Shown here one piece after another: positions 1 through 30,146 of a stretch of DNA of 30,146 nt. Numbering within the stretch: the first letter of the stretch is position 1; each line of letters starts with the position of its first letter. Source of the stretch: a virus. The notes beneath the pieces were generated by a model. It saw nothing but the letters and a program-made list of their open reading frames with translations. It searched no databases and had not been told where the DNA came from. A program made the position numbers and the translations under genes. The stretch lies in IMG/VR virus record IMGVR_UViG_3300030430_004489, positions 1 to 30,146 of that record. One strand, given 5' to 3'.

Positions 1-18
1 CAACCAAAGAGCAAAACA

Positions 19-189
19 ATGACATACAACAAAATGCTATACAAGAAACTTCAAAACATGATGAAAGAGCTTGATACACTCATCGAACAATCACATGTAT
101 TTGATAAAAAATATCAGCAACAACTAAACGACATTTACACAAAGATCGATCTGTTGCTTGAGCAAATGGAAAACAACAACGACCAATAA
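19..189 (+). CDS. Small hypothetical protein, 56 aa, charged helical
   Basis: The frame runs from ATG to TAA and encodes 56 residues. It is rich in Lys, Gln, Asn, Leu and Met, starts MTYNKMLYKK and ends MENNNDQ, and has heptad-like spacing of Leu, Ile and Met suggesting a short coiled coil. An AAAGAG box lies seven bases upstream. A second copy at 29709-29879 differs at about six residues (mostly conservative) and has many silent changes, which is good evidence that the frame is really translated. It belongs to the tiny-gene operon that begins at the right end of the window (promoter near 29328) and stops at the terminator near 687. I do not recognise a family; function unknown. Confidence 0.75.
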   Translation: MTYNKMLYKKLQNMMKELDTLIEQSHVFDKKYQQQLNDIYTKIDLLLEQMENNNDQ

Positions 190-195
190 CAACAA

Positions 196-215
196 CCCGC
201 CCGCCCTGCGCGGGC
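196..215 (+). other. Intergenic GC-rich RNA hairpin
   Basis: Directly after the stop codon at 189 comes AACAAC and then a GC-rich inverted repeat (GCCCG pairing with CGGGC, or CCCGC with GCGGG). It is followed by a CAA-rich leader and the AAAGGACA ribosome site of the next gene. There is no U-run, so it is not a classical terminator. The same architecture with different stem sequences occurs at 29674-29689, 29886-29905, 7238-7251 (minus) and 7723-7736 (minus). A role in RNA stability or in separating translation of neighbouring tiny genes is inference. Confidence 0.55.
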
Positions 216-240
216 AACTTCAAACCAAAGGACAATAACC

Positions 241-405
241 ATGAAATGCGTAATCATCACATATCAATCAGGCAAAACAGCCGTATACCTCAAAACCGAT
301 CCCGCGCTACTTGACGAGATCTTGCACTCGAATGATTGGATCGTTGAGCTACATGAGGCCGATTTTATACAACCAAAGCCCACAGCAAAAAAAGGGGGTG
401 AGTAA
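241..405 (+). CDS. Small hypothetical protein, 54 aa
   Basis: Encodes 54 residues beginning MKCVIITYQSGKTAVYLK. The alternating hydrophobic start suggests two beta strands; a helix (residues about 20-29) and a Lys/Gly-rich tail follow. The ribosome site AAAGGACA sits eight bases before the ATG. The stop overlaps the next start as TAATG, implying translational coupling. The second copy at 29930-30094 is almost identical in protein sequence while carrying several silent changes, so the gene is under purifying selection. No known family recognised. Confidence 0.75.
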   Translation: MKCVIITYQSGKTAVYLKTDPALLDEILHSNDWIVELHEADFIQPKPTAKKGGE

Positions 406-641
406 TGCACATCCTTGTATTTATCGCGATGTATATCGTCAAGCCTGCGCTCATCATGGCGACAATCATCAGCGTAATCGTCGCCGCCTATATCATCACC
501 ACAACCAAAGGAACCAAGCCCATGAACACACAACACACAACGCGAAGCGTGCGCAAGCTCATCAAAGCAGTTGGAAAAACCAAAACTGTTGAACTTCTTC
601 AAACAAAAGGTTTGCGCCTCGAAGATTTCGGTATTATGTAA
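405..641 (+). CDS. Small membrane protein, 78 aa
   Basis: The ATG overlaps the previous stop (TAATG), with an AAAGGGGGTGAG ribosome site inside the upstream gene. Residues about 2-33 are almost wholly hydrophobic and form one long or two short membrane helices. A soluble basic tail follows, containing a stretch (SVRKLIKAVGKTKTVELL) that looks like a small helical domain. A partial second copy begins at 30094 and is cut by the window end. It is the last gene before the terminator at 687. Membrane placement is secure from sequence; function unknown. An internal ATG at residue 40 could give a shorter soluble product. Confidence 0.7.
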   Translation: MHILVFIAMYIVKPALIMATIISVIVAAYIITTTKGTKPMNTQHTTRSVRKLIKAVGKTKTVELLQTKGLRLEDFGIM

Positions 642-686
642 CATGTGATCCTTGTTATTTATGATACACGAATCTATGTTGTTTTG

Positions 687-711
687 CCGCTCCTCACGGG
701 GCGGTTTTTTT
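687..711 (+). terminator. Rho-independent terminator of tiny-gene operon
   Basis: Stem CCGCTCC with GGGGCGG (seven pairs, one G-T wobble) around a short loop, followed by a run of seven T. It lies 45 bases after the stop at 641 and just before the promoter of the next plus-strand gene, so it ends the operon that starts near 29328. Confidence 0.85.
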
Positions 712-739
712 ATTTCTGAAAAAAGATCAAAAATAATAC

Positions 740-768
740 TTGACCAATATAATATATTGGTTAATATA
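740..768 (+). promoter_or_regulatory. Promoter with 15-bp palindromic operator in the spacer
   Basis: TTGACC (740-745), 17-base spacer, AATATA (763-768). The spacer carries a perfect palindrome, CCAATATA-A-TATATTGG (744-760), whose 15-base core CAATATAATATATTG (745-759) is one of seven related sites in this window. A repressor bound there would block RNA polymerase. Drives the gene at 800. The promoter is inferred from sequence only. Confidence 0.7.
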
Positions 769-799
769 TAAGAGAACCCAACAACAAAGGACAAACAAA

Positions 800-1114
800 A
801 TGACTAAAGTTCAACTCATCAAAAAAGCAGTCTCACTTATGCCAACCGCTCAAGATATGTTTCAAGATTTTCCTAGTGATTGGACAATCGAATTAACAAC
901 AACCAAATTCACACACAGCTATACAACAGCGCAACAAAACGCTGATATAACATTCTCAGAATACGGAAAAAAAGAAGCACTTGCGCAGGGTGATGTTTTA
1001 TTTATCAAAATGCACTACGGATTCAAAGCCTTTGAAAATGGCAAGTTGGTATCATGTGGCGAAGCTTCCACAAAAAAAGAATTGTTCTATGTAAACAAAC
1101 TTATTGCAGCATAG
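800..1114 (+). CDS. Hypothetical protein, 104 aa, stand-alone unit
   Basis: The start is chosen at MTKVQLIKKA because AAAGGACA lies eight bases upstream, in the same arrangement as the other small genes; longer readings upstream run through the promoter. The protein looks like a small alpha/beta fold: a basic N-terminal helix, then alternating strands with a FIKMHYGFKAFENGKLV stretch. It has its own operator-bearing promoter (740-768) and its own terminator (1137-1158), and points against the neighbouring head genes, which is the layout of a phage moron. No family recognised. An anti-host role is possible but only a guess from context. Confidence 0.75.
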   Translation: MTKVQLIKKAVSLMPTAQDMFQDFPSDWTIELTTTKFTHSYTTAQQNADITFSEYGKKEALAQGDVLFIKMHYGFKAFENGKLVSCGEASTKKELFYVNKLIAA

Positions 1115-1136
1115 ACAAAACAAACCACGATACACA

Positions 1137-1158
1137 GGCCGCATAATGCGGCCTTTTT
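1137..1158 (+). terminator. Rho-independent terminator
   Basis: Perfect inverted repeat GGCCGCAT-A-ATGCGGCC (1137-1153) followed by TTTTTATTT, 22 bases after the stop of the gene at 800. It also lies at the convergent end of the minus-strand gene at 1157. The same stem sequence recurs at 4958-4974. Confidence 0.85.
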
Positions 1159-1558
1159 ATTTGCGCTTGAAAAACAGATCCGTACACTTTTCGAGCGTAT
1201 CACCATCAAGCCCATCACATGCGGCCTGTATGCTTTTCGTGTTGCTGATGTTGGCTATTTCGTTGCAATCGCTTTGTGATGTCTGTGCATCGATCCCGCG
1301 TTGCTGCATCCTACAAAACATTTCACGACACAAAAGATCGCCTTGCGCTTGCGTGACAATAAAATCAGGCGCGCATATATCTTTAACTAAATCTAGTTTG
1401 GTTAATTGCTTTTGTACTTCGGTTTGACCTTTGGCCACCTCATCGCCGCCAACAGCCACAACAACAGGCTCATTTTGCTTTGTGGTGTTCTGAACAACAA
1501 CGACACCGCCAACGCCTAACACGAGGCCCACAACGCCCGCAATCACTAACTCTAACAT
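1157..1558 (-). CDS. Membrane-anchored protein with six cysteines, 133 aa
   Basis: The start MLELVIAGVVG is preferred over an upstream ATG because AGGAAG lies seven bases before it. Residues about 4-23 form one Gly/Val-rich membrane helix with no clear signal-peptidase site, so a type II anchor is likely. After a linker, the C-terminal half carries six cysteines (in ICAP, LLCRE, MFCRM, SDCN, AACDG and EKCT), as in a small disulfide-bonded domain outside the inner membrane. It follows a 33-residue membrane protein and the portal-MuF gene in one minus-strand run. A spanin-like, superinfection-exclusion or host-envelope role is conceivable; no family recognised. Confidence 0.65.
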   Translation of the reverse strand: MLELVIAGVVGLVLGVGGVVVVQNTTKQNEPVVVAVGGDEVAKGQTEVQKQLTKLDLVKDICAPDFIVTQAQGDLLCREMFCRMQQRGIDAQTSQSDCNEIANISNTKSIQAACDGLDGDTLEKCTDLFFKRK

Positions 1559-1562
1559 GCTT

Positions 1563-1664
1563 TTACTTCCTATCATTTGTGAAACTCATAATTACATCTA
1601 TGACCAACAAAACCAAAAGGCCCATTATGATCCATGCTTCATTAGGATAACCAAAAATGAGCAT
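1563..1664 (-). CDS. Single-pass membrane peptide, 33 aa
   Basis: A very short frame, starting two bases after the portal-MuF stop (TGATATG). A GGTGAT box within the end of the portal gene can serve as ribosome site. The product begins MLIFGYPNEAW and has one hydrophobic helix of about 17 residues (IIMGLLVLLVIDVIM) and a short polar tail ending NDRK. Its stop overlaps the ribosome site of the next gene at 1558, a tight coupled arrangement that supports it being real. Holin-like or accessory membrane function is possible; the sequence alone cannot say. Confidence 0.55.
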   Translation of the reverse strand: MLIFGYPNEAWIIMGLLVLLVIDVIMSFTNDRK

Positions 1665-1665
1665 A

Positions 1666-4600
1666 TCAATCACCGATCAACGGGATTAATGTACACCTGC
1701 AGTTGATATCCTCAGATGCAATCCCAAACCCGCCGGGGCTTTCGGTGCTGTCGCCTGTGGACGGTACAACAAACTTATCATTGACATCTACAACTTGACC
1801 GTCAAGCTCAATATGTGTATCGCGTACACTATCATCAAGCGACGATAACCACTCTTTGCGAATGTTGATCCCGTTGTTTGCTGCGGTTGTGTAGGCTTGA
1901 TCCGTTGCCATATTGACCGCCTTTGTTGATTCGGTTCGTGCAATCGATCGCGCCCGCTTCGCTGAAAAGATTGCATCACGTTCGAGATCCCGCGCCATTT
2001 CATCGACTGAATCACCATTCAGTAATCCAGCCTCAACAATCTTTTTGATCTTGTTTGCTGTGGTTTGGCTGATCTGCATTGACGCAAGATCGTTGGCATT
2101 GACAGCCGCTTCACGACTTCCAAAGATCAGATCAAGGGGTTTTGTTTTGCCCGCTCGCGCAAAGACATCATCAAGCGCATCATTTCCCGCCAAGCTCCAA
2201 ACACTTAACCATTGACGCACCATTTGTTTACGTAAAATACGCATTTCGTCAATAGGTGACAATAATGAGGCCCAGTCAATCACGGCCCGCGTAACCTTTG
2301 CAGATCCTGCATGTTTGCGGCTTACAACATAATCTTTGATACGGTCTTGATAACGTTTAAGCGATTGCCTGAGGTATGTATACACAACACGCTCAATGCT
2401 CTTTTCAGCGGGTTGTTGCACCCGTTTCACCCACCCGTGCCACATGTCCGATCGTTCTTTGCGTGCGTTGATCTTTTTCTTTTCCTCCTCAATGAGCTCT
2501 TTCATATACGTTTGACCACGATCGCCAACAACAAACCATTTGATTTGTGCAACGGTACCGGCAAGGCGAAAATCTTGTAAATGACGTGCGGCCCATGATT
2601 CGCGCTTACGTATTGCCATCTCTTCCGTATCGGTTTTTGGCTCTTTATCAGCGCGATCAACAATAGGCTTGAGCCGTCTGTATTGGTTGTTGCCCTCAAT
2701 GTTTCCACCCTTGCGCCATATTTGCGGCCAATTGTCTTTTAAGTCTTGTGCATAGTCTGCATCAAATACTCTGTATTGTGAATTTGCAAGCGATACCGTT
2801 CGATCGTCTCCTTGCGTTGGAAAGTTTGTTATTTCCTCCTTTTTCGTTTGCTCCTTTTCCCATGGCGCAACGGGTGCGGTTTCATCAAATCGATCATACA
2901 AATCTTTGATTTGCTCATAAAGACGCTCTTTGTCCTTTTGGGTTGCGCCGCTCAGGTTGTAATAACCCGCGCCAAATTTAGGCTCACCACGTACCGAAGA
3001 TCCTGCGGCAACAACACCACGAAAAACGATCTGTAAATCACCGTTGATCATTTTGGCGATAGGCAAGCGATACGATGCCGGATCATCATCGCCGCCCCTG
3101 TTGACAAACAAAAAGGCTTGCGCATATCGATCCATGTTTTCATCATCGCCTAATATCTTTTTTGCTTCACGTTTGGTAAATCCCCAGTTTTGATCCTTTG
3201 CAGCAAGATCAAGATCTTTCCACCCATAAATCAAGTGTTTTTTTTTATCGTCATCATCCTCAGCATTTGACAGCGGGTGATCCTTTGGCAATAGATCGGT
3301 ATCATATGGTGATCGTCTGTACTTGCCTGTACGAAGCGCATACAACAAACCATTCACGCGCCCCATGGCCCACTGTGCGCCGCTTGAAACCGACGGGCGC
3401 ACGCTCTCGGGATTGCCCTCGTATGCAGCCAAACCGCGCCAATATGACACCGCCAAATAACCGCTATTGGTTAGCTTTTTCTTTGGGTTGTCGCCGTACT
3501 CCTCATTATGATCCTTTGCCTTTTTTTTTAATGCCTTTTGTGTTGATTCAGGTAATGCGCCCATAGCCTCAAAAGCATTACTCTTGAGGCCATAATTAGT
3601 TTCTTGCTTTTGGTTTTTGTCAATGGCTCTAAGCATAAATTCGAGAGCTCGCACGTTTTGGCCCTCCTCATCGCCTATATCTTGCGCGGGTGTTTCTCGT
3701 TCATCCTTTGGTATTATAGGGGCATCTTCAAGGCCCTCATACATGTACGCATCAGCCGGATCCATACCATTAAGTATATTTTTGGTTACGCGGTCAAGCT
3801 GTGAATCACGTATCGTTTGCAATGCTTCGACACCTGAATAATCGATTTCAACACGCAAGGAAGTATCAAACCGCTTTGCAATTTGCGTGAGCAAGAAACT
3901 CAATCGTTTACCTCTTTTGGTTTGTACTTCCCAGTAGTTTTGTGCCTGTTGCCGTGATACCGCAAAGTTTGCGCTATTATCACCCAACACCGATGGCGGC
4001 ACGCCAAACACCGCGCTAATCGCTTGCCTTGTATAATCTCGTACGGCCTGAAATTCGAGATCACGCGGCGATACCTGCAACGGTTCAACATTTACTTGAC
4101 CGCTTAAGACCATCGCCCCGCCCTCTTGACTCATGCCTTTGTATGCGTCAAGTATTGCACGTCGTTGCTCATAATCCCAAATGTCAGCCTCATCGGATGG
4201 ACTGATCAAAATGTCAGGCCGCCCCTTTTTTGCTGCATCACTGGCTAGCTTTTGCGCGCTTATATCGGCCCCTATTTCGCGTTGTAATGGTTGGATACCT
4301 CCGACACCATACAAAGCATTTACACCCGCGCCCCAAGAAGCACTCTGAGCGTATACGACACGCTCGATCGGATATGCAACAATGTTGCCACTATCCTCGA
4401 ACTCAAAGCCCTTAATTCCGACTATTGGATCCGTAATGATTCGCGTTTGCTCAGGATGCAAACGGAACAATGAGGCGGGTGTATCCTGAGGCCCTGCGAG
4501 CAAAACATAACAACCGCCCGTTAACATCAAGTCAACGATCAACTGTTCGCGAAATGAAAAGCCGTCAACGTATGTGCTTGGTTGTTCCATCAAATCAAGG

Positions 4601-4896
4601 AATGGATGATCCATTAATACTTCGCTTGTTTCACCGCGCCCGCGTATGAGCTTGATCGGTAAAGCCGCCAAATCTTGTGACGCTCTTGAAACCGCTGCAA
4701 ATACATAGCCATGTTGTGAAAATGCAGCCATTGAAACGCCTGCAGGGTATGGATTTCGCGCACCTTGTGCCCTGTCCCAGTCTGCACCGTGTGCAGGCCG
4801 CTCAGGCTTTTCAACAGGTTTTGCAAACGCCTTTGTTATTGGTTCGATCAAGCGTGCCCAAAAAGATACGGGTTTTGCTGGAAGATCTTTGCTCAT
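1666..4896 (-). CDS. Portal protein fused to MuF-type minor head protein, 1076 aa
   Basis: Residues about 1-400 are an HK97-family portal, the ring at the capsid vertex through which DNA passes (AVFGVPPSVLG near 295-305 and the following AVSRQQ helix are typical). Residues about 935-1076 are a MuF minor head domain: RARSIARTEST, then KEWLSSLDDSVRDTH, LDGQVVDVND and the closing INCRCT. Between them lie three modules that I associate with other phage head proteins: about 437-540 (SYWRGLAAYEG, QWAMGRVNGLL, DTDLLPKDHP), about 555-675 (WGFTKREAKKILGD, LPIAKMINGDLQIVFRGVVAA) and about 705-805 (YRVFDADYAQDLKDNWPQIW, WAARHLQDFRLAG). Ordinary portals are 400-500 residues and MuF proteins are separate genes. 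The start has a good GAGGTGAT site. No frame break is seen. Confidence 0.9.
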   Translation of the reverse strand: MSKDLPAKPVSFWARLIEPITKAFAKPVEKPERPAHGADWDRAQGARNPYPAGVSMAAFSQHGYVFAAVSRASQDLAALPIKLIRGRGETSEVLMDHPFLDLMEQPSTYVDGFSFREQLIVDLMLTGGCYVLLAGPQDTPASLFRLHPEQTRIITDPIVGIKGFEFEDSGNIVAYPIERVVYAQSASWGAGVNALYGVGGIQPLQREIGADISAQKLASDAAKKGRPDILISPSDEADIWDYEQRRAILDAYKGMSQEGGAMVLSGQVNVEPLQVSPRDLEFQAVRDYTRQAISAVFGVPPSVLGDNSANFAVSRQQAQNYWEVQTKRGKRLSFLLTQIAKRFDTSLRVEIDYSGVEALQTIRDSQLDRVTKNILNGMDPADAYMYEGLEDAPIIPKDERETPAQDIGDEEGQNVRALEFMLRAIDKNQKQETNYGLKSNAFEAMGALPESTQKALKKKAKDHNEEYGDNPKKKLTNSGYLAVSYWRGLAAYEGNPESVRPSVSSGAQWAMGRVNGLLYALRTGKYRRSPYDTDLLPKDHPLSNAEDDDDKKKHLIYGWKDLDLAAKDQNWGFTKREAKKILGDDENMDRYAQAFLFVNRGGDDDPASYRLPIAKMINGDLQIVFRGVVAAGSSVRGEPKFGAGYYNLSGATQKDKERLYEQIKDLYDRFDETAPVAPWEKEQTKKEEITNFPTQGDDRTVSLANSQYRVFDADYAQDLKDNWPQIWRKGGNIEGNNQYRRLKPIVDRADKEPKTDTEEMAIRKRESWAARHLQDFRLAGTVAQIKWFVVGDRGQTYMKELIEEEKKKINARKERSDMWHGWVKRVQQPAEKSIERVVYTYLRQSLKRYQDRIKDYVVSRKHAGSAKVTRAVIDWASLLSPIDEMRILRKQMVRQWLSVWSLAGNDALDDVFARAGKTKPLDLIFGSREAAVNANDLASMQISQTTANKIKKIVEAGLLNGDSVDEMARDLERDAIFSAKRARSIARTESTKAVNMATDQAYTTAANNGINIRKEWLSSLDDSVRDTHIELDGQVVDVNDKFVVPSTGDSTESPGGFGIASEDINCRCTLIPLIGD

Positions 4897-4957
4897 AGTA
4901 TCACCTCACATTTGCAAATATAGCACGATCGCGGGGGTATTGCCCAAATACAACAAA

Positions 4958-4974
4958 GGCCGCATTATGCGGCC
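4958..4974 (-). terminator. Hairpin terminating the moron at 4996, weak T-run
   Basis: Perfect inverted repeat GGCCGCAT-n-ATGCGGCC followed on the minus strand by TTTGTTGTATTTG, 21 bases after the stop at 4996 and before the ribosome site of the portal gene. The stem is the same as at 1137. The interrupted T-run makes termination partial at best. Confidence 0.55.
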
Positions 4975-4995
4975 GTGTATTGCGGTTTGTTGTGA

Positions 4996-5400
4996 CTACT
5001 CGCCACACATCCACAGCCAACAATCAGCGTTTTGATCAAGTTTGGTTTCTTTGCAATCGTTTGCAAGTTCTTGATAAAAGTTTGCCATTTCCTCAGCACT
5101 ATCAGCCCAAAGATATTTTTTCATTGATTGAAAGTATTCAATACCTCTTTGTGATTTGTAAAAATCAGCACTGTGTTGAAACTTTGCAACGATACAAAAG
5201 TTTTCGTGATCAGCGTCCATCCGCGCCTCAAAATTTTCTTTTCCATCTCTATGTACGACTATATCAAATTTGTTGTATCCTTGTAAGTTTGGCTCATATG
5301 ATAAAACTTCTTTGATTGCCTTTGTAAGTTCTTTTGTGCTGTTATATTTGCCGTCTTTGCTGATGTATCCCTCATTGAATTCGATTGTATATGTAGTCAT
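4996..5400 (-). CDS. Hypothetical acidic protein, 134 aa (moron)
   Basis: Starts MTTYTIEFNEGY with an AAAGGACA site eight bases upstream. The order beta-strand, helix (STKELTKAIKEVL), strands and C-terminal helices suggests a small alpha/beta protein; the C-terminus is Trp/Cys-rich (DCWLWMCGE). The gene sits between the methyltransferase operon and the portal gene, has its own operator-bearing promoter (5449-5478) and is followed by a hairpin, so it is a self-contained expression unit. Its promoter and leader are nearly identical to those of the unrelated gene at 16510. No family recognised; host takeover or anti-defence is speculation from layout. Confidence 0.75.
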   Translation of the reverse strand: MTTYTIEFNEGYISKDGKYNSTKELTKAIKEVLSYEPNLQGYNKFDIVVHRDGKENFEARMDADHENFCIVAKFQHSADFYKSQRGIEYFQSMKKYLWADSAEEMANFYQELANDCKETKLDQNADCWLWMCGE

Positions 5401-5468
5401 TTTATTTGTCCTTTGTTTTGTTGTTGTTGTAGTTTTTTCCTACACAATCAATATAGTATATTGAAAAG
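5401..5468 (-). repeat. Promoter-leader repeat, copy A
   Basis: About 68 bases that match 16864-16930 with only a handful of differences. The unit contains the palindrome, the conserved CTACAACAACAAC leader and the AAAGGACA ribosome site, and ends at the start codon. The coding sequences behind the two copies are not detectably related, so a promoter-leader cassette has been duplicated or exchanged. Confidence 0.8.
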
Positions 5469-5478
5469 TAAAAGGCAA
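5449..5478 (-). promoter_or_regulatory. Promoter overlapping 15-bp palindromic operator
   Basis: On the minus strand: TTGCCT (5478-5473), 17-base spacer, TATATT (5455-5450). The -10 hexamer lies inside the perfect palindrome CAATATAGTATATTG (5449-5463). Drives the gene at 4996-5400. Confidence 0.7.
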
Positions 5479-5501
5479 ATAAAAAGCAACAATCAAAGTG
5501 A

Positions 5502-5798
5502 TTATTTTTTTGCTTTGCGATCAAAGTAGCGTTTAAGTGCTTCCCTGTACTGTTTTTCATTGTACTGAAATGCGATCATCACATCACGTTGCTCTAACAC
5601 TGAATCATCTATGATGGCATCAAAGAGCATTTCAACGCCATGATCGCCGCATGCCTTTTGATAATCCTCAATCAAATGCGTCAATGTGGTTTGACAATCG
5701 ACCATTTGAATATGAAGCCTCAGGAGCCTGTTGCGTGCTTCTGAGATCTTATGTACAAGGCTGATGATACGCCTTTCAAGCTTTTGCTCATGACTCAT
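5502..5798 (-). CDS. Hypothetical helical protein, 98 aa
   Basis: Starts MSHEQKLERRIISLV with GAGGATC upstream, which is inside the end of the methyltransferase gene (11-base overlap). The product is almost entirely helical and charged, with coiled-coil character (residues about 5-50), and ends KRYFDRKAKK. Overlap with the methyltransferase means the two are co-translated. A role as a partner of the methyltransferase is possible but not shown. No family recognised. Confidence 0.7.
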   Translation of the reverse strand: MSHEQKLERRIISLVHKISEARNRLLRLHIQMVDCQTTLTHLIEDYQKACGDHGVEMLFDAIIDDSVLEQRDVMIAFQYNEKQYREALKRYFDRKAKK

Positions 5799-7086
5799 AA
5801 AGATCCTCAAATAATGATAGTTGTGCGTTTTCGAGTTTGTACTGTTCGCGCGCCGCTTCGATGCGCCCGTCTATGATTGGCATGTATTCCGGTGTGAGCT
5901 CCATACCAATAAAATCAAAGCCCTCAAGAAGTGCAGCCGCGCCCGTTGTACCGCTACCCGTAAAAGGATCAAGTATCACAGATCCCTTTTGCCCGCCAAT
6001 CAATCGACAACACCACCGCATGAGCTTGATCGGCTTAACTGTTGGGTGTATATTGCGCACCTGATCAACCCTTGCACCGGCACCGGCGCGCGGATTCCTC
6101 GATCCTGCGGCCCCCTCTTTTCGTTGTACAACCTCATGACCTTTCATTGGTCTTAAATGGTCAAGCCCTTGCTCACGCTCAGATCGTGAGGCTTTTGGGC
6201 ATTGGTAAAGGTTTGCAGGCCATCGACCAAACTCATCACTTTTTGATGATAGCTTTGACGGGTTATGATCGCCTTTGTACTTTTGCCCGCTTCCATCCAT
6301 ATACGAACCGTATACATTAGAATTACTTTGATGGTTATATTCAAGTTTTTCGTTTGGGCCTACCCAACACGGATCACCATACCCAAAACGACACGCATCT
6401 ATATTGAGCGCACCCGTGCCATGTTTCAATACATTTTGTGCAATGGTCAAACCCTTTTCAAGCGGCTTACGAAGTAACAAAGCGGGTTCAACTGCGGGCT
6501 TAAGTGCCGTGCCAAACCCCGCCCATTTTTGAGCGTCTTGTGTTGCGGGTTTTGTGATTGTTGATACATTTTGCGGTATCCCGTCACCGTTGCCAAACTT
6601 CTCAAACCCTGTGTTTTTTCGTTGCCCTGTTACACTTGTAATGATCCCCGTATCTTCACGAACCGCCCCCGCCTCACGATCGATTGCTTTGCTTATATCG
6701 TGCGACTTTGGAAATCCTGAGAAGTAACACCAGTGAATCATATCACGTATCACAAAACCGCCCTGTTGCGCAGCCATACCCAACGCACAAACGGTACGCG
6801 TTGAGCTAAAGGCTATCATGTGCCCGCCGTGTTTCAAGACACGTAAACACTCAGCAAAGAAGTTGTGACACGGTACGGCTTGATCCCACTCTTTGCCCAT
6901 AAATCCCTTAAGCTTGCGCCCCTCTTCGATGTCTGCCCAAGTGCGCGCTATGCCATCAGGTGACATGCCATACGGCGGATCGGTTACAATCGCGTCAATG
7001 CTATTCGAGGGCAAAGTTTTAAGGAGTTTCATGCAATCCCCGTGAAAAACTTTTGTTGTTGGTATATCATCCCAGTTGTCAATCAT
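5788..7086 (-). CDS. DNA (N6-adenine or N4-cytosine) methyltransferase, beta class, 432 aa
   Basis: An S-adenosylmethionine-dependent DNA methyltransferase. The catalytic motif TDPPYG is at residues 35-40 and the SAM-binding motif DPFTGSGTTG is near the C-terminus (about 373-382). This order (motif IV before motif I) defines the beta class. HPTVKPIKLMRW just before motif I is typical of phage DNA methylases. The region of about residues 130-340 is the likely target-recognition part. The start MIDNWDDIP overlaps the upstream tiny gene as ATGA; a longer reading would begin inside that gene. No endonuclease gene is nearby, so it is an orphan methylase, probably protecting phage DNA or timing replication. 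Target site cannot be read from sequence. Confidence 0.92.
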   Translation of the reverse strand: MIDNWDDIPTTKVFHGDCMKLLKTLPSNSIDAIVTDPPYGMSPDGIARTWADIEEGRKLKGFMGKEWDQAVPCHNFFAECLRVLKHGGHMIAFSSTRTVCALGMAAQQGGFVIRDMIHWCYFSGFPKSHDISKAIDREAGAVREDTGIITSVTGQRKNTGFEKFGNGDGIPQNVSTITKPATQDAQKWAGFGTALKPAVEPALLLRKPLEKGLTIAQNVLKHGTGALNIDACRFGYGDPCWVGPNEKLEYNHQSNSNVYGSYMDGSGQKYKGDHNPSKLSSKSDEFGRWPANLYQCPKASRSEREQGLDHLRPMKGHEVVQRKEGAAGSRNPRAGAGARVDQVRNIHPTVKPIKLMRWCCRLIGGQKGSVILDPFTGSGTTGAAALLEGFDFIGMELTPEYMPIIDGRIEAAREQYKLENAQLSLFEDLYES

Positions 7087-7218
7087 TGGTTTAACCATGT
7101 GTTCAAAGAGTTGTAGCAATAAAAGCAGGCATAACCGCCCTCAACTTTGTAAAACGAAAAACAATCAGGGTTCTCCTTTTGCGCCGCGTATCGTGTTTGT
7201 TGTTGTGAGTATCTCATT
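7083..7218 (-). pseudogene. Tiny gene with an apparent one-base frameshift
   Basis: An ATG at 7218 has the standard AAAGGACA ribosome site, but its frame stops after 17 codons. A one-base shift in the A/C-rich run near 7195-7205 would open a 44-residue frame whose second part (GGYACFYCYNSLNTWLNQ) looks like a genuine Cys-containing protein. It ends exactly in an ATGA overlap with the methyltransferase start. The downstream frame has no start codon of its own. Either a recent one-base indel broke the gene, or there is a sequence error in a slippery CAAACAAAC run. Confidence 0.5.
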
Positions 7219-7219
7219 G

Positions 7220-7262
7220 TAATTGTCCTTTGTTGTGCCCCTTGCGGGGCGGTTGTTGTTTA
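7220..7262 (-). repeat. Leader-hairpin repeat, copy 1
   Basis: About 43 bases nearly identical to 7704-7746: the GC hairpin GCCCC-GCAA-GGGGC (7238-7251), flanking CAACAA and the AAAGGACA ribosome site. It lies between the gene ending at 7266 and the ATG at 7218, so the hairpin separates two tiny genes of the operon. Confidence 0.75.
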
Positions 7263-7265
7263 TAT

Positions 7266-7703
7266 TTATATGTTTGGATAGTACTCTTTTATCAATGTTT
7301 CAACTATCTGCTTTTCTTTGGATGAATCATAATCATCAGGCACAAGAAAAAAAGGCTCATCATTGATCGGCTCACCTGTATCAATATGCTCATTTCTGAC
7401 CTCACCTACAAGATCACCCGTGGGACATTCATCGACATCAAACCAAAACGGATCGGCTGTTTTTTGAAAGTAAATATCACCATAAAAGTCAATAAGTATT
7501 GGCTTGTCTCCAAATGTTTTTTTGGCTCTTGTAATCTTTGTTTTATGTGATCCCTTTGCCACAAGATTACCATCATAATCCCAACTACAATTTCCAAATG
7601 CAAATTTGAACCGATAAACAGGTAATTTGTATTTTTTGCCGTTGTGATTGTATTCTAAGGTTAGGCTGTTACTTTTTCGTAGTGTGTATAAATAGATACT
7701 CAT
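7266..7703 (-). CDS. Hypothetical protein, 145 aa
   Basis: The start MSIYLYTLRKSNSL is chosen because AAAGGACA lies eight bases before it; an ATG two codons earlier is too close to the ribosome site, and readings further upstream cross the hairpin. The N-terminal half has strands and basic residues (RKSNSLTLEYNHNGKKYKL, then a conserved-looking Trp region near FGNCSWDYDG). The C-terminal half is acidic with PFWFDVDECP and PFFLVPDDYD. It is the second gene of the operon driven from 8013-8045. No family recognised. Confidence 0.75.
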   Translation of the reverse strand: MSIYLYTLRKSNSLTLEYNHNGKKYKLPVYRFKFAFGNCSWDYDGNLVAKGSHKTKITRAKKTFGDKPILIDFYGDIYFQKTADPFWFDVDECPTGDLVGEVRNEHIDTGEPINDEPFFLVPDDYDSSKEKQIVETLIKEYYPNI

Positions 7704-7746
7704 TGTCATTGTCCTTTGTTGTGCCCCTTGCGGGGCGGTTGTTGTT
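7704..7746 (-). repeat. Leader-hairpin repeat, copy 2
   Basis: Near-identical partner of 7220-7262, with hairpin at 7723-7736. It starts immediately after the stop of the gene ending at 7745 and ends at the ATG at 7703. Two exact hairpin-plus-leader units in one operon point to a functional intergenic element or to a recent duplication. Confidence 0.75.
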
Positions 7747-7984
7747 AGTTCCATGTATTTGTATTTGGGTATATGTCGCTTTTGGCTTCTCTTTCAAAAG
7801 TCCAAAAATCAAGGTTTGCGCTTTTGCCGCACATGTATCTATATTTCCATACATCTTGCGAAGTATTGATATTTTTCAAAAGCTTATGGCTGTATATTTT
7901 GCCCGCTATGTTTGCGATCAATTTACCGTTTTCGTTGTTGATCATGATGATTGTTGTGCAGTTCGGTGGAAAGATTGCTTTCAT
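7745..7984 (-). CDS. Hypothetical protein, 79 aa
   Basis: Starts MKAIFPPNCTTIIMINNENG with AAAGGACA ten bases upstream. The order beta-hairpin (TTIIMINNENGKLIANIAGK) then helix (SHKLLKNI) and a Trp/Tyr-rich C-terminus ending SDIYPNTNTWN suggests a compact small protein. First gene of the operon whose promoter lies at 8013-8045. No family recognised. Confidence 0.7.
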   Translation of the reverse strand: MKAIFPPNCTTIIMINNENGKLIANIAGKIYSHKLLKNINTSQDVWKYRYMCGKSANLDFWTFEREAKSDIYPNTNTWN

Positions 7985-8012
7985 TGTTGTTGTCCTTTGT
8001 TGTTGGTTATAC

Positions 8013-8045
8013 CAATATACTATATTGTATTATTTCAAAAGGCAA
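8013..8045 (-). promoter_or_regulatory. Promoter overlapping 15-bp palindromic operator
   Basis: Minus strand: TTGCCT (8045-8040), 17-base spacer, TAGTAT (8022-8017), inside the perfect palindrome CAATATACTATATTG (8013-8027). Drives the tiny-gene/methyltransferase operon. It begins ten bases after the terminase stop; no terminator is visible between them, so read-through from the packaging operon is also likely. Confidence 0.65.
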
Positions 8046-8054
8046 GTATTTTTT

Positions 8055-9506
8055 TCATTGTCTGTGCTTTTTATACCTATACAAAAATGAAACCTCGTAT
8101 CTAAGCGCATCCAGCCCATGATCGTGCATTTTTTCAGGGCGATCCTTTCCTTTGGTTTTGCTCCATTTGTACTTTCGAAATTCTTTAATGAGCTCCTTGC
8201 AATTCGAAAATACATAAAGCGCAGGCCGTCCATTTGCATCGAGTTTAAGCCTATCCTTGACCTGATTGATTGTTTCCATCACGCCTATATGTTTTGGCGC
8301 GGGCTTCGTATGGATCCCAAGTTCACGCGCCAAAAGAAGCCGCCCGTCTTTGCTCTCAGGATCCGCAACGACCCACCGCAGATCGGGATCCTTTGCACCT
8401 AATGCAAGAATCATTCGGCCATTTTCAAGCGTGGTTTTTTCGGTCTTGTAATACTCGCGATAGACGTACAACGCATCATCATCCTGATCGTGTGCTATCC
8501 ACAAACATGCAAACGGATTACGCACGCCAAAATCAATGCACATATCACGCGGCCAATGCTCAGGAATCTCAAAGGGTTTGACCACATGCACCGCCCGATC
8601 AAACTCAGGATACACTAACCCGCTTTGACTCGTAAACATGCCAAACAATCGCGCGTTTTGACTTGCTTCGCTCAGATGTGCAACGGCCCGCCTAAGCTTG
8701 TTACTCGATATGTACGGATTATCAAGCCCGCTAATTGCATATCGATCAAAGCCCTGCGGTTGTTGATCAACGAAAAAGTCATACAAAAATGAAAGGCCTT
8801 TCAAGGGTGTTGCTGTAATTAGGATCTTGCCTTGCGTGTCAACTGTTCGTAACATGCACTCATCAAAAACGTCAACGGTTGGCTCTTCATCCATCCACAC
8901 AAATTTGACGCTTGCCCCTTGAAACTTTTCACGCCCTGCGTCCACGGACAAAGACACGATCCGGCCGCCGTTTGGCAACTTCATTGAAGCCCGATCCTGC
9001 GCACGCCAACGTATGTATTTTGTGCCCTGTGGTGCGTATTGTTCCAACTTTGGCCGCCCGTATTCCAGTGCATCACCATACGATAAAGCCGCATACCATA
9101 CCGTTTGCGGCTTACGCTGTATCAGGTTTTCGGGTAGGTTGTTAAGCCTCATCCACTCTTTGACCCACCATTGATCACGCCCTGCGGCAATTGCGATCGC
9201 AAGTTGTGCGCCAAATTGTGTTTTTCCTGCACGGTTGCCCCCTGTACATAAAAAGGCTTCGCCTGTATTTGCAAACCTGATCGCGGCTTCGCGTTGTGAT
9301 GTTCGCCGCTCTTCGATGCCACAATGCAAACATTGGTATGTTCCCATACCGATCATTGTCATTGGTCGACCGCAACCACGCGCGCGATCGCTCTTTTTGC
9401 CGTGCCCATCCCACCTGTGACAATACGGTATCCAAAGGCGCGACAACGCCAAAGGATAGCCTTTTTTGATTTCAAGCAATTGACGGCGGGCACGGGGCAA
9501 AGACAT
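8055..9506 (-). CDS. terL: Terminase large subunit, 483 aa
   Basis: Packages DNA into the prohead: N-terminal ATPase and C-terminal nuclease. Walker A GGNRAGKT is at residues 89-96, Walker B VKFVWMDEE at 200-208, and the coupling motif ITATP at 230-234. The RNase H-like nuclease acidic residues are CIDFGVRNP (Asp325), VADPESKDG (Asp382) and HDHGLDALRY (Asp466). Before the ATPase lie Cys29, Cys45 and a CLHC pair (59-62), which could bind zinc. The start MSLPRARRQL was chosen because it follows the previous stop by two bases with AAAGAG upstream; a longer reading would overlap the upstream gene. Confidence 0.95.
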   Translation of the reverse strand: MSLPRARRQLLEIKKGYPLALSRLWIPYCHRWDGHGKKSDRARGCGRPMTMIGMGTYQCLHCGIEERRTSQREAAIRFANTGEAFLCTGGNRAGKTQFGAQLAIAIAAGRDQWWVKEWMRLNNLPENLIQRKPQTVWYAALSYGDALEYGRPKLEQYAPQGTKYIRWRAQDRASMKLPNGGRIVSLSVDAGREKFQGASVKFVWMDEEPTVDVFDECMLRTVDTQGKILITATPLKGLSFLYDFFVDQQPQGFDRYAISGLDNPYISSNKLRRAVAHLSEASQNARLFGMFTSQSGLVYPEFDRAVHVVKPFEIPEHWPRDMCIDFGVRNPFACLWIAHDQDDDALYVYREYYKTEKTTLENGRMILALGAKDPDLRWVVADPESKDGRLLLARELGIHTKPAPKHIGVMETINQVKDRLKLDANGRPALYVFSNCKELIKEFRKYKWSKTKGKDRPEKMHDHGLDALRYEVSFLYRYKKHRQ

Positions 9507-9508
9507 GA

Positions 9509-9835
9509 TCAAAACTCTTTGCAAATAGATACAAGTTCTTTGTACAACTCTTTGCGTTGTCGATTGAGCAAGATACCAAAATATGAGGCAATCGGCCAAA
9601 GGCTATATTTTCCGGCCTGATAACCTTGTGCCCACTTGTTTACGGTTTGCACCTGCACATGTGATCTTTTTGCAAGCTCTTTGTTGGAATACAGATCCCC
9701 CGCCTCTTCAATCCATTGTTTGATCAGGTTTTCGAAATCAATATTTTTGCGGCTCACACTTTTGCGTTTTGGGTATTTCATGGTTTTTTGCGGTGGTGAA
9801 TCAATCAAAAGATCAGCACGAAAATACCGCCTCAT
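9509..9835 (-). CDS. Helix-turn-helix DNA-binding protein, 108 aa
   Basis: The central stretch (about 45-85) reads NKELAKRSHVQVQTVNKWAQGY, a typical helix-turn-helix, followed by LWPIASYFGI as in phage regulators. The N-terminus is basic. It starts in an ATGA overlap with the upstream gene and stops two bases before the terminase start, so it is strictly co-expressed with packaging genes. It could be a regulator or an accessory DNA-recognition subunit for the terminase; the more typical small terminase is at 10636. Confidence 0.75.
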   Translation of the reverse strand: MRRYFRADLLIDSPPQKTMKYPKRKSVSRKNIDFENLIKQWIEEAGDLYSNKELAKRSHVQVQTVNKWAQGYQAGKYSLWPIASYFGILLNRQRKELYKELVSICKEF

Positions 9836-10611
9836 TGATTTGATCTTTGTGTTGCGGCTTTGTACGCCTCTTGTATCGCTGAGATTACGGGCGCGCGATA
9901 CAAAGTGATATGCTCAAGGTATACAGTTTCACAAGGCTTCCCCGCTTGTTTTAATGTTACCTGCAAAGGCATCGCCTTTGTATTGGTTAAAGTCAAAAAT
10001 GTGATTTGCTCATCAGCATGCACAAGGGCAACCGGATCGGCTACTCCATACGCGGTCAAAACGCTTAATAAAGCCGCCTTGTGCTTTGTGGGTGCGCCCT
10101 CGTATCTCTTATCAATCTCACGCGTTATTTTGAGCGTTTGCAAGCGTTGTATCATGGCATCAAGATCGCTGTTGCTCATGCTCTCAGGATCAATGTCAAA
10201 AAGTGACGGCTGTACAGGCTCTAACAAAATCGGTGATTCGATGATTTGATCACGCCTGATCTGTGGCTCATTGTTTGTCAACGTTGCCCACTGCGGACGA
10301 ATCGCAACCTGTATATCATGCGACTTGTGCCACACTGCGATCCGTTGTTGCTTTGGTATATTTTTGAGCTCGGGATGTGAATCAAAAAGGTGATACTTGC
10401 GATCAGCAAATCCGATCTTGCCCATAGCCGCCAAATCATATGCAGCGGGCCACGTTGCTTGCATGCTTTTGCGCATTTGTTCAGCGATCACGGATAGAGA
10501 CACAGGCTTATCATTGTTTGCTATCAAGTGCGCAAGGATTTGCGCGGCGTGTGATGGTGATGGGTGTGATCTTTCGATCAAGTCTTTACGTATTTTGTGA
10601 TTAATGTTCAT
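9832..10611 (-). CDS. Putative winged-helix DNA-binding protein, 259 aa
   Basis: Starts MNINHKIRKDLIERSH with AAAGGACA upstream. Residues about 20-75 (AAQILAHLIANNDKPVSLSVIAEQM, then AAYDLAAMGKIGFADRKYHLF) have the shape of a winged helix: helices, a recognition helix and a beta wing. The middle is a linker; residues about 148-185 are a helical, charged segment (SNSDLDAMIQRLQTLKITRE). The C-terminus is mixed strands and helices. Located between the small and large terminase genes. No named family recognised; a transcription regulator of the late genes is one reasonable idea. Confidence 0.7.
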   Translation of the reverse strand: MNINHKIRKDLIERSHPSPSHAAQILAHLIANNDKPVSLSVIAEQMRKSMQATWPAAYDLAAMGKIGFADRKYHLFDSHPELKNIPKQQRIAVWHKSHDIQVAIRPQWATLTNNEPQIRRDQIIESPILLEPVQPSLFDIDPESMSNSDLDAMIQRLQTLKITREIDKRYEGAPTKHKAALLSVLTAYGVADPVALVHADEQITFLTLTNTKAMPLQVTLKQAGKPCETVYLEHITLYRAPVISAIQEAYKAATQRSNQ

Positions 10612-10635
10612 TGTCTTTGTCCTTTGGTTTGTTGG

Positions 10636-11061
10636 TTAGTCCTCATCAAGATCGATGGTTGGCCCGTCGATCAAGGGTTTTATTTCGTTATTATACTCAT
10701 TGATCAATGTTTGCACGTCAACATTCTCAGCATCAATCGTTATTTGTACAGGCGGCGGGCCGTCTTTGACGTATCCATGGCAACGCTCAAGAAGCCACGC
10801 GGCCGCTTGCCATTGTTCCGAACTTGCTGCGCGAATCACCTCTAGTAACTGATGTGATCCTTTGGTTCTTGCCTGTTCGAGCTTGCGATAAAATGATCGG
10901 TATGGTTGCCGCCCCTCTTTTGCAAGGTTGATCCACCTGTACAGCGTCGAGGGATCAATACCCGCATAGTATGCGCATTGATCGCGGGTGTGACCTTTTG
11001 CGGCCGCTTCCAACAATCTTGATACTATTTGTTCATTGAGAATCTTCGCAGGTTGGCCCAT
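10636..11061 (-). CDS. terS: Terminase small subunit, 141 aa
   Basis: Recognises phage DNA for packaging. The N-terminal helix-turn-helix (GHTRDQCAYYAGIDPSTLY, then RWINLAKEGRQPYRSFYRKL) matches the common phage small-terminase pattern. It is followed by a helical oligomerisation region (ASSEQWQAAAWLLERCH) and an acidic C-terminal tail that could contact the large subunit (PTIDLDED). The start MGQPAKILN is preferred because it overlaps the upstream stop as TAATG. Two genes separate it from the large subunit, a looser arrangement than usual. Confidence 0.85.
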   Translation of the reverse strand: MGQPAKILNEQIVSRLLEAAAKGHTRDQCAYYAGIDPSTLYRWINLAKEGRQPYRSFYRKLEQARTKGSHQLLEVIRAASSEQWQAAAWLLERCHGYVKDGPPPVQITIDAENVDVQTLINEYNNEIKPLIDGPTIDLDED

Positions 11062-11249
11062 TACTTGATCCCCATAGCTTTCGCGCATAATCTTCGCACT
11101 TGCTCACCTGTACTAATGCCATTTTTTGATGCTTGCTTTTGTATTTTCATGAGCATTTTATCAGGAAATACAACGCTCAAAGTTGGCGATCTTTTTCGGT
11201 TGCTGTATGCGTTACCGCCTGCGTTGAGTATGTTATCATTGTCTTTCAT
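11061..11249 (-). CDS. Ribbon-helix-helix protein, 62 aa
   Basis: Starts MKDNDNILNAGG with AAAGGGG upstream; longer readings enter the preceding gene. Residues about 25-58 (LSVVFPDKMLMKIQKQASKN, then GISTGEQVRRLCAKAM) give the strand-helix-helix plan of Arc/MetJ-type repressors. Such dimers bind short AT-rich palindromes, so it is a candidate binder of the 15-bp operator sites in this window. It lies just upstream of the small terminase (TAATG overlap). Confidence 0.75.
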   Translation of the reverse strand: MKDNDNILNAGGNAYSNRKRSPTLSVVFPDKMLMKIQKQASKNGISTGEQVRRLCAKAMGIK

Positions 11250-11263
11250 GGTTTCCCCTTTGG

Positions 11264-11722
11264 TTATTGTGGTGGTAATTCTTCGCGTGCGGTCATTCCG
11301 ATCCCCGTGTACAACCTGAGAGCGCGACAATAAGCTCGTGTTTCACTCATTCGAATAAATGCGCTTTGTACCATCTTGCCGGTGTTCTCAGGTGTGCTAT
11401 CACCATATGCAACAAAAGTACCTCTTGAGCCTGATACAGTGGCCTCAATGACGGCGTATTGTTCGAGCATGGAATAATCGATCAACTTGCTTGTCATGCT
11501 TTGCAAGCCGTTACGATGTGCAAGATCCAACAGGCCCGAAAACAAAACGTATTCTTTGCCTTTGAGGTTTACGATCTGATCATTGGCCCGCAATAGATCG
11601 ATCTGTGTTGGCTTATGCAGGTCACACACAAAAAAGTGTTTATTGCCATGTATCACGGTATGGGTTGCGATTTCGTTGCACTTGCAACAGGGTTTCTTTT
11701 CGTTTGTTTTGATGATTCTCAT
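11264..11722 (-). CDS. Zinc-ribbon protein with Rad52-like/ssDNA-annealing-type motif, 152 aa
   Basis: Starts MRIIKTNEKKPCC with AAGGAG nine bases upstream. Residues about 12-35 hold CCKCNEIATHTV and FVCDLH, likely a zinc-binding site. The second half contains AVIEATVSGSRGTFVAYGDS, then TPENTGKMVQSAFIRMSETR and AYCRALRLYTGIGMT. This GD-(S/T)-PEN ... RM-ETRA-RALR pattern I associate with phage and archaeal proteins annotated as Rad52-like or single-strand annealing/DNA-binding. The assignment is from memory of the motif and is tentative. A recombination or ssDNA-binding role next to replication genes would fit. Confidence 0.6.
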   Translation of the reverse strand: MRIIKTNEKKPCCKCNEIATHTVIHGNKHFFVCDLHKPTQIDLLRANDQIVNLKGKEYVLFSGLLDLAHRNGLQSMTSKLIDYSMLEQYAVIEATVSGSRGTFVAYGDSTPENTGKMVQSAFIRMSETRAYCRALRLYTGIGMTAREELPPQ

Positions 11723-11738
11723 TTTCGTTGCTCCTTGT

Positions 11739-11864
11739 TTATTGGTCGTTGTTGTCGTTAATGTGTTGCTCATACATTGCATCAAGCTCATCATCAGTAA
11801 GCGGCTTTTGTGCGAGTACTTCGTCAAGAAATTCGATCAGTTCTGTTTGTTCGTTTGTTGTCAT
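11739..11864 (-). CDS. Small acidic protein, 41 aa
   Basis: A 41-residue frame, MTTNEQTELIEFLDEVLAQK at the start and a tail ending INDNNDQ. Strongly acidic and helical. It is the first gene after the consensus promoter at 11902-11931, with an AAAGAGC site upstream, and the next gene follows after 16 bases. DNA-mimic or protein-inhibitor activity is imaginable for so acidic a peptide but unsupported. Confidence 0.6.
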   Translation of the reverse strand: MTTNEQTELIEFLDEVLAQKPLTDDELDAMYEQHINDNNDQ

Positions 11865-11901
11865 GTTGTTGCTCTTTGTTGTTTGTTGTTATTGTCTTAA
11901 T

Positions 11902-11931
11902 CATTATATGATAATGTATTGGTATTGTCAA
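11902..11931 (-). promoter_or_regulatory. Consensus sigma-70-type promoter of the packaging operon
   Basis: Minus strand: TTGACA (11931-11926), exactly 17 bases, TATAAT (11908-11903), the best consensus promoter in the window. The -10 lies in CATTATATGATAATG (11902-11916), an imperfect relative of the 15-bp operator: same length, CA/TG ends and AT-rich arms, with T in place of A at the third base. Confidence 0.8.
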
Positions 11932-11941
11932 AAAAAAAGGC

Positions 11942-12001
11942 AAAAAAAAATGATTGCACGGGTACAAAGAACAAGTGACAACAACAAAACCCGTGCAATC
12001 A
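11942..12001 (-). terminator. Long-loop terminator of the replication operon
   Basis: A perfect 13-bp inverted repeat, ACCCGTGCAATCA pairing with TGATTGCACGGGT (arms 11951-11963 and 11989-12001), with a 25-base loop. On the minus strand it is followed by nine T. It begins 13 bases after the stop at 12014 and sits just upstream of the packaging-operon promoter. The large loop is unusual for a plain terminator, so a regulatory RNA or protein-binding role is possible. Confidence 0.75.
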
Positions 12002-12013
12002 AAAGCAATAATA

Positions 12014-12193
12014 TCAGGGAAATTGTCGATCCGCAATACATCGTTTGATATATCGATCAAGTAAATCATCTACGGTTAATTTATGCCGCTTTGCAATCTT
12101 TTGTAGCTGATCAAGTTGATCATCACTGAGCATGATACGTACACGCGTTTGATCATTTCCCGTATTTTTTTTGTAATCGTATTTTTTTGGCAT
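12014..12193 (-). CDS. Ribbon-helix-helix-like protein, 59 aa
   Basis: The frame starts MPKKYDYKKNTGND behind a strong GGAGG site and encodes 59 residues. TRVRIMLSDDQLDQLQKIAK followed by KLTVDDLLDRYIKRCI fits the strand-helix-helix plan of CopG/Arc-type DNA-binding proteins. The basic N-terminal arm would contact DNA. The gene overlaps the end of the preceding gene by 41 bases in another frame. It ends just before the terminator at 11942-12001. A second candidate for the operator-binding protein of this phage. Confidence 0.65.
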   Translation of the reverse strand: MPKKYDYKKNTGNDQTRVRIMLSDDQLDQLQKIAKRHKLTVDDLLDRYIKRCIADRQFP

Positions 12194-12464
12194 TTGTTAA
12201 ATCCTCCACTAACTGAGATATACTTTTTTTGTTGCCTTTTGGCAATATGTCAAGAATTGCGTTTGCTCTTTCCTGATCGCGTTGCTTTATGAGCTCCTCA
12301 GTTGGTTTGAGCGTGTCAATCCTTACATTTTCGTGTGTACGGCCCATCATGGGCACGGATAGCCTACAATGCACCTGCGATCCGTTTATTTGCTCAATGT
12401 AGCCAACAACGGGCATTTTCATCCATGATACATTAAAAATTACTTTGTCATTTACTTTGTACAT
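12153..12464 (-). CDS. Hypothetical SH3-like protein, 103 aa
   Basis: Starts MYKVNDKVIFNVSW with AGAGGTGA upstream, ten bases after the replication-gene stop. The N-terminal half (about 1-55) has the short alternating strands of a small beta barrel (VNDKVIF, VVGYIEQINGSQVHCRLSV); the C-terminal half is helical and basic, ending LQKKYGK. Being translated directly after the replication protein suggests a role in replication or its control. No named family recognised. Confidence 0.7.
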   Translation of the reverse strand: MYKVNDKVIFNVSWMKMPVVGYIEQINGSQVHCRLSVPMMGRTHENVRIDTLKPTEELIKQRDQERANAILDILPKGNKKSISQLVEDLTNAKKIRLQKKYGK

Positions 12465-12474
12465 GCATCACCTC

Positions 12475-13500
12475 TTATATAACTGCGCAATCAATCAAAG
12501 CGGCGAAATCTTCGAGGTTTGGATCGCTGATAATCTCTTTTCGTATCTCTTCTGTCAGGTTGCCACCTCGAACCCAATCAAACACCTGATTTGCACATGC
12601 CTCATAATCGTTTGTGTTTGCCCGAAAACGCGCCCATAAGGTTTGAGCCTTGCCGTTGCCATTCATCGCAGCCGCTTGTGCTTTGTCGCTACTCTCAACC
12701 GCCTGCAAAGCCTGATCTTTGATTTCCTCCACAACCTCAGGATCAAGGATGATTGTACTCAATCTCATTTTGTTGTTGTCGTATTTTGTTGGAGGTTTGT
12801 CGCTCTCTTTGGCAACCCATCGATCCTTAAACTTCGCGGCCCAACCGCGCCCAACATACATGCCGTTAATGTCATTTTGGATAATATACGTGTCAAGCTT
12901 GCGTACGGCCTTTGAGACTTGCAACACGGTTGATCCTGCTTTGATAAAATCAAAATCGGCTTGCACGTCAATACTTGCCCAACCTTGAGCCGTTGCATGC
13001 TTTGCCCATAACTCACCCAACCACAGATCACGCATATCAATCTTATCACTGATGAGCGGTTTGACTTCTTGCGTAGGCTTAGTACTCTCTTTAATTGGAT
13101 CTATTTCTTGTATCTCTTTACTTAATTTACTTAGGGGATCATTTTCGATCCCCCTTTGGCTTAGAACTGATCCCCCTGCGGATCGTTTTTGATCCTCTAA
13201 AGGTCTATTTTCGATCCCCTTTGGCTTAGAAATGATCCCGCCTACATCATAGATATTTGATGAGGTGCGCTTTGAACTTTTGAGATTAATCGCGCCTTTT
13301 TCACGCAACTCTTTGAGGCCCCGCTTAATGCTTCCAATTGATAGGCCTGTATTTTCCGATAGCGTTCCCTTTGATGGAAAGGCTTGTCCATCAGCACCCG
13401 CAAAAAATCGCATTTCGATGAGTATCAGGATCGCGGCTTTGCTCAAATCTTGAAATGCCCGCGCATCATCTTTGGTTATCTTGATAAATAAATCAGTCAT
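12475..13500 (-). CDS. Putative replication initiator, lambda-O-like organisation, 341 aa
   Basis: Starts MTDLFIKITKDDARAF with AGGACA upstream. Residues about 15-80 form a winged-helix/HTH domain as in phage replication proteins: AILILIEMRFFAG, FPSKGTLSENTGLSIGSIK, then LKELREKGAINLK. Residues about 85-140 are a low-complexity linker whose DNA holds direct repeats (13137-13240). The C-terminal 190 residues are helical with many Trp (MYVGRGWAAKFKDRW, QTLWARFRANT) and may contact a host helicase or its loader. No helicase or polymerase gene is present, so the phage must recruit host machinery. The gene is divergent from the exonuclease gene and shares its control region. Confidence 0.7.
   Translation of the reverse strand: MTDLFIKITKDDARAFQDLSKAAILILIEMRFFAGADGQAFPSKGTLSENTGLSIGSIKRGLKELREKGAINLKSSKRTSSNIYDVGGIISKPKGIENRPLEDQKRSAGGSVLSQRGIENDPLSKLSKEIQEIDPIKESTKPTQEVKPLISDKIDMRDLWLGELWAKHATAQGWASIDVQADFDFIKAGSTVLQVSKAVRKLDTYIIQNDINGMYVGRGWAAKFKDRWVAKESDKPPTKYDNNKMRLSTIILDPEVVEEIKDQALQAVESSDKAQAAAMNGNGKAQTLWARFRANTNDYEACANQVFDWVRGGNLTEEIRKEIISDPNLEDFAALIDCAVI
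13137..13240. other. Putative replication origin with iteron-like direct repeats
   Basis: Two near-identical 34-35 base direct repeats lie at 13141-13175 and 13207-13240, 66 bases apart; they share ATTTTCGATCCCC, TTTGGCTTAGAA and TGATCCC and differ by one C and one substitution. A shorter related GATC-containing inverted segment lies between. Seven GATC sites fall within 101 bases. An AT-rich tract (about 13085-13135) borders one side, as at a DNA unwinding element. The position inside the linker of the initiator gene is exactly the plan of the lambda origin in gene O. Origin function is inferred. Confidence 0.6.
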
Positions 13501-13538
13501 ATATTGTCCTATTGTTTGATTGTTGTTGTTGTCGCTAT

Positions 13539-13568
13539 CAATATAACATAATGTATGACACCTGTACA
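13539..13568. promoter_or_regulatory. Divergent promoters sharing an operator
   Basis: CAATATAACATAATG (13539-13553) combines one arm of the common operator with one arm of the 11902 variant. Minus strand: TGTACA (13568-13563), 17 bases, TATATT (13545-13540), toward the replication gene. Plus strand: CATAAT (13547-13552) with TTGTTG upstream, toward the exonuclease and fibre genes. The hexamers are moderate matches. Confidence 0.5.
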
Positions 13569-13585
13569 GAAAAAAGGACAAACGA

Positions 13586-14194
13586 ATGTATGTAGTATTA
13601 GACACAGAAACAACAGGCCTTTACAGCAACAGGCACGAAATGATTGCGTTTTGTGGTATCAAACTTAGTGACAAGCTCGAAGAGATCGATCGATTGCACA
13701 TCAAAATCAAACCGCAAAACATCGCGCAAGCGGATCCGCAGGCCTTGCGCGTCAATGGTTACACTGATTACAAATGGCGTGATTCAATCGATCCAACTGA
13801 GGCCGGAAATATGATCGCTGATTTTATGCGTGATTGTATACCCGTCGCGCACAATTGGCCCTTTGACCGTGGTTTTATTTTGGCGCATCTGAACAAATAC
13901 ACAAACGGACGCAAGATCCTAAGGCGCGGCATTGATACCGTATCACTAGCGAGCGCAGTGTTGATCCCTATGGGTTACAAGAGCGTATCAATGCAAACAA
14001 TCGCGGATATTTTTGGATGGCCAACACAAACACATGAGGCCCTTGACGATACACTTTATTGTGTGCAGTTATTCCGGCTCCTTTACCCGTATAACGTCCG
14101 CAACATGATCAAGGTGCATGCTATGATATACCGTGCTAAGATACGCATGTATACAAATCCAATGCGGGGCAAAAACAATGGGCCTAAATCTTGA
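13586..14194 (+). CDS. DEDDh 3'-5' exonuclease (DnaQ-like), 202 aa
   Basis: All catalytic motifs are visible: Exo I LDTETTG (Asp6, Glu8), Exo II HNWPFDRGF (Asp94) and Exo III HEALDD (His150, Asp155). The fold is that of the proofreading-exonuclease/RNase T family acting on DNA or RNA 3' ends with two metal ions. No DNA polymerase gene accompanies it. AAAGGACA lies upstream of the ATG. It heads a plus-strand operon whose other members are tail-fibre genes, and overlaps the next gene by 17 bases. Roles could include repair, degrading host nucleic acid or trimming recombination ends. Confidence 0.9.
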   Translation: MYVVLDTETTGLYSNRHEMIAFCGIKLSDKLEEIDRLHIKIKPQNIAQADPQALRVNGYTDYKWRDSIDPTEAGNMIADFMRDCIPVAHNWPFDRGFILAHLNKYTNGRKILRRGIDTVSLASAVLIPMGYKSVSMQTIADIFGWPTQTHEALDDTLYCVQLFRLLYPYNVRNMIKVHAMIYRAKIRMYTNPMRGKNNGPKS

Positions 14195-14573
14195 TCAAAT
14201 GCGTTGCGCATGTGTCACCACAGGCATAACAACAAATTACAATACAGCAAAAAGCATACCGCTTGAATACACAAAGTATGGATCATCACAAATCAATGTT
14301 GTTGCATCAATGTTAGAAGTACAACTAACCAACATATCAAGTGCAACAAAAATATTTGCATCGATCTCACGTGATGCGCAAGGCGATGAATTTGTGATGA
14401 CTGAAACAAAATCAGATATACAAACAGGACTAACAACTAACACAAAAGGGACGGTTTTGTATCGGCTTGATATAATACTAAGAGACATACAAGATAAGGT
14501 GTTATACTTACATGTACGAACCAACACCGGCACAACTGATGTAAGTGTTGCGGCATTGACTTATCAATACTAG
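14178..14573 (+). CDS. Probable tail-fibre-associated beta protein, 131 aa
   Basis: Starts MGLNLDQMRCACVTTG within the end of the exonuclease gene. Rich in Thr, Ser, Ile and Val with strand-like alternation and almost no charged helices after residue 30, as in virion surface proteins. It ends in VSVAALTYQY. It is followed after eight bases by a small fibre-domain gene and then the long fibre, so it is probably part of the same adhesion device. No family recognised. Confidence 0.6.
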   Translation: MGLNLDQMRCACVTTGITTNYNTAKSIPLEYTKYGSSQINVVASMLEVQLTNISSATKIFASISRDAQGDEFVMTETKSDIQTGLTTNTKGTVLYRLDIILRDIQDKVLYLHVRTNTGTTDVSVAALTYQY

Positions 14574-14581
14574 GGTAAATC

Positions 14582-14869
14582 ATGGCAATTGCAAACGTGT
14601 ACAATGATGAGGGCGGCACGGGTACCGAAATAGGCGCGGTAACAGGGCAAAACATTCAGATCGATGATTTTTCAAGCCTTTGTAATGGTTCAAACACACA
14701 ATTTACAACAACAAAAGACGTAACGGCGGGATCTCTTTCGGTGTATCTCAACGGGCTGAAACAAAGAACAACACAGATCAGTATAATCGATGATCGCAAT
14801 TTCGAGTTTTCAACCCCACCGCTGACGGGCGATGTCCTTGAGGCGGTATACAACACCACAACGGAGTAA
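14582..14869 (+). CDS. Small tail-fibre-tip-like protein, 95 aa
   Basis: The last 55 residues (QFTTTKDVTAGSLSVYLNGL, then FEFSTPPLTGDVLEAVY) have the same plan as the last part of the long fibre at 14878: a V-x-NG-L strand pair, then an F-PP/EN-x-GD-x-V-x-Y ending. This looks like a shared receptor-binding or capping beta domain. The N-terminus (ANVYNDEGGTGTEIG) is short and Gly-rich. Encoded between two other fibre-type genes. Likely virion-exposed. Confidence 0.65.
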   Translation: MAIANVYNDEGGTGTEIGAVTGQNIQIDDFSSLCNGSNTQFTTTKDVTAGSLSVYLNGLKQRTTQISIIDDRNFEFSTPPLTGDVLEAVYNTTTE

Positions 14870-14877
14870 CACCCACC

Positions 14878-16401
14878 ATGACTATATCAATCAGAGGCTC
14901 ACAGATAAAGAGCCAAACCATAACCTCGTCAAACCTTGCAACCGGAATCATTGACGACGCGAATCTTTTAGGATCCGGTGTCATCGCATCCGCAGCCCTT
15001 GCGGCTGATTCGGTCGTATCGGCCAAAATCGCAGACGGCGCAATTGATAGCACTGCATACCTTGCAAATAGTGTCGTTACAGCGGCAAAGATAGACCTAA
15101 CAGGCACTTTTAACTTTTCATCCGGTACCGTAAGCGTAGCCACGCCAACAGCCGACGCACACGCAGCAACAAAGGCGTATGTTGACAGCACAGCGCAGGG
15201 CGTACACTGGAAAGAATCAGCAATCGCAGCATCGACCGCAAATGTTGACCTTTCAAGCGCACCATCAGCGATCGACGGTGTAACACTCTCAGCAAATGAC
15301 CGCGTATTGATCAAGGATCAAACCGATGCAAGCGAAAACGGAATCTATGTTTTTGCAAGCGCAGGCGCAGCATTGACACGCTCAGACGATGCCAACACAG
15401 CGGGTAAGCTCGAGGGCGCGGCGGTATTTGTACGACAGGGATCGACACATGCGGACGCCGGTTTTATAGTCGTAACAGATAACATCAATCTCGGAACCAC
15501 TGATATCTCAATCACACAATTCACTGGTTTGGCTTCCATTACTGCGGGTGACGGGCTACAAAAATCAGGATCAACACTTTCAGTTGATCTTTCATCAAAC
15601 GCCGGTCTTGAATTTTCAAGCGGTGAATTGCAAGTCAAAGCGGGTAACGGTGTTGAACTGCAAAGCGGATCTTTGCAAGTAAAACTCAACGGATCAACTC
15701 TTGCCCTAAGTGGTAGCGGCTTGAGCGTTGGTACAATCACATCAAGCCAAATGGGCGCAAACTCCGTTACAGGCGCAGCTATCGCGGACGGTGCGATCGG
15801 TGATTCCGGCCTTTTTGGATCGGGTGTTGTCGATAGTGCAGCCGTTGCAACAGGTGCAATTACTTCGGCCAAACTTGGATCGTCTTCGGTTTCAACCGCG
15901 AAAATTCAAAATGCAGCCGTGGATGAAAACAAGCTCGCATCAAGTGTTGCGGGTAATGGTTTATCAGGTGGCGCAGGATCCGCGCTTGCGGTATCCGTCG
16001 ATGATTCCACAATCGAAATTAACAGCGATTCCTTGCGACTAAAAGACGGCGGGATCACTAATGCTAAGATGGGTAGCAATTCCGTTGATTCGGCACAACT
16101 CGCAAGCGATTGCGTGACCGCCGCAAAAATCGGAGCGGCATTCTATCAAGAAGTATTTCAAGTTTCAGGAAGCTCAACATCAAGTTTTGATCTTGCGCGC
16201 TCACTTGATACCGGCTTCTTTTCATCGGCTATGGTATTCAAAAATGGTTTGAATGTTCTCAACATGACAGCATTGAGCGACACCGCAAGCAACAATAATG
16301 AATATGCTATTGCCAACAATGGAGCCGGATCGGTGGGTCGTATTACTTTCGGCGGCAACCTTGAAAACGGTGATGCTGTACTTGTAATGTACTTTACATA
16401 G
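14878..16401 (+). CDS. Tail fibre / receptor-binding protein, 507 aa
   Basis: Built of short degenerate repeats typical of trimeric phage fibres: SVVSAKIADGAI, SVVTAAKIDLTG, SVTGAAIADGAI, AVATGAITSAKLGSS, SVSTAKIQNAAV, SVDSAQLASD. Near residues 92-105 is ADAHAATKAYVDS, a phrase very common in tail fibres. Residues about 170-300 hold SLQVKLNGSTLALSGSGL-type beta repeats. The last 80 residues (MVFKNGLNVLNMTALSD, then NGDAVLVMYFT) form a distinct tip domain resembling the preceding 95-residue protein. GGAGTAA lies upstream. Probably decides host attachment. Confidence 0.88.
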   Translation: MTISIRGSQIKSQTITSSNLATGIIDDANLLGSGVIASAALAADSVVSAKIADGAIDSTAYLANSVVTAAKIDLTGTFNFSSGTVSVATPTADAHAATKAYVDSTAQGVHWKESAIAASTANVDLSSAPSAIDGVTLSANDRVLIKDQTDASENGIYVFASAGAALTRSDDANTAGKLEGAAVFVRQGSTHADAGFIVVTDNINLGTTDISITQFTGLASITAGDGLQKSGSTLSVDLSSNAGLEFSSGELQVKAGNGVELQSGSLQVKLNGSTLALSGSGLSVGTITSSQMGANSVTGAAIADGAIGDSGLFGSGVVDSAAVATGAITSAKLGSSSVSTAKIQNAAVDENKLASSVAGNGLSGGAGSALAVSVDDSTIEINSDSLRLKDGGITNAKMGSNSVDSAQLASDCVTAAKIGAAFYQEVFQVSGSSTSSFDLARSLDTGFFSSAMVFKNGLNVLNMTALSDTASNNNEYAIANNGAGSVGRITFGGNLENGDAVLVMYFT

Positions 16402-16437
16402 AAATATCTACAAACAAAACGGCTCCTTGAGTTTTGT

Positions 16438-16461
16438 GCCCGCATCTTTGCGGGCTTTTTT
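16438..16461 (+). terminator. Rho-independent terminator after the tail fibre
   Basis: GCCCGCA pairs with TGCGGGC around a four-base loop, followed by TTTTTT, 36 bases after the fibre stop. It ends the exonuclease-fibre operon. Confidence 0.9.
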
Positions 16462-16468
16462 GTGCAAT

Positions 16469-16491
16469 AAAAAAGGCCGCTGTTTGCGGCC
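16469..16491 (-). terminator. Rho-independent terminator, minus strand
   Basis: On the minus strand, GGCCGC pairs with GCGGCC around AAACA, followed by TTTTTT. It ends transcription of the gene at 16510, back to back with the plus-strand terminator at 16438. Confidence 0.9.
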
Positions 16492-16509
16492 ACATATCAC
16501 GGTGTGTTG

Positions 16510-16863
16510 CTACTTGAGTAAAGCAATAAATAATTGCTTCTTTGCTTCTATTCTTTTGTTTGGTAAAGGCTCGTCAAGTTCAAACTCTTCAATTCTCTCA
16601 AAATCTTTCATTTTTACAACTTCGATGTATTTGTCAGGATCATCACTGTACTTATACTCTTGTGCGATGTATATTAGATCCTGAGTCAGCTTTGAATCTT
16701 GAGTCAATTTGTAGAAGTCTACATTTCCATCTATAACGATTCGTAGTTCATAAAATGTTTTGTTTGTCCGCTTCTTTTTTTTCGCAGGTTTTGCAACTTC
16801 TGAAAATGATTTCACTGTAAAAGTTTCAAAACAAATGTAATGTGTTGGTTTGATTGTTGTCAT
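16510..16863 (-). CDS. Hypothetical protein, 117 aa (moron)
   Basis: Starts MTTIKPTHYICFETF with AAAGGACA upstream; a longer reading would run through the promoter. Highly charged: a basic patch (KPAKKKKRTNK) is followed by strands (YELRIVIDGNVDFYKL) and an acidic C-terminal half (DLIYIAQEYKYSDDPDKYIE). It has its own operator-bearing promoter and its own strong terminator between the fibre operon and the lysis genes, so it is a free-standing moron. Its promoter-leader is nearly identical to that of the gene at 4996 although the proteins do not look related. Function unknown. Confidence 0.75.
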   Translation of the reverse strand: MTTIKPTHYICFETFTVKSFSEVAKPAKKKKRTNKTFYELRIVIDGNVDFYKLTQDSKLTQDLIYIAQEYKYSDDPDKYIEVVKMKDFERIEEFELDEPLPNKRIEAKKQLFIALLK

Positions 16864-16941
16864 TTTGTATGTCCTTTGTTTTGTTGTTGTTGTAGTATTT
16901 CCTACACAATCAATATACTGTATTGAAAAGAGAAGTGTCAA
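16864..16941 (-). promoter_or_regulatory. Promoter-leader repeat copy B, with operator
   Basis: Bases 16864-16930 repeat 5401-5468. Minus-strand promoter: TTGACA (16941-16936), 18-base spacer, TATATT (16917-16912), inside CAATATACTGTATTG (16911-16925), an operator with one mismatch in the second arm. The leader has CTACAACAACAAC before the AAAGGACA site. Confidence 0.7.
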
Positions 16942-16966
16942 ACAATCTTTTGATTTTTTTTATTTT

Positions 16967-17335
16967 TTACTGATTTGCCAGTTCTTTTTTCACTTGCTCT
17001 TTTAACCGGATTTCGTGAATTTGCTCTTTTAATGGCTCTAAAATAGCAAAAAGTTTTCGTTGACCACGTTCGAGGCTGTCGATCCTACCTGAAAAAGATT
17101 CAACCAATTTCGTACGATCCGCATTAAGATCACTGATTACTTTTTCAAATCTTGCACGTATTTCAGTTTCCTCCTTTCGAGCTTCTTGACGAATTTCGCG
17201 CGCCTCAGTCCGGCTTTGTTCGCGTGTCTCCTTGAGATCTCTTTGTGTTTGTACATAGCTGTAGATCATCCAACCAAGAAACGGGCTATTGGTTGCAAGG
17301 TTGACCCATAGATCATGATAGGTATTTGGATCCAT
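16967..17335 (-). CDS. Putative holin-like protein (BhlA/UviB type), 122 aa
   Basis: Starts MDPNTYHDLWVNLA with GAGGATT upstream, one base after the previous stop. A weakly hydrophobic helix (about 10-29, ATNSPFLGWMIYSYVQTQ) is followed by a long charged coiled coil (about 30-122; REQSRTEAREIRQEARKEE). An N-terminal membrane helix plus charged helix is the plan of BhlA/UviB-type holin-like proteins, though the family is usually shorter (70-90 residues). Next to the cell-wall enzyme gene and last in the late operon, which supports a lysis role. The membrane helix is short and polar, so the call is tentative. Confidence 0.45.
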   Translation of the reverse strand: MDPNTYHDLWVNLATNSPFLGWMIYSYVQTQRDLKETREQSRTEAREIRQEARKEETEIRARFEKVISDLNADRTKLVESFSGRIDSLERGQRKLFAILEPLKEQIHEIRLKEQVKKELANQ

Positions 17336-17336
17336 T

Positions 17337-17930
17337 TTAATCCTCAATAAGCGTATAAGTGAACTTACTGCCCAACCCTGCTGCTATCTGCATGTTACAA
17401 AGCATCATCAGGCGGGCAAAATCTGCAGGGTGTTGGATCACTGTACAACCCGCCGAAAATCGCCCAACTTGACGCGCGATTTTATCTTTCAAAGCCCTGT
17501 GACAGTTGATCCCAAAATACCCCGTTTCTGTTGTCCTTTGATCTTGTATCAAGTCTTTGTTTGCATCGCGCCAAACAGTTACAGGCGCGTTGTCTTTTTG
17601 ACATAGGGCCTCATATTTGCCCCTGTGCAGGTCAATAGACCAAACGCCTCTATATTGACCCGCTTTAAGGATTGCACAACCCTCCTCTTTGTATGGGTTT
17701 TCCATCCAATATGCGCCCGCGTCAACGGTGCAATTATATCGCTCTTCGACCCACAAACCGCCCTCTTTGTAGTACACACATAAATGATCATCAAATGCAT
17801 CAGCTCGACGATTACGCGATCTTATACCGACAATGTTAAGATCAAAATCTTTGTCCTCAAATGTCTTGTATCCCATTGATCGCATTTGATTGATTCGCGG
17901 CGGTGTGTTGACATGTGGTATATATCGCAT
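17337..17930 (-). CDS. Putative cell-wall enzyme (L,D-transpeptidase/YkuD-like), 197 aa
   Basis: Starts MRYIPHVNTPPRINQM with GAGGTATC upstream. The core has NIVGIRSRNRRADAFDD, TVDAGAYWMENP, KAGQYRGVWSIDLHRGKY, VTVWRDANKD, then GYFGINCHRA and GRFSAGCTVI. The GIN-H ... SAGC pattern is like the His and Ser-x-Gly-Cys catalytic motif of YkuD-type L,D-transpeptidases. I have seen this protein type in phages annotated as endolysin-like, but I cannot prove the activity. Gene order (tail tip, this gene, membrane protein) suits a lysis enzyme. No signal peptide is seen, so export would need the neighbouring membrane protein. Confidence 0.55.
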   Translation of the reverse strand: MRYIPHVNTPPRINQMRSMGYKTFEDKDFDLNIVGIRSRNRRADAFDDHLCVYYKEGGLWVEERYNCTVDAGAYWMENPYKEEGCAILKAGQYRGVWSIDLHRGKYEALCQKDNAPVTVWRDANKDLIQDQRTTETGYFGINCHRALKDKIARQVGRFSAGCTVIQHPADFARLMMLCNMQIAAGLGSKFTYTLIED

Positions 17931-17937
17931 TGATACC

Positions 17938-19467
17938 TCAAAAGAGCGGGGGCACACCGATCACAAGATCACATGTGCGGTTGTTTATATTATACCCTAT
18001 TTCCAAAACCATCGCGGGCCGTCTTGTGTATGTTCGATCGGGTTGCGTAAATGTATCAATAATAAATCTACTTGATACCTCCACTTTATCACCTGCACAT
18101 AATCCGGCAAATTTCAAAGATACGCGCATTGATACCCGTGCCCAATTGTAAAAATCCCATATTGCCATACGATCGCGATCCGCTTGCCCCATTGATTCCT
18201 CATCAAATGATGGATTGTAGTAAAATCCAAAATCACGATTGATCGATCCGTTTGTTGGAAGTGATTTTGCAAATGAATTTGTACGCACAACTGATGTACC
18301 GCTTGTGTTGTATATCATTGATGATTGCATAAAGACGGCTTTGAGATTCGCGTCAAAAAAATCAACATCGTCAAGCTCGATAATGTCGGCATCGGTAATA
18401 TGTGCAGCGGTTGCGGGTTGTCGACCAAATCGACCCGTTGGATCAAAACATCCACGCCACGAAAAAGAATTTTGACGCATGACGGGCCATTGACCAACAG
18501 TGGAAAAAATATCCGCGATCCCTCTCAAACCATTTGTTAGCGGTGCAATTGCTGAAAAATCAAGAGCATACGGCCCGCCGCTTGCATTTGTGATGTATGT
18601 ATTTGTTGATTGTGCATCAGCCGCATCAAAAAAACTGTGAGGTAATGGCACGCCCGTGCCGTAACTATTCGGTAAAACATCATTTGGGCCATTGGTACCC
18701 GCGCCCGTTGACGTAACGATTTGCGCAAAAATTGCATGAGGAGCCGAAGCGATGCGCACAGCATTGAAAATCTTATCTCCATTTTGCAAAGTAGTACTTG
18801 ATCCTAGTGTCGGATGTACGCCCGTTGTACTACTCAAAGCAAAACGCTGTGTGCTTGGATCGTATGAATTCCAACCCAAATAGAAAGGATCGCCTGATGA
18901 TGGTATGCAATACAATAGACCTCTATGTATTGAGGATTTTGTAAACGCCGATCCATCAGCAACCTCAAGATAGTTGTGATTGTTCCACGCGTGCGCCGCT
19001 GTGGTTTGAATCGCTGTATCAAAAAATAGCTGTGAGTATTGGCGACCGCTCACAACACGCGTATCAATACGGCTTTGAAACGCTGATAATAAATCTTTGA
19101 AAGTTGCCCTATATACACCGCGCTGACCGCGTATTTGATCGAGTTGACCAATTGATATTAGCTGTTTTCCGGTTAGCCCTTTCAATCGAACCGATAAAAA
19201 TGCGATACAACCACGCATCAGGCTTTGCGTATACTGCAATATATCGCCGACTAATTCAACCTCAAAGCCGCCAAATGATACAGACCACCGATGCGGGATC
19301 ACCTGTGTACCCTGCACACTTGCACGTGTTACTCGAAGTGATCCGCGATGCGTGAAAAAAGTAGCAGGTGATCCAACGCCGCGCGTACTGCGCACAATCT
19401 CAAGCTCATAGATCGGCGTGATCGATGATGCTGACAAAGCATTTACAAAATCACTTGACCATGACAT
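17938..19467 (-). CDS. Tail tip / hub-like protein, 509 aa
   Basis: Starts MSWSSDFVNALSASS. Residues about 15-110 (IYELEIVRSTRGVG, RWSVSFGGFEVELVGD, GCIAFLSVRLKGL) alternate strands, as in baseplate/hub domains of siphophages. The middle is Ser/Thr/Gly-rich with many aromatic residues, and the end (YTRRPAMVLEIGYNINNRTCDLVIG) is again beta. It is located after the tape measure and distal-tail-like genes, where the tail-tip hub is expected. The specific family is not certain. Confidence 0.6.
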   Translation of the reverse strand: MSWSSDFVNALSASSITPIYELEIVRSTRGVGSPATFFTHRGSLRVTRASVQGTQVIPHRWSVSFGGFEVELVGDILQYTQSLMRGCIAFLSVRLKGLTGKQLISIGQLDQIRGQRGVYRATFKDLLSAFQSRIDTRVVSGRQYSQLFFDTAIQTTAAHAWNNHNYLEVADGSAFTKSSIHRGLLYCIPSSGDPFYLGWNSYDPSTQRFALSSTTGVHPTLGSSTTLQNGDKIFNAVRIASAPHAIFAQIVTSTGAGTNGPNDVLPNSYGTGVPLPHSFFDAADAQSTNTYITNASGGPYALDFSAIAPLTNGLRGIADIFSTVGQWPVMRQNSFSWRGCFDPTGRFGRQPATAAHITDADIIELDDVDFFDANLKAVFMQSSMIYNTSGTSVVRTNSFAKSLPTNGSINRDFGFYYNPSFDEESMGQADRDRMAIWDFYNWARVSMRVSLKFAGLCAGDKVEVSSRFIIDTFTQPDRTYTRRPAMVLEIGYNINNRTCDLVIGVPPLF

Positions 19468-19468
19468 A

Positions 19469-20344
19469 TCAAAGGCCTTTGTTTGAAAGTGAATAACTAA
19501 AGGATCCCGATCCTCTTGATGTTAAATTTTCAAGATCTGAGATAGACATACCACCTGAAACATTTTGTGCGCTATCAATTGACGATCGCCCATCATTATT
19601 CGGTAAAGGCCCGCTAACCGGTGACGGCCCGATCAATGGTACGCTGAAACCCTCGCCGTTATGTTTTGCAAAGTATGTTTGATAGTCAACAACTAAGCGT
19701 ATACTCAGCGAAAAAAGCCGCCCGTTTTCGTTCGTTATGATTGGCGTACCAATGTCACTTTGTGGTCTTTTGAGGCCATACCAAAAGCGATAAAAACGCA
19801 TGAATACAACGCGATCAGTGTAATCAAAGTTTAATCTTTTTGTAAAGGTTACAGATCCACCGCTTGACGCGGTTACGCTGATTGAATCAATCTTTTGAAC
19901 CTCTCGAATATATGGCGGGCTATCCGTTTCAACCACGACATAATCACCCGCTACCGGCACGGTGCCCGATCCGGTAAAATCGATAAAAGGATTGTCTTTT
20001 ACTTGAAAGGTAAACCCGCCCGCCTGCGGTGGTGTCGATAAAGATGCGGCCCATGGCTTTTCATGATCTGTAACAAAAGAACATGCAAAGCCCCGATCTA
20101 AGTGGTTTTGAAGTGCGTCAAACTGGATTGCAAGATCTTCGCCCAACTGCATGCGATCACGCTGTATTGTGATGCTCTCGCCACCCCTGCCAACAGATCG
20201 AAATATGCCGCCGCCTTGTGTGATACCGTCAACCGCATCATGAGAGATTTCACTTTGTAATTCAGCAATTGGCTCTTGCATATCAATCTCAACCAAATGC
20301 CGTCCATCGGGTTGCGGATAATAAAAAAACTTTGCGTTGCCCAT
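19469..20344 (-). CDS. Probable distal tail protein, 291 aa
   Basis: Starts MGNAKFFYYPQPDGRH one base after the tape measure stop, with GGAGGT just before that stop. Contents: VEIDMQEPIAELQSEI, then a central region (GFTFQVKDNPFIDFTGSGTV, AGDYVVVETDSPPY) and a KRLNFDYTDRVVFMRFYRFWYG stretch in which strands and Tyr/Phe dominate. The C-terminus is Ser/Gly-rich. Position directly after the tape measure and before the hub points to a distal tail (Dit-like) role. Its stop overlaps the next start region (TGATATG). Confidence 0.6.
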   Translation of the reverse strand: MGNAKFFYYPQPDGRHLVEIDMQEPIAELQSEISHDAVDGITQGGGIFRSVGRGGESITIQRDRMQLGEDLAIQFDALQNHLDRGFACSFVTDHEKPWAASLSTPPQAGGFTFQVKDNPFIDFTGSGTVPVAGDYVVVETDSPPYIREVQKIDSISVTASSGGSVTFTKRLNFDYTDRVVFMRFYRFWYGLKRPQSDIGTPIITNENGRLFSLSIRLVVDYQTYFAKHNGEGFSVPLIGPSPVSGPLPNNDGRSSIDSAQNVSGGMSISDLENLTSRGSGSFSYSLSNKGL

Positions 20345-20345
20345 C

Positions 20346-22613
20346 TTAAGTACCTCCAAATAGCGTGCTTGTGCTTTGGCCAAAAGATCCAAATCGTTGC
20401 TCTATTTTACGCACTAATGAATCAATCGCCGATCGCTCTGTGATTGCACTATTGATCGTAATGTTTACGCCCCCGCCGCCCATTTGTGAAGCTACATCAC
20501 GCGCAACTGATGACGACATTTGGCCCGATCGTGGTACGACCATTTCACCCTCGTGAAGCATCGCCAATCCACGGCTTGCGCCTGTAAATCGTATGCCACT
20601 TTGAGCGGAATACATACGCCCGCCGCCCATCTTTGAGCCTCCAAAAAGGCCTTCAAACGGTGCTGTAATGAGCTCGATCAGACGTTGAAACATTGATCCA
20701 ATTGCATCGCCTATCGCCTGAAAAAATCCCTTGCCTGAAAAAAAGTTTTTAATACCGTCAACAACGGACATGATGAGCTTTCCAATACTTGCAACGATTG
20801 CAAAAGGCAACTGTATCAAAGCATCAATAATCATTTTGGCGGCTTCAAAAAGTATCGAGGGCAACGCCTCAATGAGCAAAGGAACAAGCACCTTAACACC
20901 TGTTGCAATACCCTCAAATGTTGCCCTAAACTGTTCTTTGATTTCCTCAGGATCTCTTTGCCCTAAATCAGACAAAGCACCCACAACACCCGCAACAGCC
21001 GATCCAATTGGGCCAAAAGCCGCGCCGACTGCATCGATCATAGAATTTGGATCCGTTGTCGCCTGTATCACAGTTGTTGCAACGCCAATAGCTCCGGCAA
21101 TTTGTTGTTTCTTTAGTGCGGCCCGCTCACGTTGCGCGCGTGCTTTGACCGCCTCTTTCGCCTCATCTGTATTGATCTTTTGTTGCGTTGCTATATCTTG
21201 CAAAGTTTTAAGGCGTTCAGATTCAAGATCGTTAATCTTTTGCAGTTCTGTGAGTTGATCACTGGTTGCCGATTCTATGATCGAATTAACTTCTTTTTCA
21301 GCGGCAATTCTTGCCTTGATTGTTTTTGAAATTCCTTGTGCAATTTTTTTGGCGTTTATTTCTGTAAACTTAAAATTCTTTTTGATTTGTGAAAAAATCT
21401 TTTTTTCGCGTGCAAGTTGCGCCTCAGTTCTTAACGCTTGAATGTTCGCAAGAGCGGCCTCTTTTTGAGCTTGTATTTGAGTAAGCAAAACAGCATCTTT
21501 TTTTGTGCGTGCAACTTTTTCAGCCTCATTGAATTGCTTAATTATGCTTTGTTCAGTTGCATCAAGATTACTTAATTCCTTTTGATACTCTGCGTTAATT
21601 CGTTCGGCGGGTTTCATTCGTAACATTTGAGCCGATAATAATTGATCGGCAAGGCTTGCCGCTTGCGATTGTAAGCCAACCAAAATGCTTTGTAGTTTTG
21701 ATTGCCGCTCTTTTGCAAGCGCGATCGCCTCTTCTAATTTCCTTTGCCTTTCGGTTTCCTCGGATATAAATTTTTGAAGTCTAATGTATTCACGTGATTG
21801 AGATTGAATTCTCTCAACACCATCACTTTGCAAATCACGAATTTCACGCTCTAATGTTGCAACTCTTCCCTTTGCATCTGTTCGTTTTTGTTCAGCCTCT
21901 AATCCTTTTGCGGTGATACCTGTTAATACACTTCTATATGTCCCCTCTTCAATGAGAGTATCAATGCGTTTGTTTATTGCTTTTAGGCTATCTTTTTCAG
22001 CTTTTAATGATGATTTCTTTGCTTCGATTTGTTTATCTAATTGTGTTTCTAACTTTGATGCGGCTTGTTCAGCCGAAAACGCTCTTTTTAATTCAGCGGC
22101 TTCGGCTTTTGAAACATCACCCGATAAAACCGCATATTGTAAACGCAATTCATTAAGTGTGCCCGCGCTTGTCAAAATGGCATTTTCAGCGTTTTGAAAT
22201 GCCTCTTGATTCTTTTTTATTTTTTTTGTACTTTCATCAAGGGCCTTGGCCAAGGCTTTTTGTGACTCCTCCTCTCTTTTTGATGCTGCATTGTATAACG
22301 CATATGCAGCGATCCCCGCTGAGAGGGCAATCGTTGCGCCAATAATATACAAATTCCCACTTGCAAGCGCACGCCCTAGGCCTCGAAATGTACGCGCACC
22401 CGCAACCGCAATTTCTGCAATTCCTGTTAGCTCTGGAGCCATAAAATTTGCCGCTTCGCCAACTGCTTGAAATGATCCGCTCAAGCCTCTTGCTTGTGAG
22501 CGTAAACCCTTGACGGATTTTGTGGTGTTTTTGACTTGCTGTTCAGTTTTTTTGAGGCCCGCTTGTGCGCCTTTGCTGTCAATGTCTAGAATGTATTCGA
22601 CTGTTGTACTCAT
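20346..22613 (-). CDS. Tail tape measure protein, 755 aa
   Basis: Sets tail length and is released during DNA entry. Residues about 1-45 are basic and helical; about 85-115 a hydrophobic helix (YIIGATIALSAGIAAYALY); about 120-480 a long coiled coil rich in Ala, Lys, Glu and Gln; about 500-700 hydrophobic segments (IGSAVAGVVGALSDLG, LVPLLIEALPSILFEAAKMI, LPFAIVASIGKLIMSV). Near the end is MLHEGEMVVPRSG, a phrase typical of tape measures. The start overlaps the previous stop as ATGA. At about 1.5 angstrom per residue the tail would be about 110 nm. Confidence 0.92.
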   Translation of the reverse strand: MSTTVEYILDIDSKGAQAGLKKTEQQVKNTTKSVKGLRSQARGLSGSFQAVGEAANFMAPELTGIAEIAVAGARTFRGLGRALASGNLYIIGATIALSAGIAAYALYNAASKREEESQKALAKALDESTKKIKKNQEAFQNAENAILTSAGTLNELRLQYAVLSGDVSKAEAAELKRAFSAEQAASKLETQLDKQIEAKKSSLKAEKDSLKAINKRIDTLIEEGTYRSVLTGITAKGLEAEQKRTDAKGRVATLEREIRDLQSDGVERIQSQSREYIRLQKFISEETERQRKLEEAIALAKERQSKLQSILVGLQSQAASLADQLLSAQMLRMKPAERINAEYQKELSNLDATEQSIIKQFNEAEKVARTKKDAVLLTQIQAQKEAALANIQALRTEAQLAREKKIFSQIKKNFKFTEINAKKIAQGISKTIKARIAAEKEVNSIIESATSDQLTELQKINDLESERLKTLQDIATQQKINTDEAKEAVKARAQRERAALKKQQIAGAIGVATTVIQATTDPNSMIDAVGAAFGPIGSAVAGVVGALSDLGQRDPEEIKEQFRATFEGIATGVKVLVPLLIEALPSILFEAAKMIIDALIQLPFAIVASIGKLIMSVVDGIKNFFSGKGFFQAIGDAIGSMFQRLIELITAPFEGLFGGSKMGGGRMYSAQSGIRFTGASRGLAMLHEGEMVVPRSGQMSSSVARDVASQMGGGGVNITINSAITERSAIDSLVRKIEQRFGSFGQSTSTLFGGT

Positions 22614-22864
22614 AGTATATCCGCAAGATCAATGATCGATATGTTTGGAAATATAGTATCCTTTTTTCGTTTTCGTTGCTTAAGGATACGCTTGATCCGG
22701 TCACCTCTTGCACGTACACATTGAACATTGATCAAAAGATCTGACCATGAAAGGCGCGATACTTCGGATGGAAGCACGCCATATGTCCGGCCTATAATGT
22801 CATACATGTGTACAATTTCCTCATCACTTACAAAACCCCGCAAGCCGTGCGGCCGCCTCCTCAT
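22610..22864 (-). CDS. Tail assembly chaperone, second frame, 84 aa
   Basis: Overlaps the end of the gene at 22824 by 41 bases in another frame and ends in an ATGA overlap with the tape measure. This is the classical layout of the G/GT tail chaperones. IVHMYDIIGRTYGVLPSEVS and SWSDLLINVQCVRARGDR resemble second-frame chaperone domains. The nominal ATG has GGG only two bases before it, too close for efficient initiation. A +1 (or -2) shift at the TTTT run (22832-22835) would join ...LAGF to VSDEEIVHM and give a fused product of about 241 residues. Confidence 0.7.
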   Translation of the reverse strand: MRRRPHGLRGFVSDEEIVHMYDIIGRTYGVLPSEVSRLSWSDLLINVQCVRARGDRIKRILKQRKRKKDTIFPNISIIDLADIL

Positions 22865-23336
22865 GCCCTTTCATAGCACGATCAAGAATTGCTTTGCGAT
22901 CTTCGCTTTTCAGCATACCAACCCATAATTTATTTTGTTTTGCGTTTTGCTGATCAATACCGCTTACAAGTTGCAAATCTTCCCAAGTTGCGCCGCCATC
23001 TTTTGAACATCGACGCACACAACGAATGAGCAAACGATCTTCACGTTCAGCCATTCGCTCAAGTTGATCAGGGGACATTTGATTGACCATTGATAAAAGA
23101 TCTTCAATGTCGTCAACTTCGCCACGTTCAACCCTTTCGGCGATCTCTTGTGTTTTTTGTATTTGCTCTTTTGATTGGCCCTTAAAAATTGCACTTGCAA
23201 GCAACGCACTTGCAAGGCCTGCGGCCTCCACTTCACTCGGAGACAAGATCCGCCCCTCTATTTTGATCAAGCCGTTAAAAGCATCGATCTCAAAAGATGC
23301 GGATGTAATGATCTCCTCAAGGATATTTTTATCCAT
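22824..23336 (-). CDS. Tail assembly chaperone, first frame, 170 aa
   Basis: Located between the tail tube and tape measure genes, where the first chaperone is always found. Contents: strands then helix at the N-terminus (SASFEIDAFNGLIKIEGRIL), helices (SEVEAAGLASALLASAIF), then acidic helices (ERVERGEVDDIEDLLSMV, MSPDQLERMAERED) and a C-terminal helix (ILDRAMKGHEEAAARLAG). Two ATG codons are adjacent (23339 and 23336); the second has better spacing from AAGGTG. The stop follows the candidate slippery site by two codons. Confidence 0.75.
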   Translation of the reverse strand: MDKNILEEIITSASFEIDAFNGLIKIEGRILSPSEVEAAGLASALLASAIFKGQSKEQIQKTQEIAERVERGEVDDIEDLLSMVNQMSPDQLERMAEREDRLLIRCVRRCSKDGGATWEDLQLVSGIDQQNAKQNKLWVGMLKSEDRKAILDRAMKGHEEAAARLAGFCK

Positions 23337-23373
23337 CATTACACCTTTTTTGTTTGGGTTTATAGTTTGTTAA

Positions 23374-24315
23374 TTAGTTTGATGTTGCGTTTGCGGAATC
23401 ATTGATCATTGTGAGCTTGAAAGCCGTTTCAGCTACACTAAGATCAGCCAATCCGTAAAATGTAACTGTACGCTCAATGCGTCCAAATGATGTTACATCA
23501 TCGCTGTAATCCATAATGCAAGCATTACGCAATAAGAATGTCAATGAGTCTGCGCCTGCGGTAAAGGTCAAAGATACATCACTTTTATCACCTGCGAGTT
23601 GTGAATTATAAAGATTGTTATCCTCAAGATCAAGCGTTGCGGTTATCGTAACTTCACGAACATCACTAATTTGCGGCTGCCCTGTGAGTTTAGAACCTAG
23701 GTTATTGACGCGTTCGAGTTTGTTGTCAACAGTAAACTCAAAAGATCGCACGGTGTATGTATTGCTATTGTATGACAATGTACCCGCTTGATGATGAAAC
23801 ACTTGCGCACCATCGCCAAAAGACGGCGTGATCGCTGTTGTTCTTGATGCTGCGGTTTCAGCAATAACCTCAAATGATGCGCTAGCTTCGCCACCCGCTT
23901 CGCAAGATATGGTCATTGATGTGACCATAACACCTTCAAACTTTTCAACCGATCCCGTGCCTCTTTGGAATTCCATAGTCAAGGAGGGTAATACAGTTGT
24001 AGGCTCAAAAACATGCGTATACGGCCCCGCGCCTGTTGTCGCAGGTGTTCCACCTATCGCCGCCTGAAATAGTTGCCCCATACCTTTGTAAAACAAAGGC
24101 ATTTCGATAGATCCACCCGCTTGCTCAAAAGCATCAAAAGTTGCAATAGCAAACGCCGCATCACTTTGTGATAAATGTGTTGTACGCTCACGCTCTTGTG
24201 ATCTACTCAAAGATACAGATGTCACGCGGTTTGATATGGTCGTTGTTACCGCTGTGCCATATGTACTCTCTTTCTCGTATTTGATAAAGGCCGATCGGCC
24301 AAATTGTAAAGGCAT
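23374..24315 (-). CDS. Major tail tube protein, 313 aa
   Basis: Starts MPLQFGRSAFIKYEKE with GGGGGAT upstream. The N-terminal IKYEKESTYGTAVT is typical of tube proteins of this type (the E-x-TYG-T phrase). It is followed by beta-rich segments (FEGVMVTSMTISCEAGGEAS, ASFEVIAETAAS, VRSFEFTVDNKLERVNNLGS, REVTITATLDLED) and a closing GRIERTVTFYGLAD strand pair. The gene precedes the tail chaperones, as expected. Forms the hollow tail tube. Confidence 0.85.
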   Translation of the reverse strand: MPLQFGRSAFIKYEKESTYGTAVTTTISNRVTSVSLSRSQERERTTHLSQSDAAFAIATFDAFEQAGGSIEMPLFYKGMGQLFQAAIGGTPATTGAGPYTHVFEPTTVLPSLTMEFQRGTGSVEKFEGVMVTSMTISCEAGGEASASFEVIAETAASRTTAITPSFGDGAQVFHHQAGTLSYNSNTYTVRSFEFTVDNKLERVNNLGSKLTGQPQISDVREVTITATLDLEDNNLYNSQLAGDKSDVSLTFTAGADSLTFLLRNACIMDYSDDVTSFGRIERTVTFYGLADLSVAETAFKLTMINDSANATSN

Positions 24316-24324
24316 ATTATCCCC

Positions 24325-25089
24325 CTATGATGGTAATTGATCGCGTACCTGTATCAAGCACCTAATATCGATCTGTTGTAGATTGGTTGTTGTGATCCTG
24401 CAAACAAGTGCATAATCTGTATTATTTGATCCACCTTTGGCCCGTGCGCGCACAAAGCCATTAATAAACCGTGTTTTTGTTTCATCATATCGCCCCGCGT
24501 CGTTTGTACCGCTTGAATCAAGTGACAATACATTTACGAATTTCACCCCCTCTAATCCTAGCCGATCATTAAATGGGTTTGCACGTATATTAAACAATCC
24601 TGATGTAGCAAAGTATATATCTATCTCATCAGTGGATGATTTCACAAATGCCGTTTGTGGCTCACTTGACGCAGGTCTTTGAAGCGGTTGCGATACGAGC
24701 AAGGCCGACGGCCTCGATAAATCAATAAAGCCGCTCAAGGGCGTTGTGATTGTGACATCGGTTGATAAATCTGTGGTTTGATTTGGGTTTTGAAAATATA
24801 CAAAAATCCTGTTTATCGCTTGCGTTTTTGTGTTCACTTGGTCAACTTGCAACGTTAATGATCTTGTGGAATAGTCTGCGCCTGTTTTGCGCTTAAATGT
24901 CAACAAATCACCGCCGTTGTTGGTCACAACGACATCAAACATATCGGATCGTATGTTATCCCAAAAAAGATCCCAGTCATGAGGAATTACAATTTCTATA
25001 TCTTTGTTTTCCTCAGATCCGTCACCTGTTGCACTTGCGTCAACTGCGATCGGCTTGCGCTGCTTAAAACTACTATCATACCACGTCAT
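24325..25089 (-). CDS. DUF2341-like beta-sandwich virion protein, 254 aa
   Basis: Starts MTWYDSSFKQRKPIAVDAS. The opening W-x5-RKPI, followed by IEIVIPHDWDLFWDN, FDVVVTNNGGDLL and AINRIFVYFQNPN, follows the plan of DUF2341 domains. That domain is found in carbohydrate-binding or surface proteins: RKPI-x-I, then FDDIR-like, then IWVK/FVYF-NP. C-terminal half: strands with ARAKGGSNNTDYALVCRI. It lies between the tail terminator-like gene and the tube gene, so it is likely a tail decoration or completion protein. The placement is unusual and the assignment is tentative. Confidence 0.55.
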   Translation of the reverse strand: MTWYDSSFKQRKPIAVDASATGDGSEENKDIEIVIPHDWDLFWDNIRSDMFDVVVTNNGGDLLTFKRKTGADYSTRSLTLQVDQVNTKTQAINRIFVYFQNPNQTTDLSTDVTITTPLSGFIDLSRPSALLVSQPLQRPASSEPQTAFVKSSTDEIDIYFATSGLFNIRANPFNDRLGLEGVKFVNVLSLDSSGTNDAGRYDETKTRFINGFVRARAKGGSNNTDYALVCRITTTNLQQIDIRCLIQVRDQLPS

Positions 25090-25091
25090 AA

Positions 25092-25541
25092 TCAGATCCC
25101 CGTATCGCTTTGGCTATAAACTTGCACTTCAATGTAACCGATCCCGATACCCTCGATCCCATATCGATCGCCATCTTCGGCGAGAAATGCACATTTTATA
25201 TCGTCAACAATGGATGATAAACCAATTTGACGATCTGCACAAAGAGCTTGAATCATATCTTCCACTAAATCCATAGCGTTAATTGTACGCTCTTCGACAT
25301 CGGCCCCGCCGACAAACGCATATATTTCAAACGTATTTGTTATTTTATAGCGTCCTAATGATTGACCGTATTCACTTGCCGCCTGAGAGAATGAAACGCA
25401 CGCAAAAGGCACATAAGGCGGCTCAATGGTTGCACCGATCTGTACCGTGTTTTGCATATCGATCCCGCTTTCGCCTGATGTAAAATCAACCGCAATTAAA
25501 TCGCGTATCTTTTCGGTGATTTGCCTTGTTCTTGATGCCAT
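25092..25541 (-). CDS. Putative tail terminator/completion protein, 149 aa
   Basis: Starts MASRTRQITEKIRDLIA, overlapping the previous stop. The plan of N-terminal helix, strands (VPFACVSFSQAASEYG), YKITNTFEIYAFVGG, helix (NAMDLVEDMIQALCAD) and closing strands (GIGIGYIEVQVYSQ) is that of tail terminator proteins (gpU-like/DUF3168-like). It follows the gp10-like gene, the usual order. Would cap the tail tube at the head end. Confidence 0.65.
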   Translation of the reverse strand: MASRTRQITEKIRDLIAVDFTSGESGIDMQNTVQIGATIEPPYVPFACVSFSQAASEYGQSLGRYKITNTFEIYAFVGGADVEERTINAMDLVEDMIQALCADRQIGLSSIVDDIKCAFLAEDGDRYGIEGIGIGYIEVQVYSQSDTGI

Positions 25542-25939
25542 TATCGATCCTCGTGTAGTGCGATAGCAAGTAAATTTCTAAGTTCTTTTGGAACATCAGA
25601 ATCTTTTATCTTTTGTATCGCACGGCCCATGAATAAACGCGGGCGCATGTGCTTTGTACCAAACTCAACATATCGAGCATAATTAACAGGCGCGCCCGTT
25701 GTGTTACCACCTGCACGCAAAATCATACGCGGCTTTGCATCCTTTGTATCAAATAGGCCTGTGATTGATGATCGCAATCGTCCTGTGCGTACGCGTGGAT
25801 AATCACTCGCATTAAGTTTTGCATCACGTTCAGCCTTTAATGATAACACTTGCAATTTATCGTACAACGTTTTAACGATTCTTTGATCGGCTCTTCTCAT
25901 CCTGTATCGAAATTCATCTATTGTTAGTTTTGTGCCCAT
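25541..25939 (-). CDS. HK97 gp10-like head-tail protein, 132 aa
   Basis: Starts MGTKLTIDEFRYRMRR. A helical basic N-terminus is followed by RVRTGRLRSSI and APVNYARYVEFGTKHMRPRL, the hallmark of HK97 gp10-like proteins (TG-LR-S ... YA-xVEFGT-xM-xPRxF). It overlaps the next gene start by one base (TAATG). Acts in head-tail joining or tail completion. Confidence 0.85.
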   Translation of the reverse strand: MGTKLTIDEFRYRMRRADQRIVKTLYDKLQVLSLKAERDAKLNASDYPRVRTGRLRSSITGLFDTKDAKPRMILRAGGNTTGAPVNYARYVEFGTKHMRPRLFMGRAIQKIKDSDVPKELRNLLAIALHEDR

Positions 25940-25948
25940 AAGTCACCA

Positions 25949-26563
25949 TTACAAAATTTGACGTGACTCACGAAAGGGTGCAAGGATTTCTTTCACCTCA
26001 GGCGGCATACTCTTTGCACTGATTGATATTGTTGCGGCTCTTTGTGTGATGCTGTCTTTGCCTTGTGTGGCTTTGTTACGGTGTAACTGTGATGCCCATA
26101 CACAAATTCCATGCTCTAGATCTGATGGTAATCCGCTATTTGCAAAGCCCGCTTCACAGACTACTTTGATCGCTCTATATCCACGCTCAAAAACATCAGT
26201 AGCCTCAACAGGTTTGAGGATGACACGCCCCTCGTATTGATCGAGCTCATAATCGCCTGCATCCATAAGCGTATCAGATCCATATTGCCGATCAATGTCA
26301 ATGTGTATTGATGTAATCGATTGGACGGGCCTCATTGGTAATTGTAAAACCTGAGGATTTTCGTACGTTGGCCCATCTAAAAAAAAGTCATAGGTAGCGG
26401 ACAACATACGAGGTGACGCAAGATTTTTGGGCTTGCGCCAACCCATATAGCGACAGGTCGCGGCCTCCACACGATCAAGCAACGCCTCAAGATCAGTATT
26501 TGCATTGTTGCCCGTGATCTCAGGTAGGTATTGCTTGAGTGTGGTGACCGTAACCATTGCCAT
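25949..26563 (-). CDS. Head-tail connector, gp6-like, 204 aa
   Basis: Starts MAMVTVTTLKQYLPEITG just after the previous stop. The mostly helical N-terminal half (DLEALLDRVEAATCRYMGW) is followed by LPMRPVQSITSIHID and YELDQYEGRVILKPV. This order of helix, strand and tail is that of gp6/gp15-like adaptor proteins that sit under the portal. Lies between the small head protein and gp10-like gene, as in HK97-type operons. Confidence 0.75.
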   Translation of the reverse strand: MAMVTVTTLKQYLPEITGNNANTDLEALLDRVEAATCRYMGWRKPKNLASPRMLSATYDFFLDGPTYENPQVLQLPMRPVQSITSIHIDIDRQYGSDTLMDAGDYELDQYEGRVILKPVEATDVFERGYRAIKVVCEAGFANSGLPSDLEHGICVWASQLHRNKATQGKDSITQRAATISISAKSMPPEVKEILAPFRESRQIL

Positions 26564-26565
26564 AA

Positions 26566-26931
26566 TTACACGTCACGCGCAACATCAAAGACAAATAGAA
26601 ACTCAACGTCAACAGTTGCCCCCGATCCTGCGTGACTCTTGACAATCTTGAGTGATTCAAGAGCGTCAAAATCAAGCTCTTTGGTTGCGGTTAAGGTCAG
26701 ACTTTCTGCGGTTCCTGCAGTAAGTGCCGCGCTTGCTGTATTACGAACAGCAAGAGACGTGCTTCCATTTGATACCGTCAGAATTGCGTAATTTGATCCA
26801 TCCGCTCCCGTTGTAGCATTAGGTACAAGCAAAATTTCTACAAGCTTAAGTTTGCGATAGATTGGCATGTATCTTGTTTCATCGGTCGAAGCACCTGATG
26901 CAACTAGATGTTTAGATAATATTTTTTGCAT
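26566..26931 (-). CDS. Small head protein, possible capsid decoration, 121 aa
   Basis: Follows the major capsid gene by 15 bases. After a helical start (MQKILSKHLVASGAS) it is strand-rich: KLKLVEILLVPNATTG, NYAILTVSNGSTSLAVR, AESLTLTATKELDFDALESL, VDVEFLFVFDVAR. The position and beta-rich make-up fit a capsid decoration or head-completion protein. No named family recognised. Confidence 0.55.
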   Translation of the reverse strand: MQKILSKHLVASGASTDETRYMPIYRKLKLVEILLVPNATTGADGSNYAILTVSNGSTSLAVRNTASAALTAGTAESLTLTATKELDFDALESLKIVKSHAGSGATVDVEFLFVFDVARDV

Positions 26932-26946
26932 TTTGATCCCCTTTTA

Positions 26947-28422
26947 TTAAGAAATTGCCATATTGAAACCAAACGCAACGTTTTTGGTTGCGTCAAGATC
27001 AAGCGTGTCAAAGGTTGCGCGCATTGTGGCAACGATTTCAGTTGCTCCAACATCAATCTTACGATCGGTTTCAACGAGAATACCGCGACGCTCGAAGATT
27101 GTCCATGATGGCGCGTGAGCCATAAGCAAGCCGGTTTTTGTTTTGGTTACGTTGTCATACTTACCCGCAGTGTTGAGATCAGCACTCAAGAAGCGTGACA
27201 TAATGATCGGCATACCCATAATTGCGGCAATCTGTCCGGTGCGTACTGTCGCTTGTGGGCCGAATACATCAATTGTCTTTACTTCACTCAATGATAGAAT
27301 GTTTGCAAGTACGGCCTCAGGCGATGCGAAAATAACAACATCTTGCATAGCAAGCTCACCCATTTGCGCCTTGAGGCCCAAAAGATTTGCAAAATTGAAT
27401 GTTCCCAAATCCGCAGTTGACGATCTTGCAAATGCCTGCTTACGCATACCCTTGAACATTCTACGGTGATCGGATGATCCACCTAATGCGGGACTTGTGC
27501 CCCATCGGCTTCGGATGTTCCAATCGGCGATCGCATCTTGATGTGTTGCGGAGTCATCACCGTTGATAAGCGCATCTTCCATTGCATCATTTAAATCAGC
27601 TACAATTTGTCGTTGGAGACTAGGAATAACCGCTATAGCCGAATCTTCCGCCGCTGCATCATCAATGATAAATCGTGAGGCAAGGCCCTTGATTGAAATG
27701 CTCTTCTGTGATGTCGATACGGTTGACGCGGTGTATTGCGCTGGGTTGTCATTACTAACGGATCCTTTCAAATATGGACGACCGCCACGATTCAAGCGAG
27801 GTATAAGGATTGTGTTTCTCTCAACGGCTTGCTTTTGAAGATTGTCAGCAACAACGCGGGGTAATTGGCTTTGTTCTTCGATGTTGTAATACAGATTAGC
27901 GGCAAACTGATCGGGGATCCACTCAGCACCGACACCAGCATTATCATTGAAAGCCTTTTGAATAAGCGGTTGCATGAAGCGGGGTGCCTTTTGCATGTGT
28001 TTCCACAACTTGAGATCGCTCTTTGGCGTGTGTGGTGTATTCATGATCATACGTGCAAGAGCTCGCTCTTTATTGATCTTGATGAGATCAGCATGCCATT
28101 GATTAACAGGTGTATCACTGTCAAGTAATCCCTTTTCCTCAATGCGTACGGTTCCACGGCCCGCGATCTGTACGTCTTTGTTTTCGGTTTTCCAACGGAT
28201 CCCGTTTTCGCCAACAAAGCCTTTAAGCGCATAATCAGGCGCGTTTAGATGCTCCTCAGTTGCCACAGGTTGCGCGTTTGCTTCTTGGATCAATCGCTGT
28301 GCGCGTTTAAGATCTGAGAGCTGCTTTTCAAACTGTGAAAGTTTTTCAGTACTATTTTTTTGATGAGTTTTGATCCCCTCAAGGATCGCTTTTGCCTCAT
28401 TTACAAGTGTCTTATCACTCAT
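26947..28422 (-). CDS. Major capsid protein, HK97 fold, 491 aa
   Basis: The N-terminal coiled coil (about 1-48, EGIKTHQKNSTEKLSQF, LSDLKRAQRLIQEAN) looks like a delta domain removed by the prohead protease. The HK97 core includes YNIEEQSQLPRVVADNLQ, RNTILIPRLNRGGRPYLKG, SISIKGLASRFIIDDAAAED, DAMEDALINGDDSATHQ and the DVVIFASPEAVLANILSL helix, ending AFGFNMAIS. TTAGGAG lies before the start. It follows the protease gene by 15 bases, the canonical order. Confidence 0.92.
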   Translation of the reverse strand: MSDKTLVNEAKAILEGIKTHQKNSTEKLSQFEKQLSDLKRAQRLIQEANAQPVATEEHLNAPDYALKGFVGENGIRWKTENKDVQIAGRGTVRIEEKGLLDSDTPVNQWHADLIKINKERALARMIMNTPHTPKSDLKLWKHMQKAPRFMQPLIQKAFNDNAGVGAEWIPDQFAANLYYNIEEQSQLPRVVADNLQKQAVERNTILIPRLNRGGRPYLKGSVSNDNPAQYTASTVSTSQKSISIKGLASRFIIDDAAAEDSAIAVIPSLQRQIVADLNDAMEDALINGDDSATHQDAIADWNIRSRWGTSPALGGSSDHRRMFKGMRKQAFARSSTADLGTFNFANLLGLKAQMGELAMQDVVIFASPEAVLANILSLSEVKTIDVFGPQATVRTGQIAAIMGMPIIMSRFLSADLNTAGKYDNVTKTKTGLLMAHAPSWTIFERRGILVETDRKIDVGATEIVATMRATFDTLDLDATKNVAFGFNMAIS

Positions 28423-28437
28423 TGTTATTACTCCTAA

Positions 28438-29226
28438 TTAGGAAAGAAGCGCAGATAAAAAAGCGCGCTCTTGTGGGGTTAAAAATTGTTTCTCTTTGTC
28501 TTTGTCGTCATCCTCATCATCATGATAACCTTTGTCATCCTCTGATGATTCCTCATCATCATGATAGCCTTTATCATCCTCGGAATCGTCATCATGATCC
28601 ATCATATCGGTTTCAAGTTCTTCATCCTTGGGATCAAGTTTTGATTCCTCCATTTCATGACGTGCATACGTCACGATTACAGTATCATCAGTCATTTCAA
28701 CCTCAAGGATGTGTTTGAGGTTTGAGATCTTAAAGTTTCTATTTTGCATTTGATATCCTTTGGCGGCAACTGCATCACCGTTGGCGGGTATTGTTACGAT
28801 TGAGATTTCAAGGAGCTCAGCGCGATCGAAGTATTGCCCGCTTTGCCCGTGTGCAGGATGTGACTTTTCGAGCATTGATCGGGGTGTACTATCGATAGGA
28901 TTAAAGCCTACACTTACAGCATTCAAAAAGCCCGCCTTTGTTTTGCGTGCAACTTCTTTTGCCTGCGGATCGTCCATATCAAATTCTATGTCAACCATTA
29001 ATTGACCGTCAACAACGTCAACGATCCCTTTTCCTATCGGCAAAGCGTTTGAATTGTGATTCAGAAGGATCACGGGGTTTTGTCTAAACTTTGAAAGATC
29101 CCAACCGCCTTGATTGATTACATCACCATATCGATCGGCGTTTGCAGTACTGGCCACAAAAGACACAAGATCGCCCTTTGTTGTACCCTCTCGCAAGATC
29201 TCACATTGTAAATTACGTATGTACAT
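28438..29226 (-). CDS. Prohead protease (HK97 family) with acidic C-terminal tail, 262 aa
   Basis: Catalytic residues visible: His57 in ILLNHNSNALPIGKG, Ser105 in FLNAVSVGFNP, and an acidic third residue likely near AELLEISIV (137-140). Cleaves scaffold domains during capsid maturation. Residues about 190-245 are extremely acidic and contain a tandem repeat of SEDDKGYHDDE (about 215-225 and 228-238). The tail ends LTPQERAFLSALLS, which looks like a scaffold-type capsid-binding helix. First gene of the late operon; AGAGG lies upstream of the start. Confidence 0.88.
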   Translation of the reverse strand: MYIRNLQCEILREGTTKGDLVSFVASTANADRYGDVINQGGWDLSKFRQNPVILLNHNSNALPIGKGIVDVVDGQLMVDIEFDMDDPQAKEVARKTKAGFLNAVSVGFNPIDSTPRSMLEKSHPAHGQSGQYFDRAELLEISIVTIPANGDAVAAKGYQMQNRNFKISNLKHILEVEMTDDTVIVTYARHEMEESKLDPKDEELETDMMDHDDDSEDDKGYHDDEESSEDDKGYHDDEDDDKDKEKQFLTPQERAFLSALLS

Positions 29227-29327
29227 ATAAACCTCTATATGTGTATATACATCATTGTACCGTACTTTGCAATATATACAAGAATTACAAGTATTGAGGT
29301 CAAAACAAAAATAAATAAAAATATTTG
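29227..29327 (-). promoter_or_regulatory. Control region of the late operon
   Basis: About 100 AT-rich bases between divergent operons. On the minus strand I see candidates: TTGACC with TGTATA 17 bases on (-10 near 29285), and TTGCAA with TATATA 17 bases on, nearer the start codon. I cannot choose between them. There is no full 15-bp operator here, so late transcription may be controlled differently from the operator-bearing units. Confidence 0.4.
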
Positions 29328-29356
29328 TTGCATTCTTTTTTCAATATAGTATATTG
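29328..29356 (+). promoter_or_regulatory. Promoter overlapping 15-bp palindromic operator
   Basis: TTGCAT (29328-29333), 16-base spacer, TATATT (29350-29355), inside the perfect palindrome CAATATAGTATATTG (29342-29356). Drives the tiny-gene operon. Confidence 0.7.
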
Positions 29357-29403
29357 ATTTTGTGAGGCAATAATGCAATCACAAAAAACAAAGGACAATG
29401 ACA

Positions 29404-29658
29404 ATGACAAAAATAACCACAAAAGAAGCACTTGCCTTAAAAGAACTAAGCACACAAGCAAAAGAAGCACTCACTATATTTACACCGCATATATGCGAAG
29501 CATACATTATGAATTATGAAACACAGTTCTGTATTGATGGCACTTCTGTTATCATGCACAATGGGCACGGATATGAGTGGGAAAAGTACGAAATGCAAAG
29601 CAAGGATCTTGCCAATGAGCTTCTTGATCGGCTCGTGCTAATATGGAATAACCTGTAA
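29404..29658 (+). CDS. Hypothetical protein, 84 aa
   Basis: The start MTKITTKEALALKEL is chosen because AAAGGACA lies eight bases before it; an ATG two codons earlier is too close to the ribosome site. Helical N-terminus (ALALKELSTQAKEALTIF), a small strand pair in the middle (YETQFCIDGTSVIMHN), then a C-terminal helix (DLANELLDRLVLIW). First gene of the tiny-gene operon. No family recognised. Confidence 0.7.
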   Translation: MTKITTKEALALKELSTQAKEALTIFTPHICEAYIMNYETQFCIDGTSVIMHNGHGYEWEKYEMQSKDLANELLDRLVLIWNNL

Positions 29659-29673
29659 CAAGAACAACAACCC

Positions 29674-29689
29674 GCCCGCACATGCGGGC
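29674..29689 (+). other. Intergenic GC-rich RNA hairpin
   Basis: GCCCGC-ACAT-GCGGGC (six to seven pairs) follows the stop at 29658 and precedes the next ribosome site, with no T-run. Same design as the hairpins near 196, 7238, 7723 and 29886. Confidence 0.6.
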
Positions 29690-29708
29690 ACAACCAAAGA
29701 GCAAAACA

Positions 29709-29879
29709 ATGACATACAACAAAATGCTATACAAGAAACTTCAAAACATGATGAAAGAGCTTGATACCCTCATAGAACAATCACATGTATACGATTCAAA
29801 ATACCAAGAACAGATCGGCGACATCTACACAAAGATCGATCTGTTACTCGAAAAAATGGAAAACAACAACGATCAATAA
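29709..29879 (+). CDS. Small hypothetical protein, 56 aa (second version)
   Basis: Homologue of the gene at 19-189, with changes such as Phe to Tyr, Lys to Ser, Leu to Ile and Gln to Lys in the C-terminal half; the first 27 residues are the same. Charged and helical. AAAGAG lies upstream. Followed by a hairpin at 29886-29905 and the next tiny gene. Confidence 0.75.
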   Translation: MTYNKMLYKKLQNMMKELDTLIEQSHVYDSKYQEQIGDIYTKIDLLLEKMENNNDQ

Positions 29880-29885
29880 CAACAA

Positions 29886-29905
29886 CCCGCCCGCCCTGCG
29901 CGGGC
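29886..29905 (+). other. Intergenic GC-rich RNA hairpin
   Basis: Same sequence as the hairpin at 196-215 although the surrounding coding sequence has diverged, which suggests that the hairpin itself is conserved. Confidence 0.55.
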
Positions 29906-29929
29906 AACTTCAAACCAAAGGACAAAACA

Positions 29930-30094
29930 ATGAAATGCGTAATCATCACATATCAATCAGGCAAAACAGCCGTATACCTCAAAACCGATCCTGCACTTCT
30001 TGACGAAATCTTACACTCGAATGACTGGATCGTTGAGCTACATGAGGCCGATTTTGTACATCCTCAGCCCACAGCAAAAAAAGGGGGTGAGTAA
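29930..30094 (+). CDS. Small hypothetical protein, 54 aa (second version)
   Basis: Homologue of the gene at 241-405. The first 42 residues are identical while at least six codons differ silently; only IQPK versus VHPQ near residue 43 changes the protein. AAAGGACA lies upstream, and the stop overlaps the next start (TAATG). Confidence 0.75.
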   Translation: MKCVIITYQSGKTAVYLKTDPALLDEILHSNDWIVELHEADFVHPQPTAKKGGE

Positions 30095-30146
30095 TGCACA
30101 TCCTTGTATTTATCGCGGTGTATATCGTCAAGCCTGCGCTCATCAT
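30094..30146 (+). CDS. Small membrane protein, partial at window end
   Basis: First 17 codons (MHILVFIAVYIVKPALI) of the homologue of the gene at 405-641, cut by the window boundary. One visible residue change (Met to Val) in the hydrophobic segment. Confidence 0.7.
   Translation, partial: MHILVFIAVYIVKPALI

Follow-up and report, generated by a model that had tools for sequence, protein, structure and literature searches.

Seven copies of one 15-bp palindrome lie at promoters in the genome of a tailed phage, and related phages bear differently spelled palindromes at equivalent promoters, in classes that follow the terminase tree. We consider it likely that these palindromes are the operators of a single phage-encoded, promoter-blocking repressor. 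One small viral protein would then probably act as a genome-wide off-switch on nearly all early promoters. The claim that one regulon spans the whole phage came from an earlier reading of the DNA letters (hereafter the sequence-only reading). It is well supported by the promoter sites of relatives, by an unsupervised search, by a phylogenetic footprint, and by the replacement palindromes of other clades.

The window, i.e., the whole stretch of DNA analysed, is the 30,146-nt IMG/VR virus record IMGVR_UViG_3300030430_004489. It encodes large and small terminase subunits, head and tail genes, a DNA methyltransferase and an endolysin-like protein (some of these names come from reading the sequence), as well as a 1076-aa protein that combines portal and MuF-type head-morphogenesis parts. 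Among the phage proteins searched, none was recognised as an integrase. We found no nucleotide match of the window to cultured phages; its terminase is at most 29% identical to those of cultured relatives among the best records listed, and the search among cultured phages gave no match to its ribbon-helix-helix (RHH) protein. Scanning genomes for the host returned a single capsid match, at 44% identity, in a metagenome-assembled Acidimicrobiaceae contig, which is too weak for naming these bacteria as the host. The large terminase was used as the query for relatives and as the basis of the tree. It retrieved about 30 contigs, which form one family of ~30-kb phages. A search for further members of clade C returned only contigs already known.

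All seven sites of the sequence-only reading are present in the window (Table 1). Four of them (745, 5449, 8013 and 29342) fit CAWTATAnTATAWTG without mismatch, as it had held, and the other three (11902, 13539 and 16911) have one mismatch each. There are no additional sites in the window at two mismatches. Under a third-order Markov model of the window, about 0.07 matches are expected at one mismatch, against the seven observed at zero or one; zero-mismatch matches were absent from 150 runs, and 0.85 matches are expected at two mismatches. The 10 three-mismatch matches in the window do not exceed the shuffles (mean 7), i.e., they are at chance level, and the signal is therefore confined to the class with zero or one mismatch.

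Table 1. Palindromes and genes of the window that bear on the proposed regulon.
Feature	Position	Strand	Context
Palindrome CAATATAATATATTG, perfect	745..759	+	In the -35/-10 spacer, TTGACC-16-TAATAT; 5' of accessory gene 800-1114
Palindrome, perfect	5449..5463	-	Over the -10, TTGCCT-17-TATATT; 5' of accessory gene 4996-5400
Palindrome, perfect	8013..8027	-	TTGCCT-17-TAGTAT; 5' of accessory genes 7745-7984, 7266-7703 and 7083-7217, then methyltransferase 5788-7119
Palindrome CATTATCATATAATG, one mismatch	11902..11916	-	Over consensus promoter TTGACA-17-TATAAT; 5' of packaging operon
Palindrome CATTATGTTATATTG, one mismatch	13539..13553	.	Between divergent replication-initiator and DnaQ-like exonuclease genes
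Palindrome CAATACAGTATATTG, one mismatch	16911..16925	-	Over the -10, TTGACA-18-TATATT; 5' of accessory gene 16510-16863
Palindrome, perfect	29342..29356	.	5' of 29404-29658 (+); ~115 bp 5' of structural operon (-)
Large terminase	8055..9506	-	Last gene of packaging operon
XRE-like helix-turn-helix protein, 108 aa	9509..9835	-	Just 5' of large terminase gene; rival candidate binder
Second RHH-like protein, 62 aa	11061..11249	-	Fold read from sequence
RHH protein, 59 aa	12014..12193	-	In replication operon; leading candidate binder
Replication initiator (HTH_36, DnaD-like)	12475..13500	-	First gene of the operon holding the RHH protein 12014-12193
DnaQ-like exonuclease (RNase_T)	13586..14194	+	Divergent from initiator

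At all seven sites a sigma-70-like -10 overlaps the palindrome or, at 745, the palindrome fills the spacer, in agreement with the sequence-only reading. TATATT or TATAAT occupies operator positions 9-14 at five sites (5449, 11902, 13539, 16911 and 29342), and at 8013 a TAGTAT -10 begins at operator position 6. The outer CAA/TTG and the left half, neither of which is required for a -10, are kept in all seven. Each site had also been assigned to a different transcription unit. The placement at promoters holds, but the site at 13539 sits between two divergent genes and that at 29342 can serve the minus strand too. As for the late operon, the claim that it has no full site is in essence correct in spite of the site at 29342 upstream of it, because the structural operon has its own conserved promoter block, which is free of palindromes.

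We built a position matrix from the seven sites and, following a proposal of the sequence-only reading, scanned 11 close contigs with it. It matched 46 times in the related contigs, compared with 0-0.05 matches per contig for a column-shuffled control, although the 46 are not all independent, some contigs being near-copies (G003/G015, G011/L007). Genomes carry 4-8 palindromes, all at promoters, and nearly all matches precede a start codon by 13-75 bp. Six matches fall inside short called ORFs (36-51 aa), which overlap promoters and are probably not real genes. No match falls inside a convincing gene, i.e., the motif is not equally frequent within genes. An unsupervised search of promoter regions recovered the same palindrome in the main clade, e.g., in eight of the 24 regions of G002, where the null maximum was three.

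Relatives do not keep the -10 while losing the symmetry. Six of seven relatives have exactly the same 15-mer at the replication/exonuclease promoter, and the seventh is one base off; the 15-mer stays symmetric although its flanks, -35 region included, have diverged. Per column, 5.93 of 6 sequences are conserved in the 15-mer, compared with 3.65 and 4.65 in the two flanks. As the 15-mer is identical where the flanks differ, what is conserved is the symmetry, beyond the -10 hexamer alone. Judged from this alignment, the symmetry is selected; an explanation based only on the promoter does not predict a conserved 15-mer amid diverged flanks.

The sites are graded. In the main clade all 12 sites of core operons (initiator/exonuclease and packaging) are imperfect, whereas 25 of the 31 sites of accessory genes are perfect (Fisher p ~1e-6, with orthologous sites that are not independent). 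The accessory genes behind operators are absent from most relatives. Hence, cassettes with operators turn over, whereas the operator itself is retained.

Other clades have other spellings, at least five in the whole family. The unsupervised search found CAAGGTAnTACCTTG at promoters in G005, G013 and L081, and CAAGTTAATAACTTG-like sites in G006; it also returned CAAGGTATTACCTTG in the former three, at or modestly above the null (in G013 it just equals the null maximum). By inspection, group B has sites of the AWTATAnTATAAT type, G014, L014 and L017 have CATTATAAGTGAATG-like sites, and G012 has a 23-bp palindrome. Mapped on the terminase tree, the operator classes require six changes, which is the minimum possible, compared with 18.8 for shuffled labels. 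The outgroups showed no clear promoter palindrome among eight records.

Promoter-occluding operators overlap the -10, the -35 or the spacer between them; the palindromes here lie over the -10 or in the spacer. A repressor, probably small and dimeric, would bind the dyad and cover the -10 or the -35/-10 spacer, and host sigma-70 RNA polymerase could then not start. Repression by blocking the polymerase is favoured because the sites lie over the -10 or in a spacer of normal length. MerR-like activation from a spacer operator does not fit: the spacers measure a normal 16-18 bp, with no sign of a stretched promoter. The RHH protein 12014-12193 or, less probably, the XRE-like protein 9509-9835 may be the one that binds CAATATAnTATATTG. 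Perfect sites would hold the accessory early genes down tightly, and the conserved imperfect sites would hold the replication and packaging operons down more loosely. The repressor would also limit its own production: each candidate gene has an operator upstream of it (13539 or 11902), which would make the circuit self-limiting.

Could the sites merely be conserved -10 regions whose A+T-rich symmetry arose by chance? TATATT or TATAAT does make up one half of most of them. Yet a -10 can do without the outer CAA/TTG and the left half, which are still kept in all seven sites of the window, the symmetry survives where flanks differ, and it survives in palindromes that lie in the spacer and supply no -10 (745 in the window; G005, G013, L081 and group B among relatives). 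We regard this explanation as very improbable. A transcription factor of the host might instead bind the sites, the phages carrying host operators and the clades differing by infecting different hosts. The uncultivated host and the lack of a close match among cultured phages leave room for such a factor, and group B retains its palindromes without the XRE-like gene. Against it, operator spelling drifts within one frame (CAnnnTAnTAnnnTG) along the phage tree, and two phage-encoded candidate DNA-binding proteins are at hand, which makes a host factor a rather unlikely owner of the regulon, though a less far-fetched one than bare -10 conservation.

Within the preferred reading of one phage-encoded repressor, the sequence-only reading had named the two RHH proteins as the best candidates. 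That at 12014-12193 stays a good one, that at 11061-11249 is unlikely, and the XRE-like protein had been overlooked. The RHH protein 11061-11249 was not found in G005, G007, G012, G013 and G014, and most of these bear operators, which makes it unlikely as the common binder. In the structure of the RHH protein 12014-12193, helices 24-36 and 41-54 follow a TRVRIML strand segment, although DSSP did not assign the strand; the protein belongs with the strand-helix-helix fold. Nearly all of the structures it matches are of RHH proteins (PutA, CopG, Arc, ParG, NikR). The Pfam RHH_7 (PF16777) score is 21.7 bits, below the curated threshold of 27, and eight of 15 members match RHH_7 at E up to 0.05. 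It is therefore an RHH-fold protein on structure, and is not classed as a member of RHH_7. All palindrome-bearing contigs in which its locus is covered have the protein, and 15 outgroup records gave at most one weak match, which keeps it a good candidate. However, the protein and the palindromes are markers of one and the same subfamily, so that their co-occurrence amounts to about one event.

The strand of this RHH protein points both ways. It reads TRVRI in G000 and G010 and TMIRI in L025, and one operator is common to all three; the apparent retention of the DNA-facing strand in clade A is in line with the unchanged operator. The strand KIKIYL is identical in L018 and G006, which differ in operator spelling, and R-R-T strand residues are common to clades A, B and D, whose operators differ. 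Common strands with unlike operators speak against the RHH protein as the sole reader of the bases. We give it about an even chance of being the reader of the palindromes, which makes it the leading candidate binder.

The same regulon might be read instead by the XRE-like protein, in the manner of 434 Cro or of a restriction-modification controller protein. Its model (pLDDT 87) has the classical five-helix XRE repressor fold and matches the controller proteins C.EcoT38IS and C.BclI, SinR, 434 Cro and lambda repressor; its HTH_3 score is 19.5 bits, under the cut-off of 23. At the position that follows the conserved W in the recognition helix, the five phages with CAAG-type operators have R, and nine with CAAT/CATT-type operators, L018 included, have A, V, L, I or M. 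Pairing R after W with G at operator position 4 is chemically sensible. Covariation with that position came out as 5/0/0/9 for the XRE W-R and 5/1/0/8 for the RHH K-strand, and proves the case for neither protein, since it rests on few independent events and identical HTH domains have been found with distinct motifs (PMC6550527). No XRE gene lies beside the terminase in group B (G008, G009, L009, L011, L078), where palindromes are still conserved. Moreover, in clade A its recognition helix and whole sequence vary widely (~31-32% identity between G000 and G010 or L025) while the operator is constant, and related proteins lie near the terminase gene of outgroups that lack clear palindromes. This protein would accordingly be a rather doubtful reader. 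The rest of the probability goes to another phage protein or a host factor.

A phage regulon with many operators is of a known kind; the variant here has clade-specific palindromic operators at promoters. Arc works at a single control region of P22, and the operators of 434 Cro and of restriction-modification controller proteins, which differ in length, likewise serve one control region only and not a whole phage genome. Arc resembles our leading candidate as a small phage RHH repressor, and Arc chains are among the structural matches of the protein 12014-12193, but its single control region differs from the genome-wide sites here. The 434 Cro and controller systems (2cro, 2ef8, 2b5a) share with ours a short symmetric promoter operator and a small five-helix protein resembling that at 9509-9835. 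The closest analogue in logic is the stoperators of cluster A mycobacteriophages (L5, Bxb1; PMC6550527), where many copies of one short site also occur genome-wide, site sequences are also clade-specific (here the classes follow the tree), and some stoperators are true promoter operators. Stoperators are, however, asymmetric and oriented with transcription, lie mostly away from promoters, and number 20-30 per genome (PMC6550527), whereas the sites here are palindromic, lie upstream of start codons and number 4-8, in a genome where no integrase was recognised. These differences place our sites outside the stoperator system. For an RHH reader, the nearest precedent is SvtR (SIRV1) and AvtR (AFV6), small RHH regulators of archaeal viruses that bind several viral promoters, their own included, with eight potential conserved sites for AvtR (PMC5569661). 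They differ in having archaeal hosts, TATA/BRE promoters and long imperfect inverted repeats, and the high-affinity site of SvtR lies ~80 nt from promoter elements (PMC5569661), while ours are on the core promoter.

Tentatively, and with more doubt than confidence, we suggest that a phage with no recognisable integrase keeps its variable accessory genes as cassettes, each with its own promoter and a perfect phage-specific operator, that core operons keep weaker but selected copies, and that the clade spelling acts like an immunity group. If so, genes acquired across clades would stay unrepressed until their operators match, and silencing could extend to co-infecting phages of the same clade. 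Clade-specific repressor sites spread over a whole genome are most familiar from temperate mycobacteriophages. Were small uncultured phages that lack a recognisable integrase to follow the same scheme, this would point to control of timing or superinfection outside classical lysogeny. From the grading of sites we predict that accessory genes need less repressor for a response than do those of replication and packaging. Since the family offers five or more operator spellings and a pair of candidate readers, DNA recognition can be tested with a few proteins of 60-110 residues and 15-bp sites.

The structural operon has a motif of its own. Upstream of it, TTGCAA/TTGYAATT repeats occur in all 14 genomes of the RHH subfamily that we examined, and in none of eight outgroup genomes. 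Nearly all of the 14 have one copy near -46, and most have extra copies ~9 or 18-19 bp off. These repeats are a possible late-gene switch, and they may, as an alternative target, be what the RHH protein 12014-12193 serves instead of the palindromes.

The late structural operon has its own palindrome-free promoter block, with a TTGYAATT/TTGCAA motif that is conserved at this promoter in all 14 genomes of the subfamily encoding the ribbon-helix-helix protein, and is found there in none of the eight more distant outgroups. The motif copies, in genomes with repeats, are spaced by about 9 or 18-19 bp.

Among the promoters with palindromic operators, those of two accessory genes have nearly identical promoter-leader DNA, with matching stretches of 46 nt at 91% and 33 nt at 94%. 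This looks like a copying of the entire promoter-operator-leader unit.

Coordinates of the features
Contig	Feature	Position	Strand	Context
Window	TTGYAATT/TTGCAA motif	29264-29295	-	Upstream of 28438-29226, at structural-operon promoter
Window	Promoter-leader units	5392-5468; 16855-16930		Two accessory genes
Window	End repeat	1-457; 29691-30146		
Window	39-bp tandem duplication	28511-28588		Head-protease-like protein
G009	XRE fusion protein (L055)	9496-9792		
L126	Four palindromes	11987-12447		

Group B consists of relatives with palindromes but without the XRE-like gene beside the terminase. In the group B contig L010, a DNA methyltransferase-like frame, assigned to the C5 type by reading the sequence, stands where that gene would be, 5' of the terminase gene. 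G009 encodes an XRE domain fused to an N-terminus resembling the 54-aa protein of window 241-405, a possible alternative regulator in group B. In the outgroup phage L126, four AGCTATTGATTAGCT-like palindromes lie within about 460 bp and are perhaps replication-origin repeats.

The first and last stretches of the window are copies of one another, about 91-95% identical apart from a single small indel; either the contig over-runs a circular or permuted map of ~29.7 kb, or two strain variants were joined. The two units of the tandem duplication are 82% alike, and they encode a D/E-rich, acidic tail on the head-protease-like protein.

Follow-up and report, generated by a model that had tools for sequence, protein, structure and literature searches.

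A putative lambda/SPP1-type replication origin within the initiator gene of a phage lineage

Proven examples of intragenic phage origins are known from bacteriophage lambda, in which the origin lies in gene O (PMC7466680), and from phage SPP1. In SPP1, the origin oriL is located inside gene 38, coding for the replisome organizer G38P, and is composed of direct repeats and an A+T-rich unwinding region (PMC6316719). The lambdoid phages P27 and 933W carry six iterons together with a longer O protein and linker (PMC7466680), and the ori2/RctB system of Vibrio cholerae uses head-to-tail iterons, each with a GATC, at regular spacing (PMC6090056).

Here, we describe a locus of related layout in a stretch of 30,146 nucleotides of DNA from an uncultured phage (IMG/VR record IMGVR_UViG_3300030430_004489; hereafter, the window). 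As judged from its sequence, the gene of a putative replication initiator would harbor a theta-type origin of the lambda/SPP1 type, bound by the winged helix of the initiator itself, a reading to which we assign a probability of roughly 0.88.

A putative initiator gene with an iteron array

The open reading frame of the initiator (Table 1) is extendable to position 13605; the alignment of its relatives begins at the ATG at 13500. Pfam HTH_36 matches the protein above the cut-off (E=2e-11), and PHROG replication initiation families match at E=1e-10 to 2e-4, with the O-like ones (phrog_678, E=9.8e-8; phrog_391, 6.2e-5; phrog_345, 1.9e-4) covering the N-terminal part and the linker only. For residues 1 to 89, AlphaFold predicted a domain of the order H-H-H-H-E-E with fair confidence (pLDDT 75.5, pTM 0.70), whose nearest PDB structures in a Foldseek search were winged-helix regulators at modest E-values (best E=3.5e-3). 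The linker that follows has a very low predicted confidence, compatible with disorder. Nothing in Pfam matched the C-terminal part, which is mostly helical in a low-confidence model; a model of the full-length initiator was too poor (pLDDT 48) and was discarded.

An earlier note on this DNA had described the origin as lambda-O-like. This proved right as regards the layout, but carries over poorly to the protein family: neither Pfam Phage_rep_O (PF04492) nor NCBIfam TIGR01610 matched the initiator, while the same models readily recognized lambda O as a control (5.7e-36 and 5.4e-39). Similarly, profile comparison with lambda O gave nothing significant, a PDB sequence search returned no convincing match for the initiator and none for lambda O either, and searches of annotated phages and bacterial genomes found no homologues in either.

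Some 40 to 70 bp upstream of the initiator start, there is a promoter-like element whose CATTATGTTATATTG is kept in relatives. Its conservation is better evidence for a putative promoter than the promoter scan, which by itself was not above chance (2 matches versus 3.5 in shuffles). With this conserved element upstream, the origin would be transcribed along with the initiator gene, as in lambda.

Table 1. Coordinates of the features described in the text
Feature	Position in window	Strand	Remarks
Initiator gene	12475..13500	-	341 aa, start ATG at 13500
N-terminal winged-helix domain, putative DNA-binding	13234..13500	-	residues 1-89; HTH_36, AlphaFold
C-terminal part of initiator	12478..13080	-	without known family
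Promoter-like element of initiator gene	13540..13568	-	TGTACA-17-TATATT
Iteron 1	13223..13240	-	CGGGATCATTTCTAAGCC, phase 2
Iteron 2	13202..13219	-	GGGGATCGAAAATAGACC, phase 2
Iteron 3	13180..13197	-	GAGGATCAAAAACGATCC, phase 0
Iteron 4	13158..13175	-	GGGGATCAGTTCTAAGCC, phase 1
Iteron 5	13136..13153	-	GGGGATCGAAAATGATCC, phase 2
A+T-rich purine-biased tract, candidate unwinding element	13087..13131	-	adjoins iteron 5

Inside the initiator gene, in the DNA for about residues 87 to 122 (the linker), we found five 18-bp iterons with the consensus GGGGATCAnnnnYRAnCC, whose starts are spaced by 21, 22, 22, and 22 bp. The two repeats of 34-35 bases, 66 apart, that the earlier note had reported are real but understated what is truly a five-unit array. 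That is, a 24-nt repeat (13151-13174 and 13216-13239; 96%, 65 apart) and a 16-nt repeat (13141-13156 and 13207-13222; 94%, 66 apart) make up one repeat of 33-34 nt with a 1-nt indel, and the two long repeats represent the iteron pairs 1+2 and 4+5. Also recovered were the seven GATC sites claimed for 101 bases (13137-13237), where their density is the highest in the window, and the neighboring A+T-rich tract. Since GATC is common throughout the window (345 sites versus 106 in dinucleotide shuffles; ∼1.2 expected per 101 bases), the GATC cluster is weaker evidence when taken alone. The tract (45 bases, 13131-13087) is 76% A+T and, on the coding strand, 73% purine, and in its vicinity, duplex stability over 50 bp drops to within the lowest 0.2% of values for the window.

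Chance can be excluded as the origin of the array. Its score of 110.8 compares with a mean of 15.3 (sd 14.9, maximum 67.9) in 2000 synonymous-codon shuffles within the gene; because the score matrix derives from relatives, this test depends in part on the conserved protein. The best 24-nt self-match, which needs no relatives, reached 23/24, versus at most 20/24 in 1000 synonymous-codon shuffles. Elsewhere, a single PWM match in the capsid gene (28361; 16.9 bits) was dismissed as being about what chance predicts for 60 kb.

Dyad symmetry is strong in iterons 3 and 5 and weak in iterons 1, 2, and 4, which makes dimer binding at every iteron uncertain. Together with its flank, iteron 5 constitutes a perfect 7-bp inverted repeat, GGGGATC-n6-GATCCCC, which is identical across all relatives. 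Iteron 2 alternates between A-centered and T-centered forms among relatives and is still an iteron.

Conservation of the array at the DNA level

Seven further records contain the initiator (L001-L005, L007, and L082), with 57-88% identity to that of the window; six are viral contigs at 63-88%, and L082, at 57%, was found only via the DNA motif. Over the aligned stretch, L004 does not differ from L005, so that these two do not count as independent. A proposed check of the earlier note, namely, whether the repeats are conserved in homologues despite divergence, came out positive: in all seven relatives, the array occupies the corresponding position, in linker-coding DNA. The array of L082 comprises six iterons (spacing 22-21-22-22-22), compared to five in the other seven records, the window included. 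The core of the A+T tract is likewise conserved in L001-L005 and L007, and in L082 with changes. In whole-record scans of the window, L001-L005, and L007, exact matches to the iteron pattern, which misses some divergent iterons, were confined to the initiator gene, and a reversed control pattern had no match in these seven records. Most other matches from the motif search that gave L082 were chance, as were exact GGGATCATTTCTAAGCC matches in L009 and L011, which fall into unrelated genes without an array; pattern matches in L107-L111 were limited to one pair of sites, with unrelated sequence around them.

Focusing on synonymous codon differences, we observed 1.6% at codons 87 to 137 for the window and L001-L004, as opposed to 29.8% before and 31.5% after this region. 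Pairwise comparison of the window with L007 gave 2/40 inside versus 83/171 outside (p=6e-8) and that with L082 gave 6/36 versus 76/149 (p=1.6e-4). No other frame stays open beyond 67 codons across the array, making a hidden overlapping gene an unlikely cause of this constraint. Moreover, with a period of 22 bp, one more than a multiple of three (1 mod 3), all three frames are represented among the copies (phases 2, 2, 0, 1, and 2, in order). With the frame shifting between successive iterons, the encoded peptides (GIISKP, GIENRP, DQKRS, GGSVLS, and GIENDP) are unrelated and form no single repeat. In phase 0, both common iteron forms would give a stop (TGA or TAA); the phase-0 iteron always has the open AAAAACGATCC form, with ACGATCC where ATGATCC would bring a stop. 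A C at position 13 is seen in 6 of the 30 iterons tabulated, all of them phase-0 units in which a T would make TGA. On the strength of such sequence comparisons, we conclude that selection acts on the DNA, beyond the peptide. The lineage offers a clean comparative case of a putative DNA-binding array that is kept across all three frames, with bases avoiding stop codons.

A separate array of the GGGATC type was noticed in L112 (2205-2296), and the same one in L106. It consists of four repeats of 22-23 bp (AGGGGATCGGAATCCA...) within an ORF of 160 aa that shows weak winged-helix matches (DnaD_N, 0.0016; HTH_36, 0.0056) and no protein match in annotated phages. Possibly, this represents another, independent instance of the layout in an apparently unrelated ORF, suggesting that annotation underestimates how common such a layout is.

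Proposed mechanism and alternative readings

Starting from the observed array, with its spacing, position, DNA-level conservation, confinement to the initiator gene, and A+T tract, we infer initiator binding, dimers, melting, helicase loading, and origin function by analogy with lambda and SPP1. The winged-helix N-terminal domain would bind the five 18-bp iterons, which lie about two helical turns apart, and the bound initiator, probably in the form of dimers, would stack on one face of the DNA and wrap it. Strain from this complex might then melt the purine-rich A+T tract beside iteron 5, whereupon the C-terminal part, a presumed recruiter of a helicase or loader, would attract the host's replicative helicase. 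The ORFs scanned did not include a recognizable lambda P, DnaC, or DnaB-like gene, and the genes next to the initiator (103 aa and 187 aa) were not recognized as loader or helicase; recruitment of the helicase may involve a loader of a new type. The candidate origin and initiator form a precise, testable pair.

GC skew, which the earlier note had proposed as a check, did not point to the array: calculated with circularity assumed (29,690 bp), the detrended minimum falls at 9415, away from it. The minimum of AT skew (13536) coincides with a divergent gene boundary. For origins in small phage genomes, a skew switch is supporting rather than defining. The divergent gene beside the initiator encodes an RNase_T-type exonuclease (13586-14194; phrog_192, E=4.8e-28) and is found at the same place in L082. 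As for the window itself, its ends (1 to ∼470 and 29682-30146) hold similar, non-identical copies of the same genes, which would reflect either two variants joined in a wrapped assembly or a duplication that is genuine; with such a near-repeat at the termini, the window may or may not be complete. The portal gene (1666-4896; 1076 aa) is fused to a Mu gpF-like domain.

The array could alternatively represent initiator-binding sites for autoregulation or copy control, through handcuffing or titration, with the strands opening elsewhere. Plasmid and chromid iterons have control roles, too (PMC6090056), and the array does lie within a transcribed gene. However, it is located ∼300 bp downstream of the promoter-like element and not over it, it is followed by a conserved purine-rich A+T tract as in lambda, and a second array is absent from every record scanned, which together make this explanation unlikely. 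We give even less credence to a cis-acting RNA element, be it in the form of initiator mRNA hairpins or of a terminator for the opposite strand. Iterons 3 and 5 do fold as hairpins (-7.1 and -13.1 kcal/mol), and there are two terminator-like matches on the + strand (13134-13153 and 13168-13185), the first of which, however, has no T run directly after its stem. Iterons 1, 2, and 4 fold no better than shuffles, and in relatives iteron 2 switches between a form that has a strong dyad and one that lacks it; given this weak folding and switching of forms, hairpins are not the conserved feature.

Phages use conserved repeated sites in packaging as well, and such a function (pac/cos), or one in recombination, would account for the repeats. 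Yet the array resides in the initiator gene, ∼2 kb from the small terminase gene (10636-11088), and its anatomy is of the initiator type, so that we consider a packaging or recombination site very improbable. The least credible scenario is that of a recent duplication or peptide repeat without DNA function: while disordered regions do expand by duplication and the linker is compatible with disorder, the peptides of successive copies differ, their frames being different, synonymous sites are nearly frozen in relatives down to 57% identity, and the observed scores lie above all synonymous shuffles. We favor the intragenic origin, which would add a phage lineage to the set of intragenic iteron origins, with an initiator that matched nothing in the collection of annotated phages searched.

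GATC is present at iteron positions 4 to 7 in 29 of the 30 iterons tabulated (the exception being unit 1 of L007), overlapping the putative half-site. By base composition, it is over-represented approximately threefold, ranking first or second of all tetramers in the window, L001-L005, and L007. The window also encodes an N6/N4 DNA methyltransferase (5788-7119), relatives of which, 74-89% identical, occur in the records L001, L002, L003, and L005, among them every one of the three that, besides the window, exceed 28 kb; the match in L002 consists of two pieces ∼200 bp apart, with one TGA. One may speculate that adenine methylation switches the origin, with a phage or host enzyme timing or licensing initiator binding. 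We deem this unlikely; if true, the rule of V. cholerae ori2 would recur in a phage, within a lambda-style intragenic origin. As a separate observation, GCGC is strongly depleted in L004 and L005 (5 and 10 sites, 0.13-0.15 of expectation), and not in the window or other relatives, which suggests escape from a GCGC-cutting restriction system.

Comparison with known origins

The claim that the origin lies at the place equivalent to that in lambda gene O agrees with the layout of the annotated lambda origin (PMC7466680). In ori-lambda, too, there is a winged-helix N-terminal domain, iterons in the linker DNA, an A+T tract, and a C-terminal domain. Its iterons (J02459, 39034-39118) are likewise 18 bp long and in mixed reading frames, starting at nt 349, 369, 393, and 416 of gene O, and a purine-rich A+T tract comes immediately after them, again on the same side and strand (76% A+T in both; 73% purine here versus 69% in lambda). 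In contrast, lambda has four iterons, not five or six, with a spacing of 20-24-23 rather than 21-22-22-22, and an iteron ATCCCTCAAAACGAGGGA in place of GGGGATC-n6-GATCC; the protein described here falls outside Pfam Phage_rep_O, and no P-like gene was found. Both arrays contain GGGAT/ATCCC half-sites and A-rich centers in opposite arrangement, a likeness to which we give no weight.

With SPP1 oriL, the locus shares repeats and an A+T-rich region within the initiator gene, a likeness of layout; SPP1 differs in that it possesses another origin (oriR) and codes for a loader (gp39) and a helicase (gp40) itself, whereas neither loader nor helicase was found here. As in P27 and 933W, the iteron number varies among relatives, L082 having six, but two iterons were added there versus one in L082, and the iteron sequence is unrelated. 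V. cholerae ori2 has head-to-tail, GATC-bearing iterons at regular spacing in common with our array, but is a chromid origin with 12-mers that is Dam-dependent. Thus, the layout is of an already known kind, while the lineage has its own iteron sequence, iteron number, and spacing, as well as a protein family of its own.
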